Source: a virus
Length of the DNA: 59,124 nucleotides
Virus record (IMG/VR): IMGVR_UViG_3300000228_000009
Location: 1 to 59,124 of that record
Direction: 5' to 3' (one strand)
The notes beneath the pieces are model-generated. The model was not told where the DNA came from and did not search any database. It saw only the letters and a list, made by a program, of their open reading frames with translations. A program made the translations under genes and the position numbers. Positions 1-59,124 of the stretch are shown here, in pieces (the first letter of the stretch is position 1; each line of letters begins with the position of its first letter).

Positions 1-464
1 AATTTATGTTCAATATCTTCATAATGTTTAAATCCTAACTTATCTGCAAGATAGATTGCTTCTTCTCCAGTTGATGGCATAATAATACGAGCCGTTCCTG
101 AAATTTGACATTCAGAACCATCAGCAAAAGTTACTTTAATGGACTGATCAATCTCTTTTCCTTCAGCAGCATCTTTAGTAAAGAAAAAAGTTTCACTGTT
201 TGGAAATGTAAAAATATCACCAAAGTTTTGGAACCACGTTCCTGGTGACATTTTTGCTGTCAATTTACCTGTAAAAGCTGCTTGTTTAACCTGATAACTA
301 CCTGTAGGCACGGTTTCCATAATACTACTAGCTGATACTAGTAAAAAAAGAAAACACGCGCAAAATAAAATTAATGTCATAATTTTTTTCATTCCAAATT
401 CCTCTTTTATATTTTTAATAGTTGCATTAATATCAATATCGCCCCATCTATCTTTTACTATCAT
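1..464 (-). CDS. Band-7/SPFH-like membrane-anchored protein (3' end outside window)
   Basis: Open frame runs off the left window edge. Translation from 464 gives a 24-residue polar N-terminus, then a hydrophobic segment (MTLILFCACFLFLLVSA), then a soluble part with PTGSYQV, SPGTWFQNFG and SGTARIIMP, which resembles the first half of phage band-7/prohibitin-type proteins. Two starts are possible. ATG at 462-464 directly follows the stop of the neighbouring gene and has AAAGGAG upstream. An in-frame ATG at 390-392 has GAGGAAT upstream and would make the hydrophobic part a classic signal peptide. The choice decides whether the protein is anchored or exported. The neighbour at 465-755 is a membrane/coiled-coil protein and the two are probably co-expressed. 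Family assignment is from pattern only. Confidence 0.5.
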   Translation of the reverse strand, partial: MIVKDRWGDIDINATIKNIKEEFGMKKIMTLILFCACFLFLLVSASSIMETVPTGSYQVKQAAFTGKLTAKMSPGTWFQNFGDIFTFPNSETFFFTKDAAEGKEIDQSIKVTFADGSECQISGTARIIMPSTGEEAIYLADKLGFKHYEDIEHK

Positions 465-755
465 TTAGTCTCCTTTAATAATTTCAGCTAATTCGTTTTC
501 TTTTACAACTAATTCATGGGACACCTTACTACTTTCTTGTTTAATATCTTTTAGTCTAGTGGTAACAAGTAATTCTTCTTTAGTCTCTGCAAGGTGCACA
601 ATAGACTCTTTAAGAATCTCTTTTTTGGTGTCAAGATCACTTTTAGATAGTACTTTTGAAACTTTTTTATTAATTATAGTGGGCAGAATAAATCTAAAAA
701 ATGTCCACACTATTAAAAAAAGCAATACTGTCACGAACAGCAATTGAAATAACAT
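465..755 (-). CDS. Small membrane protein with coiled-coil tail
   Basis: 96 residues. One strong N-terminal transmembrane segment (roughly residues 3-27) is followed by a charged helix rich in Lys and Glu that looks like a coiled coil. The stop codon abuts the upstream start of the band-7-like gene (TAA then ATG), so the two are probably translated together. I do not recognise a family. A role as partner of the band-7-like protein at the membrane is inference from position. Confidence 0.6.
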   Translation of the reverse strand: MLFQLLFVTVLLFLIVWTFFRFILPTIINKKVSKVLSKSDLDTKKEILKESIVHLAETKEELLVTTRLKDIKQESSKVSHELVVKENELAEIIKGD

Positions 756-918
756 AAGTTGTCCTTATTTTTAGATTTTAAAATTTAAATTACTCATAAA
801 CTTGTTAATTTTTATATTAGTTACAAATCCATTTTTCGCTCCTTTTAATTAAATAATAACAATTTAACTTATGTAGCAATAGTTATATAATTTACAATAA
901 GTTAGTATTAAAAAAATT

Positions 919-1158
919 TTAAATAATTAATGAAAAATCTATATTAGAAACAAGATTAAAAATATCTTCTTCTTTTTTAAATAAATCTTCTTTATAAATA
1001 TAGTTAGATCTTTTTAATGCCTTAAATAAAGTATATTTTAATTCTTCCATTGGTTTATCTAATTTTAGTTTATTATTAGATGTTACATTTATCATACATT
1101 TATGTATAAATTTATTATTTTTATAAGAAAATGTTACATTAGCTAATTTTAAAGCCAC
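919..1158 (-). CDS. Hypothetical protein, 79 aa, GTG start
   Basis: Start is GTG at 1156-1158, directly after the TAG of the upstream gene (1159-1410), with GGAGG about 6 bases before it. Lys/Asn-rich, no signal peptide, no motif I recognise. Tight packing with the upstream gene indicates one operon. Confidence 0.6.
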   Translation of the reverse strand: MALKLANVTFSYKNNKFIHKCMINVTSNNKLKLDKPMEELKYTLFKALKRSNYIYKEDLFKKEEDIFNLVSNIDFSLII

Positions 1159-1410
1159 CTATTCCTCCATTTGTATTGGTTTTATCAACATATATAATAT
1201 AACATACTTTGCATTTTCTAATAATATCCTATGTTTATTTATAAGTAATTTAGATACAGACATAGCGTATTTTCTTTTTATTGAGCTATCATAAATTTGA
1301 ATAAAACTTTTACAAGGTCTTTTAATTGTAAAAACTGAACTCTCAGATATTATTGTGTTTGTTTCTTCATTTATATTATTTTCTGCTGTTATTGTTAATA
1401 TAGCTTCCAT
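1159..1410 (-). CDS. Hypothetical protein, 83 aa
   Basis: No recognisable domain. The C-terminal half is moderately hydrophobic (YVILYML) but too short for a confident membrane helix. It lies 3 bases after the macro-domain gene and has no obvious ribosome binding site, so it probably depends on coupling to that gene. Confidence 0.5.
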   Translation of the reverse strand: MEAILTITAENNINEETNTIISESSVFTIKRPCKSFIQIYDSSIKRKYAMSVSKLLINKHRILLENAKYVILYMLIKPIQMEE

Positions 1411-1413
1411 GAT

Positions 1414-1857
1414 TTATTTATAATAAATTAATAAATTTTGTTTACCTAATGTTTCTTCAAATATAAATTTTACAATGTTCCAATCACCTCCCGCCAAGCC
1501 GCACCCAATCATTGGTGCACGTATTTCCCAACCGTTATATAATGAAGCAACCTTATGAAGACATTTTGCTATAGCAACGTAATCTACTGGAGCTTTAGAT
1601 TTACTTCCATAATAGAATTGTGTATAGCAGTTTATGATATGAAAATCGTTGTGTATAGTGGCAATTGATATAGTACCTAACTTGTTACGATCTCCATGAA
1701 CAGTATTTTTATCTACGGTGTATATAAGAGGATAATTTTGTTTAAGATACTTAGCAATACCTGCCCCCATGGTATGGAAGCAATTACAACCATGCAAAAT
1801 GACTGTTGGTTTAGTAAAATCAAGTTGTGAAAGTATGTCCGCTTTAGTTATTTTCAT
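1414..1857 (-). CDS. Macro domain protein (ADP-ribose binding/hydrolase type)
   Basis: 147 residues from the preferred start ATG at 1855-1857 (MKITKADIL), which has GGAAG upstream; an ATG 12 bases earlier lacks one. The pattern HGCNCFHTMGAGIAK (the macro-domain loop with NC..MGAGIA), a central strand region and IGCGLAGGDW near the end are the standard marks of the macro fold, which covers the whole protein. Known members bind ADP-ribose and some remove it from proteins, nucleic acids or ADP-ribose-1''-phosphate. In phages such proteins could act in NAD/ADP-ribose salvage or in reversing host ADP-ribosylation. Which substrate is used cannot be read from sequence. Compare the NADAR gene at 15567-16376. 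Confidence 0.85.
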   Translation of the reverse strand: MKITKADILSQLDFTKPTVILHGCNCFHTMGAGIAKYLKQNYPLIYTVDKNTVHGDRNKLGTISIATIHNDFHIINCYTQFYYGSKSKAPVDYVAIAKCLHKVASLYNGWEIRAPMIGCGLAGGDWNIVKFIFEETLGKQNLLIYYK

Positions 1858-1878
1858 ATAATCTTCCATATTTAAATA

Positions 1879-2088
1879 TTATTTATTTATCCAACAACAT
1901 ACATTTCTATTTACTGATTGCCTTGGTACTGGTACACCTAAAGTGTCTGTACATGCTTTACATTGTAAACTATGTTCTTCTGAAGTTAAGTCAGAATCAG
2001 GCACAAATAGACCTGACGTACCTGAACCTGCTGAAAAAAATTTACCACATGTATCACATCGAAGTCTGCTTAACTTTTCTTCCCACAT
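1879..2088 (-). CDS. Cys-rich, probably zinc-binding small protein
   Basis: 69 residues from ATG at 2086-2088 (MWEEKLSRL), with GAGAAT upstream. Contains two CxxC pairs (CDTC and CKAC) separated by about 30 residues that include GSGTSGLFVPDSD, which would form a zinc ribbon. Function unknown. The upstream gene stops 9 bases before this start. Confidence 0.6.
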   Translation of the reverse strand: MWEEKLSRLRCDTCGKFFSAGSGTSGLFVPDSDLTSEEHSLQCKACTDTLGVPVPRQSVNRNVCCWINK

Positions 2089-2096
2089 AATTATTC

Positions 2097-2414
2097 TCAA
2101 ATTGTATATTTTACATGTTTTATTCCTGCTAAGCGAATAGCCTCTTCACAAATTGGACAAGGTTTTGCATTCATAGGTTTTCCAGCAATAGAATATCTAC
2201 TTACAAAAATTTTATAAGCTTGTACTAAATTTTTACATTTAAGTATAGCTTGAATTTCTGCATGTATAAAAATTTTATCTGGAAAACCACATTTACAAGC
2301 TAGTTCTTTTTGATAAGGGTGAGTTTTTACATAACTATTTTTACCTATGCTTAATACTCTCCCACGTTTATCATAAATAATAGCTGTTATATTATGCTGA
2401 GTATGTGATGACAT
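2097..2414 (-). CDS. Cytidine/deoxycytidylate deaminase-like protein
   Basis: 105 residues from ATG at 2412-2414. Shows the zinc-dependent deaminase signature: HAE (zinc ligand His and proton-shuttling Glu) followed about 35 residues later by PCPICEEAI (the PCxxC pair). The family deaminates cytosine in nucleosides or nucleotides; in phages this usually supplies dUMP for thymidylate synthesis, but base-editing and tRNA-type members share the motif. It is short for a dCMP deaminase. No good ribosome binding site is visible at the chosen start. A longer frame starting with TTG at 2480 is not supported. Confidence 0.7.
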   Translation of the reverse strand: MSSHTQHNITAIIYDKRGRVLSIGKNSYVKTHPYQKELACKCGFPDKIFIHAEIQAILKCKNLVQAYKIFVSRYSIAGKPMNAKPCPICEEAIRLAGIKHVKYTI

Positions 2415-2451
2415 GTTTTTAAAAATTATAATGTATTCATTAAATTTTGTA

Positions 2452-2973
2452 TTAAATTGGTTTAACGCCGCCGGAAGCAATTACTCCCTTATTCATAGCT
2501 TGACGAAGTTCGTTACCAATTAAACCCTTGCAACTATATATATATTTAGCATTTTCTAAAGCTGCCGCCAAAAGAGCATTAATGTCATATATATCATCTT
2601 CATCATTAGCGTTTCGTAACGACCACTGATTTCCAATTTTATCTTCTTTTTTTAAAGTAAAATAGGCATCATCATATATATAGTTACCAATAAACATATT
2701 TATTTCATACACCCAATCACCTTTAGTATGATATTTATTTGATACGGCACTTTTAATATCATAATTGGTTAATTCCCAAAACATAGTGCATAGTGCGCTA
2801 CTGTGTAATATTTCTAATGTTTCTTCTGAATAAGTAATATCAGTATGTACCGTGCACAGTAATAATTTTTCTACAAAATTTTTAACATGTACATCGGTTT
2901 CCATATAGTTTATAAGCTCATCTTTTTGTTCTTGTAACCTAACTATGGTTCTGTTAAATAAGTTATTAATCAT
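2452..2973 (-). CDS. Hypothetical protein, 173 aa
   Basis: Soluble, mixed composition, no motif I recognise. Its start overlaps the end of the next upstream gene by 8 bases, which suggests coupled translation. The C-terminal 30 residues (GLIGNELRQAMNKGV) look like an amphipathic helix. Confidence 0.6.
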   Translation of the reverse strand: MINNLFNRTIVRLQEQKDELINYMETDVHVKNFVEKLLLCTVHTDITYSEETLEILHSSALCTMFWELTNYDIKSAVSNKYHTKGDWVYEINMFIGNYIYDDAYFTLKKEDKIGNQWSLRNANDEDDIYDINALLAAALENAKYIYSCKGLIGNELRQAMNKGVIASGGVKPI

Positions 2974-3313
2974 TATTATATTTCCGTATAAGGTCTATAC
3001 ATTCATTAACTTCGCCGAGTTCATAAGTATGTTCTATAATCATATCTTTTAAATGTTTTGAGTTTGAAATATAACATTCTTTTAATTCTTTATACGCTTC
3101 TTCTTTTGACTTACTATACATATCTCGTGCTATATAGGCTTTATGTTTATCTGGGTATTTTACTTCATATACAGTTTCTGTTGCCCCTAATAATAAAATT
3201 TCTTTCAATATTTCTATTTTGTCTATAAAAATTTTTGGTTTATTATTTACATCTTTAATATACGCGTCATATAAATAAACGTTATTAAAGTATTTAATAC
3301 ATTTGTCATCCAT
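2966..3313 (-). CDS. Hypothetical protein, 115 aa
   Basis: Start chosen at ATG 3311-3313 (MDDKCIKYF), which has TGAGG six bases upstream, in preference to the in-frame ATG at 3325. Charged, mostly helical-looking, with no recognisable domain. Confidence 0.6.
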   Translation of the reverse strand: MDDKCIKYFNNVYLYDAYIKDVNNKPKIFIDKIEILKEILLLGATETVYEVKYPDKHKAYIARDMYSKSKEEAYKELKECYISNSKHLKDMIIEHTYELGEVNECIDLIRKYNND

Positions 3314-3373
3314 TTTAAACCTCATTATTAGTGTGTCTTGTAATTAATACTAATAAATTAATATTGTTGTCTA

Positions 3374-3718
3374 TTATAATAATGTTTCGCCCCTAAGAAA
3401 AGCGGAAGTTGCTGTGTATTTTTTACTACATTTAAGTGATATATTTTGCCAATTAGAACAATTAGAAAAATCTACACGTAGAGAGTAACCCACTCTTTGA
3501 TTATAATTAGATGTTAGCCAAATATCTCCTAATCTTGAGCATCCAGTACATCTATACCTTTTGTTTTGATAAGTACAAAAGATAGGATTGTTCTGTAACC
3601 ATATATTATCACCATCTTTGAATTTATTATATTCTGGTTTTCTACATCTTATAAAAAATTCTTTTATTATTGGTAAGCTATCAGATACACCTGAATCAAG
3701 CCAGTCATCTATGTGCAT
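3374..3718 (-). CDS. Hypothetical Cys-containing protein, 114 aa
   Basis: Start at ATG 3716-3718 (MHIDDWLDSG), preceded by GGTGA; the longer frame begins with a weak TTG. Several Cys and Trp residues, including a CTGC pair in the middle, hint at a small metal-binding fold, but I do not recognise a family. Confidence 0.55.
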   Translation of the reverse strand: MHIDDWLDSGVSDSLPIIKEFFIRCRKPEYNKFKDGDNIWLQNNPIFCTYQNKRYRCTGCSRLGDIWLTSNYNQRVGYSLRVDFSNCSNWQNISLKCSKKYTATSAFLRGETLL

Positions 3719-3747
3719 AATAATCACCAAATATATAAATTAATATT

Positions 3748-4182
3748 TTAGTAAAGACTAAAAGTTCTAACTATTTTAGCCTGCTTTTTGTGCAACATAG
3801 TACGAAAATCTGAAAAATAAAATCGTTCTACAAATCCTTCGTATTCTACAGGAGTAAATTCAATTTTATATGGATGATACCAATGTTTTGGATGTCTTTG
3901 TTCTAATTCATTTAATGGATTATAAAGATGATTATCATTATTTACCATTTTACATATAATATCAGTTTTTTCCTCAACACATGAAAATAAATTCATAAAA
4001 GGTATTTTTACGATTTTATCATGTGGAGTAGTTGGAATAATAACACGTACATTGTCAACACCTATTTGTCTTAAACAAGCTAAGATGGCTTCCTCACTTT
4101 TGTATTTTAAATTTGCTAATTCTTCTAAAGACATTTTATAAGGTAATTCTTTTTCATAATATGAATCATAACGAGTTTCCAT
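3748..4182 (-). CDS. Hypothetical protein, 144 aa
   Basis: Start at ATG 4180-4182 (METRYDSYY), preceded by AAAGGTGA. Soluble, with charged N- and C-termini and aromatic-rich stretches (HPKHWYHPYKIEF). No known family recognised. Confidence 0.6.
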   Translation of the reverse strand: METRYDSYYEKELPYKMSLEELANLKYKSEEAILACLRQIGVDNVRVIIPTTPHDKIVKIPFMNLFSCVEEKTDIICKMVNNDNHLYNPLNELEQRHPKHWYHPYKIEFTPVEYEGFVERFYFSDFRTMLHKKQAKIVRTFSLY

Positions 4183-4202
4183 AATAGTCACCTTTAAAAA
4201 TT

Positions 4203-4391
4203 TTATGGTTCAAAAGTATGTAATTTATAATTGTCTTCTACTAATATATAATAATTAGACCCATAGCTTGAAGTATGATTATTAATTAGAAAATCAAGAA
4301 TAAGTTTGCCGTAAAACTGGTTTAAATTTTCAGCCACTAAAACATCACTTACTGTTTCTCTATCAAAATTATCAATACATATAATTTTCAT
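4203..4391 (-). CDS. Hypothetical protein, 62 aa
   Basis: Good ribosome binding site (AGGAAA) before the ATG. Small acidic protein with no motif recognised. Part of the minus-strand string of short genes. Confidence 0.55.
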   Translation of the reverse strand: MKIICIDNFDRETVSDVLVAENLNQFYGKLILDFLINNHTSSYGSNYYILVEDNYKLHTFEP

Positions 4392-4400
4392 AATAATTTC

Positions 4401-4616
4401 CTATTTTAATTTTTGTGGCAATTCATTTAAATAATGTAGTTGTTTAAGATACATTGAAATAGACTCAATTGATTTATCTTGCTCTGTTTCATAGAAAAGT
4501 TCAGGCCAAGAATATTTTACATATCTCCCAACAAAATATTGGCCCAGTCTTAAATGAGGTTTGCCTTCTTTTTCATACTCATTTAGAAGAATTGTTATAC
4601 TTGGTAATACACCCAT
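4401..4616 (-). CDS. Hypothetical protein, 71 aa
   Basis: ATG preceded by TGAGGT. Soluble, with a Leu-rich helical C-terminus. No family recognised. Confidence 0.55.
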   Translation of the reverse strand: MGVLPSITILLNEYEKEGKPHLRLGQYFVGRYVKYSWPELFYETEQDKSIESISMYLKQLHYLNELPQKLK

Positions 4617-4676
4617 TCAAATACCTCAAAAGGTTATTATTTACTTTACCCAAAAAACAGTACCACTATCTACAAA

Positions 4677-5063
4677 TTATTGGAAGGCGTAAAACTCCTC
4701 AACTTTGTATGAATTTGTGTTATTAGTATTAAACCAAACACCTGTATGAATAGCCTCATTAATTTTATTTAGAAATTCTTTTTCATTAGTAGAATGTGTA
4801 ATATTATTTATACAATAAATTATTGAGTCCACATCTTCATATTGTTTATCATGTTCATTATACCAACAACCCATTAAAATTATACCTTTTTTATTAGAGG
4901 TGGCAATATAAACCTTCATGCAAAGAATATTAGAAAGATATTGTAATTCAATACCATGTAAAGATGGTAAGTCTTCTATGGTATAAATCTTTTTTTGTTT
5001 AAAAAACAATTTAATAAAATAATGTTTTAATAAAAAGAAAATTGAAAGAAAAAAGTATCTCAT
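4677..5063 (-). CDS. Hypothetical protein with N-terminal membrane segment, 128 aa
   Basis: Begins MRYFFLSIFFLLKHYFIKLFF, a hydrophobic stretch broken by Lys and His, which is a poor signal peptide but a plausible membrane anchor. The remainder is soluble. No ribosome binding site is obvious. Unknown function. Confidence 0.5.
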   Translation of the reverse strand: MRYFFLSIFFLLKHYFIKLFFKQKKIYTIEDLPSLHGIELQYLSNILCMKVYIATSNKKGIILMGCWYNEHDKQYEDVDSIIYCINNITHSTNEKEFLNKINEAIHTGVWFNTNNTNSYKVEEFYAFQ

Positions 5064-5134
5064 AATTTTTATTTTGTTTATATTAATATTTTAAATTAAA
5101 TGCATTAGTAAGTAAAATTTTTAAACTTTTAATT

Positions 5135-5725
5135 TTATAAACTAGAAGCATGATAAGTGTTTGTTAGCATATCTATAGCTTTGGTTCTAGTTAGAATCAT
5201 TTCTCCGTAAAATGATTCATATATTAATGGATATCGTGCATATCCATTCGTTCCGTATTTATCTTTAAGATATTTGATAGAATCTTGTATACGGTTTTTA
5301 CCAGTTCTACATTTAAGACAACGCTCCATTAAGATTTTTACACTGTTTTCATCAGGAACATCTCGGTCAGCAGAGCTTATAAGCTCCGACAAGATGCTAC
5401 TATATTTACCAGTATAACTAGCTCTATGTTCTCTTATTGCTGATGTGACTCGATATTGAGATTCCAATGACATATCAGTTTTACCTGGATATGCTTCATT
5501 GATTGCAAACAGCGCACCAGCTTCGTGATGATTGTCTCTACCAAGATACAATTGCACATCATGCATTAGTGCTGCTGCTATTATTTCATCTTCTGGTATA
5601 TTAAGATTGAAATAGTTATTAAACATAATAGCTCTTTCAAAAACAGATTTAGCATGATTTAATTGGTGAGCCAAATCATTTTTATTGTAATAAGGTTCAA
5701 CAAATGATATCATTAAATTTAACAT
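5135..5725 (-). CDS. HD-domain phosphohydrolase
   Basis: 196 residues. Metal-binding pattern of the HD superfamily is present: H24, the H55-D56 pair in AALMHDVQLY, H66/H67, H100 in REHR and D120 in SADRD. Family members hydrolyse phosphate esters of nucleotides, including (p)ppGpp, dNTPs and cyclic nucleotides; the phage substrate cannot be told. AAGGAG lies 8 bases before the ATG. A second, distinct HD protein is at 35906-36481. Confidence 0.8.
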   Translation of the reverse strand: MLNLMISFVEPYYNKNDLAHQLNHAKSVFERAIMFNNYFNLNIPEDEIIAAALMHDVQLYLGRDNHHEAGALFAINEAYPGKTDMSLESQYRVTSAIREHRASYTGKYSSILSELISSADRDVPDENSVKILMERCLKCRTGKNRIQDSIKYLKDKYGTNGYARYPLIYESFYGEMILTRTKAIDMLTNTYHASSL

Positions 5726-5751
5726 TTTATTATCTCCTTAAATAATATACA

Positions 5752-6135
5752 TTAGCAAATAAAATTTTTAAATTTTTTAATCTCACCAATAACTTCTTTA
5801 CTGATCACAACATTACCTAATAAAAGTGGAATAATAGAAATTTGGCTTTTATTTCTAAGTCTAGTTGTACTAATTCCTGTAGCATCTTGAATCATTTTTG
5901 TTGGAATAAGCATACCATCATCCATTTTTCTAACATTATTTTCATCTAATTCCTTACCGTTAAATATTAACAATGCTGAGTCCACAGTTTTAAAAACTTC
6001 TGCGGCAGTAGGAGTTAAAGCCCAATAAGGACATTTGTTTCTTTTAATATCGGTTGCATAATATAATGTAGCACCATGTTCAACATTAATATTTTGTGAA
6101 GTTATAATATACCCGATTACAGTAATTTTATGCAT
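5752..6135 (-). CDS. Hypothetical protein, 127 aa
   Basis: Ribosome binding site AAGGT upstream. Pattern of short strands, with a Lys/Ile-rich end. No domain recognised. Confidence 0.55.
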   Translation of the reverse strand: MHKITVIGYIITSQNINVEHGATLYYATDIKRNKCPYWALTPTAAEVFKTVDSALLIFNGKELDENNVRKMDDGMLIPTKMIQDATGISTTRLRNKSQISIIPLLLGNVVISKEVIGEIKKFKNFIC

Positions 6136-6178
6136 TGTTATTTACCTTATAATAATATAGAATAGTTGTCAATGACTA

Positions 6179-6433
6179 TTATTTTAAAAAGTCTAATAAC
6201 CAAGGAGCATTATACACGATACATGAATTTTTAGGATCAATGTTTTCGCCATCTGAATCATACACAGTTATTTCATAGATATTCGCATCTTCCGATACAC
6301 ATATTGAAAATTGAGCGTTATCTAAAGAAAAATTAGTCCAGTACTCCGATCCCCTTTTTAGAGTATTTATGAGATTATAAGTTTCTAGCTTGAGGACAGT
6401 TTTTACTCCCTGTATAATTTTACTAATATACAT
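6179..6433 (-). CDS. Hypothetical protein, 84 aa
   Basis: Start at ATG 6431-6433 (MYISKIIQG), with AAGAGA upstream. A longer frame would run into the neighbouring gene at 6444 and has no ribosome binding site. No family recognised. Confidence 0.55.
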   Translation of the reverse strand: MYISKIIQGVKTVLKLETYNLINTLKRGSEYWTNFSLDNAQFSICVSEDANIYEITVYDSDGENIDPKNSCIVYNAPWLLDFLK

Positions 6434-6443
6434 AATATTTCTC

Positions 6444-6707
6444 TTATAAATGAAAAATGTTACCAGGCAAGTGAAGTGCATCATTACGATACCATCGTTT
6501 ATCATCGTTTATATACTCAATTGCAGGGCTGTTTTCTTTATAATGCCTGCACCATAATTTATCACCATATACTCTGTAAAGTTCACTACTGCTGTACCAC
6601 TTCTTAGTTCCGTTTACATGTTCACATGCAAATTCATTTACTCTATGCACTTTATCGTTTAAGTACCAAAATTTATTATTATTGATAACTACTTTATATT
6701 CACTCAT
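6444..6707 (-). CDS. Trp/Tyr repeat protein (WYxND..HR type)
   Basis: 87 residues with a degenerate internal repeat: FWYLNDKVHR, KWYSSSELYRVYGD, ENSPAIEYINDDKRWYRNDALH. This resembles the W-Y-x-N/D-G-x-x-H-R-x-x-G-P-A-x-E repeats of unknown function that occur in large phages and giant viruses. Each unit probably forms beta strands. Good spacing to its neighbours. Confidence 0.6.
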   Translation of the reverse strand: MSEYKVVINNNKFWYLNDKVHRVNEFACEHVNGTKKWYSSSELYRVYGDKLWCRHYKENSPAIEYINDDKRWYRNDALHLPGNIFHL

Positions 6708-6767
6708 AATATTTACTCCTTAAATGAAAATTTTAATATGAATAGATATCAGTACATACAACAATTG

Positions 6768-6992
6768 TCAATGGGAAAAATTAAATTCTTCTTTATTAAT
6801 AACAGTAACATCAAACGTGATTATATTGAATGTTTCCAAGAATATTTCAATAGTCTTATCTTCCGGCGGAGTATCTTTACTTCGTAACCCTAACCATGCG
6901 TGATATATTTCACGTACTCTATTATCAAATTGTTTCCTACCAGTACAAATATTTGATATATTTTTATATTTTTTATTTTGTAATGCAAACAT
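6768..6992 (-). CDS. Hypothetical protein, 74 aa
   Basis: GAGGG ribosome binding site. Basic N-terminus, hydrophobic strand-rich C-terminus. No family recognised. Confidence 0.5.
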   Translation of the reverse strand: MFALQNKKYKNISNICTGRKQFDNRVREIYHAWLGLRSKDTPPEDKTIEIFLETFNIITFDVTVINKEEFNFSH

Positions 6993-7014
6993 AATGTTTA
7001 CCCTCTTGAATTAT

Positions 7015-7212
7015 TTACTCATTTAGAATTTCAATATCAATAGTTACTTCAGTATCAGGATTTTTACAATATTCAACAATTTTATACCCCAATTGTTGAG
7101 CATATAATTCTGCACCTTTATGAGATTTGAAGTAATATAAACAATGAGTATCTATCCCACTAAATGCATATGAAGAATTTTCATAAATTGTTAAGACATA
7201 TATACTATCCAT
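7015..7212 (-). CDS. Hypothetical protein, 65 aa
   Basis: AAGGGA ribosome binding site. Small acidic protein; the pattern HKGAELYAQQLGYKIVEY looks like a helix followed by a strand. Upstream (7213-7385) is AT-rich sequence with possible promoters that I cannot confirm. Confidence 0.55.
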   Translation of the reverse strand: MDSIYVLTIYENSSYAFSGIDTHCLYYFKSHKGAELYAQQLGYKIVEYCKNPDTEVTIDIEILNE

Positions 7213-7385
7213 AATGTTTATCCCTTAGAAATTTAACTTAACTACTATTACACCATAATTATTATAATGTAACAGTATGTAATTATTTAACTTTTTATTA
7301 AATATTACTACTTTTATAACTTATTGATACCATTGACAATAATAAATGATAATTATACACTATTTATTTAGTATTTATTATTATT

Positions 7386-8000
7386 TTAATAAGATGTTCT
7401 GGTCCTCTTTTCGAAAGATATAATCTCCTGCATAATTTCCTTAGAATAACCAAAAATATTTAAAATAATACCAAATTCTTTTAAAAATTTAGATATATTT
7501 TCTTGTTTAATAGCTAACCCAAAAGTAATTGAAAGCCAGAAATTATTGTAATAATATTCATCGAAAGAAGTATATAAATTTGTTCTATATTTACCTATTT
7601 GAGTGTATACAGTAAAGATTTTTGTCTTTATAAGTACTTTAAATTGAGCATAACCTAAACCAATGTAATAAGGAGATTGCCTATTATACGGTTCAATATA
7701 TGGATAATCTACTGGTTCGACCAAAATAGATCTAGAAACATAAGCTTTAAAGTGATTTCTACATTCATCTTCTTGTGCTTTAGGAGATAAAGATTCCATA
7801 GTATAAAAATGTATATTACCACCTTTTCCAGTTATATCACCAGCAATAATAATATCTCCTTTTTCAGGATCTTTTCTATAATTATCGCACAATTTATTTA
7901 TTAGAAGTGCTTTAGAAGTAAAAAGCTCTTTCTCAATCTCCTGAACAGATTCGCCATGATCATGAAAAATTTGAATAAGTGAAGGTGTTTCAGTTTGCAT
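7386..8000 (-). CDS. Hypothetical protein, 204 aa
   Basis: Good AGGAG site. Soluble; central YIEPYNRQSPYYIGLGYAQF is aromatic-rich. No family recognised. First gene of a run of five closely spaced minus-strand genes from 9183 to 7386. Confidence 0.6.
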   Translation of the reverse strand: MQTETPSLIQIFHDHGESVQEIEKELFTSKALLINKLCDNYRKDPEKGDIIIAGDITGKGGNIHFYTMESLSPKAQEDECRNHFKAYVSRSILVEPVDYPYIEPYNRQSPYYIGLGYAQFKVLIKTKIFTVYTQIGKYRTNLYTSFDEYYYNNFWLSITFGLAIKQENISKFLKEFGIILNIFGYSKEIMQEIISFEKRTRTSY

Positions 8001-8009
8001 AATAATCTC

Positions 8010-8192
8010 CTAATTAATAAAATATTTTTTCGGAAGAGGAAAAGCTTTATTAAGACCTATACATAGTTCACAAACTTCATCAAATTCTTTTTTAGAAGGG
8101 ACACTTTCACCTTCTTCTAAATTAAACAATACTACAAAATTATATACTTTATTAGCTTCTTCTATTCTTATTTCTCCCCACTCTTGTTTCAT
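8010..8192 (-). CDS. Hypothetical protein, 60 aa
   Basis: Small acidic protein with AAGGAG upstream. No motif recognised. Confidence 0.55.
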   Translation of the reverse strand: MKQEWGEIRIEEANKVYNFVVLFNLEEGESVPSKKEFDEVCELCIGLNKAFPLPKKYFIN

Positions 8193-8207
8193 AATAGCTC
8201 CTTATAT

Positions 8208-8417
8208 TTAATATTCAAGAGCAATTAAAAGAGCTATAGTACAGTTACCTTGTTCATCAGCAGCTTGTCTAACTACATGCTCGTCAAAATAGACTTCACT
8301 AACTTTTGTACTATCATCATTATCTATTATAACATAACCATTAGCAACAGGCTTTTCTGTTCTGACGCAGTCACAGTGACATTTTAATCCTTGGCCTTTT
8401 AATATACATACACTCAT
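8208..8417 (-). CDS. Hypothetical protein, 69 aa
   Basis: Start at ATG 8415-8417 (MSVCILKGQG), with AGGAGAT 5 bases upstream; the longer frame would overlap the neighbour without such a site. Four Cys near the N-terminus (CILKGQGLKCHCDC) suggest metal binding. Confidence 0.55.
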   Translation of the reverse strand: MSVCILKGQGLKCHCDCVRTEKPVANGYVIIDNDDSTKVSEVYFDEHVVRQAADEQGNCTIALLIALEY

Positions 8418-8427
8418 ATTTAATCTC

Positions 8428-9183
8428 CTACATAAGACATTGAGCATTTGATTTTATTGTCACATTACCTTCTCTTACTTGACATTTATCCTCTGTAGAT
8501 ATAAGAGAGGCATATTTTAAAACCCGCCATTGTAAATTTCCCATGGAAAGATTAGAAAATATTTTTCTTACTTCTATACCATTAACATGTGTTAGTATAG
8601 TCTTTACTTCTCTGGCTATACCAGTATTATCCCGCATAACTGCTGTTTTATGCCAATGATATACATCATATTTACCATCAGCATACTCATAAAGCATGAT
8701 TAGTTTTCTAAGTATTAAAGGAGTTTTAAAACTTTTTGCTGGCTCCCAGGAGATAACATTATCAATTATAGACACTTCAGGTACAAATAATGGTCTAAAA
8801 TTAGGATCTTTAAGTACACCACAATATCTCTCAGCTAGTGTTAAATTATTCTCTGTTTTATCATGTATATGCTCAGGAAAGATATAACAAGAACTTAACT
8901 TTACACTCATATTAACGCCATCGTTTGTAAATTTATGGTTGTATTTCATATGTGTTCGGCGCTGAGGAATTTCAGCAAAAAGTAGCTTAAAACCATACTG
9001 AGTCAAACTTTTCTCTGACCAACCATCAAAACTACAATATCCTTTATGAAGCTGTATAAGCTCTAAAACATTATTATCACAACTTTTAGCAAATCTTTTT
9101 AAACTATCAATAGAACAATCAACACAAGTAGAAGCAATAAAATTCCTATTGTTTGCAATAATGCTTTTTTCTAGTTCGGACAT
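8428..9183 (-). CDS. Hypothetical protein, 251 aa
   Basis: AAGGAG before the ATG. Two Cys near residues 20-23 (CVDC) and a long mixed alpha/beta body. No family recognised. Confidence 0.6.
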   Translation of the reverse strand: MSELEKSIIANNRNFIASTCVDCSIDSLKRFAKSCDNNVLELIQLHKGYCSFDGWSEKSLTQYGFKLLFAEIPQRRTHMKYNHKFTNDGVNMSVKLSSCYIFPEHIHDKTENNLTLAERYCGVLKDPNFRPLFVPEVSIIDNVISWEPAKSFKTPLILRKLIMLYEYADGKYDVYHWHKTAVMRDNTGIAREVKTILTHVNGIEVRKIFSNLSMGNLQWRVLKYASLISTEDKCQVREGNVTIKSNAQCLM

Positions 9184-9208
9184 TGTAATTCTCCTTAAAA
9201 ATCAAATA

Positions 9209-9228
9209 TTTATTTTCGGGCAATAAAA
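9209..9228. repeat. 20-bp hairpin repeat, copy 1
   Basis: Identical 20-base copy of 9724-9743. TTTATT and AATAAA flank a TTCGGGC loop. The two copies flank the gene at 9264-9599. Function unknown; weak hairpin. Confidence 0.5.
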
Positions 9229-9263
9229 CTTCTATTACATTATAAAACATAATACTTTTAAAA

Positions 9264-9599
9264 CTAAAAATGTTTCATCATAGATGGAATATCCTCATTA
9301 TAATATAAATCACTAATAATAGTATCAAATAATATATCATTCATATCAGCACCTACTTTATCAATTATTTTATTTGCTATAATTTCAAGGTCTTCTTTAG
9401 TATAACCAGAATGATTTGTACGTAAGCACTTTATTTTTTTAACTACTAAATACTCTCCGCATGTTGAACATGCCGGATAATAATTAACAAAATCTAAAAA
9501 TTTAAATTTGGTTTTAGCTATATTAGCTTGACATTTTTTACACACATTATCAACAATAATATAAGTATCTTCAACTTTATAACTCTTTGGTTCCATCAT
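9264..9599 (-). CDS. Probable zinc-binding protein, 111 aa
   Basis: Start at ATG 9597-9599 (MMEPKSYKV); GGAG lies 4 and 7 bases before two consecutive ATGs. Contains CKKC and CSTC separated by about 25 residues, a zinc-ribbon layout, followed by an acidic helical tail. Function unknown. Confidence 0.6.
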   Translation of the reverse strand: MMEPKSYKVEDTYIIVDNVCKKCQANIAKTKFKFLDFVNYYPACSTCGEYLVVKKIKCLRTNHSGYTKEDLEIIANKIIDKVGADMNDILFDTIISDLYYNEDIPSMMKHF

Positions 9600-9723
9600 A
9601 ATTCTCCTTAAATATTTATATAATAAACATCCCCAACACCACTTACTAAGTACTACTTTTATTATCACACAATTTTAATAACTACTACTATACTATTTAT
9701 AATACGTTTAAACTACATAAATT

Positions 9724-9743
9724 TTTATTTTCGGGCAATAAAA
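9724..9743. repeat. 20-bp hairpin repeat, copy 2
   Basis: Same 20 bases as 9209-9228. Confidence 0.5.
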
Positions 9744-9910
9744 AGTAACATAAAGGAACTAAATAACACTATACAAAACCATAAAACTACTTTTACCACT
9801 ACACAATTATTACATAAATTATTTATACACCACTACCACAGTATTAATATAAAACAATATCACTACTGACACTACACTACTGCTGCTACGTTACTACCAC
9901 AACACTACTG

Positions 9911-10020
9911 CTACCACAACATTACTACTACTGCTACCACAACATTACTACTACTGCTACCACAACATTACTACTACTGCTACCACAACATTACTACTAC
10001 TGCTACCACAACATTACTAC
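9911..10020. repeat. 23-bp tandem repeat, 4.8 copies
   Basis: Unit CTACCACAACATTACTACTACTG reads as 12 bases CTACCACAACAT plus TACTACTACTG. Four full copies (9911, 9934, 9957, 9980) and a partial one at 10003; degenerate versions lie just upstream from about 9880. There are no spacers, so this is a simple tandem array. Confidence 0.9.
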
Positions 10021-10141
10021 TTTTATACTATTATTCTATATGTTAAAACAATTAGAGTGTCCTTTTTTGACACACTTTGTCAACATAAAAACTTTTTAAG
10101 TATTTATTAAAAATTAATAATTTTAATAGTAGTAATAAATA

Positions 10142-10213
10142 CAGTACCATACATCATAGTACAATACCTTATAGTACAACAGTACAGCAGTACCATACAT
10201 CATAGTACAATAC
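10142..10213. repeat. 26-bp direct repeat pair
   Basis: The same 26 bases (CAGTACCATACATCATAG then TACAATAC) occur at 10142-10167 and 10188-10213. Unknown function. Confidence 0.8.
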
Positions 10214-10353
10214 GCCACAGTAGTACCATAGTACCATATTTAATAGTATGATCTTAAGCAGTAATATATTGTATTCTTATAGGGGTAAATTGGTATTGGA
10301 AGGCTTCAGAAGGGAATATTGGAAAGGAAAAAAGTTGGAATATTTGTTATTAA

Positions 10354-10533
10354 TTATGGTTCTGGTATAGGAGTAGTTTCATATAGTTTTATTTTTGTAC
10401 AAGTTCTAATTGATTTTATCATATTAGCATATTTATTGGCTAATCCTAATTCTTCTTTTTTAAAGAAATGACATTCTTGATTACTTGTTAGTGTATTGAA
10501 CCATACCACTATTATATTAGTTTGATTTTGCAT
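10354..10533 (-). CDS. Small hypothetical protein, 59 aa
   Basis: ATG at 10531-10533 with CCGGAGAA upstream (MQNQTNIIVVWFNTL...). One Cys-His region (NQECHFFKKEELGL) and a Pro-rich end (TPIPEP). Good ribosome binding site and ordinary amino-acid composition support a real gene. Confidence 0.55.
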   Translation of the reverse strand: MQNQTNIIVVWFNTLTSNQECHFFKKEELGLANKYANMIKSIRTCTKIKLYETTPIPEP

Positions 10534-10652
10534 CTTATATTCTCCGGCGGAGATTAAAATATAGTTTAATAATAGATATACTTATAGTTAATAGTACTAT
10601 AGATACTATTACTAACATAAATTTTAAATTATTTTGTTTAATTTTTAATAAG

Positions 10653-10699
10653 AAATAGTACCATTATTTAAATTTTGTTATAAAATAATGGTACTATTT
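10653..10699 (-). terminator. Inverted repeat, probable terminator
   Basis: 17-bp perfect arms (10653-10669 and 10683-10699) around a 13-base AT-rich loop. It sits 23 bases after the stop of 10723-11019 on the minus strand. There is only a weak T-rich tail, so it may instead be a binding site or RNA-stabilising hairpin. Confidence 0.6.
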
Positions 10700-10722
10700 T
10701 ATACTTTATTTGTTTTTGTTTA

Positions 10723-11019
10723 CTAAACTTTGAATTCAGGATGTGTTTTTAATATATTATTAAGTAGTACTTTTAGTCTTTTTAATTCAATATTAAACTT
10801 TACTACTAGTAATAAAGAAACTATAGTTAGCGTACCATGTAAACAATAACCTACAGTATTGTCTTTTACTATATAAGCTATTAGTATACTAATACATGCC
10901 ATTACACACCAAAATATTACATTTACTTTTGCCGCCGGAATTAAAGAAAATTGTAATGTTTGCGCGTAGCCTTCTCTTGGCATTCTTTCATGTTGCCTTC
11001 TTGATATAAAATTTTCCAT
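10723..11019 (-). CDS. Small membrane protein, two transmembrane segments, 98 aa
   Basis: AGGAGG before the ATG. Two hydrophobic stretches (about residues 32-52 and 58-76) separated by a short polar turn. No family recognised. Confidence 0.65.
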   Translation of the reverse strand: MENFISRRQHERMPREGYAQTLQFSLIPAAKVNVIFWCVMACISILIAYIVKDNTVGYCLHGTLTIVSLLLVVKFNIELKRLKVLLNNILKTHPEFKV

Positions 11020-11082
11020 AACATTCCTCCTGTTAAATTTTATAATACATATATAACCTATACTATAATATTACTGGTTTGT

Positions 11083-11175
11083 TTATAATTCTATATCAAG
11101 TATAGCAAGGTACATTAATAACATAATGAAACCTAATAAGAGCCCGCTTTTAAAAAACCATATTAAAAATTCCAT
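11083..11175 (-). CDS. Putative single-pass membrane peptide, 30 aa
   Basis: ATG at 11173-11175, AAAGG upstream. Translation MEFLIWFFKSGLLLGFIMLL and onward is almost entirely hydrophobic. Its size and position just before a membrane-protein gene make a small accessory peptide plausible, but so short a frame can arise by chance. Confidence 0.35.
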   Translation of the reverse strand: MEFLIWFFKSGLLLGFIMLLMYLAILDIEL

Positions 11176-11193
11176 TATTTAGTACCTTTTATG

Positions 11194-11221
11194 TTGACAT
11201 TAAATTAAAATATGTTATAAT
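11194..11221 (+). promoter_or_regulatory. Sigma-70-type promoter
   Basis: Perfect TTGACA (11194-11199), 16-base spacer, perfect TATAAT (11216-11221). It points to the gene at 11311 and is followed at once by the palindrome at 11235-11252, so that palindrome would lie at the start of the transcript. Confidence 0.85.
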
Positions 11222-11234
11222 ATAGTATACAATT

Positions 11235-11252
11235 TGTCCCCAGTTGGGGACA
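11235..11252. promoter_or_regulatory. TGTC..GACA palindrome, site 1
   Basis: TGTCCCCA and TGGGGACA arms around GT. It lies 13 bases after the -10 box, where an operator or a 5' RNA hairpin would be. Member of a five-site family (see 11559, 11622, 12083, 12347). Confidence 0.75.
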
Positions 11253-11310
11253 TTTTACTAACCGAAATTTTAGTGCTAATCAATATTAAAACATTACTAA
11301 AAGGTGACTT

Positions 11311-11553
11311 ATGAACGAGATAAATGAATTAAAAGCTGATGCTACATTAGAAGAACAATGCAACTATTTCAAAGAACAAGCAGTAAACTTTGCTTTAAAT
11401 TCTTTAGCTTTATCAAATAAATATGATCATGACGTTGCATTATTAATGTTTATGGTTGCTGAATATATACCATTTTTCGAAAATATGATGATTGATTTGG
11501 GCATGCAAGATGTTTTAGATAAATTTAAAAAAGAAAGATCTTTAAAAAAATAG
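11311..11553 (+). CDS. Hypothetical protein, 80 aa
   Basis: AAAGGTGA ribosome binding site. Helical, acidic, with no domain recognised. First gene after a strong promoter and an operator-like palindrome. The next gene encodes a ParB/KorB-like protein, so a role in the same regulatory or partition unit is possible (inference). Confidence 0.65.
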   Translation: MNEINELKADATLEEQCNYFKEQAVNFALNSLALSNKYDHDVALLMFMVAEYIPFFENMMIDLGMQDVLDKFKKERSLKK

Positions 11554-11558
11554 AAGAT

Positions 11559-11583
11559 TTTTGTCGCCCACTGGGCGACAAAA
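11559..11583. promoter_or_regulatory. TGTC..GACA palindrome, site 2
   Basis: 12-base arms TTTTGTCGCCCA and TGGGCGACAAAA around a single C. It lies 5 bases after the stop of the 80-aa gene. No T-run follows on the plus strand, so it is not a standard terminator. Confidence 0.75.
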
Positions 11584-11621
11584 CTACATAAGATTTGAAA
11601 TCTTTTTAAAAAATAGAATAT

Positions 11622-11646
11622 TTTTGTTGCCCATTGGGCGACAAAA
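11622..11646. promoter_or_regulatory. TGTC..GACA palindrome, site 3
   Basis: Arms TTTTGTTGCCCA and TGGGCGACAAAA around T. One C-to-T change breaks the DNA symmetry but keeps a G-U pair in RNA. Confidence 0.75.
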
Positions 11647-11750
11647 TTTCATAAGATTTTTATGTTTAATAAACTAACATGTATATAATAGCAACAGAGT
11701 GATGTTTACAACTATAAAAAATTTAAACTTCAAGTAATAGATTACATCAC

Positions 11751-11766
11751 CTATCTTAGTAGATAG
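11751..11766 (+). promoter_or_regulatory. Small hairpin in the leader of the ParB/KorB-like gene
   Basis: CTATCT and AGATAG arms around TAGT, about 34 bases before the start codon at 11800. May affect translation; no further evidence. Confidence 0.4.
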
Positions 11767-11799
11767 TTCTATTAGAAGTTTTTAATGAAAGGTAAAACT

Positions 11800-12762
11800 A
11801 TGAACGAACTAATTGTAAAAGAACCATTTAATTTTTCTGTTATTGAAACAATGGAATCAGTTAAATTAACTGAAATGTCGTTTATGGATAGAACTAAACT
11901 TTATTGTGAAGTTGAAGCTAAGTCTTTTTATCTTCGCGGTAGAATTCTTCAATCAATAAAAGAAGACAACTGTTTTAAAGAAGCTGGTTACGAAACATTT
12001 GAAAAAGCTGTGAAAGATATTTTAAGTATTAGTAGGAGTTTTGCTTATAGAATTATGGATGCTACTACTACTTATGAAACTTTGTCGCCCACTGGGCGAC
12101 ATTTTTTGCCAACATCTGAAAGACAATTAAGACCTCTTACAGGATTAGAACCAGAACAACAAATTGAAGTATGGCAAGAAGTAGCTAAAGATAAAGTACC
12201 TACTGCTAAAGAAGTACAAAAAGCAGTAAATAAAAAATTAGGTAAAAATATTCCACAAAAAGATAAAATAAAAGTACCAGTAACATCCTTAGAAGTACCT
12301 ATAGTGCCTATTGAAGATATCACAGCTGCAAAATCTTATGAAATTTTGTCCACAATTGTGGACATTTTGCCTACTGAAAATAATAGTACTATAGATATGT
12401 CTAAATATATTACTATAGAAGAACATAATAGAATTGTTTTAGAATATGAAAAAGCTTATATGATAGATATTGAAAAATTAATGAATAGAGTTTCTGAATT
12501 AGAAAGTAGATTAAGTTTTTTTGAGAAAGATTCTATTAATCCAACCCCAGAAAAATCAACTTTATTACCCAGAGAAATTGTATTTAATTTTGTAAAACAA
12601 CACGGTAATGCTATACAATGTCTAGCATTACTATCAGATTATCTTACTAATGAAAGATTATATAATCTTTTTGTTAAAGTAAGAGAAGACTATAAGATGA
12701 CCACCCCACCCCCAGCATGGGATTTAGAAATAATAAATGCTACAGGAATTTTGAGTTTTTAG
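11800..12762 (+). CDS. ParB/KorB-like DNA-binding protein
   Basis: 320 residues from ATG 11800 (MNELIVKEPF), with AAAGG upstream; an in-frame ATG at 11785 has no ribosome binding site. The N-terminal third includes a helical segment (CFKEAGYETFEKAVKDIL, then SRSFAYRIMDA) that looks like a helix-turn-helix. Then comes LPTSERQLRPLTGL plus GKVPTAKEV-like KDKVPTAKEVQKAV, a pattern I associate with plasmid and phage DNA-binding proteins. The C-terminal half has a coiled-coil-like stretch. Two family palindromes lie inside its own coding sequence (12083 and 12347) and three lie upstream, pointing to autoregulation or a partition/centromere-like unit. The function is inference. Confidence 0.55.
   Translation: MNELIVKEPFNFSVIETMESVKLTEMSFMDRTKLYCEVEAKSFYLRGRILQSIKEDNCFKEAGYETFEKAVKDILSISRSFAYRIMDATTTYETLSPTGRHFLPTSERQLRPLTGLEPEQQIEVWQEVAKDKVPTAKEVQKAVNKKLGKNIPQKDKIKVPVTSLEVPIVPIEDITAAKSYEILSTIVDILPTENNSTIDMSKYITIEEHNRIVLEYEKAYMIDIEKLMNRVSELESRLSFFEKDSINPTPEKSTLLPREIVFNFVKQHGNAIQCLALLSDYLTNERLYNLFVKVREDYKMTTPPPAWDLEIINATGILSF
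12083..12101. promoter_or_regulatory. TGTC..GACA palindrome, site 4 (inside coding sequence)
   Basis: 9-base arms TGTCGCCCA and TGGGCGACA around C, the same core as site 2. In frame it encodes LSPTGRH just before the LPTSERQ motif. Confidence 0.75.
12347..12364. promoter_or_regulatory. TGTC..GACA palindrome, site 5 (inside coding sequence)
   Basis: Perfect 18-base palindrome TGTCCACAATTGTGGACA. The stem differs from sites 1-4, yet symmetry is kept. It encodes LSTIVDI just before LPTEN, parallel to site 4. Confidence 0.75.
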
Positions 12763-13039
12763 TATGCAAGGTTAGTTTATTCAATACTGTTTAAATTATT
12801 TATTTCCCGGCCACAAAAATTCATCTGTAAAAAATCTCAGGATATGAATAGGTCGCCTGTCTAGAGACCAAAAAACCGGCCATCCCTCCCAACTACACTC
12901 CGTACCACCAACTTGCTTGATGCCAGAGGAAAAAATAAGTTGTACCACTTATAATAATCCATGATATGAAATACAAGTTTTGACAATAGCATATTTCCCC
13001 ACAATAAAATATATATAATAATAAGTACCATATTATAAA

Positions 13040-13075
13040 TTGTACCGTACCACCCCGAAGGATGATACGGTACAA
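13040..13075 (-). terminator. Terminator with UUCG tetraloop
   Basis: On the minus strand a 16-bp stem (TTGTACCGTATCATCC with its partner, two G-U pairs) closes a C(UUCG)G tetraloop, followed by TTTATAAT. Immediately after the stop of 13083-14012. The wobble pairs work only in the minus-strand RNA, which fixes its direction. Confidence 0.8.
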
Positions 13076-13082
13076 TAACGGC

Positions 13083-14012
13083 TTAGATAGGCATCTGCCC
13101 ACTAAGCATGGTTCCTGCAGCAGCTGATACTGGAGGAACTGCTACAGTTGGGACGGCTCCGAATGATGCCAACATTTTTGCAAATGCAGCCGGATCAATT
13201 CCTGCTGGCATTTGTACCGGTGCAGGAGTAGGAGTAGGAGCAGGTGCAGGTACCACTGCTGGTGCAGGTACTTGTCCTCTCATCATAGCTTGTAACATTG
13301 CCACCATGTTAGGATCAATTCCTGCTGGCATTCCCGGTGTTGCTGCATTGATCAATTGTGCACCAGCCGGAAGCATTATCCTTGCATGCCCATAGGTAGT
13401 ACTTCCTGATATGTACTGCATTTCTTTACGGGATCTTTTGATGAAGTCCCAAGTCTCCGCGTCTGCGTGACCTGTAACGTTCCAGAAGGGAGGCCGTGCT
13501 GCGAATGTGGCTTGTCCGGTTGCTCGGTAATTGGCAATCTCATTCTGAATAACCGCATCGGCGTCGTTGCCCCAAATCGGAAGTCCTTTCATAACAAAGG
13601 ATGTTCCGTTAACCATGATTTCCCGACCAAGATGATCCACTTGCGGCTTGTCATCAATAAAGAGACGTTTCTTGAACGTGTTTACGTCCAGTTCACAAGA
13701 GAATTCCTTTCCAGCCGTAATGGCCTTGGCGCAAAGGTCAGCTAGACCACCACCAGGTTTGGCATTGTTTCCATTCCATGCTACAATACGAATGACCTCT
13801 GCCTTCCCTTCACGATACTCCCCTGTGGTTGGGTCGGTATAGTTCATACCGTTTATATACACGTTACCCTCCCATCTGGCCGAAACTTTTTTGCCGTTTG
13901 TAATGTGTTCCGGATAGTAGGTACCACCGTGTTGAACACCAGTAGCTGCATTCTTCGTACCTGCTGCCCGACCTGCTACCAACATTGCTACAAACTTGCT
14001 TGCACTTGCCAT
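13083..14012 (-). CDS. Possible single-stranded DNA-binding (OB-fold) protein
   Basis: 309 residues from ATG 14010-14012 (MASASKFVAML), AGGAG upstream. Residues about 40-150 are strand-rich with VIRIVAWNGNN, GLADLCAKAI and GKEFSCELDVNTF, a layout reminiscent of SSB-type OB folds. The last 90 residues are low-complexity Pro/Ala/Met repeats (PAPAPTPTPAP; PAGIDP occurs twice), like the disordered tails of SSB proteins. Higher GC than the flanking plus-strand genes. It has its own terminator and two upstream TAGTGGTACTG boxes, consistent with strong independent expression. It could also be another structural or DNA-binding protein. Confidence 0.45.
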   Translation of the reverse strand: MASASKFVAMLVAGRAAGTKNAATGVQHGGTYYPEHITNGKKVSARWEGNVYINGMNYTDPTTGEYREGKAEVIRIVAWNGNNAKPGGGLADLCAKAITAGKEFSCELDVNTFKKRLFIDDKPQVDHLGREIMVNGTSFVMKGLPIWGNDADAVIQNEIANYRATGQATFAARPPFWNVTGHADAETWDFIKRSRKEMQYISGSTTYGHARIMLPAGAQLINAATPGMPAGIDPNMVAMLQAMMRGQVPAPAVVPAPAPTPTPAPVQMPAGIDPAAFAKMLASFGAVPTVAVPPVSAAAGTMLSGQMPI

Positions 14013-14078
14013 GATAATTCTCCTAAAAAAAGATAAAAGTTTGAGCAAGGGAACAATTCCACAAGCCCATCGTAAGAC

Positions 14079-14151
14079 CAGTACCACTATTCCCCATTTC
14101 CATCCCCATGAACAGAAACAGGTACACCAACCTCAATAGACAGTACCACTA
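14079..14151 (-). promoter_or_regulatory. Two TAGTGGTACTG boxes upstream of the SSB-like gene
   Basis: Minus-strand TAGTGGTACTG at 14079-14089 and 14141-14151, here without a hairpin partner. The same box occurs upstream of several other minus-strand genes between 16.6 and 22.1 kb. Confidence 0.5.
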
Positions 14152-14315
14152 CTCCCCACAACTTTAGGTTCAATACTTAAAATGTTTCCATTTTTATCGT
14201 AATGAATCCAAATAATTGTGCATTTAGGTAATGAATTCAAGTATTTAATTGTACGTCCGAATTCATTTCTAATTTGATGAGAGTTAATTACTATGCCTGA
14301 ACGAATCATGTCCAT
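14133..14315 (-). CDS. Hypothetical protein, 60 aa
   Basis: Start overlaps the end of the metallopeptidase-like gene by 10 bases. Basic N-terminus, strand-rich middle. No family recognised. Confidence 0.5.
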   Translation of the reverse strand: MDMIRSGIVINSHQIRNEFGRTIKYLNSLPKCTIIWIHYDKNGNILSIEPKVVGSSGTVY

Positions 14316-15574
14316 AGTTTATATTCCTCTTGTCCGAGGATATGTCCTGCTGGAAGTTTAATGCTGGCACGTACTCCAGGATTTAGGTGATCCCCAAGAA
14401 CGTACATTATCTTTGCTCCCATCTGAGCTTCACGAGCCCAAGTTTTTAAATTTCCCATGTCATCTACTGCGTTGGGATTTTGTGCAACAAGAGACCGTCT
14501 ATGTAGTGTACCATTGATATTAAGGAATAAAGTATACTTAGGAAGGTTTTCTTTCGTAAGCATACCTGTTATTCCCATTGTGGTTGGTTGATTTTTGGCA
14601 TATTTACCTTGGTTATCTAACGTATCCATATGAGTGAATATTTGAGAAGCGCCAGGAATGTGGGCAATGTTGATAGGATCTAATATTACACCAGGGTTAT
14701 TATACCCTCCTTCGTTTGTGAACTCTCCCTTGGAAACAACATGCCAGAACATGGTACGGAATACTGTCTCTATTGTGCTGGCCATGTTTGGTACAATTGC
14801 TGGCGGATTTGGGTCTTCATATTCTGTATATTCTTCTGCATAAGCTTGTGATTCAGGCACTGTACGCGTTGGTTCAACAGGTTGAAGTTGCTCAGTTTCC
14901 TGTATTGTTGTTTCTAAGAATTTTGCTGGTTCTTCTATCCAAGGTTCTTCATCTTTTGATAAAGCCTCGAATGTATGTGAAATAGAAAGTTCTAAGTTTT
15001 TATCTGGGTCATAATACCCCAGATTATTTTTGTGCATCCAAACTTGAAGATCTTTCCACATCATAGGAGTTTCTTTTGTGTCCTCCTCCAAAGAGTCGAT
15101 AAATTCCTTAATTTGGCCATCCAAGAAGTCCCCAAACAGTGTTATGTTACAATCCCAATTCTTGGCTATTAACCAAGCTTTTTTACCTGCTTCTTTTGCA
15201 CCTTCCTCATCAAGGTTATTGTGGTTGAAGTCGTTATTTTCGAAGCTGACTTTGAGGTGCCACGCTTCATGGATAACAGTATCAAGAAGTTCGTGCAATA
15301 ACATCATACGAATACTTGCATACATGTTTTCTTCTTTCATGCATAGATCTAGAGAAGATCCAAAGTGTTTCCCCAAGTTAATGCTTATTGAACGAGATGG
15401 GGTGTGAGCAATACCAAAATAATCGCTAGGTACATTTTCATTATATGCAATCATATTGATTGCTTCGTGCGGGCATATTGAAAGTACAGCATTTCGTATA
15501 AGCCACCGTAAATGTGGCGATACTAATTTGCAGCCCGTCTCAAGAATTCCAGGTACTTCGTTGTATTTATTCAT
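14306..15574 (-). CDS. Putative zinc metallopeptidase-like protein
   Basis: 422 residues, AAAGGAG upstream. Contains HEAWH (H102, E103, H106), the HExxH zinc motif, within a hydrophobic helix (LHELLDTVIHEAWHLKV), and acidic residues about 17-20 positions later (LDEEGAKEAG) that could give the third ligand. The C-terminal half, after an acidic Pro/Glu linker near 240-270, is a different domain with unknown fold. Such proteins occur in large phages, but a target is not known. The motif is clear; catalysis is inferred. Confidence 0.6.
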   Translation of the reverse strand: MNKYNEVPGILETGCKLVSPHLRWLIRNAVLSICPHEAINMIAYNENVPSDYFGIAHTPSRSISINLGKHFGSSLDLCMKEENMYASIRMMLLHELLDTVIHEAWHLKVSFENNDFNHNNLDEEGAKEAGKKAWLIAKNWDCNITLFGDFLDGQIKEFIDSLEEDTKETPMMWKDLQVWMHKNNLGYYDPDKNLELSISHTFEALSKDEEPWIEEPAKFLETTIQETEQLQPVEPTRTVPESQAYAEEYTEYEDPNPPAIVPNMASTIETVFRTMFWHVVSKGEFTNEGGYNNPGVILDPINIAHIPGASQIFTHMDTLDNQGKYAKNQPTTMGITGMLTKENLPKYTLFLNINGTLHRRSLVAQNPNAVDDMGNLKTWAREAQMGAKIMYVLGDHLNPGVRASIKLPAGHILGQEEYKLWT

Positions 15575-16376
15575 TGTGTTCTCCTTTGTATGTGTTTCTT
15601 ATGGCCATTATCATTTTACCCAGAAAATTAATGCCAGGCTTTCCTTTGCATTTTGGGCAGTAACAATCACCCCAAAAGTTGTCATGCCACCAGTTACCTT
15701 CAACTAACGTAGCATTGCCTGTAGAAAGTAAAAGATTTTTGAATTTAGGAATCTTAAACTTTTCTTCTAAGGCTACCTTCATTACTTCAAGTTTTACTGT
15801 GCTCCAATCCCAGCACAGTTCTGCTTTTTTTCCTTCTTCTTTTGCTAATGCTGCTGTTGCTAAGGCCGCAATACGAGGCCTTTCTTCAGCAGAAAATTTC
15901 CAAGCTTGATAAAAATGCTCCGTTGAAGAATACATTATTCCTTGATATTCGAATTCACATGGAGCGAAGTTCGAAAGCCAGCTGTATTCCCCTCTGAATT
16001 CTTTGATCTTTTGTGGTTTGTTCAACCAACGCGAGAAATCTACAATCTCTCCGTTATATTTGGCTCCATACTTCTGTAGATAGTATGTAAGAAGATGCCT
16101 GTGGCAAAATTCTCCAGGTGGGCAGAAGCAGACCAGAACTACATACTGCATGTTAAGCAGCTTATTCCAAGCTTCTGTGTTTGTTACACCCATTATTAAC
16201 TCATGATACTTTTTTATATAATTCTGTTTGTCTCCGTCGGTTTTCCCGGATTTCATGTAAGTACTCACCATGTCCCAGGTTGGGGCAAATAGTTTTCCGA
16301 ACGGATCTTGACCTTTCACTGTGATATCCAGCCGGTGTGGCCCTGGATACCGATATTGTGCTGTCCACATTTCCAT
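15567..16376 (-). CDS. NADAR domain protein with N-terminal DUF488-like domain
   Basis: 269 residues, GGAGG upstream. Residues about 125-262 match the NADAR (YbiA-like) pattern: FRGEYSWLSNFAPCEFEY, STEHFYQAWK, NWWHDNFWGDC and a closing LGKMIMAIR. NADAR proteins act as N-glycosidases on riboflavin intermediates, and some remove ADP-ribose from guanine in nucleic acids. The N-terminal 110 residues carry CFC...FCHRHLL, resembling DUF488-type domains. Two further Cys pairs lie at CYCPKC. The start overlaps the TAA of the signal-peptide gene upstream (TAAATG), and the stop overlaps the next gene by 8 bases, so it lies in an operon. Domain fusion is read directly; reaction on ADP-ribose is inference. 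Confidence 0.75.
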   Translation of the reverse strand: MEMWTAQYRYPGPHRLDITVKGQDPFGKLFAPTWDMVSTYMKSGKTDGDKQNYIKKYHELIMGVTNTEAWNKLLNMQYVVLVCFCPPGEFCHRHLLTYYLQKYGAKYNGEIVDFSRWLNKPQKIKEFRGEYSWLSNFAPCEFEYQGIMYSSTEHFYQAWKFSAEERPRIAALATAALAKEEGKKAELCWDWSTVKLEVMKVALEEKFKIPKFKNLLLSTGNATLVEGNWWHDNFWGDCYCPKCKGKPGINFLGKMIMAIRNTYKGEHNE

Positions 16377-16586
16377 TTAATTTTCCTCCTCACTGTCTTT
16401 TAATGAAATACATATCTTCTCTGCTTCTTCCTCTTTTGTTTTATCATCCCAATTTGAATCCATTGGGACAGTTAACATTAGCATATTATACTTCCAGTAA
16501 CAACTGATGTTTTCATATACTATATCAGCTCTTACTGGTGTTGATAATATTGAAAAAATGAAAATAGAAAATAGAAATAGCTTCAT
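16377..16586 (-). CDS. Small exported protein, 69 aa
   Basis: Clear signal peptide (MKLFLFSIFIFSILSTPVRA, cleavage expected after Ala-20), then a short acidic mature domain with two Cys that may form a disulfide. AGGAGGT ribosome binding site. Function unknown; exported to the periplasm. Confidence 0.65.
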   Translation of the reverse strand: MKLFLFSIFIFSILSTPVRADIVYENISCYWKYNMLMLTVPMDSNWDDKTKEEEAEKICISLKDSEEEN

Positions 16587-16633
16587 GATTTACCTCCTTT
16601 TGAATTAATTGGTTAGTTACCTACCTCAAAGAA

Positions 16634-16644
16634 TAGTACCACTA
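16634..16644 (-). promoter_or_regulatory. TAGTGGTACTA box
   Basis: Variant of the TAGTGGTACTG box, 48 bases upstream of the start at 16586, without hairpin partner. Confidence 0.4.
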
Positions 16645-16677
16645 CACCCCAACCATCCCCACACCCCATCTACACAA

Positions 16678-16770
16678 AGGCTACCATAAACTACAGTCGT
16701 AGCCTACGGAGTCCCAGGGTTCTTTTAAATGGTTGTGCACCCTACCAGGCAGAAACCCGATAGGATGCAC
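16678..16770 (-). terminator. Two hairpins after 16775-17041
   Basis: First in minus-strand order: stem 16735-16770, GTGCATCCTATC paired with GGTAGGGTGCAC via two G-U pairs. Second: AGGCTAC/GTAGCCT at 16678-16705. The wobble pairs fit minus-strand RNA. No strong T-run; termination or processing signal. Confidence 0.5.
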
Positions 16771-16774
16771 TTTG

Positions 16775-17041
16775 TTAAATTTGGTGATACTTATACAAAT
16801 CTTCTAGTTGTTCTTTAAGATCACAAATTTCTTTAACCATTTCTGCTCTTGATTTATCTCTGTATAGCTCTACCATAGGGTCAGTAATACCGTACTCTGC
16901 TGGATTCTCACCAGCATTAAGTATTTGTTGATATTCACTGTCGGGGTCACTATGATCTAATGCTGCAGTATTGTATAGCATTCCTCCCCGTCTTACCCAA
17001 ACATATGTTGTTACTACTTTTCCTACTTTCTTTGTTGTCAT
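16775..17041 (-). CDS. Hypothetical protein, 88 aa
   Basis: AGGAGAT upstream. Basic N-terminus with a strand (VVTTYVWVRRGG), helical charged C-terminus. No family recognised. Confidence 0.6.
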   Translation of the reverse strand: MTTKKVGKVVTTYVWVRRGGMLYNTAALDHSDPDSEYQQILNAGENPAEYGITDPMVELYRDKSRAEMVKEICDLKEQLEDLYKYHQI

Positions 17042-17054
17042 TTCGATCTCCTAA

Positions 17055-17378
17055 TTATAAATATGGATTAACTTCTTTTGGCGGCGGGAATAGAATCATA
17101 CCGTCTTCATCTACTGCCATGAAAGACTTTTCCTCAGCATTATAATAAACAGTATACCCATCTTCTTTGTGATGTGTATTCATTACTTTCATTTCCTTAG
17201 AATTTGTTTGAGTTAGAAGTTCAGCACCTTCTTCAGTCACCAGATCATGGTAGCGAAGTTTATTTTCTCTTATCGCGTAGCCAATCACATCTAAGGCAAA
17301 GAAGTTATCTTTACAAAGACTGTCAACTAACCTGCGGCGAAGAGTTAAAATAGTTTCAGCAGTTATCATATTAGACAT
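17055..17378 (-). CDS. Hypothetical protein, 107 aa
   Basis: Start at ATG 17376-17378 (MSNMITAETI), with AAGGAGAT upstream; the longer frame overlaps the previous gene without such a site. Looks helical in the first half and strand-rich in the second. No family recognised. Confidence 0.6.
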   Translation of the reverse strand: MSNMITAETILTLRRRLVDSLCKDNFFALDVIGYAIRENKLRYHDLVTEEGAELLTQTNSKEMKVMNTHHKEDGYTVYYNAEEKSFMAVDEDGMILFPPPKEVNPYL

Positions 17379-17388
17379 AGTAATCTCC

Positions 17389-17769
17389 TTAAGCGTTGAT
17401 TTGAATGAATTTATATATACTGTTAATGGACCGTTGTGAAAGATTGCCACACCATTCGAATCCTTCGTTTGATTTAATCGCGTTTAACATTTGTTTTACC
17501 CCGCAGATGGAAGGAACTTCATGCATACTGTTGAAGTTTTTCCATACTTTAAGGATGTCATTCTTTCTTTGTAGTGTAACGTAGTTTTTACCTTTACTAC
17601 GTGCTTTAGTTATAGATGAAGATGTTGGTAATACTTGCATCTTACTTATATAAGCCATTAGCTTTATTAATGTAAGTTCTTCTTGTGCTTTACGTAACTC
17701 CATAAATTTATTATTTACTCTATTAGTAGCAGCAATTACTAAACCATTTGAATCTACGTTATATACCAT
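17389..17769 (-). CDS. Hypothetical protein, 126 aa
   Basis: AAAGGAGAACACC leader before ATG. Lys-rich, helical. The C-terminal part (SICGVKQMLNAI) might contain a DNA-binding helix, but no family is recognised. Preceded by the hairpin leader described at 17833. Confidence 0.55.
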   Translation of the reverse strand: MVYNVDSNGLVIAATNRVNNKFMELRKAQEELTLIKLMAYISKMQVLPTSSSITKARSKGKNYVTLQRKNDILKVWKNFNSMHEVPSICGVKQMLNAIKSNEGFEWCGNLSQRSINSIYKFIQINA

Positions 17770-17832
17770 GGTGTTCTCCTTTGGCCTTAGCCTTTGGTTT
17801 TTTAGAGCCGCCGAAATGGAAGCTCCTTCAAA

Positions 17833-17870
17833 AAACCAGTACCACTACATTAATGCAGTGATACTGGTTT
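17833..17870 (-). terminator. Intrinsic terminator with TAGTGGTACTG box
   Basis: Minus-strand stem of 16 bp with two G-U pairs (AAACCAGTATCACTGC with its partner) and a 6-base loop, followed by a T-run. Lies 3 bases after the stop of the SleB gene. Its 3' arm is the repeated TAGTGGTACTG box. Confidence 0.85.
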
Positions 17871-17873
17871 AGG

Positions 17874-18278
17874 TTAATGTTTAATCTTTTTAGGAACTGC
17901 TTTAATTATTAAGCGTTCCTTGTAGAATTTGTGTGTCCCTATTTGTGTTATGTACGTAAGGTCTTTTCGCCATATAGGCTTTTTATCTTGCCTATGATAG
18001 TGGGTAGAACCTTTTGTAAAATCATAACCTTTTACAGCTATGATAGAACTCTTAAGACATTCAAGTAAAGCTTTCATGTCTGTCGGAGTCCATGATTTTT
18101 GTGTGTGGGTCCAACTAAACTGTTTAGGATCAAGCACAACTTCTTTTACTGATTGCTTTCTTTCCTTAACACGATTAATTGTCACATGGGCTACAGCCAC
18201 CTGCGCTAACTGATCTTCGCTTCTGGCTTCATGATAAACATTCAATGTTAACCACACAAGAGCACTTAGTAAATCCAT
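17874..18278 (-). CDS. SleB-type cell wall hydrolase
   Basis: 134 residues. NVYHEARSED (E17 is the conserved family Glu), QVAVAHVTINRV, KQFSWT and STHYH follow the order of the SleB/hydrolase_2 family, which cleaves peptidoglycan glycan strands. Length equals the catalytic core. The first residues are hydrophobic (LLSALVWLTL) but no cleavable signal peptide is clear, so export would need a holin or disruption of the membrane. Second lytic enzyme besides the lysozyme at 32240. Confidence 0.8.
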   Translation of the reverse strand: MDLLSALVWLTLNVYHEARSEDQLAQVAVAHVTINRVKERKQSVKEVVLDPKQFSWTHTQKSWTPTDMKALLECLKSSIIAVKGYDFTKGSTHYHRQDKKPIWRKDLTYITQIGTHKFYKERLIIKAVPKKIKH

Positions 18279-18282
18279 GAGG

Positions 18283-18825
18283 TTACTCTCCTATGTAGGC
18301 ACCAAGTTCTTGCTGTCTGTCCTTAATGCGTTCAATGAAACGAGATAAAGTTTCATGATTTCCCAGATTCATTACTGTAATACCCATATCTTGGGATAAC
18401 CGTAGCGCTTGTCCGGTCCCTCCCGAAATTTTTCCGTCAGGAGTCCAACAAATGATCAAAGAGCAACCCTCAATGATCAAATAGTTTCTGGCATGCAATT
18501 TAAAAGCACCTCGTGTTAGTCTTGCAGAGTTTGGATGGTATTTATGAACTGACTCTATTGCTTTTGTGTGAGTCTTGTCATTAAATACCATGACGCTCTT
18601 GTTATGAAGGGTTGCTACCCACGCAGATTCATAACTGCCCCAAGGTAAGAAAAGTTCGATAGGTCCTCGTACCTTGTTGGCTCCATTGGCAAACGCTTGA
18701 TCAGCACCTAATGCAGCCCCGGTATTACACGTATGACCGTCAATGGCCATAAGTGTTCCAATATCCTCCATCATCTTAATAATATCAGGAGGGGTTTGTC
18801 TTGATCCTATACCTGCGTATTTCAT
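18283..18825 (-). CDS. SLOG-like (Rossmann, nucleotide-binding) protein
   Basis: 180 residues. Starts KYAGIGSRQTP with NTGAALGADQAF and LFLPW, the pattern of the SLOG superfamily (DprA, LOG, and sensor domains of several defence systems). ISGGTGQALRLSQ near residue 140 supplies the second nucleotide-binding loop. SLOG domains bind nucleotides, including ADP-ribose-derived signals in some immune systems, and some act as hydrolases. Whether this one binds, degrades or sequesters a signal is unknown. ATGA overlap with the next gene. Confidence 0.7.
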   Translation of the reverse strand: MKYAGIGSRQTPPDIIKMMEDIGTLMAIDGHTCNTGAALGADQAFANGANKVRGPIELFLPWGSYESAWVATLHNKSVMVFNDKTHTKAIESVHKYHPNSARLTRGAFKLHARNYLIIEGCSLIICWTPDGKISGGTGQALRLSQDMGITVMNLGNHETLSRFIERIKDRQQELGAYIGE

Positions 18826-19025
18826 TTTTCCATCTCCTTCAATGCTTCAGTAGCAATATCTTTATTAGTATACCCGCCTGGCACATCAATATTGCTTTGA
18901 ATGCGAAGTAGAGCAGCCTTCGCAATGTCCAACTTCTTCTTTGCCTCTTGACGTTCTTGTATAGCAGCTCTTGCATTAGCAGCTGCTCGTTCAATTACTG
19001 TTAGAGTTTTGTTAATCCAGTTCAT
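18822..19025 (-). CDS. Small Ala-rich helical protein, 67 aa
   Basis: Ala/Lys/Glu-rich helix of about 45 residues that looks like a coiled coil, then a short tail. Overlaps the SLOG gene start by four bases (ATGA). Function unknown. Confidence 0.6.
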   Translation of the reverse strand: MNWINKTLTVIERAAANARAAIQERQEAKKKLDIAKAALLRIQSNIDVPGGYTNKDIATEALKEMEK

Positions 19026-19067
19026 AATGTACTCCTTTGCAATTATACTACCAGGGTTCTTTTGTTT

Positions 19068-19307
19068 TTATTTCCAATCTGCTGGGCGCATTGTCCAAGC
19101 GACCTCAGCGAAATCAGCGTGTAGTCCAAAGTACAGCTTATCTATAGGTATATCAAGAGATAAGGCAGCAGCCTTTTCAATATCTCCTGTAGAGGTATGC
19201 AATAATGATGCAGACCATATTGCTTCTACAACCTCATGTTGTTCTTCAAAGGGCTTTTCCCACGCTTCTTTTTCTCTTGGAACGATTTTGATTTTAATGA
19301 CGTCCAT
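19068..19307 (-). CDS. Hypothetical protein, 79 aa
   Basis: GAGGTGA upstream. The middle part EQHEVVEAIWSASLLHTSTGDIEKAA looks helical when read in shorter pieces (HEVVEAIWSASLL). No family recognised. Confidence 0.6.
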   Translation of the reverse strand: MDVIKIKIVPREKEAWEKPFEEQHEVVEAIWSASLLHTSTGDIEKAAALSLDIPIDKLYFGLHADFAEVAWTMRPADWK

Positions 19308-19310
19308 AAG

Positions 19311-19460
19311 TCACCTCGATTGGAGTTGGGTTAATTCTTCGTTTATGTAATGAATCTCAGCTTCTGTTTGACAAGCTGCCGTGAATTCATCGTCCGCAAA
19401 GAATGGATAGGAAAGTATCTGTTTCTTTTTGTTTAGTAATTGTACTATCTTCTGGTTCAT
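19311..19460 (-). CDS. Overlapping small protein, 49 aa
   Basis: ATG at 19458-19460, out of frame inside the 3' end of 19387-19575; stop at 19311-19313. The last 30 residues (ADDEFTAACQTEAEIHYINE and on) have ordinary, acidic helical composition in a segment otherwise without a gene. The stop lies within the ribosome binding site of the next gene (GAGGTGA), typical of coupling. No strong site precedes its own ATG. A frameshift from the upstream gene is an alternative reading. Confidence 0.45.
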   Translation of the reverse strand: MNQKIVQLLNKKKQILSYPFFADDEFTAACQTEAEIHYINEELTQLQSR

Positions 19461-19575
19461 TATGGTTTTTTATTGTTCTGTTTATTATATCTACCGAAAT
19501 TAACATAGCTGCTTCTTTTCCTTTCAAGAAGGCTATGTCAATCAATTTCTTTACTTGTTCTTCTGTATAAACCAT
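19387..19575 (-). CDS. Hypothetical protein, 62 aa
   Basis: AAGGATT before ATG. Begins MVYTEEQVKKLIDIAFLKGK, a helical start common in small phage proteins. Its 3' third overlaps the frame at 19311-19460. Confidence 0.5.
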   Translation of the reverse strand: MVYTEEQVKKLIDIAFLKGKEAAMLISVDIINRTIKNHNEPEDSTITKQKETDTFLSILCGR

Positions 19576-19596
19576 TTATAATCCTTGTAGTTTTTG

Positions 19597-19692
19597 TTAA
19601 TGAATGATCTTGCTTGTAAGATCGAGAAGGCTGCTCAGAAATAATATGCCTGGAATACCTATCATCAATAGAATCATTAAAAAATAATGCAT
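19597..19692 (-). CDS. Single-pass membrane peptide, 31 aa
   Basis: ATG at 19690-19692 with CGGAG six bases before it. Sequence MHYFLMILLMIGIPGILFLS is a transmembrane helix followed by a short polar tail. It fills the gap between two genes. Confidence 0.45.
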   Translation of the reverse strand: MHYFLMILLMIGIPGILFLSSLLDLTSKIIH

Positions 19693-19715
19693 GATGTCTC
19701 CGTAAATTGTATGTA

Positions 19716-19937
19716 CTATTCCTTGCAATACCAGCGATTGTCGGATTTATGGTAGTAATAAGTATATACAGAACTATCACATACTTTGTGAAAGGTTGTG
19801 TTATCAGGTGTTCTACATATGTCGAAAGCACCAGCAGATACCTGAGTAGTGATGAAATCATCGACACTGCTTTTTGATGATATGAACGATGCTGTCATCA
19901 CATCTCCCATATCTTTTGTTGTTTTATTACGTGCCAT
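19716..19937 (-). CDS. Hypothetical protein, 73 aa
   Basis: CAAAGGAGATTT leader and a hairpin-rich upstream unit. C-terminal VYTYYYHKSDNRWYCKE is aromatic. No family recognised. Confidence 0.6.
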   Translation of the reverse strand: MARNKTTKDMGDVMTASFISSKSSVDDFITTQVSAGAFDICRTPDNTTFHKVCDSSVYTYYYHKSDNRWYCKE

Positions 19938-20001
19938 ACTAAATCTCCTTTGGTGTTATACACCGTTGGTGTTTTATAGCTGACGAAATGCCAGCTACTT
20001 C

Positions 20002-20040
20002 AAAAAACCAGTACCACTGTGGAAGCTGGTACTAGTTTTT
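20002..20040 (-). terminator. Intrinsic terminator with TAGTGGTACTG-type box
   Basis: Minus-strand arms ACTAGTACCA and TGGTACTGGT (one U-G pair) extended by A/T pairs, followed by a T-run. Lies just after the stop of 20047-20349. Confidence 0.8.
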
Positions 20041-20046
20041 AGTGGC

Positions 20047-20349
20047 TTACCAGAGTTCTCTACCCTCCTTCATGGCCACGAAATATTTTTCGAAGTGGCC
20101 TAACCAGTCATCCATAGTTAATGCAAGGCTATACGTACCACCCCAGTACCCTGCATCATAGGTACCGAAGACCCCTACTCGGTTGTTACCGTTGATGCTT
20201 ACCCATAAATCTATTATTGGTCCTTCTTCAGAGTCGTCGTAATGACTCCATAAACCAGCACCTTCGTTAAGTTCTGGGTTGTATGTAAGCTCCATACCGT
20301 TAGCTTTGAAGGCGGCCACTATTTTCGGATCAAGCATAAACCTTTTCAT
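20047..20349 (-). CDS. Hypothetical protein, 100 aa
   Basis: AAAGGAGAT leader. Contains a Gly/Tyr-rich strand region (VFGTYDAGYWGGTYSLAL) and LTMDDWLGHFEKYF. No family recognised. Own terminator and hairpin leader. Confidence 0.6.
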   Translation of the reverse strand: MKRFMLDPKIVAAFKANGMELTYNPELNEGAGLWSHYDDSEEGPIIDLWVSINGNNRVGVFGTYDAGYWGGTYSLALTMDDWLGHFEKYFVAMKEGRELW

Positions 20350-20417
20350 AATAAATCTCCTTTGCTCCGAAGAGCCTTGGGTTATATAATCAACGAAATG
20401 TTGATTCTTCGATAAGT

Positions 20418-20428
20418 AAGTACCACTA
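20418..20428 (-). promoter_or_regulatory. TAGTGGTACTT box
   Basis: Variant box lacking a hairpin partner, about 70 bases upstream of the start at 20349. Confidence 0.4.
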
Positions 20429-20449
20429 AAATTACGGAAGTAAATTGCT

Positions 20450-20584
20450 TTACCTGTCTAGTGGCTTTGAAAGCGGTCTATTCCAAGAACATCTAAAATA
20501 TGTACCGCGTCTTAAAGATTTGTACCATTTTCCCCCGATCCAAACTACCCAGAAAGCAACCAATAAGCAATCTACCGCAGGCAT
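20450..20584 (-). CDS. Putative small membrane protein, 44 aa
   Basis: ATG at 20582-20584; MPAVDCLLVAFWVVWIGGKW is a plausible membrane helix, followed by a basic tail. The ribosome binding site is weak. Support comes from the TAGTGGTACTG-type box 80 bases upstream, the same distance as for confirmed neighbours. Confidence 0.35.
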   Translation of the reverse strand: MPAVDCLLVAFWVVWIGGKWYKSLRRGTYFRCSWNRPLSKPLDR

Positions 20585-20663
20585 TTCTTACAGGGCTCCA
20601 GGGTAACCCAACAAGCAAACTACTACAGGTGTTGCCACGGAGATCGGTGTTGTTACTATCTAC

Positions 20664-20689
20664 CAGTACCACTGTGGAAGCTGGTACTG
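20664..20689 (-). terminator. Hairpin with TAGTGGTACTG-type box
   Basis: CAGTACCA/TGGTACTG arms around a 10-base loop, after the stop of 20697-21206. No T-run follows, so termination is uncertain. Confidence 0.5.
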
Positions 20690-20696
20690 TTTCGTT

Positions 20697-21206
20697 TTAC
20701 CTCCTTGCTATGAAGGGAATATCCTCGCTACGGGCCCACTCCTTAGCATCCTTAACAGCGTCTATCTCGGCGGCATGGCCGAAATAACTGGTGTTCTCAG
20801 GAGTGAAACAGTTACGTTCATCATCCCAAGTCAACAGCACTGCTTTCCAACCAGCTATTGGCTTGTAGGTTGTGACGAATGATGCCTTGGGGTCAGAACG
20901 GTAGCTGGTTTTCTTGATATGCCACAAGCTACCAAGTTCATCAGCTATATTCTCACGTAGGGACTTACCAAAGCAACAACCCATTCTTCCTCGTGTTTGT
21001 GTGAAGAACAGGGTAGAATGCTTACCATCTTTGCTTTGATAGCCAAAGATACCAAACTCTTGACAAGAAAGCACCAACTCCTGACCTTCAGCCAAGGCTC
21101 TTTTTGCATAGCGTCTGGCTTCCTCTTTGTCCATTGTTATGTACATATTGTCAGAAAGTACGTACATTCTCTTCAGCCATCCGTTAGGGATATTCATTGT
21201 ATTCAT
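20697..21206 (-). CDS. Hypothetical protein, 169 aa
   Basis: AAAGGAG before ATG. Soluble and mixed, with CCFGKSLRENIADELGSLW in the middle. No family recognised. Higher GC than the genes of the first 10 kb. Confidence 0.6.
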   Translation of the reverse strand: MNTMNIPNGWLKRMYVLSDNMYITMDKEEARRYAKRALAEGQELVLSCQEFGIFGYQSKDGKHSTLFFTQTRGRMGCCFGKSLRENIADELGSLWHIKKTSYRSDPKASFVTTYKPIAGWKAVLLTWDDERNCFTPENTSYFGHAAEIDAVKDAKEWARSEDIPFIARR

Positions 21207-21212
21207 TGGAAA

Positions 21213-21310
21213 CTCCTTTGCTCCGAAGAGCCTTGGGTTTGCAGCTAAATTGCTGCCGGCGAGGATGAATTCCTCAAAAAACCGGTACCACTACCCGAAG
21301 GCAGTGGTAC
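21213..21310 (-). repeat. Leader/terminator cassette, copy A
   Basis: 98 bases nearly identical to 21573-21670. In minus-strand order: GTACCACTGCC-UUCG-GGTAGTGGTAC terminator hairpin, T-run, GAGGAATTC region, a CAGCAATTTAGCTG hairpin, a GCTC-TTCG-GAGC tetraloop hairpin and AAAGGAG. It ends the gene at 21315 and forms the 5' leader of 20697-21206. Confidence 0.9.
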
Positions 21311-21314
21311 AATA

Positions 21315-21566
21315 TTAGGCAAGTTTTTTCCAACAGAGCTGAGCTCCGTTGTAGCACACATGACAGGATTCAATGGTAGTGTAGTATACACAACCATTAT
21401 GTGATAGCTTTAGCAGGTAAGTGCCTTTGTCGGTATTCAGCCAGCACTTATGTCCCTTAAATGTGATTGTGATTTTACCATCTAAGGACACCATACCCAT
21501 ATACCGATCGGTACGAGATGAAAGGGGGCTGCCATCGACAGGAATTAACTTGATATAGTTGTACAT
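21315..21566 (-). CDS. Hypothetical protein, 83 aa
   Basis: AAAGGAGAACACC leader. Strand-rich, with the pattern KGTYLLKLSHNGCVYY. A similar pattern (RGKYVLK) in the neighbour at 21679-21933 suggests the two are distant paralogues. Function unknown. Confidence 0.6.
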   Translation of the reverse strand: MYNYIKLIPVDGSPLSSRTDRYMGMVSLDGKITITFKGHKCWLNTDKGTYLLKLSHNGCVYYTTIESCHVCYNGAQLCWKKLA

Positions 21567-21572
21567 GGTGTT

Positions 21573-21670
21573 CTCCTTTGCTCCGAAGAGCTTTGGGTTT
21601 GCAGCTAAATTGCTGCGGGCGAGGATGAATTCCTCAAAAAACCAGTACCACTACCCGAAGGCAGTGGTAC
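21573..21670 (-). repeat. Leader/terminator cassette, copy B
   Basis: Differs from copy A at only a few positions. Terminates 21679-21933 and leads 21315-21566. Confidence 0.9.
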
Positions 21671-21678
21671 CGGTGGTG

Positions 21679-21933
21679 CTACCAAGACAGAATAGCAGTT
21701 CTTTTCATGATCTCAACTTGAACATGAAAGGCCACACCATTTAAAAGCACACCTCCACTATAAAAGGTTGAGTACGAAGGATAGGACGGAACCCCGTCCT
21801 GCTTTAGTACGTATTTACCACGTCTTGTTTTTAAAACAAGAGCATCATTATACACATTTATATCAACTACAATAGTTTTGTCCTCGGATTTGAAAATGCC
21901 ACATTTTACAGAGGTGAGAATGATTTCAGACAT
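21679..21933 (-). CDS. Hypothetical protein, 84 aa
   Basis: AAAGGAGAACACC leader. Strand-rich small protein, possible paralogue of 21315-21566. Its leader is a truncated cassette that runs into a run of nine G. Confidence 0.6.
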   Translation of the reverse strand: MSEIILTSVKCGIFKSEDKTIVVDINVYNDALVLKTRRGKYVLKQDGVPSYPSYSTFYSGGVLLNGVAFHVQVEIMKRTAILSW

Positions 21934-21937
21934 GGTG

Positions 21938-21973
21938 TTCTCCTTTGCTCCGAAGAGCTTTGGTGGGGGGGGG
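21938..21973 (-). repeat. Truncated cassette joined to a run of nine G
   Basis: The first 25 or so bases match cassettes A and B (ribosome binding site and GCTC-TTCG-GAGC hairpin). Homology then stops at 21965-21973, nine consecutive G (poly-C in the leader RNA). Such tracts are prone to slippage. Confidence 0.7.
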
Positions 21974-22122
21974 TGGTTGCCACATAAAAGTGACGTTGAT
22001 TACAACTTCCAATGAGGAAGAAGCAATGTGAGGACACATTCCTCAAAAGAGCAGTACCACTATAAGCGGTTAGAAAGGAAAACTGCCCCCTATAAAAATA
22101 GAAATTTTCTTATACATGGTGT

Positions 22123-22187
22123 ACCACTATAGGGTACCCATTATTATAAATTTTTTCTAAAAAAACAATATGACCACCACTATAGGG
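22123..22187 (+). repeat. Two copies of ACCACTATAGGG
   Basis: Exact 12-base copies at 22123-22134 and 22176-22187. The core CACTATAGGG equals the initiation end of T7-class promoters, but the upstream half differs. Promoter function is not established. Confidence 0.5.
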
Positions 22188-22270
22188 CGCCACATGATAT
22201 GTACATAAAGATGTTAATGTAGTAATATATAATAGTATTAAGAAGTAAATATGTAAAAGCCTATGGTTGA

Positions 22271-22330
22271 AAGTACCAACAAGTACCAACAAGTACCAAC
22301 AAGTACCAACAAGTACCAACAAGTACCAAC
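22271..22330. repeat. 10-bp tandem repeat, six copies
   Basis: AAGTACCAAC repeated six times without interruption. No spacers. Could be an iteron array or simple slippage product. Confidence 0.95.
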
Positions 22331-22482
22331 ATCTTTAAGTACTAAAATTAATATGCTTATTGTAGTTGAAAAGAAAAATACGGTGAAACAAAAATAATAG
22401 AATTACACATATTAGTTACACCATATTTGTACTTACACTATAGTACTACTATAGTACTACTATCAGCAGAGAAGTTATTTTT

Positions 22483-22578
22483 TGAAACCGCAGTAGTTTA
22501 AATTTTGATACAATAGGTGTTTCATAACTACTGAAACCGCAGTAGTTTAAATTGTGGTACTAAAAATGTTTCATAACT
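22483..22578. repeat. 47-bp direct repeat pair
   Basis: Segments 22483-22529 and 22532-22578 both begin TGAAACCGCAGTAGTTTAAA and end TTTCATAACT, with a more variable middle. Duplicated regulatory sites or iterons. Confidence 0.8.
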
Positions 22579-22934
22579 AAATAGCATAATAGTACAATAA
22601 TCATAGTAGTGACAAATAGTGACATCTCAAAACATATTAATATAAATAATATAGTATTAGCATAGTAGTACTACTATAACTGTACTGCTCTATGCCTCTA
22701 CTTGACTCTATACGCTTCTTTTTGTACTAATAGTATATCTACTGTGGTAGTGGTGAGTAAATTTAATGGTGGTACTACTATGCCATTTTATAGCGCGGGG
22801 AATAAAATTAGGGTGGTGGTCGTATTAGTGTCCCAAGTGTGACTCGTTAATAAGTTTATGTAGGAATAGTTAATAAACTAACTAATATAAAAATGTAGGC
22901 AAATAGCTTTTAATCTTAAATATTAGGAGAAATT

Positions 22935-23381
22935 ATGAAAAAATTTATAGTAGGTTTAGCAATATTAGCTGCACTATCTACCCAAGGATGTGCTAACAGT
23001 AACTTCATGACTGATACCAACATAGACCCAGTAGAAGCGGCTACTATTCAACTTTCAGTAGGAGCTGCTATGGCAGCATATCCTAAAACAGTAGTACCAG
23101 CATTTCAAGTATCGTCTGCGTTGCTTGCAGTAAAAAACTCAGACACTAATCTTGTAGCATTGAGTTTCCTTGATGATGAATTAGCTAAAGAAACTGCTAA
23201 GCTTAATCTAGATCCTTTGACACTACAATCATTTAATGACTTAATTTTACTTGTGAGAGTTAGTATTAATAATAAACTATCTGATAGTAATATACCTGAA
23301 AATGAAAAATTAGTAATGGTTTGGAAAGTAGTGGAAATAGTAAATGCTACTGCTAAAGCTAGAATAGATCTAGTAAAATAA
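22935..23381 (+). CDS. Probable lipoprotein, 148 aa
   Basis: AGGAG six bases before ATG. Signal peptide MKKFIVGLAILAALSTQGC with a weak lipobox (TQGC, Cys-19), then a soluble helical domain. Expected to be lipidated and face the periplasm. The family is not recognised. First gene of the rightward block. Confidence 0.65.
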   Translation: MKKFIVGLAILAALSTQGCANSNFMTDTNIDPVEAATIQLSVGAAMAAYPKTVVPAFQVSSALLAVKNSDTNLVALSFLDDELAKETAKLNLDPLTLQSFNDLILLVRVSINNKLSDSNIPENEKLVMVWKVVEIVNATAKARIDLVK

Positions 23382-23384
23382 ATG

Positions 23385-23413
23385 TTGACTTATTTTTAAA
23401 AATATATTATATT
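23385..23413 (+). promoter_or_regulatory. Sigma-70-type promoter for the candidate RNA
   Basis: TTGACT (23385-23390), 17-base spacer, TATATT (23408-23413). It lies right after the lipoprotein stop and reads into 500 bases without a gene. Confidence 0.65.
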
Positions 23414-23419
23414 TACTTT

Positions 23420-23920
23420 AAATACTTATCTTAATAATTAAATCCTCAGTTTTTTACAAAAGCCTTTGAGGTGCATTAGGAATTATTACCTAATCCAGGT
23501 ATGGCGTTGCCCGGCCAGTTGAATTCAAATAATAGGGAAACCCTGATAAAGTACTTGCAATAAGTACTTAGCCGTCCTAGATGCTTATGCATCCTGAATA
23601 TGAAGAATAAGAAATAGTGATAAGATGTTTCTTTACGTGGTAAAGGTAGACCAGGGCACGTACTTCTTCTAAAAAACGAAACAAACGACCGACGTCAAGT
23701 CAGTTAAAAGTTAGTTATTCAGTCCCTTGTGCACGATAGTTGTTTCTTTTTTATTGTGCATGGGGGGCTAAAGTACTCACTTCACTCTCTCGGTCAAATC
23801 ATGTTGGTTGTGCTGTTGTAGTTTATTACTACTTGTTAATAACTGCTGTATTGATCTGCCGTGATGTATATTAGTACTATAATTAATAATTACTAATAAG
23901 TTAAATTTAAGAACTACAAT
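23420..23920 (+). ncRNA. Candidate large structured RNA
   Basis: About 500 bases with no credible open frame, markedly more GC than the flanking spacers and a promoter just upstream. Local hairpins crowd the first half: CCTCA/TGAGG (23444-23471), ATTAGG/CCTAAT (23475-23494), AGGG/CCCT (23534-23544), AAGTACTT twice (23549-23569), GATGC/GCATC (23580-23593), CTTTAC/GTAAAG (23631-23645). Size is in the range of the ornate large RNAs of phages (GOLLD, ROOL), but I cannot match a consensus. Boundaries are approximate. Confidence 0.5.
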
Positions 23921-23950
23921 AATATGTGTGGTTCAATAAGGAGAATTTCT

Positions 23951-24295
23951 ATGGATGAAAGTAGCGCTAAAATAATGTACGACTTAACAAAACTAACCAA
24001 TAAACCTAGACAAATAACTTCTGATTTTATAGAAACAATAACTTTAGTTATGTTTAGAGAATTTATTAATCACCTGCCTAATAAAGAAGAATACTTAGAT
24101 CTAGTTCTAAACACATGGGAAGAACAGATTCTTGGTCAGAAAGAAGCAGAACTAGACTTACTTACTGCAGAACATAATACTATGTTTGAGTTAGTTGCAG
24201 GATCAGTTATTGCTAATTCAGAAAACATTAAAGAATTTACCAAAGAAGTAGATGCGATTAAAAAAATATATAGAAGTAGTCTTATAAGTAATTAA
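23951..24295 (+). CDS. Hypothetical helical protein, 114 aa
   Basis: Start at ATG 23951 (MDESSAKIM), with AAGGAG upstream; a longer frame from 23924 lacks a site. Highly helical and acidic. No family recognised. Confidence 0.6.
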   Translation: MDESSAKIMYDLTKLTNKPRQITSDFIETITLVMFREFINHLPNKEEYLDLVLNTWEEQILGQKEAELDLLTAEHNTMFELVAGSVIANSENIKEFTKEVDAIKKIYRSSLISN

Positions 24296-24382
24296 ATTTT
24301 TTATTGTGTCTTCAAATAAAGTAACCTATGTAAAGTATACTATTTATTAATAGCTATTTAACCTTTTTGGAGATACTATGAA

Positions 24383-24697
24383 ATGGAAAATTTATCAGTA
24401 AAGATAGAGAAGTTTTCTATCTATATTATGATTGTATATATGTCCACTATGACAGGTTTGTATTTTCATATGGACTCCCGCATCAACGCCCTGCAAACTA
24501 TGCAAGATAGAACTTTCGAAAAATATTCTTTAAAAGAACAAAGAACTGAAGAAGATATACTAGCAGTAAAACTTCAAGTTTCTGAATTATCAAAGGATGT
24601 TAAAAAAGTAGAAAATAACATCTTAGATCATCTAACAAATTTATCTAATATTATAGTTGCCAACAACTCAAATAATAAAGAACAACCAAAAAAATAA
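24383..24697 (+). CDS. Membrane protein with coiled-coil tail, 104 aa
   Basis: TM segment near residues 12-30 (IYIMIVYMSTMTGLYF) followed by a long charged coiled coil. GGAG lies upstream. Two bases separate it from the next gene, also membranous. A role in lysis (holin or spanin-like) is possible but not shown. Confidence 0.6.
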   Translation: MENLSVKIEKFSIYIMIVYMSTMTGLYFHMDSRINALQTMQDRTFEKYSLKEQRTEEDILAVKLQVSELSKDVKKVENNILDHLTNLSNIIVANNSNNKEQPKK

Positions 24698-24699
24698 AA

Positions 24700-25146
24700 A
24701 TGGGTCAAGTAGATATAGAAGTAATCAAGATTATTATTAATAATAATTTTTCTATGATTAATCTCACATGGAGTTCTGGACTAGCTTGGTGGTTATCGTC
24801 TTTTGTTTTTGTATTGGCTTTATTTGGAAAACTTTACCCTAGTAAAAAAATATTTATTGACAATGGTTTATTTGTACCAGTAGGTATGCTTGTTTCTTTT
24901 ATTTTAGTATCTTTAATTACTTTTGGTGTTGTGGTAATACATGATCTTTCTATAGTTGAGGTTTCTACTTATAAACTTTTTATAAATATATGTTCTAATT
25001 TTAATGCCCCAAATGCCGGATATATTTTTGATTTAGTGAGGAAGTTGTATGTTATTGTTACGTCAAGTTTAATAGTTTTTTTAATCGCTTGGTTATACTT
25101 ATGGTTTTTTGAAAGCAAACCAAGCTCATTTATTACTAAACCCTAG
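24700..25146 (+). CDS. Membrane protein with three transmembrane segments, 148 aa
   Basis: Hydrophobic stretches at about 29-45, 57-82 and 117-137. Ends over a strong terminator. With 24383 it forms a two-gene membrane unit; holin-like function is speculative. Confidence 0.6.
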   Translation: MGQVDIEVIKIIINNNFSMINLTWSSGLAWWLSSFVFVLALFGKLYPSKKIFIDNGLFVPVGMLVSFILVSLITFGVVVIHDLSIVEVSTYKLFINICSNFNAPNAGYIFDLVRKLYVIVTSSLIVFLIAWLYLWFFESKPSSFITKP

Positions 25147-25175
25147 TACTAATCATATAGTACTAGGGTTTTTAA
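25138..25175 (+). terminator. Intrinsic terminator
   Basis: Perfect 14-bp arms (AAACCCTAGTACTA and its complement) with a 6-base loop, then TTTTAA. The stem begins inside the last codons of 24700-25146. Confidence 0.9.
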
Positions 25176-25187
25176 TTTGGAGGATAA

Positions 25188-26465
25188 ATGTCAAAAATAC
25201 TCGTAGACACTAATTTACTGTTGGACGATTCAAATATTCTATTTAAATTACACAAAGAATATGATGAAATAATCTTATCTGCAGTAGTATTAAAAGAATT
25301 AGATAAGCATAAAGTTAATCCTGACTTATCTTTTTCTGCAAGGGCTGCCATTAACTCTATTAAAGAGTTTCAAAAGAAATATCCCGATGTCATTACATTT
25401 GTTGTTAATGATCAGGATATTTCAAGTAATGATGATTTGATAATTGCCGCCGCAAAAAGTACTGGGGCAGAAATAGCTACTAAAGATATATCTATGAGTA
25501 TTATATCTGAAAGTAAAGGAGTAAAAGCTAGATTATATGGTAATATAGCAAATGGTGTTTTTGATCCATACACTTATATTAAAGAGACGGAACTTCCTAC
25601 ATTTTTTTCTTACTTACAAAAATACACCAATGATTTGTATGATGAAATACTTACATGGTTAGAATTAAATAAACAAGTTACTAGAAATAGTTGGTGTTTC
25701 ATATTTATTCAAGATGCAGCTAGTAATGACACAGCTATATACGCAAATAACCCTATTAATTTTTCTTTAGATAGAATAGACAATAATCCTAATTATAGAA
25801 CTATAGGAGAAGATTCATTTAAATTAAAAGCTAAAGACTCCTATCAAGTGTGTGCATTTTATGCTTTAATAAATGCTCCCAATGTTTTACTAACGGGTAA
25901 ATGGGGTTCAGGTAAAAGTTTAATTAGTTCAGCATATGCTATTAGTCACAATAGTAAGAAAACTTTTATTAGTAGACCTCCAATAGGAATTGATCCAAGA
26001 TACAACATAGGGTTTTTACCTGGAGGTACTGAGGATAAGTTAAATTCTTGGGCTATGGGTTTTTTAAGTTCACTCTATTTTATTTTTGGAAATACAAAAG
26101 GTCAAGCTAAGGAAGGAAAGTCTTTTGATTTCGTAAAAGCTGAACTTTTTAAAAAATATTTTGAGTTGCTTGATATAAACAGTATTCAAGGTTTAAGCTT
26201 AATGGACGATTATTTGCTTTTAGATGAGGTGCAGCTTTGTACTATTGATCTAGTTTCAGCCTGTTTAAGTAGGGCAACAGAAGAATCTAAGATAATAATG
26301 ACAGGTGACCTAGTACAAAGTTATAATATAAAACCTTCTAACAGTGGTTTACTAAAACTATTAAGAGCATTACCACATAAGTCTATGGCTTATGTGAATT
26401 TGAAATATGCTTATAGGAGTGATTTACTTGAACTAGCTGAGAAATTACAAGATAAGACATTCTAA
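25188..26465 (+). CDS. PIN-PhoH fusion (PhoH2-type ATPase)
   Basis: 425 residues. The N-terminal PIN ribonuclease-like domain has acidic residues D7 (ILVDTN), E37, D82/D83 and D100 (TKD). The C-terminal PhoH ATPase has Walker A GKWGSGKS (237-244), a Walker B strand YLLLDE (342-347) and TGD (372-374). PhoH2 proteins are ATP-dependent RNA-unwinding ribonucleases, and single-domain PhoH is common in phages. A full PIN-PhoH suggests action on RNA during takeover. GGAGG upstream. It has its own transcription unit after the terminator. Confidence 0.85.
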   Translation: MSKILVDTNLLLDDSNILFKLHKEYDEIILSAVVLKELDKHKVNPDLSFSARAAINSIKEFQKKYPDVITFVVNDQDISSNDDLIIAAAKSTGAEIATKDISMSIISESKGVKARLYGNIANGVFDPYTYIKETELPTFFSYLQKYTNDLYDEILTWLELNKQVTRNSWCFIFIQDAASNDTAIYANNPINFSLDRIDNNPNYRTIGEDSFKLKAKDSYQVCAFYALINAPNVLLTGKWGSGKSLISSAYAISHNSKKTFISRPPIGIDPRYNIGFLPGGTEDKLNSWAMGFLSSLYFIFGNTKGQAKEGKSFDFVKAELFKKYFELLDINSIQGLSLMDDYLLLDEVQLCTIDLVSACLSRATEESKIIMTGDLVQSYNIKPSNSGLLKLLRALPHKSMAYVNLKYAYRSDLLELAEKLQDKTF

Positions 26466-26497
26466 TTTAGAATATAAACTAACTTCTATTACTATAG

Positions 26498-26626
26498 TTA
26501 GTACAACTAAATTTTTTAATTACAGAAAAACCAGTAGATGTTGGTACAGGTATCATCGCAGCAGCTAGTCAGACAGGTAATGCTACTAATTTAGCAGGGA
26601 GTTTATATAATGGTATGGATAAATAA
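26498..26626 (+). pseudogene. Startless open frame, possible gene remnant
   Basis: Frame open from 26498 without an ATG until near its end, with protein-like content (PVDVGTGIIAAASQTGNATN). It could be the decayed C-terminus of a lost gene. It overlaps the start of the next gene in another frame. Confidence 0.25.
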
Positions 26627-26795
26627 CAAACATTACAATGCTAAGTCTTATCCGAAAGAAGCTCGCGGAGGAGCAATGTGTAATTGTAAAAAATGTAGAA
26701 AATATACTGAAGAGCCGTTAGTTTGTCCTGTATGTGGTTGTAAAGTTTTATCAGGTGCAACAAGTTGTTGTTCTTGTGGTTGGTATAAAAAATGA
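26610..26795 (+). CDS. Zinc-ribbon protein, 61 aa (or 39 aa)
   Basis: Eight Cys in CNCKKC, CPVC and CCSCGW pairs form one or two zinc ribbons. ATG 26610 has GGGAG eight bases upstream, but ATG 26676 has the stronger GGAGGAGC just before it and keeps all the Cys. Overlaps the next start by four bases. Confidence 0.6.
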   Translation: MVWINNKHYNAKSYPKEARGGAMCNCKKCRKYTEEPLVCPVCGCKVLSGATSCCSCGWYKK

Positions 26796-27421
26796 TTAGA
26801 TACTTTAGTTTTTGTGTTTATATACTTGTAGCAGTTGTTTGTCTTTTTTCCACTCCAGCAAGAGCTACAGTTTATAAACAAATTAATTTTGAATGGGAAT
26901 ATGATACAAGTGTAGAAGGGCTAGCTGGGTACATCTTATATCAAGGTGGAAAGCATCTTCATACAATTAAAGACCCTAAAGCTCTATCAGTTGATTTAAA
27001 TGTAGGACTAGAACCAGGAAGTGTTGTTGCATTTACTATGAAGGCTTTTGATGTTGAAGGTAACGAGAGTGCTTTATCTGCTCCGTACAATTTAGTTGTA
27101 CCAGTAGCATTTGAAAATAGTAATTTTTTACCTATACCTATGATATCTAATAATATTAATAATACAACTGTTGATTTTACTGCATTAGGTTCAACAGATT
27201 TTGATGGTAGTATTACTAGTTATTCTTGGAATTTCGGTGACGGTACATACTCAACGTACCCATCAGTTACTCATATTTTTCCAGTGTCTGGTACTTATAT
27301 AGTTATATTAACTGTTACTGACAATGATGGTGGTATAGTTTCTTGTAATAAAGAGATAATTGTTAGCAATACAGAATATTTAATAAAACGCCCTATTAAT
27401 ATAAAGTTAATTTCAAACTAA
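26792..27421 (+). CDS. Exported PKD/fibronectin-like protein
   Basis: 209 residues. Signal peptide ending TPARA (cleavage near 25). Residues about 30-105 look like a fibronectin type III fold (GYILYQGG, AFDVEGNESALS). Residues 115-195 are a classical PKD domain (SYSWNFGDGT, SGTYIVILTVTDNDGG). Such domains mediate surface or carbohydrate contacts. First of three consecutive exported proteins. Confidence 0.75.
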   Translation: MIRYFSFCVYILVAVVCLFSTPARATVYKQINFEWEYDTSVEGLAGYILYQGGKHLHTIKDPKALSVDLNVGLEPGSVVAFTMKAFDVEGNESALSAPYNLVVPVAFENSNFLPIPMISNNINNTTVDFTALGSTDFDGSITSYSWNFGDGTYSTYPSVTHIFPVSGTYIVILTVTDNDGGIVSCNKEIIVSNTEYLIKRPINIKLISN

Positions 27422-27438
27422 TTTATGTTGGTGATTAA

Positions 27439-27639
27439 ATGATTAAATGCCCAAATTGTGAAAGAAAGTGGTTTGAGAATACTAAAGCCGCAGAAGTTAT
27501 TGAAGAAAGTAATAAATGCATTGTATGTTGTACCGAGACAGATGAAGAATGGTTACAAAGTTGTGTAACTGTCACCATAGAAATTGAACCTGGATTAATA
27601 GATATTTTTAAAGGAGATGAATATGAAAAATGTACTTAG
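27439..27639 (+). CDS. Zinc-ribbon-like protein, 66 aa
   Basis: CPNC near the N-terminus and CIVCC about 25 residues later suggest a zinc ribbon; the remainder is acidic. Its end overlaps the next gene by 17 bases, so the two are probably coupled. Confidence 0.6.
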   Translation: MIKCPNCERKWFENTKAAEVIEESNKCIVCCTETDEEWLQSCVTVTIEIEPGLIDIFKGDEYEKCT

Positions 27640-27961
27640 GTTTTTTTCAGCTTTAATAATTTTAAGTTATAGTGCTAATTGTTTGGCAGCCCCATATGTA
27701 GTTACTTCAAAATTTGAATCAAATTCAGTAACTAAGTGTGTGTTTGTTTTAAATGATGCCAGTAGTGTAAGTGTTACGCCTATAGTTACTGTAGAAGATC
27801 CTACAAAAAGTTATTGTAAGTATGATGTTGCAAGTTCTTCTAATGGTAAGAATACTGTATCAGTTACTTACACAAATATGTGGGGGAGTTCTTCATCCGT
27901 CCCTTTCTCTTACGTAAAAACATTACCGCCCACTCCATCAGATATAATGTTACAAGAATAA
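27623..27961 (+). CDS. Exported protein, 112 aa
   Basis: Start at ATG 27623 (MKNVLRFF), six bases after AAAGGAG; the ATG at 27617 is too close to that site. Signal peptide ends near NCLA. The mature part is Ser/Val/Thr-rich, strand-like, perhaps Ig-like, with two Cys. Confidence 0.65.
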   Translation: MKNVLRFFSALIILSYSANCLAAPYVVTSKFESNSVTKCVFVLNDASSVSVTPIVTVEDPTKSYCKYDVASSSNGKNTVSVTYTNMWGSSSSVPFSYVKTLPPTPSDIMLQE

Positions 27962-27971
27962 GAATAAAAAA

Positions 27972-28643
27972 ATGATTATTCGAATTATAACATTTGTAGT
28001 GTTTTTACTATCCACATACTCCGTATGCAGTTCTACATCTGTAGATGTATACGGAGATTATGATTTTAATAAAAGGGAACTATCAGTATTTTGGAAAAAT
28101 AACATAGTATATGACTCATATAAAGTAGATTTATATGCTTTACCTACTGTGTACAGCGATACTTGTATTAATATAAATTCTGGAGTACTAGCCACTACTA
28201 GATTAACTACTACTTCTAATATTATTTTTACAAACGTAGGTACTTTACTAGAGCCTGTGAAGTGTAGAGTTATTATATATGGTGTCAAAAATAATGTAGA
28301 AACTTTAATTTATAAACAAGAATTTTATATATATTTATTATCTACATCATACAGAGTTGAATGGGAACTATGTAATTTATCTGGCGGCCATGAATATTTA
28401 GGTGTATACGAACACTCCACTTTAAACCCAAACTATGTTTTTGATACAAATAAATTTATTGAAAGTTGGGAATCTTCTGTATTTATTGATAATGATATTT
28501 ATGGCAAAAAAAAGTATGTTATATTTGCTAGTGTTGGTAAAGAGTCAGGTAGTGATGCTGTTATAGTAAGTCAGCCTTCAGGTATTTTTATACTGTACCA
28601 TGTATTGCCAGAAAAACCTAAGTTAGAAGGCATAACTAATTAA
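27972..28643 (+). CDS. Exported protein, 223 aa
   Basis: Signal peptide (MIIRIITFVVFLLSTYSVCS), then a strand-rich mature protein with two similar halves, each containing an aromatic-charged strand (ELSVFWKNN, YRVEWELCN). Possibly two Ig-like domains. No family recognised. Same cluster as 26792 and 27623. Confidence 0.65.
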   Translation: MIIRIITFVVFLLSTYSVCSSTSVDVYGDYDFNKRELSVFWKNNIVYDSYKVDLYALPTVYSDTCININSGVLATTRLTTTSNIIFTNVGTLLEPVKCRVIIYGVKNNVETLIYKQEFYIYLLSTSYRVEWELCNLSGGHEYLGVYEHSTLNPNYVFDTNKFIESWESSVFIDNDIYGKKKYVIFASVGKESGSDAVIVSQPSGIFILYHVLPEKPKLEGITN

Positions 28644-28662
28644 CATTTATACTTAAATTTAT

Positions 28663-28884
28663 ATGAAAGATAATATTTATAATAGATTACCAGTAATTTT
28701 AAACAACACAGAAAATCATAGTAATTTGTATGATACCATAAGTTCTTTAGATAACAATTTAGATAAAGCTATTGCTAAAGGTAGTAATCAAGAGGATATA
28801 TTGTTAATAATGAAAAGTTTATTAAATGATATTAAAATATGCAATTCTATGACAGAATATTTAGAAGAGGTTACTTATGAGTAG
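28663..28884 (+). CDS. Hypothetical helical protein, 73 aa
   Basis: Helical, acidic, no motif. No clear ribosome binding site. Overlaps the next gene by 8 bases. Confidence 0.5.
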   Translation: MKDNIYNRLPVILNNTENHSNLYDTISSLDNNLDKAIAKGSNQEDILLIMKSLLNDIKICNSMTEYLEEVTYE

Positions 28885-29083
28885 ATCTTGGTCATTTTCT
28901 GAAGAAAAAATATTAATTGATAATTACTCTACCTGTACTGTGTTTGAACTTATTGAGAAGCTTCCAGGAAGAGATGAGGATTCAATTAATTGTAAAATCA
29001 AGCGAATGAGGAAACAAAATAAAATCATAACACATAAAACGTCTGAAACAGTATCTAGATCACATAAGGAGAGGTTGAAATGA
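28877..29083 (+). CDS. Myb/SANT-like DNA-binding protein, 68 aa
   Basis: RSWSFSEEKILIDNY, then LIEKLPGRDEDSINCKIKRM follows the layout of a Myb/SANT-like helix-turn-helix with Trp and paired acids in helix 1. The basic tail supports nucleic acid binding. Possibly a regulator of the surrounding genes. Confidence 0.6.
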   Translation: MSRSWSFSEEKILIDNYSTCTVFELIEKLPGRDEDSINCKIKRMRKQNKIITHKTSETVSRSHKERLK

Positions 29084-29322
29084 TGAATATGGAATATATA
29101 TTAAATAATTCTCTTTGTAAACATTGTGACCATAGGGTTTCAAGAGTAGTTAGTACAGAAGGTATAGAAGTATCTTACTATGATGAAGATGATAGTGTTA
29201 CTGTAACTGATACTTCAGATGAAATTTTAGATAGCTTTACTCATGAGTACTGCACTAAATTATGTGTAGATTTAGATCATATAGTATTAGATTGTACAAA
29301 GTTTTTGTTGGTAGATAAATAA
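29080..29322 (+). CDS. Hypothetical Cys/Asp-rich protein, 80 aa
   Basis: GGAGAGG upstream, four-base overlap with the previous gene. CKHCDH near the N-terminus plus CTKLC later could bind zinc; the centre is very acidic. Confidence 0.6.
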   Translation: MMNMEYILNNSLCKHCDHRVSRVVSTEGIEVSYYDEDDSVTVTDTSDEILDSFTHEYCTKLCVDLDHIVLDCTKFLLVDK

Positions 29323-29334
29323 TAGGAGAAATAT

Positions 29335-30519
29335 ATGAGTAATGTTAAAATTTATAGACACACTGATTACGGAGCACCGCAATTATACGGAAATGCCGGT
29401 TATCTTATACCAGTACTTGATGCTTGTTTGGTTGATGGTTATGGTACTAGATCTATTCTAACTCTGTCACACGCTAGTAATGTGGTAACAGCTACGACAT
29501 CTGTTGCACATAATTTAGATGTTCATTCTAGACAAACTATAGCAGGGGCTAACGAGTCTGGGTATAACGGAGAATTTATAATATCCATTACAGATGCATA
29601 TACTTTTACTTACACGGCATCTGGTATAGCTGCTTCACCAGCTACAGGTACAATTACTACTATGACTGCAGGAGCAGGCTGGACTAAACCATACTCAGGA
29701 ACTAACTTAGCTGCATATAGACAAGGATCAGGATCACAACACTATTTTAGAATTGACGATACCACTACACAGTCTTCAAGAATAGTAGGTTATGAAACTA
29801 TGACAGCTATTAGTACAGGTACAGGACCATTCCCAACATCATCACAAGTTTCAGGAGGCTTATATATACATAAATCAAATTCATCAGATGCAACGAACGC
29901 TAGAAGATGGATTATTGTTGCTAATGACAAAACTATATATATGTGGGTTAATTATGGTGCTGGTTTAAATACAGAATATGGTTATCTATCTATGTGTGGG
30001 TTTGGACAGTTTATATCTAACAAAGATGGTGATGCATATAACACATTTATATCAGCTAGTACTGGAACCGGTTCATCCTCTTATGTGTATTTTATGCACT
30101 TAGTAAGTACCGTTGCTGCTGTAATAACTACTTCCTCATTTGGCTTTTATGCCCCACGATCTTATACACAGGTTGGTACTTCTGTTACTTTAGGTAAAAT
30201 AAGTGACTATTCTAAAGCAGCACAGACCGGTATGGGTAGTCAAACAGGTACAGCTTTGATCTACCCTCATCCAATAGATGGTGGTTTATATATGTCACAG
30301 GTAAATATTGTAGAAGGAGCTGGACCTGGGGCTAATTCTATACTTAGGGGCAAAATGTTTGGTGTTTGGAATCCTTTGCATAATATACCTTTAAACCATG
30401 GTGATATTTTCACAGGTAATGGTGATCTAGCGGGTAAAACATTTATAACATTAAACGGTTGCCCAGCCACTTCAAGTTTAGGTCAATGTATGATTGACAT
30501 ATCTTTATCGTGGGATTAA
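29335..30519 (+). CDS. Virion/tail-associated structural protein
   Basis: 394 residues, AGGAG upstream. Gly/Ser/Thr/Tyr-rich with strand repeats typical of phage tail or fibre proteins. A segment with VVTATTSVAHNL, GYNGEFIISITDAYTFTY and ATGTIT matches in pattern a segment of the 54372-56903 protein (TVAHTAHGML, VDQYTYTMG, PTGTIT). Precise role unknown. Confidence 0.6.
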   Translation: MSNVKIYRHTDYGAPQLYGNAGYLIPVLDACLVDGYGTRSILTLSHASNVVTATTSVAHNLDVHSRQTIAGANESGYNGEFIISITDAYTFTYTASGIAASPATGTITTMTAGAGWTKPYSGTNLAAYRQGSGSQHYFRIDDTTTQSSRIVGYETMTAISTGTGPFPTSSQVSGGLYIHKSNSSDATNARRWIIVANDKTIYMWVNYGAGLNTEYGYLSMCGFGQFISNKDGDAYNTFISASTGTGSSSYVYFMHLVSTVAAVITTSSFGFYAPRSYTQVGTSVTLGKISDYSKAAQTGMGSQTGTALIYPHPIDGGLYMSQVNIVEGAGPGANSILRGKMFGVWNPLHNIPLNHGDIFTGNGDLAGKTFITLNGCPATSSLGQCMIDISLSWD

Positions 30520-30525
30520 TAATGT

Positions 30526-31533
30526 ATGCCAGCACATATACCTCATTATCCAACAGCTTTTAGTGATACGTATGTAAAAGCATCATCATATTATTCAAGT
30601 AGTTATTATCATTGGTTTGCGTTTAACCCGTCTTTATCACTTGTAGGATCAGCATCTTCTAATTCGTGGGGAGCTATTGATAATTCTGTACCTCAAAGAA
30701 TTAATGTAGACTTTGAAAATTCGTTTATTTTAGGTATGGTGCTTTTAGAGAACTATCATGATTCTGGTTCTTCTACTTTATCCGGTGTCAAAACTTTTAG
30801 AATTTATGGTTCGAATTCAAGTACAGCTTTTACTACTACAGATGGTAGTGATCTTACAGATTTAACATTACTAGGGGAATTTGTAGCATTAGAACATGTT
30901 AGTGCAAATTCTTCAGACCCACAATATTTTTATATTTCAAGTAACTACACAGAGTACAGATATCTATGTATAATTTTTATAGATGTTTTAAGTAGTGGAC
31001 AGTCTTTTATAGGTGTTAGAAGAATAACTTATTATTCGGTCCATGAAAGTTTAAAAATTGTAGTTAGTGATGATACTATAGGTATGTATCCAATTAAACT
31101 ACAAAAATTTATTGTAACCAAACAAGATAATTATGGTGTAGTAAAAAATGTGTTTCTAAGAGGTATTTTAAAAATTAAGCTGGCTAGTACAGTTAGTGTA
31201 AATAATATAACTACTCCAGTTAGTGGTGTATATTTAAAAACAAGACATGATTATAAAAGAAGACAACCCGTATATATAAATGGTGATATATATACAGAAA
31301 CCAATGGTATTATACAAGGAATAGTGACAGTTAGTGGTACAGTTTGGCCTGGAGTTACTGTAAGATTATATTACAACATTGATGGTAATATCATAAACCA
31401 AACTATTACGGATGAAAATGGTAATTTTGAGTTTTATATACTGGAACCACTAAAAGATTATTTCACGGTTATAGCTCATCATGATGGTTTTAATGCAATT
31501 GTATACGATAGAGTTAAATCTTCTATATATTAA
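30526..31533 (+). CDS. Tail-fibre-like protein with discoidin-like and carboxypeptidase-regulatory-like domains
   Basis: 335 residues. Residues about 10-170 resemble an F5/8 type C (discoidin) fold: RINVDFENSFILGMVLLENY, FRIYGSN and a closing YRYLCIIF strand. The last 80 residues have VSGTVWPGVTVRLYY, TDENGNFEFYILEP and YFTVIAHHDGF, typical of carboxypeptidase regulatory-like beta sandwiches. Both folds suit receptor or glycan binding. Followed by a promoter for clpP. Confidence 0.6.
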   Translation: MPAHIPHYPTAFSDTYVKASSYYSSSYYHWFAFNPSLSLVGSASSNSWGAIDNSVPQRINVDFENSFILGMVLLENYHDSGSSTLSGVKTFRIYGSNSSTAFTTTDGSDLTDLTLLGEFVALEHVSANSSDPQYFYISSNYTEYRYLCIIFIDVLSSGQSFIGVRRITYYSVHESLKIVVSDDTIGMYPIKLQKFIVTKQDNYGVVKNVFLRGILKIKLASTVSVNNITTPVSGVYLKTRHDYKRRQPVYINGDIYTETNGIIQGIVTVSGTVWPGVTVRLYYNIDGNIINQTITDENGNFEFYILEPLKDYFTVIAHHDGFNAIVYDRVKSSIY

Positions 31534-31543
31534 ATAAAAATAC

Positions 31544-31572
31544 TTTACAAGTTCAACTTTAAATGTTATAAT
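31544..31572 (+). promoter_or_regulatory. Sigma-70-type promoter for clpP-like gene
   Basis: TTTACA (31544-31549), 17-base spacer, TATAAT (31567-31572). Confidence 0.8.
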
Positions 31573-31628
31573 ATATTTATAAAAATTGTTTTATTAAATT
31601 TTAAAATATGAATTAAAGGAGATTTTTT

Positions 31629-32198
31629 ATGAATTTATCTTATGTAATTGAAGGCGAGGCAGCGGAAGAGAGAAGTTATGAAATTTTTAGTAGATTGTTG
31701 AAAGATCGTATTATTTATGTTCAAGGACAGTTCGAAGATTCTATGGCTAATAGAACAGTAGCACAGCTTCTTTATTTATCATCTCGAGATGCAGAAAAAC
31801 CTATATATATGTATATAAACTCACCTGGGGGTTCAATATCATCTATGTATGCTATAGTTGATTGTATGGATTATATTACTCCAGATGTTCATACTTTAGG
31901 TATAGGTAGTGTTTGTTCAGCAGGTAGTTTTCTTTTAGCCGCCGGAACAAAAAATCATCGAAAAATTCTTAAGAATACTTCTGTCATGATACATGAGTTA
32001 TCAAGCGGTGTTCAAGGTAAAGCTGGTGATATATTTAATGAAGTTAAGAACATGGAAAGACTTTATGAAAAGATGGCAAAACAATATGCTTCTTTTACTG
32101 GTAAATCCGTTGTAAAAATCAAAAAAGATATGCAACGAGACTTTTGGATGGATGCTAAAGAAGCTTTAGATTATGGTTTGGTGGATCAAATTATATAA
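31629..32198 (+). CDS. clpP: ClpP-like serine protease
   Basis: 189 residues, AAAGGAG upstream. Full ClpP layout: YINSPGGSI, catalytic Ser-97 in SVCSAGSFLLAAG, His-122 in MIHELSSGVQGKAGDI and Asp-171 in RDFWMDA, with the usual YGLVDQI end. The catalytic residues match the positions I recall for E. coli ClpP. No propeptide is evident. ClpP forms tetradecameric barrels that work with Clp ATPases. No ATPase is seen in the window, so it may use host ClpX/ClpA or serve in phage maturation. Confidence 0.9.
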   Translation: MNLSYVIEGEAAEERSYEIFSRLLKDRIIYVQGQFEDSMANRTVAQLLYLSSRDAEKPIYMYINSPGGSISSMYAIVDCMDYITPDVHTLGIGSVCSAGSFLLAAGTKNHRKILKNTSVMIHELSSGVQGKAGDIFNEVKNMERLYEKMAKQYASFTGKSVVKIKKDMQRDFWMDAKEALDYGLVDQII

Positions 32199-32239
32199 TA
32201 GTAATAAACAACAGTTAAAATTATACGTAGGAACATCAT

Positions 32240-32686
32240 ATGGAAATTAATATTGCATGTGTAAATATAGTTAAATTTTATGAAGGTTTTAGATCTAAAC
32301 CTTATTTAGATCCGGTTGGTATACCAACCATTGGGTATGGTTCCACTTATTATGAAAACTATACTAAAGTTACAATACAGGATCTACCTATAACGTCAGA
32401 AAGAGCTACACAGTTATTATTATATAACCTAAGTAAATTCGCTTCTGATATCACTGATATTGTTAAAGTGCCTTTAAATAATAATCAATTTAGTGCCTTA
32501 GTGAGTTTCTCATATAACGTAGGCTTAGGGGCATTTAAAAAATCAACATTATTAAAATTAGTCAACTCAGGTAATTTTATAGGTGCAGCTGAACAGTTTA
32601 TACGTTGGAACAAAGCAGGAGGAAAAGTATTACCTGGATTAACAAAGCGTAGAGAAGCAGAAAGAAATTTATGGCAAACCCCATAA
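32240..32686 (+). CDS. T4-type lysozyme (GH24 endolysin)
   Basis: 148 residues. Catalytic Glu-15 in KFYEGF, Asp-24 in YLDPVG and Thr-30 in PTIGYG have the same 9 and 6 spacing as E11-D20-T26 of T4 lysozyme. C-terminal LPGLTKRREAERNLW is the family hallmark. It hydrolyses the peptidoglycan glycan backbone. No signal peptide, so release depends on a holin. Confidence 0.9.
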   Translation: MEINIACVNIVKFYEGFRSKPYLDPVGIPTIGYGSTYYENYTKVTIQDLPITSERATQLLLYNLSKFASDITDIVKVPLNNNQFSALVSFSYNVGLGAFKKSTLLKLVNSGNFIGAAEQFIRWNKAGGKVLPGLTKRREAERNLWQTP

Positions 32687-32800
32687 AACTGTATTTTAAT
32701 AGAATTAAAGTGTGGTTAATGTAACCATACTTGTTTACAATGATTAAATTATATCTTTGTTTAGTCTTAATTTTAAAGTTTTTTAAATGAGGAGTATTAT

Positions 32801-33349
32801 ATGAATAATAGAGTTGAAGGTGTAGTAAAGTGGTTCATTAGCTGAGAGCCCTTTATACTGGTAACAGTATATCGAAACTCCTCTAATTGCTGGAACATCC
32901 TTATAGCCTAGTGAACTACAACGTAGATAAAAATATCAGACGTGAATGTTAAAAATTACTAGGATTGGACGATCAGCAGCTAAAGCCTTTTAAAATGGGT
33001 TAAGTTCAACGACCAGTCGTAAGACGTAGAGTAGAAGCTATTGCTACTTGAAATGGGGAGAATCCAAACATATTTGGATTTTGATATGGTCTTATCTTTA
33101 TGGAAACATAAAGCTATCTTAAGATAGAAATAATCAGTAGCGTGATTATTTAAAAACGTATAAGTTTCAGCCGACAGAGGGTATGGTTTTGCAGTAGTTA
33201 CTGGTGATAAGAAAGAGCAAGAATATTTTTTACACTTTTCTACAATTAATATGGATGGTTATAAAACTTTGAAAGCCAAACAAAAGATTTCATTTGTTTT
33301 AAAAGACACAGAAAAAGGTATACAAGCTACTGAAGTTGAGTTGCTATAA
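32801..33349 (+). CDS. Cold-shock protein, split by a group I intron
   Basis: Exon 1 is 32801-32834 and exon 2 is 33165-33349; joined they encode 72 residues, the normal length of a CspA-type protein. The junction restores VKWFSADRGYGFAV, matching the family's KWF...KGYGF (RNP1); EYFLHF is RNP2. The protein is a single OB fold that binds single-stranded nucleic acid and melts RNA structure. AGGAG precedes ATG. The stop overlaps the next start (TAATG). Read without splicing, the frame stops within a few codons of the intron start. Confidence 0.9.
32835..33164 (+). ncRNA. Group I intron in the cold-shock gene
   Basis: 330 bases without an endonuclease gene. P1: 5' exon AAAGTGGT pairs with intron GCCCTTT (one mismatch), placing the splice-site U-G pair after 32834. 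P10: 3' exon TTTCAG pairs with intron CTGAGA. The last intron base is G (33164). The core has GATCAGCAGCTAAAGCC and TTCAACGACC followed by AAGACGTAG, typical of group I P6-P7 regions. Confidence 0.85.
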
Positions 33350-33780
33350 TGTATTTAAGTGAAATAGTTTTAAGGAAACGTTATCTAGAGTATAAACTTG
33401 ATACTATAGACAAGTACATACATAATATATGCAACATGTGTACAAATACAAATACAAGTACAGATTTATTGACTGGTGCTATAAGTTACAAGTTTGATTT
33501 ATTAAGCAAAATAAGAAGTCATAACGTTCTTATTAGTAATTTAAATAAAGAAACTTTTATAAACGTTAGTGGTGTTGAATTAAGTGTATTCGAAGCAATG
33601 CATTTGTTGAAAACTTTAGAAAGTAAATTAGATACTTTTACAAAACTTATTAAATCAGAAGCAGCGTCTTCTTTAGATGCGCTGACTATTTTTAGTAAAA
33701 ATGACATCTTGTTCGATGAATATCAAAATATATATTTAACAGTATTACAAAGTGATTTAATTACAAAATGGGAAGGTTAG
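33349..33780 (+). CDS. Hypothetical helical protein, 143 aa
   Basis: Starts within the stop of the cold-shock gene (TAATG). Almost entirely helical by composition. No family recognised. Confidence 0.6.
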   Translation: MYLSEIVLRKRYLEYKLDTIDKYIHNICNMCTNTNTSTDLLTGAISYKFDLLSKIRSHNVLISNLNKETFINVSGVELSVFEAMHLLKTLESKLDTFTKLIKSEAASSLDALTIFSKNDILFDEYQNIYLTVLQSDLITKWEG

Positions 33781-33800
33781 AGCATTAAAGGAGATATTAC

Positions 33801-34403
33801 ATGTTATACGTTGTTTCTGGACAAGCAAGGTCGGGGAAGGATACATCAGTTGAAATTTTAAAAAATATTATTGAGTCAGATAATGAAACATGTGCTACAG
33901 TGGCATATGCTGATTTTTTAAAAGAAATTTTAGGTAAATGTTTTAATTTAACACATGAACAACTATATGGTAAATTAAAAGAAGTCCCTATAGAAGGTCT
34001 AAATAGAAATACTGGATCTTTTTTAGATAATAATGTTTGTTGGACTCCAAGAGAGTTGTTGCAATACCTTGGAACAGATGTTATGAGAAACATTGATCCA
34101 TATTGTTGGATTAATGTAGTTAAGAATTTTGTTGATACTAATAAAAATAATTACGATAATATAATTTTGAGCGACGCAAGATTTTCTAATGAAGTAGCTT
34201 GGGTGTTAGAACATGGAGGTATTCATATACATATACAAAAAACTTTCCGCGATAAAATAAATGGAAGCACACACTATTCTGAAACATCTTTACCTAATAT
34301 AGAAGAAAGTGACAATACTTTTATTATAAATAATGATGGTTCTTTAGATGACTTAACAATTAAACTTGAAAATATTTGGAGGAAACAAAATGGTAGAGTC
34401 TAA
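33801..34403 (+). CDS. Deoxynucleoside monophosphate kinase (T4 gp1-like)
   Basis: 200 residues, AAAGGAG upstream. P-loop GQARSGKDTS at residues 7-16, WTPRELLQYLGTDVMR, YCWINVV and SDARFSNEV follow the order in phage dNMP kinases. It phosphorylates dNMPs to dNDPs for phage DNA synthesis. Confidence 0.8.
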   Translation: MLYVVSGQARSGKDTSVEILKNIIESDNETCATVAYADFLKEILGKCFNLTHEQLYGKLKEVPIEGLNRNTGSFLDNNVCWTPRELLQYLGTDVMRNIDPYCWINVVKNFVDTNKNNYDNIILSDARFSNEVAWVLEHGGIHIHIQKTFRDKINGSTHYSETSLPNIEESDNTFIINNDGSLDDLTIKLENIWRKQNGRV

Positions 34404-34656
34404 TCACATGTTTGAATTTAACTCAAACGAAATTAAAAGTGTTAGTATTTATAAAAGTTCTGGAGATTATAATTATGCTACTGTAACTTTAAAAAGGGGA
34501 CAATCATATATTAGTATTAATTATGAGTGGCAGGGAGAAGTTACACCGGATTTTGTAATGGATATGGTAACTTACTTCAGTCCTGGAAAAGTTACTGCTA
34601 GTATTACAGACCAAGAAGTTATAGACTTTAAGAAACGTTTATCTGAGATTAAATAA
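34390..34656 (+). CDS. Hypothetical protein, 88 aa
   Basis: Start at ATG 34390 (MVESNHMFEF), with GGAGGAAAC upstream; it overlaps the kinase end by 14 bases. Strand-rich N-terminal half, helical end. No family recognised. Confidence 0.6.
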   Translation: MVESNHMFEFNSNEIKSVSIYKSSGDYNYATVTLKRGQSYISINYEWQGEVTPDFVMDMVTYFSPGKVTASITDQEVIDFKKRLSEIK

Positions 34657-34890
34657 ATGCCAATTTCTATTGATGAGTTTAGATATCCAAGATTTATTAA
34701 ATACGAAGAAAAGAAACCTTTTATAGAGGATGCTAAGGCTAAATTTATGGATGGTACGGTTTTTAATGGTCTTAGACGTTTTCAAAATGAAGAATTTCCA
34801 CAAGCAGGTTATAATCCTTTAGCTAATATTACAACAATCCTAAAAGTTAATCTAGATAAAGATGATTTAACTTTACCACCTACGGCTTAG
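34657..34890 (+). CDS. Hypothetical protein, 77 aa
   Basis: ATG directly follows the stop of the previous gene. Pro/Lys/Asp-rich with short strands. No family recognised. Confidence 0.55.
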   Translation: MPISIDEFRYPRFIKYEEKKPFIEDAKAKFMDGTVFNGLRRFQNEEFPQAGYNPLANITTILKVNLDKDDLTLPPTA

Positions 34891-34897
34891 GTGGTAA
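34873..34897 (+). terminator. Hairpin over the stop codon
   Basis: TTACCACCTA and TAGGTGGTAA arms (10 bp) with loop CGGCT, overlapping the TAG. No T-run, so it may be a processing or attenuation element. Confidence 0.5.
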
Positions 34898-34910
34898 CAT
34901 AATAATATAA

Positions 34911-35891
34911 ATGAGTAAGTCAAACAAGTTGTTTTTTACTGGTGTTATTAAACCAGCATTTAATATTAAAAATTACACACTTTTAATTAGTGCGAAAGAT
35001 TATAAAGAACAGTACCAAAGATTTTATTACATTTGTGATTCAGGTGTAATTCATGAGACATGTTGGAATAATGTAAGTAGAGGTACTTTTTGTAGATGTA
35101 AAACAAAATTAAAAGCTTACAAAGAACTAAAAACATATATCAAAAGTAAGTGTGGTAGGATTCTCAAACCGTGGTTTGAGTTTATTGATGTTGATACGCC
35201 TGTAAGATGCAAGTGTTCAAATAATCATATATTTAGTCTGTCATTGTCTGACGCAAGAACAGGTGTGTGGTGTAATAAATGTTTTCGTGATGAAAAAGCT
35301 GTTAGTAGGATTATTAAAAATAACATAGCTTTGTATGATACTTTACATACGAAGCTACAGGAATGTGGTGAGAAAACTTTTGCAATACATGAAAATAATT
35401 TAAAGTTACTAGGTGTTTCTTGTAAGAACTGTAATGTTATTTTTCACCCAGGCCGGAGAGCTTCTTATGAACGAATAAGGTCTGCTTTGTACAATGGCAC
35501 TGGAAATAATTATTTCTTTTGTTCAAGTGCTTGTAAATATAATAGTGTTTACTACAACCAATGCATAATGGACTTTTCTAAATTTGAAAAAAGTGTTTTA
35601 AAATTTATTAAAACTTTTTATAAGAGTAAAATTAAAAATCATGATAGGTCTGTAATAGTTAATCCTACAACAGATAAAGCACTTGAGTTAGATTTTTATT
35701 TTCCGCATATTAATAAAGCTATCGAATGTAATGGAAGTTATTGGCATGCATCAGAAGTAGTAAAAGAAAGAGATAAAATAAAATTAAAGCAATGTGAGCA
35801 AGCAGATATAAAATTGCTTGTAATTGATGAATACTTATGGTATAATGATACATTAAATCAACAAGTAGTTATTAAAAATTTTTTACAATAA
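34911..35891 (+). CDS. EDxHD (Vsr-like) homing endonuclease
   Basis: 326 residues. The C-terminal nuclease has E259 and D261 in ALELDFYFP, E272 in AIECNGSYWH and H279, the core of very-short-patch-repair-like EDxHD enzymes. The N-terminal region holds Cys-rich modules (CWNNV...CRC; CKC...CNKC; CKNC...CSSAC) shared with the endonucleases at 42732 and 49641. Free-standing between metabolic genes. No ribosome binding site, so weak expression is likely. Confidence 0.75.
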   Translation: MSKSNKLFFTGVIKPAFNIKNYTLLISAKDYKEQYQRFYYICDSGVIHETCWNNVSRGTFCRCKTKLKAYKELKTYIKSKCGRILKPWFEFIDVDTPVRCKCSNNHIFSLSLSDARTGVWCNKCFRDEKAVSRIIKNNIALYDTLHTKLQECGEKTFAIHENNLKLLGVSCKNCNVIFHPGRRASYERIRSALYNGTGNNYFFCSSACKYNSVYYNQCIMDFSKFEKSVLKFIKTFYKSKIKNHDRSVIVNPTTDKALELDFYFPHINKAIECNGSYWHASEVVKERDKIKLKQCEQADIKLLVIDEYLWYNDTLNQQVVIKNFLQ

Positions 35892-35905
35892 AAAGGAGTA
35901 GTATT

Positions 35906-36481
35906 ATGGAATTTTCTCCAGAAAAAAAACTTGAAACTTTTAAATCTGAGCTATCATTAATTTTTAATAAGAATATTAAAAGTTTTACTGAAGTTTGTGT
36001 TATGATGGCTCCAGATTATATTTTTTTCGCGGCGCCTGCCTCCTCATCAGGGAAATACCATCCTATTGACGAGCTATCAGGTTATGGTACAGTTATTCAT
36101 ACTAAGAGAGTTGTTACAGTAGCATACGAATTATGTAGAGGCTTAGGATGTGAACAAAATAGGGATCTAATAATCTCTGCTTGTATATTACATGACTTAC
36201 GAAAACAAGGTATTGAGCCAACAGGACATACTGTAAAATGGCACCCTGATCTTGGAGCAAAATTGGTAGAAGAAGTTTATGCAGATTTAAAGTTAATATC
36301 TTCGTCTGATTTTGAAATGATTAAAAATTGTGTAGGTTACCACTATGGACCATGGAGTATCAAACCCTGGTCTAAACCTTTAGACAAATATCTACCTGAA
36401 GAAATGTGCGTTTACTTGTCTGATTACATAGCAAGTAAAAAATCACTCACCGTTAAACAAGAGGATAGATTCGATGGTTAA
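35906..36481 (+). CDS. HD-domain phosphohydrolase
   Basis: 191 residues, AAAGGAG upstream. H65 (GTVIHTKR), H96-D97 in CILHDLRK, H113, H146 (VGYHYGPW) and D173 (LSDYIA) give the HD metal site. Likely acts on a nucleotide or phosphate ester; the substrate is unknown. Not closely similar to the HD protein at 5135. Confidence 0.8.
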   Translation: MEFSPEKKLETFKSELSLIFNKNIKSFTEVCVMMAPDYIFFAAPASSSGKYHPIDELSGYGTVIHTKRVVTVAYELCRGLGCEQNRDLIISACILHDLRKQGIEPTGHTVKWHPDLGAKLVEEVYADLKLISSSDFEMIKNCVGYHYGPWSIKPWSKPLDKYLPEEMCVYLSDYIASKKSLTVKQEDRFDG

Positions 36482-36812
36482 TGAGGTTTTTAAAAAAGAT
36501 CTAAGTAAATTTATGTCTGAGAGCACCGTTTCTTCTGAGCTTCCTGCTGGGGAAACACCAAGAAGGTATGAACCATCTTGTGGTGTAAAAGCACATAATA
36601 GTAGAATACACAAAGAAAGTAATTTTGCTGACAAATACAAAAACCTACCTTTTACATTCTCAAAGCCCAGTTTTGGTGAAGCAAATAAAAGAAGTGTTAT
36701 AAAGGTTTGTTCTAATTGTGAAACTTCTGTCTATGTACATTACAATGCAGTAGGTATTATTTGTAGAAATTGTGGTAAATACTCTTCTTTAAAGGAGATC
36801 CAAAGTGATTGA
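36474..36812 (+). CDS. Zinc-ribbon protein, 112 aa
   Basis: Overlaps the HD gene by 8 bases. Disordered N-terminal 60 residues, then CSNC...CRNC, a zinc ribbon at the C-terminus. Function unknown; nucleic acid contact is plausible. Confidence 0.6.
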   Translation: MVNEVFKKDLSKFMSESTVSSELPAGETPRRYEPSCGVKAHNSRIHKESNFADKYKNLPFTFSKPSFGEANKRSVIKVCSNCETSVYVHYNAVGIICRNCGKYSSLKEIQSD

Positions 36813-37281
36813 TACAATAAACACTACAAATATAAAAGGTAGAGGCCGCCCACTAGGGTTTAGACTTAGCGAGCTTAGTAAACAATCTATAAGTGATTCT
36901 AAAAAAGGACAACGTCATTCTGAAGAAACTAAAGAAAAAATATCTAAAACTTTAATGCAATACTTTAGAAATACGTATCCTCTGTCAGATGAACTTTATA
37001 TACAATATAAGTATGAAATTGATAATTATAGTGAAGTTAGAGAATGGTTCGATAGAGTGAGAACATCATATAATGAAACTAATAATATATGTACAGAAAG
37101 ATCTTTAAACTCAAAACGTTTTAGAGAAATATCTATAGAATATAATATAAGTATGGAAGATAATCCTAATTTAACTACAATATTAAACAGTCCAGAAGAT
37201 GTGTGTGATTTAAGAGAACAATGCGACGAACATGATTTAGATTTTGATGCTGTATGTGACGTATTAGGAGTAAAATTTTAA
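36805..37281 (+). CDS. NUMOD3-type DNA-binding protein, GTG start
   Basis: 158 residues. GTG start at 36805 with AAAGGAG seven bases upstream. Residues about 25-55 (ISDSKKGQRHSEETKEKISK) match the NUMOD3 DNA-binding helix, usually found at the end of GIY-YIG homing endonucleases, but no nuclease domain is present. Lying two genes before the terminase, it might be part of DNA recognition for packaging or a domesticated homing fragment. Confidence 0.55.
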   Translation: MIDTINTTNIKGRGRPLGFRLSELSKQSISDSKKGQRHSEETKEKISKTLMQYFRNTYPLSDELYIQYKYEIDNYSEVREWFDRVRTSYNETNNICTERSLNSKRFREISIEYNISMEDNPNLTTILNSPEDVCDLREQCDEHDLDFDAVCDVLGVKF

Positions 37282-37282
37282 T

Positions 37283-37783
37283 ATGGTAAGAACAGTAGGA
37301 AGACCAAAAAGCCCACCAAAAGCAAGGGAGATATTAACTGAAATACTCCCTATCAAAGATATGTTTTCTGAAGAAGAACTCCCTATCTATTATGGTTTAA
37401 TAGATATTTACCTTAAAGATTTTGATGAAGATGATTTAACATCAAGTGATATTGATGATATTATGACTTTAGCTAGTAATAAAATTATTGAAGTTCGCTT
37501 AATGAAATCAAGTAAAGATAATGCAAGTGATCACTTAAATTATTCTAGTTCTTTAGAAAAACTTAGAAAACAAAGTGATAAAATAAAAGACAATCTTGCC
37601 TCAAGAAGAAAAGACAGGGTAGACTTGAATGAATTTAGAGGTTTTTCTATAGTTGATCTAGCTGTAGGTTTTGATGATACTAAAAAGTTAAAATTAGAAC
37701 TACAAGCTAGAAAAATGAAAGAAGAACAAACTATTATAGAAGATGTACTTGAAGAGAATACTTGTAAGGATGATGTAGACTAG
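37283..37783 (+). CDS. Probable terminase small subunit
   Basis: 166 residues, one base before the terminase large subunit. Acidic N-terminal helices, then SSLEKLRKQSDKIKDNLASR and RRKDRVD, resembling phage small terminase subunits that recognise DNA and regulate the large subunit. The assignment relies heavily on position. Confidence 0.55.
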   Translation: MVRTVGRPKSPPKAREILTEILPIKDMFSEEELPIYYGLIDIYLKDFDEDDLTSSDIDDIMTLASNKIIEVRLMKSSKDNASDHLNYSSSLEKLRKQSDKIKDNLASRRKDRVDLNEFRGFSIVDLAVGFDDTKKLKLELQARKMKEEQTIIEDVLEENTCKDDVD

Positions 37784-37784
37784 T

Positions 37785-40700
37785 ATGTCTAAACTAACCA
37801 AAAACATGGATATTGTTTTACAACAAGGTCCAGAAATGATCGAGTTTTATAGAAACAATCCTTGTATTGCTGCATATGAATTACTTGGTGTAGATCTGGC
37901 TCCTGTACAACGTATAGTATTTGAGGCTATGTGGTTTAAGCCGTATGTACTGGCAATATGTTCTAGAGGTATGGGAAAAACCTTTTTGTCTGGGGTACTT
38001 GCATCATTACTAACTTTGTTATATCCTGGATATAGGGTGGGCCTGATAGCCCCTAGTTTCCGCCAGTGTTTATTAGTATCAGATACTAACGCTACTTTTT
38101 GGACATCCGATGGCTTAAGTGTAGCAGAGAATTTTTATAATGCTATTGAGTGTGGTACTACACATGTTCAGTCCTTGTACAATAATAACCTAATAGTAAA
38201 TAAGTGGAAAAACCCCAAAAGACCTTGTATAAAGATAGATACAGAACGTGGTTTTTCTGTTGGTGGTACATTGGATCATAGGTTACTAACAATAGACACA
38301 AACATGGATTTGGTTTACACTAATTTATCTGATATTACAAAAGACACTTATATAGCTATAAAAAAGGGTTTTAATTTATATGGTGATAGTATTAAACTTC
38401 CAGATGTTTTTATTGAAGAATCTTACAGGAACAAATGCTGTACGCTCCCTAAAACTATGACAAAAGATTTTGCTTATTGGCTAGGATTACTAATAGGTGA
38501 CGGTAGTATAGAATATAATGAGACTGCTGGAAAATATAGAGTATGTTTCTATAGCTCAGATTATGAGTTAACTGAAAGTTTTAAAAAAATAGGCACTAAA
38601 TTATTTGGTATTAATCCTTGGAAAGATGTTGATAGAAATGGTAATATTTCTTCTTGTTTTAATAACAAGAAAATGCTCAGGTTTTTACTAAGTTGTGGTT
38701 TAACCACAAATAACTCTCCACTAAAATATATACCTCATGTAATATGTAAAGCACCTAAAAGTTATATAGTAGAGTTTGTGGCAGGGTTGTTAGATACAGA
38801 CGGTAACGTTTCTCAATTTACAGACAATAATTACAAATGGATATCAATAGGTTTAACAACTTCATCAAAAAGGTTGGCAGAGGAGTATAAAGCAGTTTTA
38901 CTTAATATTGGCGTTATGTCATCTACTAGTATTGATGATAGGCTTGATAAAAATTATATAGTAGATCATATAGCAACTAAGAAGTATCTATCATATAATA
39001 TAACAGTTTCTGGTTTTGATGATATATGTACTTTTCACAAACATATTAAATTTAAGTTAAAAAGAAAACAAGAACTTATTGATGGGTACATAGAAAATAA
39101 GTCTTGTAAAATAAGTAATACTAATAAACTTCCTTATTCCTTACCATATTATAAAGAATTATTGATACATCTAAATACTACACATAGTAAGCTACTTACA
39201 GAAAATGAACTTATTTTAGCTCGTATGGGGATACGTTGTTGCCACAAAAATAAATCACAAAGTATCACATGTAAAAAACTACTTCAAGTGTTATCAATAT
39301 ATGATAAGTATAACTTACATCATACAGCTATTAGTAAAATAGAAAACTTATTAAACTTAAATTTATGTTTTGTTAAACCAAAAGAAATTACTAGTTTATT
39401 CGAAGAAACTATAGATATTGAAGTAGTTAACGAATCTTGTTATTTTAGTAGTGGTTTTATTAGTCATAACTCTAAAATGATATTTAATGAGGTTGAGAAA
39501 TTATATTCTAAATCACCTATATTACGCGAAGCAACAGAGAAGAGACCTATTCGTGGATCTGACACTTGTTACTTAAAATATAAATCTTCCGCAGGAACAA
39601 ACGGTTCCTTTATTGAAGCCCTCCCATTAGGAGCAGATGGGGCCAAAATTCGTGGTTCTCGTTTTTATTGTTTGTTGGTGGATGAGTTCGCACAAGTACC
39701 ATCAAAAATAATAGAAACAGTTCTAGCACCAATGAGTATTACTAAATTAGATCCTATGAATAAAGTACGGGAGTTGGAACGTAGAAAGTCTTTGATAGCG
39801 GCAGGTTTAGCATCAGGGGATGATTTTGAGGAAGATTCTGTGAATAAAATGATCGGGACTTCATCTGGTTACTACAAGTTTAATCATATGTATAAACGTA
39901 TGAAGGAGTATTGGAATCAGATAGATGCTGGATCACAGGATCATGCAGTTTTCCAGATACCTTATACAGCACTACCTGAAGGTTTCCTTGATCCTAAGAA
40001 TATAGAAAATGCTGAAAGGGTTATGTCAAGTCATGAGTTTGCTATGGAGTATTTGGGAGCCATGGTGAGTGACTCAGAAGGTTTTTTTAAAGCGTCTGTT
40101 TTAGAAAAATGTACAACTTCCGATCATTCTTTAGAATTATCAGGAGAAAAAGAAGTTAGTTATATTATTGGTATAGATCCTAACCAAGGTGGTAAAGCTA
40201 AATGTGGTGTTGTAATAATTAGGCTCGGAAGACCAAATAAGATAGTAAGAGTTTTAGCTCTTGATGGTAAAACTACACAAGACATAACAACGTCTCTTCA
40301 GGATTTATGTAATTCTTACAATGTTATAAGGGTGTTCATGGATAGGGGCGGCGGCGGAAAGGCAGTATCTGATTTGCTGGCTGAAGGATATAATAATTCG
40401 GAACCTATATTAAATATAAACGACAAAGACAACTTAAAGATTAAAGGTAGACGTATACTAGATCTCATAGCTTTTAGTACTTCATGGATCGCCGACGCAA
40501 ATTTCGCAGCATTATCTTTATTTGAAGACACTAATCTTATGTTTCCACAGGTACCTTTATATAATGTTGATGATAAAGTACAAGATGTTATTTATAATAA
40601 TTATGACCTTATATATGAATTAAAAAGACAGTGTTTAAACATTGTTGTTACACAAACTTCTGGTGGGGCTTTACATTTTGATACACCTAAAAAAGGACAA

Positions 40701-40910
40701 AACAAGGACTTGTATTCTGCTTTAATTTTAGCTTGTTATGGTGTTAAAGCTTTAGAACATGAGTCTACAGATGCTGTTTCTTCTAACTCTTTTCATTCTA
40801 CTGGTGGTTTAGTTAGAGGACATGATGGTGGTAATTGGTCAAACACACCATCAAGTATTGTTTTATCATCAGCAGCTTTATCAATGGCTGTTTTAAATAA
40901 GAAAAAATAA
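37785..40910 (+). CDS. Terminase large subunit precursor with intein
   Basis: 1041 residues, of which 95-562 are an intein; the spliced protein is 573 residues. ATPase: Walker A CSRGMGKT (59-66); the strand VGLIAPSFRQ joins after splicing to SKMIFNEVEKLY; Walker B FYCLLVDEFAQ. Nuclease: IIGIDPNQGG, VFMDRGGGG and the late Asp in KDLYSALILA, giving the RNase-H-type site that cuts concatemers. It powers DNA packaging at the portal. No ribosome binding site is seen before ATG 37785; coupling to 37283 is likely. Confidence 0.9.
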   Translation: MSKLTKNMDIVLQQGPEMIEFYRNNPCIAAYELLGVDLAPVQRIVFEAMWFKPYVLAICSRGMGKTFLSGVLASLLTLLYPGYRVGLIAPSFRQCLLVSDTNATFWTSDGLSVAENFYNAIECGTTHVQSLYNNNLIVNKWKNPKRPCIKIDTERGFSVGGTLDHRLLTIDTNMDLVYTNLSDITKDTYIAIKKGFNLYGDSIKLPDVFIEESYRNKCCTLPKTMTKDFAYWLGLLIGDGSIEYNETAGKYRVCFYSSDYELTESFKKIGTKLFGINPWKDVDRNGNISSCFNNKKMLRFLLSCGLTTNNSPLKYIPHVICKAPKSYIVEFVAGLLDTDGNVSQFTDNNYKWISIGLTTSSKRLAEEYKAVLLNIGVMSSTSIDDRLDKNYIVDHIATKKYLSYNITVSGFDDICTFHKHIKFKLKRKQELIDGYIENKSCKISNTNKLPYSLPYYKELLIHLNTTHSKLLTENELILARMGIRCCHKNKSQSITCKKLLQVLSIYDKYNLHHTAISKIENLLNLNLCFVKPKEITSLFEETIDIEVVNESCYFSSGFISHNSKMIFNEVEKLYSKSPILREATEKRPIRGSDTCYLKYKSSAGTNGSFIEALPLGADGAKIRGSRFYCLLVDEFAQVPSKIIETVLAPMSITKLDPMNKVRELERRKSLIAAGLASGDDFEEDSVNKMIGTSSGYYKFNHMYKRMKEYWNQIDAGSQDHAVFQIPYTALPEGFLDPKNIENAERVMSSHEFAMEYLGAMVSDSEGFFKASVLEKCTTSDHSLELSGEKEVSYIIGIDPNQGGKAKCGVVIIRLGRPNKIVRVLALDGKTTQDITTSLQDLCNSYNVIRVFMDRGGGGKAVSDLLAEGYNNSEPILNINDKDNLKIKGRRILDLIAFSTSWIADANFAALSLFEDTNLMFPQVPLYNVDDKVQDVIYNNYDLIYELKRQCLNIVVTQTSGGALHFDTPKKGQNKDLYSALILACYGVKALEHESTDAVSSNSFHSTGGLVRGHDGGNWSNTPSSIVLSSAALSMAVLNKKK
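38067..39470 (+). mobile_element. Intein with LAGLIDADG endonuclease
   Basis: 468 residues from Cys-95 to Asn-562 of the precursor, followed by Ser. Block B is GTLDHRLLT; the two endonuclease motifs are WLGLLIGDGSI and FVAGLLDTDGN; the C-terminal block is GFISHN before Ser. All splicing residues (Cys1, block-B His, penultimate His, Asn, +1 Ser) are present, so it should be active. Confidence 0.92.
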
Positions 40911-40926
40911 ACTAACTACTACTAAT

Positions 40927-40946
40927 TTAAGTAACTATTTTATAAT
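40927..40946 (+). promoter_or_regulatory. Promoter-like element before portal
   Basis: Twenty bases ending in TATAAT, with TTAAGTAACTAT upstream of it; 19 of 20 match the element at 49571-49590. Confidence 0.5.
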
Positions 40947-40963
40947 CAATATTGGTAAAAACT

Positions 40964-42730
40964 ATGAATGAAAATACAGCTAATAAAATAACTGCAGATT
41001 TACAAGCACGTTATCCTGATGTAGGTATAAAGTCAGTATCAATAGATGAAGCCTCTGGTCAAACTACATTTTTAGTCGAACCAACTAAAAAGTCTTTGGC
41101 TTTCTTAGATAATCCTCTTATGCCACATACATTTAAAGCAAAGGCGTCTACACTTTCGAGGGACTCGTTGTCAAGATCCTATCTTGATCTATCCATGAAG
41201 AAAGATGTATATGATGAGGATCCTAAAGTTCTATATGACAAGGTAATGCGTTACTATTACACAGAACCAATAGTCGGGTCTGTTATTAATGTTTTATCGT
41301 CATTGGCTAGTAAAGGCTTTGAAAATGATATAGATGATGTTGACATAAAGAATTTTTTCGATACTTGGGTATTCGATGTAAATTTTGAGGAAGTTATAGA
41401 TTGGATATTTCTTGAATTATTTAAAACATCACAGGTTACTACATACAAATATATAGCTAACTACGAACCAAGAATATCAACAATACAGCCAGCTGGAAGT
41501 AGCAAATCTAAAAAAGTAAAGTCGGTTGGTAAATTAGAAAACGCTGCAAAAAAGAAAATTTGGTCTAAAGGGCATTTACCTGTAGGTTACACAGTTTTAA
41601 ACCCATCATTAGTTAATATTACAGGTAACTTACTTTTTAATAATGTATCAGTTTCTCTTTCACCTCCTAAAGAATTAGGAGAAGTATTAAAAAAGAATAC
41701 TTCAGATCTTACAGAAGAAGAAAAAGCACTTATTAAAGCGCTACCAAGCGATTTAAAAAAAGCGGCTGAAAGTGGCGGAGATTATCAACTTGATTCTAGA
41801 TTAGTAGGTAATATAACATACAAGAAGCAACCTTATGAAAGGTATGCAAGACCTAGAACAGCTAGAGTTTTCGAAAGTATTGAATATAAGAAAGCATTAC
41901 GTAACGCTGACTTAAGCACTTTAGATGGTATTTCTAATTATATTTTAAAAATTACTGTAGGTAATGACGAGTTCCCTGTAACATCTCAAGAAGAGTTAGA
42001 GGCCGTGGCTAAACTATTTGATACACCAAGTAAAAGTTTTGATGTTGTGTGGAATCACACACTTAAAATTGAAAAAATAGTTAGTCCAGAGATCGATAAA
42101 ATTTTAGGCCAGGCAAAATACTCTCAAGTTAATGAAGACATTACAGGAGGTCTTTCTTTTACAAGAGCATTACTAGATGCAACAGATGTCACAGCTGGAT
42201 CAGAATGGGCAATTGGCGCGGTAAAAGAAGATATTGATTACGCTAGAAAACAAGTAACACGTTGGATATATAACGAGTACAGACAGATAGCTGAAGCTGT
42301 GGGTTTTGATAGATTCCCTAGAGTTCGCTGGGATGAAAACATTCTTAGGAACGATATACTTTATAAAAATTCTATTGCTTCTATGGTGGATCGAAGAATG
42401 CTATCATATCAAACTGCACTTGAAACTTTAGGTTTTGATTACACAAATGAATTAGGTAATATGCAAAATGAGTTACCATTAATAATTGATGGTACGTTTG
42501 GTCTAAGAGGTAGCCCTTTTCAACAAGCTACATCATTACAAAAAACACAGAACGCTCCAGTTGGGACACCTTCTAACGGTAGGCCTACAGGAACTACAAA
42601 TACAAAAACACCAGAAACAGATCCTAGTAAAATAGAAGCCAGTAATTCTTTAAGTAGTGTTTTTTCTGCTATGTCTAAAGAGGATAGAGAATTACTTATA
42701 AAAGAAATTTCAAGTATTGATACGGATTAG
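40964..42730 (+). CDS. Portal protein
   Basis: 588 residues from ATG 40964. Identified from position after the terminase and from the portal-like N-terminal part (DEDPKVLYDKVMRYYYTEP, VGSVINVLSSLASKGFEND) and the internal ERYARPRTARVFES; the C-terminus is acidic and disordered. Portal rings form the packaging vertex and dock the terminase. The stop lies one base before the next ATG. Confidence 0.75.
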   Translation: MNENTANKITADLQARYPDVGIKSVSIDEASGQTTFLVEPTKKSLAFLDNPLMPHTFKAKASTLSRDSLSRSYLDLSMKKDVYDEDPKVLYDKVMRYYYTEPIVGSVINVLSSLASKGFENDIDDVDIKNFFDTWVFDVNFEEVIDWIFLELFKTSQVTTYKYIANYEPRISTIQPAGSSKSKKVKSVGKLENAAKKKIWSKGHLPVGYTVLNPSLVNITGNLLFNNVSVSLSPPKELGEVLKKNTSDLTEEEKALIKALPSDLKKAAESGGDYQLDSRLVGNITYKKQPYERYARPRTARVFESIEYKKALRNADLSTLDGISNYILKITVGNDEFPVTSQEELEAVAKLFDTPSKSFDVVWNHTLKIEKIVSPEIDKILGQAKYSQVNEDITGGLSFTRALLDATDVTAGSEWAIGAVKEDIDYARKQVTRWIYNEYRQIAEAVGFDRFPRVRWDENILRNDILYKNSIASMVDRRMLSYQTALETLGFDYTNELGNMQNELPLIIDGTFGLRGSPFQQATSLQKTQNAPVGTPSNGRPTGTTNTKTPETDPSKIEASNSLSSVFSAMSKEDRELLIKEISSIDTD

Positions 42731-42731
42731 T

Positions 42732-43679
42732 ATGTCCAAAAAATTAACTTATGCAGAAGTTAAAAGTATTTTTAATGCTAAGGGTTTGACACTTACATCA
42801 GAACATTATATAAATAATAAAATTAAATTACATTACATATGTAAAAAATGTGGTTATAGTAATGAAACTGATGTTATTACAGTTAAAAATAGTAAAGGTT
42901 GTCCAAGGTGTAATAATACTGTTTATAAATATAAAATTGATGATGTAATACTAGCTCTTTCCAAGGAAAGGTATAAATTAATTAGTACTGTTTATGATAA
43001 TAGTTGCCAAAGATTACAGGTTGAATGTAACAGGGGTCATATCATTACACTGGCCTTTAGGGATTGGGTACAAGGTTGTAGGTGCCTTAAATGTTATTTA
43101 GAAGATGTACAAAAAATAAATATAAGTAAATTGGATTTACCGTTTTATGACACATACGCCAGTAAGCTTGTAGTATATCAAGAAGTACATGAAATTATTC
43201 GTGTTATAAATAACGTTGAAGTATCATTATTAGGTGTTAATTGTTTAACATGTGGAAAAATTTTTATACCAAGCACATCATCAGTTTTTCGCAGATTGAA
43301 TTGTATAAATGGAGTAACAGGCGGCGAAAGTAATTTATATTGTTCGGAGGATTGTAAAGACAACTGTAGTGTTTTTGGGAAACATAAATATCCAAAAGGC
43401 ATCAAACAATATAGAAATATCAGACCAGATCAAAAACAATGGGCGGCCATAGTTAAAGAACGTGATAACTACACCTGCCAAAAATGTGGCTCTACAGAAG
43501 GAACTATAGTAGCACACCATATAGAACCAGTTATAGAAAATCCTATAGAATCCGCAGATATTGATAACGGTATAGCTCTTTGTCAAAAGTGTCATAATGA
43601 ATTACATAGTTTACCTGGGTGTAAAAGTAAAGATCTTAGATGTAATAAAAATACTAAGGAGGTGTTAAATGAAGTATAA
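42732..43679 (+). CDS. HNH homing endonuclease with zinc modules
   Basis: 315 residues from ATG 42732. Residues 242-291 form an HNH nuclease (YTCQKCG, VAHHIEPV, NGIALCQKCHNELH). Residues 9-61 and 67-121 are two copies of a Cys-rich module also present in 34911 and 49641. Residues 137-209 are a second module (LLGVNCLTC...YCSEDC) shared with 34911. It sits between portal and protease genes, a typical site for a free-standing homing gene. Confidence 0.8.
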   Translation: MSKKLTYAEVKSIFNAKGLTLTSEHYINNKIKLHYICKKCGYSNETDVITVKNSKGCPRCNNTVYKYKIDDVILALSKERYKLISTVYDNSCQRLQVECNRGHIITLAFRDWVQGCRCLKCYLEDVQKINISKLDLPFYDTYASKLVVYQEVHEIIRVINNVEVSLLGVNCLTCGKIFIPSTSSVFRRLNCINGVTGGESNLYCSEDCKDNCSVFGKHKYPKGIKQYRNIRPDQKQWAAIVKERDNYTCQKCGSTEGTIVAHHIEPVIENPIESADIDNGIALCQKCHNELHSLPGCKSKDLRCNKNTKEVLNEV

Positions 43680-44754
43680 ATTTTATATGACAGCAGGTTT
43701 AAATTACGTTGAGGAAACCGAGGACCTACATAAAGTAGCTGCTTCTGTAATACCTTTACCAGATATAAACAAAAGACAACCAGATTTGGCTTATTTTACA
43801 AGTAGGTTTGTAAGTTCTGGAACGAATTTAAATAACGCTCATTTTATGGGAAGTGAATTAGTAAAAGCTAGAAACTCTATTGTTGCCAAAGCAGTTGATG
43901 TAGAACATGCTGAAGATGAGATTATAGGTCATATTTACGCTTGCGAGTTTACTGATAAAGATGGTGTTAGACTTGACATTAGTGAATTGTCACAATTAGA
44001 ATCAACTAAACTTGATGCACAAGATATGCACATTGAAATTGCTAGTGTGGTTTATAAAACACGTTTTTCAGCATTAGCTAATGAAATAAAAAACGGTGAT
44101 TGGTGTGTATCAATGGAAGCTTACTATACAAACTACGATGTAATGGTCGGTGGTACATTAATGACAGCTGAAGAAGCACAATTAATGGGCTTTGACGTGG
44201 CTAACGAGTCTTTATATGGTAAGTCTGCTAAAGTTGTAAAATCAGGAGAAGTAATAGACCAAGGAGTTGTTGCTAAAGTTTTACGAGGTATATGTTTTTC
44301 AGGTGTAGGTATTGTAAAAAATCCAGCAAATAAACCTTCAATAGTTTTTGAAGCCACAGCAGGAAATGAGAATACATTAGAAAATGAAGATATTGTCTTT
44401 GATTATTCAAAACTTAATGATATTAATAATGTAACCTCTACTAATGTAGATATGAAAGCAACATCAGCTGAGGATTCACCTGGTATTTGTGTTTTCTATG
44501 ATAAAGAGAAAATCGATTCTATATTTAAAGATCAAGACTCAGAAGTTTTAAATACAAATTGGTGTAGCAAATTTGACACAAGTTGTACAAGTACAGGTGA
44601 TTACACCAGTTCTTTGTGTTTAGCTAAAGTGTATACTGATGACTACTTAGAAGCTTTTATAACTGAAGTAGCAAATAAAAAAATTAAGGAGTTACATAAT
44701 GACAAAGAAGTGAAAAGACTAGTTAATGAAATTAATGTATTAGTTAAAAAATAA
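43669..44754 (+). CDS. Capsid maturation (prohead) protease candidate
   Basis: 361 residues, GGAGG upstream. YFTSRFVSSGTNLNNAHFM, VDVEHAEDEIIGHIYA and DWCVSMEAYY resemble phage prohead proteases, with His and Ser candidates in VEH and VSMEA. Position between portal and scaffold fits. The C-terminal third is acidic with Cys and could be a core/scaffold part. Function inferred mainly from order. Confidence 0.6.
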   Translation: MKYKFYMTAGLNYVEETEDLHKVAASVIPLPDINKRQPDLAYFTSRFVSSGTNLNNAHFMGSELVKARNSIVAKAVDVEHAEDEIIGHIYACEFTDKDGVRLDISELSQLESTKLDAQDMHIEIASVVYKTRFSALANEIKNGDWCVSMEAYYTNYDVMVGGTLMTAEEAQLMGFDVANESLYGKSAKVVKSGEVIDQGVVAKVLRGICFSGVGIVKNPANKPSIVFEATAGNENTLENEDIVFDYSKLNDINNVTSTNVDMKATSAEDSPGICVFYDKEKIDSIFKDQDSEVLNTNWCSKFDTSCTSTGDYTSSLCLAKVYTDDYLEAFITEVANKKIKELHNDKEVKRLVNEINVLVKK

Positions 44755-44839
44755 ATGCATTTGGACACGGAAAGGTTTCACGAGATACTTTAGGTTAGTT
44801 ACTATAAATTTATTTAGATTTTAATTCAGGAGGAATATA

Positions 44840-45517
44840 ATGGAAGACAAGTTAACAGACCAGATTGAAAAAGTCGTTTCAGCTATTTTCGCTAGTAAAG
44901 AGGAAGATACTAAGCGCAAGAAGACAGAAGATGCACTACATGCTTCTGCTGACAAATTAACAACTTTACAAGAGGAGCTTGATAAAACTGTTCAAGCTAA
45001 TACTACACAAGCATCTGAAATTGCTGATCTTACAGAACAAGTTAAGACCGTACAGTCAGAAAAAGCGGCGCTAGATCAAAAGTTTCAAGAAGATTTAGCT
45101 AATGTAGTTTCAGAAAAAGCTAAAGTGGATGAAGCTTTTGAGAAATTAAATTTAGAGTATTCTACTTTAAAAATGGAAATTACAGCTGACAAACGTATGG
45201 CAGAACTTGAAAAGGCCGGAGTAGTTAGAGAACAAGCTGCAATTCAAAGAGATAAAGTAAAAGTAATGTCTGATGAAGACTTTACTTCTTACTGCGATGA
45301 GTTAGTGGCTATAAAAGCTCAAGTAATTGCTACACTTGCCACAAAAGCTGCTGCAACCGCAGATGTGGTAGTTGATGATGCAGTACCTCCTGCAAATGTA
45401 GATACAACTCAAGCAGTCAAAGCAGCATTAAATTTAGAAACCGCTCCTTCTCAGGACCTACTTTCAAAGTACAAAGACTTGGGAAATGCTTTAGCACAAT
45501 CCATAACTAAAAAATAA
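44840..45517 (+). CDS. Scaffold/prohead core protein
   Basis: 225 residues, AGGAGG upstream. Long coiled coil (about 10-125) rich in Glu, Lys and Ala, then an Ala/Asp-rich linker and a short C-terminal helix, the common form of phage scaffolding proteins. Position directly before head genes supports this. Confidence 0.65.
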   Translation: MEDKLTDQIEKVVSAIFASKEEDTKRKKTEDALHASADKLTTLQEELDKTVQANTTQASEIADLTEQVKTVQSEKAALDQKFQEDLANVVSEKAKVDEAFEKLNLEYSTLKMEITADKRMAELEKAGVVREQAAIQRDKVKVMSDEDFTSYCDELVAIKAQVIATLATKAAATADVVVDDAVPPANVDTTQAVKAALNLETAPSQDLLSKYKDLGNALAQSITKK

Positions 45518-45533
45518 TTGAGGAGGAAAATAA

Positions 45534-46160
45534 ATGTTTATTCCAAGACATCCCGTAGTTGAAGATCAGTTTTGTTTATATGGCAGTTCTGTTGACGCCA
45601 CAGGTATTGGTGGTACAATTGCTTATGCCGGAGCTGTTGTTTATCTAGACGACACTAAAGAGGAATCTGAAGTATTAAAGATGGCTCATGGTGTTACTGC
45701 CGATCCTTTCGGTTTCTTAATGCAGAAAGTTAAAACTGGTTACCATTCTGTACATCCAGTGGGTTTTGTTATGCCTGGGGATCTAGGTTCCAGTGACGCT
45801 ATAGCTCAGCCAACCTACAGCAATGCTGGTGCTATTACTGGCACCACTACTGTTCCAGTAGGTGTTGCTCATCTTGGTATTTATGATACCATTCACTACA
45901 CTTGTGTTAAAACAACTGTAAGTGGTGTAGCTAGTGTTGCTGATGGAAGTCAGCCTAAACCAGGCCAGTCATTATTCGCCGCAGCTGAAGATGCAAAAGT
46001 TACCAATTCTACAGTAGCTTCTACAGGTACTGATATTCTTGGTCAACGTTGTAGCACAGTTGTTGTTGCTAAGGTTGTTAAGGGTGTTAGTGCTGCTAAG
46101 GCCGCATCTACCTTTAATGGTGGAACAAAATATGCTTTACGTATTAAACTTCTAGTTTAA
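45534..46160 (+). CDS. Head decoration/stabilisation protein candidate
   Basis: 208 residues, GAGGAGG upstream. Strand-rich, Gly/Ala/Thr-rich, with VGFVMPGDLG and VGVAHLGIYD. Located directly before the major capsid gene, as decoration proteins often are. Family not certain. Confidence 0.5.
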   Translation: MFIPRHPVVEDQFCLYGSSVDATGIGGTIAYAGAVVYLDDTKEESEVLKMAHGVTADPFGFLMQKVKTGYHSVHPVGFVMPGDLGSSDAIAQPTYSNAGAITGTTTVPVGVAHLGIYDTIHYTCVKTTVSGVASVADGSQPKPGQSLFAAAEDAKVTNSTVASTGTDILGQRCSTVVVAKVVKGVSAAKAASTFNGGTKYALRIKLLV

Positions 46161-46232
46161 TATAAGATGGATTAAGGGGTAGATACAGTGTCTACCCTTC
46201 CATAAATAAATACAATTCATAAGGAGATTAAA

Positions 46233-49200
46233 ATGGATATCGTTGAAATGAGAAAACTGTTCGCAGCTACGGCTGAAGTACAGACTCCAGAGGGTATGGC
46301 AGCTTACCGAGCTTTCGCTGCTGCTATTACTGTACCTATCTTACAGAAGGTAGAGCTTGAATCTATTATGCGTCAGCTCTTTGCTGTTGAAAAATTAGCT
46401 CCAGGTGCTCAAGCAGTCTACCCGGTCGCTGAAGATTTCGAGATTAATTAAGTAGGAGTCTCGTAACTTGGCTATATGCTGGAAACTCCTGGTAGGTCTT
46501 AAGTACCAAAGTGTAAAAATCTTAAGAATAGGGATAATCAGCAGGAAAGATAAATTATGAATATATTAAAAGACAATAAAGATTTGTTATACAATTTATA
46601 TGTAAAACAAGAAAAGTCATTATCTAGTATTGCTAAAGATTATAGTATTTCTTCTATGACAGTTGCAGCTTGGTTAAAAAGGGTTGGTATAGAAACCAGA
46701 AAGTCATCTGTTAATATTTATAAAGAAATAAAAAATACAGAATTTAGTGATGAACAAAAGAGCTTGATTATAGGATCTATTTTAGGTGATGGTTCTATTA
46801 CAAAAGGAAAAGATTGTAAAAATGCTAGGTTTGTTGAAAGACACTGTGCGGAACAGCTTAATTACTTACAGTGGAAAAATAGTATACTTAAACCTTTTGT
46901 AAAGTCTAACCTTATAAAAACTCCTGGAGGATGTCATATTATATCAGGTGTTATTTGTACTACTCAAGATAGTTACATTTTATCTACTATAACACATCCT
47001 TATCTAACTGAATTATATAACAAGTTCTACCCTAAAGGTAAGAAGTGCATACCAGAAGATTTAAATTACAATTTAACCGCATTATCAATTGCTGTTTGGT
47101 TGTGTGATGATGGTTGTATTACTTGTAATCCTGGAAACAGTACCTATAGGTTAGATTTACATACAGAGAGTTTTACATATAATGAAAATCTTTTTTTATG
47201 TAGAGAAGTGTTATCTAAATTTTTTGGTTTGGGTTTTAGAATAAACACTAGAATGTATAAATCAGGAAGAGCTTACTATATATGTATAAGTGGTAAAGAT
47301 AATTTAAGACGCATTACTAGTTTTTTGAAACCATTTATACCAAGCTGTATGCTACATAAATTTAAATATTATTTATAATTTATATCCTCAACGACTATAC
47401 GCCAAGAACTTTAATTAGTTAAGATATAGTCTGAACTACATAGAGATATGTAGAGGAAAAGTCGAAGGTACTCAGACCTTCTAAAGAAGAACTTTTCCCG
47501 CCTATGAAAATAGGTCACAAAAGTAACAGAAATTTGTCCTGTTTGGGTATTACCTGGTTTAGGTTATCAGGCACAGAATTTTATTGAAGGAATTGGGGAA
47601 GAGGTTGGCATGTAATATAGGCCTCGTAACTTGACTATATGCTGGAAACTCCGGTAAGGCTTTAAATACTTAACCTATTGAAAAATGAGGAAGTGAAAAT
47701 TTTAAAGATACGGACAATCAGCAGGAAAGATGAGATTATATGAAAAAAATAGATGTACCAGAATATGAATTACTAAATAATTTATATACAGAAGAAAAAA
47801 AGTCTTTAATAGATATAGCAACTATATGCAACACATCTGCTATGACTGTTAGATCTTGGTTAAATAATTTAGGTATTGAAATTAAACAAGCTAATAATGA
47901 CATATATAAAGAGTTAAGATATGTAAGCTTAGGAGATCACCAAAAAAGTATCATAATAGGTTCTTTATTAGGTGATGGTAGTCTTAGAATACCTAAACGT
48001 GGAAAAAATGCTCATTTTTATGAAAAGCATAGCGTTGATCAAGAAGAGTATTTACATTGGAAATACGATAATTTAAAACCTTTCTCTATACATATACATA
48101 GAGAGTTAGGTAAAGAGAATCATAATATTTCAGGTGTAGCTTGTTCTACTAAAGATTCTGTAAAATTAACTACAACAGCTAATTCAGACTTAACTAAATT
48201 ATGGAAGTTATGGTATAAAGGCAATGGTAATAAAATTATACCACATAATTTAGATGACTACTTTAATAAGTTGGTGCTGGCTGTATGGATTTGTGATGAT
48301 GGTTCTTTTGTTTGGAATAACATTAGAAGAACATATAGGTTAGATCTTCACACAGAGTCTTTTACTTACAAAGAACAAGTTAGACTAGTAGAAAGTATAT
48401 ATAAATTATTCAAAGGTAACATACTTATAATACCAAGGAAGTACAACAGTGGGGAAAAATTTTATTTAAGTTTACGTAATAAAGTAGCTCTTCATGAACT
48501 TTGCTTGTCACTTAAACAGTATGTTCCTGAGTGTATGTGGTATAAATTTAATACAAACATATAATTTCAAATCCTCAACGACTATATGTCAAGAACTTTA
48601 ATTAGTTAAGATATAGTCTGAACTTACGGGAAACCGTAAGAGGGAGAGTTTAAATACCCTCCCCGCCTATGAAAATAGGTTACAAAAGTAACAGAACGCT
48701 ATGTACCCACATTCAGTATTAATGCTTCCGCAGATTGGAAGATTACCTATGCTCGTGATTCTCGTATTGATATAGTTCAGAGAACTGCAGCTAGAGTTGC
48801 AAAAGATTTAGCAAACTATGAGGAAGAGTGCGGTTGGAGAGTAATTGTTCCAGCAGCTACATCTGGTTTTGCAGGTAAAGGTTTGTTAGGTGCTCGTCCA
48901 GCTCCTATTTATGAAATTCCTACAGGTTCTGCTGGACAAGGTTACCTTTCTAAGGAATTGGTAAACAAAATGTTAGTTGGTTTTAAGCGTTTAGGTAGAA
49001 CTCTCACAGACCTATATGTTTCTCCAGAGGATGCAGCTGATATTCGTGAGTGGACTGATACTGATATTGATCCAATTACTCGTAGAGAAGTGTTTACTGC
49101 TGCTGGTATGGGTAGTATTTGGAATGTTGCTCTTCATGAAGTACAACATTTAGGAGCACCAGGTCTTTACAATATTAATGGTAGTACCTCTCAGTATGGT

Positions 49201-49485
49201 AAGTTCTTAGCTGATGGTACTAATAAGTATAATGCCTACACATTAGATAATCCTAATGTAGTTGATGCAGATGGTACCGTTACTACACTTGGCGAAACTC
49301 AGATTTATGGTTTTGACATGACTGCTAATGACTCCCTTGTTATGCCTATTCGTAAAGAGTATGAGGCACACGAAGATCCAACCTTGTTACGGGTGCAGAA
49401 ACAAGGATTCTTTGGATGGGCTGAACTTGGCTTCTGTTGTTTGGATAGCCGTATGCTTGGTATTGGTGTTATTGATCGTTCATAA
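46233..49485 (+). CDS. Major capsid protein, split by two group I introns
   Basis: Exons 46233-46444, 47537-47605 and 48699-49485 join to 1068 bases (355 residues plus stop). The junctions restore EDFEIPVWVLPGLGYQ and IGEEVYVPTFSINASADW, matching the conserved PVWVLP...YVPTF...DWK...YARD region of this capsid type. The rest includes GWRVIVPAA, LYVSPEDAADI, an aromatic FFGWAELGF and CCLDSRMLG near the end. HK97-type fold is expected. AAGGAGAT precedes the ATG. A strong UUCG-loop terminator follows. Exon 2 is only 69 bases. Confidence 0.92.
46445..47536 (+). ncRNA. Group I intron 1 of the capsid gene
   Basis: 1092 bases. P1: exon GAGAT pairs with intron GTCTC with U-G at the splice site. P10: intron AGGA pairs with the start of exon 2 (TCCT). 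Core signatures: AATCAGCAGGAAAG, then CAACGACTATACG with AGATATAGTC forming P7 (GACTAT/ATAGTC). The last intron base is G. Carries a LAGLIDADG gene between the core halves. Confidence 0.92.
46557..47378 (+). CDS. LAGLIDADG homing endonuclease of intron 1
   Basis: 273 residues. N-terminal helix-turn-helix (SLSSIAKDYSISSMTVAAWL), then LAGLIDADG motifs SLIIGSILGDGSI and LSIAVWLCDDGCI in a single-chain two-motif enzyme. It should cleave intronless capsid genes at the exon 1-exon 2 site. The AGGAAAG that can act as its ribosome binding site is part of the intron core. Confidence 0.85.
   Translation: MNILKDNKDLLYNLYVKQEKSLSSIAKDYSISSMTVAAWLKRVGIETRKSSVNIYKEIKNTEFSDEQKSLIIGSILGDGSITKGKDCKNARFVERHCAEQLNYLQWKNSILKPFVKSNLIKTPGGCHIISGVICTTQDSYILSTITHPYLTELYNKFYPKGKKCIPEDLNYNLTALSIAVWLCDDGCITCNPGNSTYRLDLHTESFTYNENLFLCREVLSKFFGLGFRINTRMYKSGRAYYICISGKDNLRRITSFLKPFIPSCMLHKFKYYL
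47606..48698 (+). ncRNA. Group I intron 2 of the capsid gene
   Basis: 1093 bases, clearly related to intron 1 over the core and 3' end. P1: exon GAGGT with intron GCCTC (U-G at the splice site). P10: intron ATAG with exon 3 start CTAT. P7 GACTAT/ATAGTC is identical to intron 1. The last intron base is G. Confidence 0.92.
47740..48564 (+). CDS. LAGLIDADG homing endonuclease of intron 2
   Basis: 274 residues, homologous along its length to the intron 1 enzyme: same helix-turn-helix start, motifs SIIIGSLLGDGSL and LVLAVWICDDGSF, and matching C-terminus. Divergence is substantial, so the two introns separated long ago or were acquired independently. Confidence 0.85.
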   Translation: MKKIDVPEYELLNNLYTEEKKSLIDIATICNTSAMTVRSWLNNLGIEIKQANNDIYKELRYVSLGDHQKSIIIGSLLGDGSLRIPKRGKNAHFYEKHSVDQEEYLHWKYDNLKPFSIHIHRELGKENHNISGVACSTKDSVKLTTTANSDLTKLWKLWYKGNGNKIIPHNLDDYFNKLVLAVWICDDGSFVWNNIRRTYRLDLHTESFTYKEQVRLVESIYKLFKGNILIIPRKYNSGEKFYLSLRNKVALHELCLSLKQYVPECMWYKFNTNI

Positions 49486-49509
49486 TGTTTAGTTTTTAGT
49501 ATTACTTTT

Positions 49510-49536
49510 AAGCCCTACTTCGGTAGGGCTTTTTTG
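49510..49536 (+). terminator. Intrinsic terminator after capsid gene
   Basis: 9-bp arms AAGCCCTAC/GTAGGGCTT closing a TTCG tetraloop, followed by a T-run. Confidence 0.95.
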
Positions 49537-49561
49537 TTTATATAACATGTTCATAAAACTC

Positions 49562-49590
49562 TTGCTTTAATTAAGTAACTATATTATAAT
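49562..49590 (+). promoter_or_regulatory. Promoter for the endonuclease gene
   Basis: TTGCTT, 17-base spacer, TATAAT (49585-49590). The last 20 bases match the element before the portal gene with one difference. Confidence 0.65.
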
Positions 49591-49640
49591 AATAGTGTTT
49601 TATTTTACTTATCAACTCATTAATTTATTATAGGATTATT

Positions 49641-51074
49641 ATGCAAGAATTTAAAACTAAAGTTTGTTTGATGTGTAATGAAGAATACTCACCTACCAGC
49701 CCAAAACAAAAATTTTGTATTAGTTGTAAAGAAAAAGCTGTAAAATTAGCTCAGGCCGAGAGAGACAAAAAACGCAATCGTTTGAAACATAGTACTGTTT
49801 ATGAAAGAATTTGCCCTTTTTGTGAAGCACATTTTCAAACATTTGACTCTAAGAAAAAATACTGTGGTTCTGAAGAATGTGAAAATTTTAGATGTAAGTT
49901 GAAAAGCAAAGTTGGTCATGTTAGAAGGGATAAAACAGCTTTACTTGAGAAAGGAAGAAAATACTATAGTGACAATACAGATAAATGTAGATTAAGTACT
50001 GCTACCAGATATAGAAAAAATAATACAGATGCAAAAGATTACGTTTCTAGAGGTAAGTTTAGGAATTCTTATGAAGAAGTAAAAACTTACATTGAATCTG
50101 AAGGTTATAAACTGATGTCAGATACTTACATAAATAATAGAACTAAACTATCATTACAATGTTCAGAAGGACACCAGTATAGAGCAACTTATCATAGTTT
50201 TAGAAATAATGGTGGTGTACTTGGTAACAGGTGTCCATATTGTTATAGACAAAATAATTATGTGTCAAAACCAGAACAACTAGTTAGAGACTTCATTCAA
50301 ACACACTTCCCTGACTTACAAGTTATTTACAATGACCGCAGTGTCCTAAAGCCAAAAGAACTTGATATTTACATACCATCAAAAAATTTAGCTATCGAAG
50401 TATGTGGGTTATATTGGCACAGTGAAACAGTCACAGGAAAGCCAAAATCTTATCATTACGATAAAATGATGGGTTGTTACGCTAAAGGTATTCAGTTGAT
50501 TACAATATTTGAAGATGAATTATATGAATATAAAGATGTAGTCTTTTCAAATATAAGACAGGCACTAGGAGAAACTCTAAATAAAATTTGTGTCGAAGAT
50601 TGTAATCTAAAAGAAATAACTTTAAAGGAAGCTAATGACTTCTACTCAAAATATCATTTGTGTGGTAAAACTACTGGTACCATCAGTTATGGTTTGTTAC
50701 ATGAAAATAAACTAATTTGTGCATGTAGTGTAGGTCCAGTAATAAAAAATAACAAAGCAAGTGCGTTTAAACTTGATATAAAAAGATTTTGTACTTTACC
50801 AGACACATATTTATCTGATGGATTCACTACAATATTTGAAACAATTAAAACCAATCATAGCTACAAAGAGATAATAGCACATTGTGATATGCGGTATTCC
50901 AACATGTCAGACGATCTATATGCAAGACACGGTTTTACTTTGTTGACACAATCAAAATTTACACCTCATTATTTCAAAAGTCAAAAAAGATTTAAAAATT
51001 CATTAAATGCAAACAATAATTATGGATTAATTTGGGATTGTGGTCATAGAACCCACATTTATAAAATAAACTAA
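49641..51074 (+). CDS. EDxHD (Vsr-like) homing endonuclease with C-terminal extra domain
   Basis: 477 residues. Zinc pairs (CLMC...CISC; CPFC...C) near the N-terminus, a shared Cys-rich module at 147-201, the nuclease with E240-D242 (PKELDIYIP), E253 in AIEVCGLYWH and H260, then a domain at about 305-477 of unknown type that ends CGHRTHIYKIN. Such enzymes occur free-standing in large phages. It has its own promoter. Its last 64 bases are repeated at 51652-51715. Confidence 0.75.
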   Translation: MQEFKTKVCLMCNEEYSPTSPKQKFCISCKEKAVKLAQAERDKKRNRLKHSTVYERICPFCEAHFQTFDSKKKYCGSEECENFRCKLKSKVGHVRRDKTALLEKGRKYYSDNTDKCRLSTATRYRKNNTDAKDYVSRGKFRNSYEEVKTYIESEGYKLMSDTYINNRTKLSLQCSEGHQYRATYHSFRNNGGVLGNRCPYCYRQNNYVSKPEQLVRDFIQTHFPDLQVIYNDRSVLKPKELDIYIPSKNLAIEVCGLYWHSETVTGKPKSYHYDKMMGCYAKGIQLITIFEDELYEYKDVVFSNIRQALGETLNKICVEDCNLKEITLKEANDFYSKYHLCGKTTGTISYGLLHENKLICACSVGPVIKNNKASAFKLDIKRFCTLPDTYLSDGFTTIFETIKTNHSYKEIIAHCDMRYSNMSDDLYARHGFTLLTQSKFTPHYFKSQKRFKNSLNANNNYGLIWDCGHRTHIYKIN

Positions 51075-51087
51075 CTAGTGTATTATG
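51024..51087. repeat. 64-bp direct repeat, copy 1
   Basis: 3' end of the endonuclease gene plus 13 bases. Matches 51652-51715 at 58 of 64 positions. Confidence 0.9.
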
Positions 51088-51198
51088 TATAACACATTCT
51101 ACCTGATGTGTAAAATTGTGATTAGTCTATCTTCAATGTCGTCAACATTCAGCATGCGTGACGGTGGAATATGAAATTGGGCCGGGACTTGAAGAAAA

Positions 51199-51384
51199 AT
51201 GACTGAATCATTATCACAAAAGCAAGAGACAGAAACATTGTTACTTTCTGACGCTGAATGGTCAAAGTGGAAGAAAAAATCAAGAAAAGCAGTAATGCTG
51301 CTGATATTAAAAACATTTGCTAAAGTGATTCTTGCGGTATCAATGATGACTGGGCTTGTGCATTTAATGTGGAATGATGTATGA
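51199..51384 (+). CDS. Small membrane protein, 61 aa
   Basis: Charged N-terminal 32 residues followed by one transmembrane helix (AVMLLILKTFAKVILAVSMM). GAAG upstream. No family recognised. Lies in the inserted segment. Confidence 0.5.
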   Translation: MTESLSQKQETETLLLSDAEWSKWKKKSRKAVMLLILKTFAKVILAVSMMTGLVHLMWNDV

Positions 51385-51407
51385 AATTAACAACTGGAGA
51401 TAATAAC

Positions 51408-51581
51408 ATGATAGAGACTATTATTGGCAAATCAACCGTGGTTGGGAATAAAATTGTTGAAAACAATGAACTTAAATGGACATTCATTTTTCCTGTAGGC
51501 ACCGAAATAAATGCCGTCATTGATGAGACTGGTGGAAACGTCTCTTTTCTGGTTCCTGATTATGATTCTTTGTTAGTTTGA
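51408..51581 (+). CDS. Hypothetical protein, 57 aa
   Basis: ATG 51408 (MIETIIGKST) has GGAG eight bases upstream; an in-frame ATG at 51381 overlaps the previous stop and would add 9 residues. Strand-rich, with GTEINAVIDETGGNVSF. Lies in the inserted segment. Confidence 0.5.
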   Translation: MIETIIGKSTVVGNKIVENNELKWTFIFPVGTEINAVIDETGGNVSFLVPDYDSLLV

Positions 51582-51651
51582 TACGGAAAACGGGGTATGA
51601 ATGAAGAAAAAGAGTTACACGGATAATGTGGTGCGTGTTGAACTCTTATAA

Positions 51652-51715
51652 GGATTAATTTGAGATTGTGTTCATATAATCCACATTTATAAAATAAACT
51701 AACTAGTATATCATG
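51652..51715. repeat. 64-bp direct repeat, copy 2 (decayed endonuclease tail)
   Basis: Read in the same frame as copy 1 it gives GLI-stop-DC and then HIYKIN-stop, so it is a degenerate copy of the endonuclease C-terminus. It ends at the start codon of 51713. Confidence 0.85.
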
Positions 51716-52033
51716 AACAATATAATTTTATTTTTAATAGCTGTTATTATAACAGAAAGCATTACTGAAATAATAAGCAAGTCTTCTTTATTCGAACCAT
51801 TAAGAAAGTGGTTATTTAAGAATAAAAGCAATAAACTTTTAAGTTTTATGCATGACCTACTTGATTGTGGTTTTTGTTTATCTGTTTGGGTTGGAACTAT
51901 TGTAGGAAATTTGTTACTGGATTTTAAAATTATAACAATTTGGTTAGACTGGTTAATTATAGGTTTATTAGTGCATAAATGTTCAAATGTATTACATAAT
52001 CTGATAGATCGGACAAGGGGATTTAAAGACTAA
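51713..52033 (+). CDS. DUF1360-like membrane protein, 106 aa
   Basis: N-terminal transmembrane segment, then LLDCGFCLSVWVGTIVG and another hydrophobic segment (WLDWLIIGLLVH). The CxxC followed by a W-x-G helix resembles DUF1360 proteins. No ribosome binding site at the start; the upstream region is the repeat. Confidence 0.55.
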   Translation: MNNIILFLIAVIITESITEIISKSSLFEPLRKWLFKNKSNKLLSFMHDLLDCGFCLSVWVGTIVGNLLLDFKIITIWLDWLIIGLLVHKCSNVLHNLIDRTRGFKD

Positions 52034-52057
52034 TTTTTTGGAAAAGGAGTATTTATT

Positions 52058-52516
52058 ATGGATGGTTACATAAAAAGTAAAAAAACATCTTGGGTACATA
52101 TATTTAAAATGAGTGTTCGGCCTGGAGGTACTATACCTCTTGCTGACTTGTATAATCTTTATGGTAAAAGGTATAATATTGCAGAAAAAGATTTTGTTAC
52201 GTGGCTTAAAGACGTAAAATTGAAAGGTTCTATAGATGATTGGTTAATTATAGAGGAAACTCTTACTGATACACTTAAAGAGATACCAAACGTTTCTGAA
52301 GAAAAAGAAAAATCTTTAACTGTACCTATTAATAAAATGACTATTCATGATCTAATGGATTTACCTGTTCGTAAAGCCCGAGAGGTTATTCCTGGTATTA
52401 TGGATATTAAACTTCTTAAATTTGCTTTAAGAGAGTTAAAGCCTTTACCTAATAAAGAATCTATATGTAGGATTATAGATAAAAGAATTATGGAGTTGAG
52501 TATTAACCCTCATTAA
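52058..52516 (+). CDS. Hypothetical protein, 152 aa
   Basis: AAAAGGAG upstream. Winged-helix-like N-terminal 90 residues (LADLYNLYGKRYN, DFVTWLKDVKLKG) and a helical C-terminus (TIHDLMDLPVRKAREV). Located between capsid and tail genes. Function unknown. Confidence 0.6.
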   Translation: MDGYIKSKKTSWVHIFKMSVRPGGTIPLADLYNLYGKRYNIAEKDFVTWLKDVKLKGSIDDWLIIEETLTDTLKEIPNVSEEKEKSLTVPINKMTIHDLMDLPVRKAREVIPGIMDIKLLKFALRELKPLPNKESICRIIDKRIMELSINPH

Positions 52517-52631
52517 TTTTATAACATTTATCTGTATAATGTTTAAGTTGCTTCTTTGAGTTATCAACCATACTTTTTATATTTATATAGATAGTAAATT
52601 TTAATAACTTTTATACATAAGGAGTAATAAA

Positions 52632-54371
52632 ATGGCCTACGAAGATATTGCTGCAGATGTCACAGTTGACAAAGCAACAAAGATTATTGATTATATCGGA
52701 ACTGCTCATGGAGTAGCAGCAGCAGGGTACTACACAGGTATTTATCTACATAGGTGGCTGGGAAGTTTAGCTGATGATGCCCAGGCATCTACTGGTTCTG
52801 GTGACTACATGGATATGACGAAGTTGACGCCTTCCCAGAGAAACGGTATCGACCAGATTATCCAGGTGTTGAATGGATATACCCTAACTGAGACGTTGAT
52901 TGAGCATCTTTATGATTGTTCTGTTATTATGAACAACGGATCAGACATATATGATGGTTTTGCTCTGATTGCTGGTGAGGGTTGTGACCTACAGATCGTT
53001 CAAAATGGGGCTGTTGTGGTCAATGACTTCTGGAACACCGTTCCTAATGGTCAGACAACTAAAGGATTGAATCGTGACCTTACTAAAGGAATTGCGTCCC
53101 GTTTCTTGCTGAAAGTACGAAGCTCCGGAGCAGATATTGACCTAAGAAGGGTTCTTGGACAAACCCGTGTTTTTGGGTACACCTTCTCAGAGTTCCTTGT
53201 AAATGGCTCTGCTCGTGGTAACAATGTTATCGCCCTGAACTATGCGGCTGACAACAATAACCTCACTGCCGAGGCAACAGTAGCCACCTGGACAGATATT
53301 ACCCTGACCACAGAAGGGTATAATGCCATCGACGTTGATGCCAATACAGTAAACGAATATTATTACTCAAAGTGGAATGTCAATAAACCGACCCGCTCGA
53401 TAAATAATTTCTATGAGCGCATCAAATGGTTGCAGCGGCAGGCATCAGCCTCCACAGTTTATGGCCTGAACGGTGAATTGTTCCGTGGAGTTACTCACCA
53501 AATTGCCTACTCATCACTCACAGGTGTCTTTGATGACAGCAATGCTATAACATTCAGCAGTGGAGGCACTGCTCAGATTCTGGCGGATGATGGTTCTGGT
53601 GTTATGTGGGTTCAGCTTCTTACAGGTGCCCCTCCTGTTGCCACCAATACTATCTCACAGACGGTGCCGGATGCGGCATCTGCTACTATCTCAACAATGA
53701 CAGAGCGGACACTGAGCTTTCCGTCTTGTGGACAATCTACCGGTTCTGCTCTTCTTGGTGGCTATGGTTTTGGTGTTGAGACTGATGATCTTACCAGTAA
53801 TGATAAGATCACGGCCCTTGATAATGTGCAACGTAATCCACCTAATAATCAGGTGTTCTATGTAAATGGTGTTGTTTCTACGGAAGATTACGTTCTTCTT
53901 GGATTGAAGAACGGAGGCAGTACTGATATAGATTCAGGTCAGTTCTTGTTGAGTACGGCTATTACAGGAGCTTCAACTTCTGTTGTTGCAAAAGTTGGAA
54001 CAGAAACTCCTGGAACCAGTACAAAGTCTGCTTTGGATACACCGACTACTGGGACAATTCGTGTTGAAGGTGATGATGGAATTTACTACAGAGTACCTTA
54101 TACTGGGTTCACTGTTCAGGCTTCCACAATTACCTTTACCGGCTGTTCAAGTTGTCCTACGGCAGCAGTCGATAATGATGTTTATATCAGTTACATTGAC
54201 AAGCTGGCAGATGCTACTTCTCTCAGTTATTTGGCAACTTATCATTCAGACAGAGCTTTGTTTGGGCGTATTCGGGACGGAAAAACCACGCCTATTAAGA
54301 CATTTGAAGGGACTGGTACTTTCGGCTCTGCCGGTGGTTCAATTTCGGTCTTGAGACAATCGGATGAATAA
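52632..54371 (+). CDS. Large virion structural protein, 579 aa
   Basis: AAGGAG upstream. Strand-rich, Gly/Thr/Ser-rich, little charge, a composition typical of baseplate or fibre proteins. C-terminus ends GGSISVLRQSDE. GC clearly higher than in genes before 52.5 kb. Specific function unknown. Confidence 0.6.
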   Translation: MAYEDIAADVTVDKATKIIDYIGTAHGVAAAGYYTGIYLHRWLGSLADDAQASTGSGDYMDMTKLTPSQRNGIDQIIQVLNGYTLTETLIEHLYDCSVIMNNGSDIYDGFALIAGEGCDLQIVQNGAVVVNDFWNTVPNGQTTKGLNRDLTKGIASRFLLKVRSSGADIDLRRVLGQTRVFGYTFSEFLVNGSARGNNVIALNYAADNNNLTAEATVATWTDITLTTEGYNAIDVDANTVNEYYYSKWNVNKPTRSINNFYERIKWLQRQASASTVYGLNGELFRGVTHQIAYSSLTGVFDDSNAITFSSGGTAQILADDGSGVMWVQLLTGAPPVATNTISQTVPDAASATISTMTERTLSFPSCGQSTGSALLGGYGFGVETDDLTSNDKITALDNVQRNPPNNQVFYVNGVVSTEDYVLLGLKNGGSTDIDSGQFLLSTAITGASTSVVAKVGTETPGTSTKSALDTPTTGTIRVEGDDGIYYRVPYTGFTVQASTITFTGCSSCPTAAVDNDVYISYIDKLADATSLSYLATYHSDRALFGRIRDGKTTPIKTFEGTGTFGSAGGSISVLRQSDE

Positions 54372-56903
54372 ATGGCGAAGATAAGAGACTATGCAGTTTC
54401 TATTGAGACTGTTGCCGTTGCATCGATGGCAGTGGAGATGCCATTGCATGAGACTGGGGACTTGCTGCTGTTTTTTTTCAATAAGGACACAGCAAGTGGC
54501 GGGCCTGCTACGCCTTCTGGCTGGAGTACAGTTACTGGATTCACGAACCCTTTGAACTCCACTGGGTCTGGTAACTATCTCTTTGCCAAGCGGGCTACTT
54601 CCTCTGCCGAGGCTCTTGGGTCGGTTGCATATACATCGGAAACAGCCATAGCCATTGTTATATCAATACGAGGGTGCTATGGATCCACTGTTACCGATGC
54701 TATATCAAACGCGCTTACGGCAACAGTTAATGACTCAACACTTCCGCTCGATGGGGGTACTGGCTTTACTCCAACGTATGCAAATTCCCTGGTAGTGTCT
54801 TTACTTGGAACTGATACAGGTTTGGGGCCGTTTTGCCTCCCCGGATGGGAACATTTATTCGGCGGTGACACGGCTGCAAACTCTCTTGCGGTGAGCTACA
54901 CTTTTCAACGCACGGCAGCTTCACTTACTCATCCTGGATATTGGGGCGGTACTCAGGATGATTCAAAATGGGCGTTACTGGCCATAAGAGATGATGGAAA
55001 CGGACAAATTCCCGCGTATGTAGACAGAGATACAGTGCCTTCGTATTTGTTGGCCCCACTTGTTATGCTTGCTACCGCTGATAAAGGAACTTGGGAGCTT
55101 GTCTCGAATGACATAACGTCTGTTACATTGACAAATGGCGGCGCATCCAAGACACTCACTCAGGTTGACCCTACAGCTACAGCCGACTGCGGGTATAACC
55201 CATTTAATGCGGCAGCAAAAGTTACCGCTGCTTCTAATAAAACCAATGTCTATGCGTCGCAACTCAGGAGAACTGCGGTTGATGATTTGACGGTTGGCAA
55301 TGGGGTTATTTTTGGGACTTGGCGACCCACAGTACCACGAGACTATCTCGATATGGGAAAGGTTGTTGCCGGCGGAATGGATATAATGATTGCGGACGCA
55401 TCGAATAATTACAGGATGTGGTGTATCGGGGCACAATTATCAAAGACAACAAAAACGTCTGATCGTCAAAATTATAACATAGAGGTGGCTTCGGAAGATA
55501 CTGATTGGGCTGAATCTGCAACAAACCCTACCTTATCAGCTATCGAGGATTGGTATCTTTGTGGAAGTGGTTATTTCGGAGCAATGGCTGCGGAGTGGTC
55601 TGGACTGTACCTGCTTAACAATTTTGTCATTGCTGGAGGCTCATCAACAGTCCCGATGACGCTTGACGATGTTATCTCTGCTGTCAATAACGGCGGTGGA
55701 TATATGCCGTTCATTGAAAAGGCGGGGGCTGCTGGTACAGTCTGGGTTCCTTTACAGTTTGGTGGTGGCGAGGCGTGCCATACAGGTATCAACCTTGGTG
55801 TAATTCAATTCCCGCGCAAAGCAGACGGGGTGGATTATCTTGATTCCCACCTATCAAACAATAAGCACGGCGTGGAATTTTACGGACAGGATCGCGGGGG
55901 TGGCGATGTAGATACGCTTTCATTTACCAATACCGTTTTCACTTCTGAGACACCATTCTATTGGCGGTTTAATGCCAGTCATGCGGCTGGGGCGTCCATA
56001 GACTTTAGTGGGGCGACTGTTGTAATGGCGACGGTAACACTTCGTTCAACGGTTTCTCTATCTGTGGTGGCCTTTATTAACTGTCCATCATTTATCCAGA
56101 ATGGGGCCGTACTTGCATCGTGTTCAATCGCTGGAACTACAATCTTGTCCGGTGCCCCAAACAATATCTCAGATTGCAATTTCTCTTGTTCAGCCGAACA
56201 TGGCATTGAGATAACAACTCCAGGTACTTACTCATTTTCAGGGAATCAATTTAGTGGGTATGGAGCAGACGGAACAACTACCGCTGCTGTCTATAACAAT
56301 TCTGCTGGTGCTGTAACTCTGAATATTGTTGGTGGAGGCGGTACACCAACAGTGCGGAATGGTGCGGGGGCGAGTACCACAATTATAGCTGGTTCTGTAA
56401 CAACCATAGTAACCGTCACAACAGATACAGGTACTCCAATACCAAGTGCGGCGGTGGCTCTTTATGCCAAGGATGCAACAGGAAATCTTCCTTATCAGGA
56501 ACCGGTAACCATTACCAATTCAGGAACTACTGCAACTGTAGCGCACACTGCCCATGGGATGCTGACTAATGATAAGAGCCTTATCAACGGAGCTTCTCTT
56601 GATGCTAACAATGGGGTCTATGCAATAACAGTAACATCCGTTGACCAGTACACCTACACAATGGGAAGCACACCAGGGAGTGATCCAACGGGGACAATAA
56701 CTGCTACCTGGACGGCATTATATGGAACAACAGATGCAAACGGACAGATAAGTATGAGCAGAGTTTTCTCTGTAGATCAACCTGTCAGTGGGTGGGCCAG
56801 AAAATCAACATCCGCACCCTACTATAAAACCGGCCCTATTTCTGGAACAATAGATTCAGGGACGGGAGCAAGTTTAACAGCATTGTTATTGAGTGATGAA
56901 TAA
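54372..56903 (+). CDS. Large virion/tail-fibre protein, 843 aa
   Basis: Starts directly after the previous stop. The N-terminal 210 residues form a beta-sandwich-like domain (DLLLFFFN, WALLAIRDDGNG); a middle region with repeated short strands (about 520-640) looks like a beta helix; the C-terminus has VAHTAHGML, VDQYTYTMG and TGTITATW, a module also seen in 29335-30519. Ends SDE, like its neighbour. Likely an adhesin or tail component. Confidence 0.6.
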   Translation: MAKIRDYAVSIETVAVASMAVEMPLHETGDLLLFFFNKDTASGGPATPSGWSTVTGFTNPLNSTGSGNYLFAKRATSSAEALGSVAYTSETAIAIVISIRGCYGSTVTDAISNALTATVNDSTLPLDGGTGFTPTYANSLVVSLLGTDTGLGPFCLPGWEHLFGGDTAANSLAVSYTFQRTAASLTHPGYWGGTQDDSKWALLAIRDDGNGQIPAYVDRDTVPSYLLAPLVMLATADKGTWELVSNDITSVTLTNGGASKTLTQVDPTATADCGYNPFNAAAKVTAASNKTNVYASQLRRTAVDDLTVGNGVIFGTWRPTVPRDYLDMGKVVAGGMDIMIADASNNYRMWCIGAQLSKTTKTSDRQNYNIEVASEDTDWAESATNPTLSAIEDWYLCGSGYFGAMAAEWSGLYLLNNFVIAGGSSTVPMTLDDVISAVNNGGGYMPFIEKAGAAGTVWVPLQFGGGEACHTGINLGVIQFPRKADGVDYLDSHLSNNKHGVEFYGQDRGGGDVDTLSFTNTVFTSETPFYWRFNASHAAGASIDFSGATVVMATVTLRSTVSLSVVAFINCPSFIQNGAVLASCSIAGTTILSGAPNNISDCNFSCSAEHGIEITTPGTYSFSGNQFSGYGADGTTTAAVYNNSAGAVTLNIVGGGGTPTVRNGAGASTTIIAGSVTTIVTVTTDTGTPIPSAAVALYAKDATGNLPYQEPVTITNSGTTATVAHTAHGMLTNDKSLINGASLDANNGVYAITVTSVDQYTYTMGSTPGSDPTGTITATWTALYGTTDANGQISMSRVFSVDQPVSGWARKSTSAPYYKTGPISGTIDSGTGASLTALLLSDE

Positions 56904-57124
56904 TGGCCTACGATTCTGAATACGATGGCAGAATGCTTGCTGCCACAAGAAACATTGAGGCTATCTTTGTTGCTTTGAATCATTTTGAGAGCAAGCGGGC
57001 TGCTGATGCGCAAAGAGTGGAAGATTTGATGATGACAGTTACTCAACTTACCCAACAGGTTAATGGTCTCAATCAGAAGGTAGCTTTACTTCAAGCACAA
57101 TTATACCAGGCTGGAATTAGGTGA
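56903..57124 (+). CDS. Small coiled-coil protein, 73 aa
   Basis: Overlaps the previous stop by one base. C-terminal 35 residues are a heptad coiled coil (LTQQVNGLNQKVALLQAQL). Perhaps a trimerising tail component or chaperone. Confidence 0.6.
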   Translation: MAYDSEYDGRMLAATRNIEAIFVALNHFESKRAADAQRVEDLMMTVTQLTQQVNGLNQKVALLQAQLYQAGIR

Positions 57125-57133
57125 TTGATATTG

Positions 57134-57184
57134 ATGGCGGATAGGATCGCTTCCGAAAAGCTGCAACTCACAGCCTGCCGCCAT
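57134..57184 (+). terminator. Hairpin between coiled-coil and HNH genes
   Basis: ATGGCGG and CCGCCAT arms with a long loop, then TTATTTATTTT. Possible weak terminator. Confidence 0.4.
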
Positions 57185-57222
57185 TATTTATTTTGAGTAA
57201 AGTTCAAAAGGAGTTTTGAAAA

Positions 57223-57741
57223 ATGTTAACACAAGAGCGAGTAAAGGAGTTATTTAGGTACGAGGATGGTAATTTGATTAGGCGGGTACGCACTAGTAAC
57301 TGTGTGAATATCGGCGATGTTGCTGGGTGTGTAAATGGTTTGGGTTATTTGCGAACAATGGTAGATGGGAAACGCTATTTTAACCATCGGCTGGTCTTCT
57401 TGTTCCACTATGGGTATACGCCAGAAAATCAAGTTGACCATATTGACAGAAATAGAACAAACAACAAGATAAACAACCTTAGAGAAGTCTCTAATTCATG
57501 TAATGTAAGGAATTCAAAGCAACCAAGAAATAACACTTCCGGTATTAAGGGTGTTTCTTGGTTTAAGAGAGCCAAAAAATGGATAGCATACATTGAGGCT
57601 GGTGGCTCACGAAAACATCTTGGCAGGTTTACCGACTTAACCGAGGCCATCGCTCACCGTTTTGCCGCTGAACAGTGTCTTAACTGGAGCAATTGTGACT
57701 CAAATTCTCCTGCTTACCAATATATGAAGGACAAGAAATGA
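57223..57741 (+). CDS. HNH endonuclease with AP2-like domain
   Basis: 172 residues, AAAGGAG upstream. HNH_3 part: VDHIDRNRTNNKINNLREV. AP2-like DNA-binding part: GVSWFKRAKKWIAYI followed by HLGRFTDLTEAIAHRFAAE. Free-standing homing endonuclease. It overlaps the next gene by four bases, so it sits snugly in the tail operon. Confidence 0.85.
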   Translation: MLTQERVKELFRYEDGNLIRRVRTSNCVNIGDVAGCVNGLGYLRTMVDGKRYFNHRLVFLFHYGYTPENQVDHIDRNRTNNKINNLREVSNSCNVRNSKQPRNNTSGIKGVSWFKRAKKWIAYIEAGGSRKHLGRFTDLTEAIAHRFAAEQCLNWSNCDSNSPAYQYMKDKK

Positions 57742-58913
57742 ATATAGATTGGCCCACTGGCATAATCACAATTACAAAGACGGACTCCTTCATGACTTGG
57801 GCTGGTGGATTTATTTACGACCTTAATACCGACCTATTCAGACGAGCCTTGAAGGATCGCGAGGATGACTGGGATGGGATGGCGTTTCCAAAAACACATA
57901 ACCATAATACTGCTGTCCTTCTGGGTGGTATTGAATATGCCCGTATCATAGAAATCCTTGCACCTTACACGATTACTTTTGATGATACTGGTGGTGCCTG
58001 GGTTTGTAATCTTATCGGCAGCAACAATAATATTCTTGATAAAACAAACCTGACGACTGTACAAGTAAGGTCAAATAACTCTGCTGGGTTGGTTCAGATG
58101 TCCGAGATACAGCACGGTATATTTAACGGGGTTGTTACTGTTGATGTTGTTCATGGAGTTGCTGGTACAGTGTACCCTATAGGAACACCAATGAAGCCCG
58201 TGAATAATCTTCAGGACGCAAAAATTATCGCTAATTACAGAGGATTCAAAGTAATTTATATAATAGGGACGATTACCATATCAGATGTTGATCTATCTGG
58301 TTTCAAATTAACCGGAATGAATCCAGTAGCGACTGGAGTTACTCTTGATTCAACAGCTCTTCTTGATAATTGTGAAATAACAGAATTAACAGTATCAGGA
58401 GCCGTTGATAGTAGATGTATTATACGTAATTGTATTATTGGTTTATTGGATCATTTTGATGGATTTATTTATCTCTGTGCTTTTACGTCTAATAAGATTA
58501 CGCTTTACGGCAGTACTCCAGCGGTATTCCTTGATTGCTATTCAGTGTCACCAACCAACCAACCCACTGTGATAGATTGTGCCAACGGAACCACACCATT
58601 GATTATCAGAAATTGGGTTGGTAGTATGAAGGTGATAAACAGAAACCAAGATAACGTGTATTCTTGTATAAACTTTAATGGTTACTGCGAATTAGACTCC
58701 AGTATTACTGCTGGTGGATGGGATATTTCAGGAACGGGGGATTTAGTTGATCATTCTACTGGAACCGCTATCGTTGATCATTCCAAATTGATACACGGAG
58801 ATGAGATTGCTGAGGCTGTTTGGAGATATACTCGGTCAGGTTCACAACCTGCATTTGATGATTCGTTAAGTTTCGATGACGTAAATAATTCTTACTTAAT
58901 AGGAGTAATATAA
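57738..58913 (+). CDS. Virion structural protein, 391 aa
   Basis: Begins IDWPTGIITI, then LNTDLFRRALKDREDDWDGM, THNHNTAVLLGG and YTITFDDTG, an N-terminal layout that recurs in phage tail/baseplate-associated proteins. The middle (about 180-330) has regular short strands suggesting a beta helix. Function not known beyond virion association. Confidence 0.65.
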   Translation: MNIDWPTGIITITKTDSFMTWAGGFIYDLNTDLFRRALKDREDDWDGMAFPKTHNHNTAVLLGGIEYARIIEILAPYTITFDDTGGAWVCNLIGSNNNILDKTNLTTVQVRSNNSAGLVQMSEIQHGIFNGVVTVDVVHGVAGTVYPIGTPMKPVNNLQDAKIIANYRGFKVIYIIGTITISDVDLSGFKLTGMNPVATGVTLDSTALLDNCEITELTVSGAVDSRCIIRNCIIGLLDHFDGFIYLCAFTSNKITLYGSTPAVFLDCYSVSPTNQPTVIDCANGTTPLIIRNWVGSMKVINRNQDNVYSCINFNGYCELDSSITAGGWDISGTGDLVDHSTGTAIVDHSKLIHGDEIAEAVWRYTRSGSQPAFDDSLSFDDVNNSYLIGVI

Positions 58914-58914
58914 T

Positions 58915-59124
58915 ATGGCTAATTTAACAGTAAAGGATTCCACGGGAACAACTAAATATTTAAGTGCTTCTGGTGCGGGTACGGACGGTGATCCTCAAAT
59001 ATTGAAACACGAAGTTTCTAATTTTCCTGCGACTCAACCAGTTAGTGGCAGTGTCGGTATAACAAATTTCCCAACAACTCAACCAGTTAGTGGCAGTGTT
59101 GACATATCTAATTTCCCAACAACT
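58915..59124 (+). CDS. Repeat-containing tail protein (continues beyond window)
   Basis: AGGAGT upstream. After 35 residues it enters the 15-residue repeat NFPTTQPVSGSVDIS, which is common in phage fibre-like proteins. Runs off the right edge. Confidence 0.7.
   Translation, partial: MANLTVKDSTGTTKYLSASGAGTDGDPQILKHEVSNFPATQPVSGSVGITNFPTTQPVSGSVDISNFPTT
59020..59124 (+). repeat. 45-bp coding repeat
   Basis: Two full units (59020-59064, 59065-59109) and the start of a third, encoding NFPxTQPVSGSV units. Confidence 0.9.

Follow-up and report, generated by a model that had tools for sequence, protein, structure and literature searches.

The window analysed here is the whole of a linear 59-kb IMG/VR record, IMGVR_UViG_3300000228_000009 (59,124 nucleotides). 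Genes for a macro domain protein, a NADAR protein and a SLOG protein are present on its minus strand where a preliminary description had placed them (Table 1), and the three family assignments agree with Pfam, PHROG, PDB and AlphaFold2 matches. The macro ORF runs to position 1869; the start used previously, at 1857, is an ATG internal to this ORF.

Table 1. Features of the window, with protein identities to the nearest relative, G001
Feature	Coordinates	Strand	Length and basis	Identity in G001
Macro domain protein	1414..1869	-	151 aa; alternative start 1857; non-conserved flank	
SSB-like OB-fold protein	13083..14000	-	homology to L130:9947-10861	66%
HExxH...E zincin-like protein	14306..15574	-	422 aa; 8-bp overlap with fusion gene	62%
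DUF488-N3 (aa 24-103) - NADAR (aa 129-261) fusion	15567..16376	-	269 aa; PF22751 + PF08719	51%
Small ORF, signal-peptide-like N-terminus	16377..16586	-	abuts fusion gene	39%
Cell wall hydrolase	17874..18278	-	PF07486, 1.2e-18; 4 bp after SLOG gene	60%
SLOG protein, DprA-like subgroup	18283..18825	-	180 aa; phrog_768 + AlphaFold2/Foldseek	62%

The gene previously called a NADAR gene encodes two domains. Its NADAR part matches PF08719 (3e-20, 73.5 bits against a cut-off of 35.1), and the former name is correct for that part; however, it missed an N-terminal domain that matches the Pfam family PF22751, DUF488-N3a (6.6e-10, 39.8 bits against a cut-off of 27). DUF488-N3 is a rhodanese-phosphatase superfamily domain of the RapZ-C/DUF488/DUF4326 clade. 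In the fusion it carries a C-x-C...CHR motif, the residues of which (C83, C85, C91, H92 and R93) are invariant in four homologues. The DUF4326 Pfam model gave no match to the fusion at E<0.1, and a sequence search of solved structures found no DUF488-N3 homologue of this kind. AlphaFold2, run on the fusion without an alignment, returned a pLDDT of 34.5, and the domains of this protein were assigned from sequence. Full-length homologues are restricted to G001 and a second relative, L133, with no INPHARED record aligning over 80% of the fusion.

By its PDB match, the NADAR part is YbiA-like (2b3w, 4e-12), and it also gives a weak match to Phage_30_3 in Pfam. With catalytic positions taken from PMC11543638, including the E125 position, the residues E153, K160, E226, D232 and W235 are all present; the first three line up with their counterparts in YbiA and 8bau, and five homologues show them invariant. 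The fold and the catalytic E, K, E, D and W are thus held in common with the DarT1-associated NADAR/YbiA proteins, but the window protein is fused to DUF488-N3 and, at the E125 position, shows the Glu of the YbiA subfamily, where DarT1-associated NADARs have Asp and other phage NADARs His (PMC11543638). T4 gp30.3 is likewise a phage member of the NADAR superfamily, whereas the window protein belongs to a different subfamily. Proteins of the NADAR family take ADP-ribose off guanine, in DNA as well as in RNA (PMC11543638, PMC11125620, PMC11833690). The T4 NADAR is active in vitro, yet does not protect cells from DarT1 toxicity (PMC11125620); therefore, protection against DarTG by the window NADAR should not be assumed. 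No DarT was recognised adjoining the window NADAR, and an ART-NADAR toxin-antitoxin pair was rejected, no ART having been noticed beside the gene in the part of the ORFs scanned.

The macro protein matches phrog_335 (E=1e-45), a profile annotated as a phosphatase. The Pfam Macro model scores it at E=1.1e-3 and 19.3 bits, below the cut-off of 22, but homologues in L131 (27.5 bits) and L133 (23.2 bits) lie above this cut-off. Solved macro domains matched include 2fg1 (6e-12) and DarG 5m3i (2e-6), and both ADPr-loop motifs are recognisable, as NCFHTMGAGIA and GCGLAGGDW. The macro fold and the GAGIA and GCGLAGGDW motifs are common to DarG/TARG1-type and BT1257-type macros. The catalytic lysine of the DarG macro domain is K80 in Taq DarG. 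In the window protein this position is a Gln, as it is in BT1257 (2fg1), and this Gln80 is invariant in five homologues. The gene set had been proposed to remove ADP-ribose marks; with Gln in place of the catalytic Lys, DarG-type removal of thymidine-ADPr from DNA by the macro is unlikely, and we ruled out a DarG mimic.

The YbiA-like NADAR with its Glu at the E125 position, the phosphatase annotation of the macro profile and the dCMP deaminase and deoxynucleotide kinase also encoded in the window would fit metabolic housekeeping, in which the NADAR would act on reactive riboflavin-pathway intermediates as YbiA does, the macro would clear Appr-1''-phosphate and the set would support nucleotide and NAD metabolism. 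We consider this quite unlikely: the ORFs examined include no recognised gene for riboflavin or NAD synthesis, and the recurring combination with SLOG and DUF488-N3 described below would be unexpected for riboflavin clean-up.

The SLOG protein matches phrog_768 (E=1.5e-40) and, below threshold, Pfam LDcluster4 (4.9e-5). An AlphaFold2 model built from an alignment of 42 sequences (mean pLDDT 95.4) has a SLOG/DprA-type Rossmann fold, for which Foldseek returned DprA, Moco carrier protein, LOG and the ThsA SLOG domain. DprA took most of the top places; in the PDB, the SLOG profile matched no other family (1.6e-4 for DprA), and the GSR and RN motifs of DprA align with those of the window protein. 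The Rossmann fold is also that of the ThsA SLOG, but the match to the latter was weak (7uxs, Foldseek E 6.8e-3), and in contrast to DprA and ThsA the window protein consists of a single domain. The structure comparison proposed in the preliminary description therefore gave a confident fold, but one nearer to DprA than to the cADPR-binding SLOG of ThsA. The phosphoribohydrolase motif of LOG enzymes is PGGxGT..E. The pattern GGTG...E occurs in none of the 42 aligned sequences, the window protein reading SGGTGQALR, and a LOG enzyme was ruled out. With DprA as its closest match, no LOG motif and this weak resemblance to ThsA, the SLOG protein does not in itself support the earlier suggestion that the set intercepts ADP-ribose signals. 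A 2026 preprint (PMC13232231) reports a RyR-domain phage protein and states that enzymes able to degrade 2'/3'cADPR had not been known until then; cADPR removal by the gene set of the window is therefore speculation.

Between the SLOG and SSB-like genes lie further genes of the same strand. The zincin-like protein matched no Pfam or PHROG family; its assignment is based on an invariant HExxH and a downstream Glu (H102, E103, H106 and E123, invariant among six divergent homologues). The SSB assignment rests on alignment with the G039 member (L130:9947-10861), which matches phrog_44 and PF00436 SSB (1.1e-5, 25.8 bits against a cut-off of 26). The cell wall hydrolase is a conserved neighbour in G001 and L133, and the small ORF has a counterpart at the same place in G001. 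G001, known from a 55-kb fragment, is the nearest relative of the window (portal 83% identical) and is syntenic with it over approximately 45-50 ORF pairs. The 13-22 kb block is kept in G001, with its main genes 51-66% identical. In contrast, the 1-9 kb flank that holds the macro gene is almost wholly different: this fragment lacks a macro counterpart, and a Nudix gene is found in its equivalent variable flank.

An IMG/VR search with the DUF488-N3 alignment as query recovered nine loci, and in six distinct contigs the DUF488-N3 gene precedes HExxH zincin-like and SSB-like genes. In L133, the macro, cell wall hydrolase, DUF488-NADAR, SLOG, zincin-like and SSB-like genes lie on one strand within 8.4 kb, with the macro, DUF488-NADAR and SLOG genes in one co-directional block of 5.7 kb. 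In L135, the gene for a YpsA-type SLOG overlaps that for a DUF488-macro fusion, after which come two small ORFs and then NADAR, zincin-like and SSB-like genes. Thus, one lineage joins DUF488-N3 to NADAR and another joins it to macro; if the ADP-ribose reading proposed below is right, such a swap of partners suggests related jobs for the two unrelated folds. On G009 and G039, which are the longest contigs, DUF488-N3 is unfused but still stands ahead of the zincin-like and SSB-like genes, and the other folds cluster approximately 20 kb away: NADAR, YpsA-SLOG and macro within 4.3 kb on the 234-kb G009 contig, and SLOG, gp30.3-like NADAR (phrog_652) and macro within 8.1 kb on the 238-kb G039 contig. 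A zincin profile built from three closer members found no IMG/VR loci beyond two known relatives; the cassette is therefore rare in IMG/VR at the sensitivity of that scan.

The folds are strongly clustered across relatives. The preliminary description had read their arrangement as co-occurrence and not an operon, which holds for the window alone, where the spacing of the three genes is not significant (p ~0.2; p 0.08 for NADAR and SLOG). It does not hold across relatives, where recurrence had been fixed beforehand as a test: the set reappears there, often as a cluster, and it is therefore more than co-occurrence. For the stretch that the three folds cover, random placement gives p-values of 0.001 in G009, 0.0034 in G039, 0.017 in L133 and 0.0045 in L135 (combined, 5e-7); L133 and L135 were found via DUF488, and their macro, NADAR and SLOG content is independent of that search but their DUF488 content is not. 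A macro gene lies within 8 kb of 11 of 57 SLOG loci but of 0 of 80 portal-region loci; the counts for NADAR are 5 of 57 and 0 of 80. Long portal relatives with the DUF488-N3/SSB cassette carry the folds, whereas seven without it (57-189 kb) carry none (Fisher p=0.003, or 0.01 with fragment G041 counted separately). Fisher and span p-values alike overstate independence because related phages share ancestry, and all of these statistics come from contigs that are fragmentary, from controls taken in structural regions and from models to which the same proteins partly contributed.

These data bear on whether macro, NADAR and SLOG, each common in large phages, have simply accumulated by chance. INPHARED has 500, 893 and 2,722 records with homologues of the three proteins, PMC9503650 reports NADAR in ~48% of medium and jumbo phages and SLOG in 31% of the jumbo ones, and the spacing inside the window, which is not significant, is compatible with chance accumulation. 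Chance is nevertheless already disfavoured, and we hold it to be very improbable, given how closely the folds are grouped in G009, G039, L133 and L135 (p 0.001-0.017 per locus), the presence of macro near SLOG but not portal loci and the lineage-dependent fusion of DUF488-N3 to NADAR or macro. A gene set kept together, partly fused and beside SSB suggests a working anti-defence or DNA-repair module and not a random mix.

We give about an even chance to the proposal that the window carries part of a modular ADP-ribose-handling set that undoes host NAD+-dependent attacks around phage DNA replication. Its conserved core would be the DUF488-N3-NADAR fusion and the SLOG protein, in a co-directional block with the zincin-like and SSB-like proteins, with the macro as a more mobile member. 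The NADAR would cleave the N-glycosidic bond joining ADP-ribose to guanine, whether that guanine belongs to phage nucleic acid or the target is a small ADP-ribose derivative, and the attached DUF488-N3 may process the ribose/phosphate product so released. The latter role is suggested by a published prediction that DUF4326, a relative of DUF488-N3, processes phosphates on the ribose of ADPr or its breakdown products (PMC9503650). The macro domain would have soluble ADP-ribose derivatives as its substrates, and SLOG may bind a nucleotide ligand or single-stranded DNA. From the observed domain identities, catalytic residues, linkage and fusion swapping, we infer these substrates, the reaction order and the counter-defence role of the whole set.

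The likeness of the SLOG protein to DprA (the only PDB family matched, most top Foldseek places, aligned GSR and RN motifs) and the conserved SSB-like and zincin-like neighbours would also be consistent with a module mainly for DNA replication and recombination, with host defence not its main target. The SLOG protein would then be a DprA-like ssDNA binder working with SSB, the zincin-like protein would trim proteins on DNA, DUF488-N3 would process DNA ends and NADAR would be a repair glycosidase for damaged bases. This is somewhat unlikely in our estimation. HpDprA binds DNA through R48, R49 and K133 (PMC4489622), and one of these three is matched in the window protein: R9 corresponds to R48, but R49 is replaced by Q10 and K133 by A107, with K109 nearby. 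Moreover, YpsA-type SLOGs stand in place of the DprA-like one in L135 and G009, suggesting a shared small ligand, and the macro is bound to the set by fusion and adjacency. A replication-coupled eraser, in which DUF488-N3-NADAR (or, in a sister lineage, DUF488-N3-macro), produced along with the zincin-like protein and SSB, would strip ADP-ribose from viral ssDNA and finish the lesion while SLOGs sense a ligand, appears unlikely; if true, the module would be dedicated to freeing phage DNA of ADP-ribose and repairing it.

Returning to ADP-ribose handling as counter-defence, the main text of PMC9503650 reports that Macro, NADAR, SLOG and Nudix domains co-occur in DNA viruses above chance and may remove ADP-ribose-derived signals; it also describes viral fusions of the rhodanese-phosphatase clade to SLOG, Macro and NADAR, for which an anti-immune role was proposed in 2022. 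The counter-defence kit envisaged in the preliminary description is plausible and fits that published idea, but the DprA-like SLOG lends its signal interception no support, and a DarG-type activity of the macro is unlikely. Our set resembles the networks in that text in its folds, their above-chance co-occurrence and the rhodanese-phosphatase fusions. It differs in that Pfam assigns its rhodanese-type domain to DUF488-N3a and in that this domain stands, in an uncultured clade, in linkage with genes for zincin-like and SSB-like proteins; the text of PMC9503650 mentions no linkage to SSB or a metallopeptidase. The DUF488-N3/zincin/SSB linkage and the swap between DUF488-NADAR and DUF488-macro are thus apparently new relative to that text. 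If our proposal is right, ADP-ribose chemistry beside SSB becomes the functional context of DUF488-N3 domains, and a defined small cassette becomes available for trial against DarTG, Thoeris and other NAD-using defences.

The portal protein of the window has 152 IMG/VR relatives, including those on the contigs of 234 and 238 kb, and Bacillus phage G is the only named phage with a portal relative (21% identity). Given these long contigs and this sole named relative, the window is most likely a fragment of an uncultured large, perhaps jumbo, phage, which puts the ADP-ribose gene set in a clade of large phages that is widespread and has hardly any named relative. A search of genome contigs with the DUF488-N3 profile returned one locus, in an Anaerolineae MAG. 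A further locus, L012, contains YpsA, macro and NADAR pieces but appears fragmented and includes a transposase-like ORF; it was left out of the counts.

The G+C content over positions 1-22000 of the window rises abruptly, from ∼27% at 1-11 kb to 37-44% at 12-22 kb, the higher-G+C stretch being the site of the conserved SLOG/NADAR block. Beside the macro gene, the variable flank carries two further genes (see table), and the equivalent flank of G001, the contig of the closest relative, harbors a Nudix gene (PF00293; L002:18636-19058).

DUF488-N3, the domain fused to NADAR in the window, has a further phage fusion partner in DUF5131 (L139:9251-10381). In an Anaerolineae MAG, a DUF488-N3 ORF adjoins an ORF without a Pfam match that was called SLOG-like by eye (L141:5839-6919). 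At another locus (L165:3430-3924), two in-frame stop codons interrupt a SLOG homologue; either this is a pseudogene or the phage is recoded.

Relative to G001, the major capsid gene is split into three pieces separated by endonuclease-like ORFs (46233-49482), a region that gave no Rfam intron match. The terminase ORF (37785-40910) contains a ∼460-aa insert compared with G001; the insert is probably an intein.

Features of the variable flank and the major capsid gene in the window
Feature	Position	Remark
dCMP-deaminase-like gene	2097-2480	variable flank, beside macro gene
HD-domain gene	5135-5725	variable flank, beside macro gene
Major capsid gene pieces	46233-46445, 47538-47651, 48694-49482	by comparison with G001

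Follow-up and report, generated by a model that had tools for sequence, protein, structure and literature searches.

Two introns of a phage major capsid gene look like mosaics from a local population of group I introns

How can one phage gene come to hold two related group I introns with an exon of only 69 nt between them? This question is posed by the major capsid gene at positions 46233-49485 of the window, the complete stretch of 59,124 nucleotides analysed here (IMG/VR virus record IMGVR_UViG_3300000228_000009; all features described below lie on the plus strand). The origin of new target sites in homing introns is a long-standing open question, and retargeting is a puzzle because it demands a concerted change of guide, splice partner and endonuclease. 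The original prediction for this locus held that one intron had given rise to the other by retargeting its guide to a nearby site. Our analysis points elsewhere: the gene probably harbors a local population of group I introns that exchange modules with each other and that are spliced out to yield a 355-aa capsid protein.

Exon 1 (46233..46444) extends through base 2 of codon 71 and terminates in GAGAT, exon 2 (47537..47605; 69 nt) has phases 2/2, so that its skipping would keep the reading frame, and exon 3 (48699..49485) follows after the second intron. When joined, they encode a 355-aa protein containing EIPVWVLPG and EEVYVPTF, with exons 1 and 3 both covered by its match to relatives. Among the best 80 of 188 relatives, ranked with a full-length query that favors uninterrupted copies, 79 align without interruption over residues 1-355, while the remaining one (L022) has a one-piece match over residues 5-355; identities range from 77 to 95%. 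The joined protein that had been predicted is thus borne out by the capsid alignment. Relatives were drawn from these 80 and from the best 80 of 161. The joined protein matches PHROG 2522 'major head protein' with E=1.1e-9; taken singly, the reading frame of exon 1 gives 0.002 and the open portion of the exon 3 frame 0.042. Furthermore, a profile of 20 uninterrupted relatives detects the Gp27 major capsid protein of phage G (PDB 6wkk; 4.1e-16), a distant homologue compared as protein only (in tblastn, 65% of the query aligns at 23% identity). With a predicted structure of pLDDT 32, the assignment to the phage major capsid proteins (PHROG 2522/phage G Gp27) is one by profile homology of the joined protein alone.

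Intron 1 (46445..47536; 1092 nt) occupies site 71.2 and intron 2 (47606..48698; 1093 nt) site 94.2; both have a T.G at the 5' splice site in P1, and both end in G. The guide strand GTCTC of intron 1 (46458..46462) pairs with the exon end GAGAT, and AGGA immediately 5' of it (46454-46457) forms P10 with TCCT. Correspondingly, GCCTC of intron 2 (47621..47625) pairs with GAGGT, a target pentamer that differs from that of intron 1 by one base, and ATAG (47617-47620) pairs with CTAT. These are the junctions that had been proposed. The 5' strand of P3, CTTGGC in intron 1 (46467..46472; partner GCCAAG, 47401-47406), reads CTTGAC in intron 2 (47630..47635; partner GTCAAG, 48588-48593), a compensatory change from G-C to A-U. 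The P7-P3'-P8-P7' region spans 47389..47431 in intron 1 (CAACGACTA ... GATATAGTC) and 48576..48618 in intron 2. A P1 with U.G and guide, P10 with a terminal G, and a P3-P7 core mark both elements as group I introns. Each carries a LAGLIDADG endonuclease gene in its P6 region, at 46557..47378 in intron 1 (273 aa; PF03161, 4.9e-34, 118.1 bits; motifs ILGDGS and CDDG) and at 47740..48564 in intron 2 (274 aa; PF03161, 2e-33, 116.1 bits), with a family cut-off of 25 bits. The family profile and both motifs, the latter recognized by inspection, place the two products among the LAGLIDADG_2 homing endonucleases; they share about 42-43.5% of their amino acids, in keeping with the homology claimed for them at the outset. 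It is extremely improbable that we are dealing with a broken capsid gene or a misassembled contig. The locus is known from a single contig and its junctions from DNA sequence, but the exons join exactly and in frame, exons and endonuclease frames are intact, P3 carries the compensatory change, and identical sites are used in other contigs.

The search with group I covariance models that had been suggested as a check gave a divided result. A scan with RF00028 and the rest of Rfam returned no group I match in the window, even at E up to 10, and merely two snoRNA-like matches well below their cut-offs, a silence to be expected with ORFs of about 820 nt inside the introns. A clade model built from five ORF-free introns of relatives does match both halves of intron 1 (48.6 and 70.2 bits) and of intron 2 (36.2 and 80 bits), and RF00028 matches ORF-free introns of the same gene at sites 71.2 and 94.2 of L140 (88.7 and 74.7 bits), 71.2 of L260 (81.2 bits) and 334.0 of L169 (79.4 bits). 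Over 33 introns, the cognate P1 comprises 5.36 bp on average versus 3.44 (sd 0.19) for shuffled exons and introns, an excess partly built in, since the choice of boundaries rewarded T, G, P1 and P10; boundaries flanking short exons were placed by hand. The terminal G, which this choice favored, is present in 32 of 34 extracted introns (exceptions: L303 211.0 and L260 81.1). P7 covaries among 19 introns (GACTA/TAGTC in 13, GAACA/TGTTC in three and GACTG/CAGTC in three), and P3 forms 4.58 of 6 pairs versus 2.82 after shuffling, in a count that omits 12 introns with an unmatched R motif and, by choice, L265, L303 211.0 and L169 334.0. The P3 register fits poorly in the 81.1 introns, with 3-5 of 6 pairs, and in L264 and L140 94.2, with 2 and 1 of 6, respectively. 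Outside this count, the site 62.0 introns except that of L121 have a P7 of GACTA/GAGTC with one non-standard pair.

The double occupancy, initially viewed as an unusual case, turned out not to be a one-off, as relatives hold three or four introns in this gene. The insertion sites number ten in all, a single gene holds as many as four introns, and the shortest exons measure 15 nt. In a census of 66 sequence clusters, 12 contain introns and 52 do not; two were counted as unresolved, L271 lying at a contig end and L272 apparently having lost its N-terminal part by deletion. Intronless alleles are thus present among the relatives. Site 71.2 is also occupied in the L284 group, L210, L260 and L140, and site 94.2 in L264/L265 and L140, with a partial intron in L282; these introns of other phages carry other endonucleases or none. 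Among 319 sequences (318 loci plus the window), endonucleases at least 40% identical to those of the window occur in this gene only, and the best match outside it reaches 36.8%; since the loci were partly chosen by capsid or intron likeness, such endonucleases may have homes beyond those found. Queries of viral contigs with either endonuclease by itself recovered no relative, and neither one intron DNA pattern nor a collection of bacterial genomes yielded any; the relatives were recovered with an alignment query and other intron DNA patterns.

Sites that are filled in other phages, with other endonucleases or none, would fit an independent colonization, in which two family members homed separately to old sites and their 3' core likeness reflects family conservation. 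We consider this very unlikely. P7-P8-P7' of the two window introns is 96% identical, with 35 nt exactly so, whereas among 25 introns the P7-P8 part of intron 1 finds its next-best match at 80% and that of intron 2 at 78%, and the likeness takes in the variable P8 loop. The set of 25 was compiled without L275 67.0, the three 138.1 introns, L270 59.0, L245 59.0, L169 334.0 and L303 211.0, whose motifs were unmatched, and without L265, a duplicate of L264. The claim that the introns share P7 and their 3' ends accordingly holds in P7-P8-P7' and in about the final 30-40 nt. It does not extend to the entire 3' tail, which is only 54% identical and differs in length by about 22 nt.

The same P7-P8 likeness would suit a simple duplication, by which the whole intron was copied to a site 69 nt away after a change of its guide. 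Target pentamers one base apart, a P1 similarity of 0.66 (mean of 0.36 for different-site, different-phage pairs), and 95 identical nt common to the 71.2 and 94.2 introns of L140 speak for it as well. The whole 3' tails do not, and the endonucleases make this history unlikely: in the kind of phylogeny that had been suggested as a check, a sister pairing is rejected (AU p=0.00024). The endonuclease of intron 1 is nearest to those of codon-67 introns of two other phages (62% and 55% aa identity), and that of intron 2 to those of codon-206 introns (55% and 50%). A third site-67 endonuclease, from L275, is 25% identical to that of intron 1, and the L264 enzyme was assigned to the second class despite 28-32% identity to its members. 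With gaps counted, P4-P6 of intron 1 is 88% identical to L306 site 67 versus 60% to intron 2, and P4-P6 of intron 2 is 78% identical to L210 site 206 versus 60% to intron 1. In ungapped columns, this preference is clear for intron 1 (89% to its cousin versus 76% to intron 2) and slight for intron 2 (78% versus 75% to intron 1), whose closeness to its site-206 cousin is mostly one shared insertion; in this segment intron 2 has hardly more likeness to its cousin than to intron 1, a point in favor of duplication. Endonucleases and P4-P6 rule out that the window introns are mutual nearest relatives in every segment. Duplication of the intron as a whole is therefore already rejected, and the descent of one intron from the other is only partly supported by the sequences; a ribozyme frame (P1 and the P7-P8 part) may have been retargeted first, with an exchange of its endonuclease part afterward.

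Several observations bear on the reading that we prefer, a resident population of introns trading modules. At informative positions, intron 1 shifts from likeness to its cousin in the 5' core and endonuclease to likeness to its neighbor from P7 to the end (p=3.3e-5 with L306 and 0.0037 with L295). Intron 2 does so over the same two parts with L210 (p=4.5e-7), and no significant shift was found for it with L169 site 206 (p=0.20); two triples beyond these four were compared otherwise. Over 15 introns, endonuclease similarity follows that of P4-P6 (Mantel r=0.82) more than that of P7-P8 (0.56) or P1 (0.44). Within the same gene, 3' tails resemble each other beyond expectation (p=0.0027; 5 pairs), and same-gene similarity was non-significant for P4-P6 (p=0.085) and P7-P8 (p=0.24) in 13 same-gene pairs. 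The 94.2 intron of L140 shares an exact block of 95 nt with its 71.2 neighbor and one of 53 nt with its 81.1 neighbor and appears from its sequence as a clear chimera of both, the repeated blocks of which could be a rearrangement by metagenome assembly; the L210 introns 71.2 and 206.0 have 55 nt in common. Around the window introns, no co-conversion tract was evident as a clear local peak or dip relative to the nearest intronless relative (82% DNA identity). Collectively, these comparisons of sequences establish junctions, pairings, segment kinship and distribution, and by them the window introns look like mosaics.

The data lend themselves to a model in which the two group I introns would self-splice from the capsid mRNA, leaving a message for one 355-aa protein. 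Both would be members of an intron population resident in one gene of a phage lineage, each with its endonuclease gene seated between P4' and P7. During co-infection, the endonucleases may cut intronless alleles, and neighboring introns could then recombine, for instance through template switching in homing repair, into mosaics. Modules would thereby pass between introns at different sites: the P1 guide would remain with its site, the P4-P6 and endonuclease cassette would move between sites, and ribozyme stretches, most clearly toward the 3' end, would become common to introns of the same gene copy. Whether the capsid gene is in this manner a breeding ground, where a site-specific guide, a foreign P4-P6-endonuclease cassette and the 3' ribozyme half of a neighbor are combined and new sites only a few codons away are repeatedly colonized, to the point of 15-nt exons and four introns in a gene, is a question on which we are evenly divided.

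Each of these introns is of a known kind; new are their crowding and the apparent swapping of parts in a phage capsid gene. Landthaler and Shub reportedly dealt with introns of phage Twort orf142 in 1999. A P4-P6 stretch of 67-74 nt is 82.6-83.8% identical in Bacillus phages AR9/PBS1 and in Clostridioides phages; that of AR9 is annotated 'terminase large subunit', a different host gene, and with a likeness confined to P4-P6 it marks a candidate intron. In the open-access literature, surveyed mostly by title and start of abstract, we found no account of a phage capsid gene with introns at ten sites. In the Bastillevirinae, DNA polymerase and terminase genes contain up to three introns each, mostly with HNH-class endonucleases, and the part of that account used here does not describe crowding on the scale of ten sites and 15-nt exons (PMC11878797). 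Mycobacteriophage LittleE likewise has an intron in its major capsid gene together with a LAGLIDADG-like gene; its authors judge it most likely group I, demonstrated its splicing by RT-PCR, and noted 156 bp shared at 98% identity with regions of tail genes in other phages. In contrast to the window phage, it is a single intron with its reading frame on the opposite strand (PMC3706429). Mitochondrial cox1 of Agaricus bisporus is similarly crowded with homing-endonuclease group I introns (18, plus one group II) and has exons down to 3 nt, but it is no phage structural gene (PMC2987802).

The relatives of this capsid gene offer many closely spaced introns in one gene of related genomes, and the comparison of individual segments speaks for separate histories of guide, core and endonuclease. 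Such natural pairs make the question of how introns are retargeted directly testable. For the phages themselves, our findings suggest a structural gene of presumably high expression whose function may require that up to four ribozymes be removed. They also suggest that simple gene calling, limited to open frames, would overlook the capsid protein of such genomes.

The window capsid gene, carried on a virus record of 59,124 bases, has exactly the layout that the original prediction had assigned to it: exon 1 (46233-46444) is followed by intron 1 (46445-47536), a second exon of 69 nt (47537-47605), intron 2 (47606-48698) and exon 3 (48699-49485). The joined exons encode 355 residues, and capsid homologues back this reconstructed protein. 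Among the best 80 of its 188 relatives in viral contigs, 79 contain residues 1-355 in one piece and the remaining one (locus L022) residues 5-355; identities are 77-95%, in a ranking that the full-length joined query biases toward uninterrupted capsid genes. At 1.1e-9, the match of the joined protein to PHROG 2522, 'major head protein', is stronger than those of its parts (0.002 for the exon 1 frame, 0.042 for the open stretch of the exon 3 frame), and a profile of 20 uninterrupted relatives matches the Gp27 major capsid protein of phage G (PDB 6wkk) at 4.1e-16. Because the two introns occupy sites 71.2 and 94.2 (codon.phase of the window capsid protein), both in phase 2, skipping of the 69-nt exon would still give an in-frame product; skipping of an exon between neighbouring introns has been reported in other phages (PMC11878797).

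The proposed group I identity was recovered by one covariance search and missed by another. An Rfam search of the window yielded no group I match, even at E up to 10, as expected because an ORF of about 820 nt sits between P4' and P7 in each intron, but a clade model built on five ORF-free introns matches halves of both, with rough E-values (intron 1, 46445-46612 at 48.6 bits and 47357-47533 at 70.2 bits; intron 2, 47635-47742 at 36.2 bits and 48543-48698 at 80 bits). Seven loci with sibling introns gave four RF00028 matches, to the ORF-free capsid introns L140 71.2 (88.7 bits), L260 71.2 (81.2), L169 334.0 (79.4) and L140 94.2 (74.7); the ORF-free introns L210 71.2 and L245 67.0 fell below the cut-off. 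Of the 19 introns scored for P7, 13 have GACTA/TAGTC, three GAACA/TGTTC and three GACTG/CAGTC, so that the two strands covary. P3 pairs at 4.58 of 6 positions versus 2.82 (sd 0.30) with shuffled partners, with a compensatory change between the window introns (CTTGGC/GCCAAG versus CTTGAC/GTCAAG). P1 averages 5.36 bp versus 3.44 when shuffled (n=33 introns), a test partly built in, as boundaries with P1, P10, T and G had been favoured when they were chosen. Both introns indeed encode LAGLIDADG endonucleases, with LAGLIDADG_2 matched far above its cut-off. BLAST matches of P4-P6 to phages AR9 and PBS1 and to Clostridioides phages (82.6-83.8% over 67-74 nt) suggest that the same ribozyme family occurs elsewhere.

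Interrupted capsid genes were sought in metagenomic contigs by intron patterns, the endonuclease pair and the capsid protein end, with the best 80 relatives per search; locus counts include redundant contigs unless clustered. Introns were placed by spliced alignment to a profile made from 78 different uninterrupted proteins, and junctions around short exons were completed by hand. Ten sites emerged among the matches listed: 59.0, 62.0, 67.0, 71.2, 81.1, 94.2, 138.1, 206.0, 211.0 and 334.0. At least 34 introns were extracted from 20 loci, with near-identical contigs entered once, L264 and L265 being the same intron, and the partial introns of L120, L136 (upstream part) and L282 left out. The preceding base is T in all 34 and the terminal base G in 32; for L260 81.1 and L303 211.0 the best junction puts A, not G, as final base. 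Locus L140 carries four introns (62.0, 71.2, 81.1, 94.2), and L210, L245 and L260 carry three each. Internal exons are as short as 29 nt (L210, L260, L140), 24 nt (L245) and 15 nt (L275; GTTTACCCAGTCGCT, oriented 5639-5653, flanked by two introns); they supply the residues absent between two sites, and these reach the full score of the profile in L275, L245 and L210 but differ by one or two residues in L260 and L140.

When sampled by the capsid end only, 62 of the best 80 loci are uninterrupted; clustered at 98% identity, this sample forms 66 clusters, 52 intronless, 11 with introns, one with a truncated intron (L282) and two unresolved. Six of the ten sites fall inside 107 nt, a stretch picked post hoc (p=0.0076 for such crowding in any span of that length), and conservation at intron sites is 0.958 versus a mean of 0.889 at random positions (p=0.0013). 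Drawing loci by intron pattern irrespective of gene gave at least 168, from partly redundant contigs, with a capsid match in 27, eight of them distant capsids. Distant capsid relatives share loci with the intron pattern or related endonucleases in L107, L110, L119, L132, L141, L198, L237, L250 and L145. Judging by such co-occurrence, the association of introns and capsids may extend beyond the window clade.

Relatives of the window endonucleases with at least 40% identity are confined to the capsid gene, the best elsewhere reaching 36.8% among 319 sequences partly chosen by capsid likeness; tblastn matches listed in named phages range from 25.7 to 33.5%. The two endonucleases are 43.5% identical to each other. 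That of intron 1 is nearest to those at site 67 of L306 (62%) and L295 (55%), and that of intron 2 to site 206 endonucleases (55% and 50%); the L275 site-67 endonuclease is distant from that of intron 1 (25%), and the L245 67.0 intron has none. In a tree of 22 rows, with long branches in some and less certain remaining forks, the intron 2 endonuclease groups with the site-206 pair (support 99/99), and a sister pairing of the window endonucleases is rejected (lnL difference 71.35, p-AU 0.00024).

The ribozyme halves tell of two kinships. With gaps counted, P4-P6 is 88% identical between intron 1 and L306 site 67, 78% between intron 2 and L210 site 206, and 60% within the window pair. Ungapped, intron 1 is 89% identical to this cousin (the intron of another phage with the nearest endonuclease) versus 76% to intron 2, and intron 2 just 78% to L210 versus 75% to intron 1, its likeness to L210 being mainly a common insertion. 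Over P7-P3'-P8-P7' the window pair reaches 96%, the next best being 80% (intron 1) and 78% (intron 2). We compared the 5' core plus endonuclease with the 3' part at positions where an intron agrees with its cousin alone or its neighbour in the gene alone. With columns assumed independent, the shift from cousin to neighbour has p=3.3e-5 (L306) and 0.0037 (L295) for intron 1 and p=4.5e-7 for intron 2 with L210; with L169 it is not significant (p=0.20). The whole 3' tails, 54% identical, show no special likeness.

The original proposal that one intron arose from the other by retargeting its guide agrees with the similar P1 and the P7-P8 core and fails for the endonucleases. A ribozyme frame may still have been retargeted from one of the sites 71.2 and 94.2 to the other: their P1 regions are alike and their P1 pentamers one base apart. 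By inspection, the intron 1 guide could pair with GAGGT as well, using a G.U pair, and P10 is the likely discriminator between the two targets.

Exchange of parts is also seen in other loci. In L140, the 94.2 intron has 95 identical nt in common with the 71.2 intron and 53 with the 81.1 intron (94% over the tail), and it shares its guide, GCCTC, with the 94.2 introns of the window and L264; the L210 introns at 71.2 and 206.0 have 55 identical nt in common toward the 3' end. Within one gene, tails (5 pairs) resemble each other more than they do when phage labels are shuffled inside each site (p=0.0027); with 13 pairs apiece, the excess is not significant in P4-P6 (p=0.085) or P7-P8 (p=0.24). 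Endonuclease similarity correlates with that of P4-P6 at r=0.82, of P7-P8 at 0.56 and of P1 at 0.44 (n=15 introns). L284 71.2 and L264 94.2 have endonucleases that differ from the window's and P4-P6 regions like those of site 62 introns (0.78, 0.77); to the same-site window introns they score 0.69 and 0.61 in P1 versus 0.55 and 0.47 in P4-P6. In site 62.0 introns (L091, L121, L275, L140, L260, L210) the endonuclease frame begins within the ribozyme, the P4' Q element, by inspection, encoding the N-terminus MDNHAG or MDNQQ.

From these sequence comparisons, we hold it to be quite probable that LAGLIDADG homing introns settled in a conserved part of the capsid gene and traded parts there. Exchange would occur between introns that inhabit a single gene or come together during co-infection. 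The guide would stay bound to its site; recombination, for which neighbouring introns would supply the homology, could replace the 3' half as well as the cassette of P4-P6 and endonuclease. Segmental kinship is evident in the aligned introns; as its cause we infer template switching in homing repair.

A further putative intron, a probable intein and other endonuclease genes also lie in the window. The putative intron, the third group I-like element of the window and ORF-free (32835-33164, +; clade model 32856-33147, 69.5 bits), sits inside a small gene that presumably encodes a cold-shock-type protein; its flanking exons, joined by inspection, resemble an uninterrupted protein inside L320 1966-2241 (MNKRITGYVKWFSADRGYGF...), and in L062 a weaker clade-model match (43.3 bits) adjoins the counterpart of the preceding gene. 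The 1041-aa reading frame of the terminase large subunit (37785-40910, +) probably contains an intein, since it matches LAGLIDADG_3 and, slightly below cut-off, Intein_splicing (about residues 133-562). Two apparently free-standing HNH-type endonuclease genes (PHROG) lie near the capsid gene (42717-43679 and 49641-51074, both +), one directly downstream of it; L144 has, by inspection, a similar gene in the same place.

A capsid-gene intron is already known from LittleE (PMC3706429); also known are two or three introns in single phage genes (PMC11878797), intron-rich phage genomes (PMC12363816) and the extreme crowding of fungal cox1, where group I introns number 18 and one exon is just 3 nt long (PMC2987802). 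Our search of the open-access literature, mostly of titles and abstract openings, found no comparable array in a phage structural gene. For a phage structural gene, ten intron sites, as many as four introns at once, 15-nt exons and exchange of segments between neighbours appear to be a new combination; the individual introns are of a known kind, and the novelty lies in the crowded, part-swapping array that they form.
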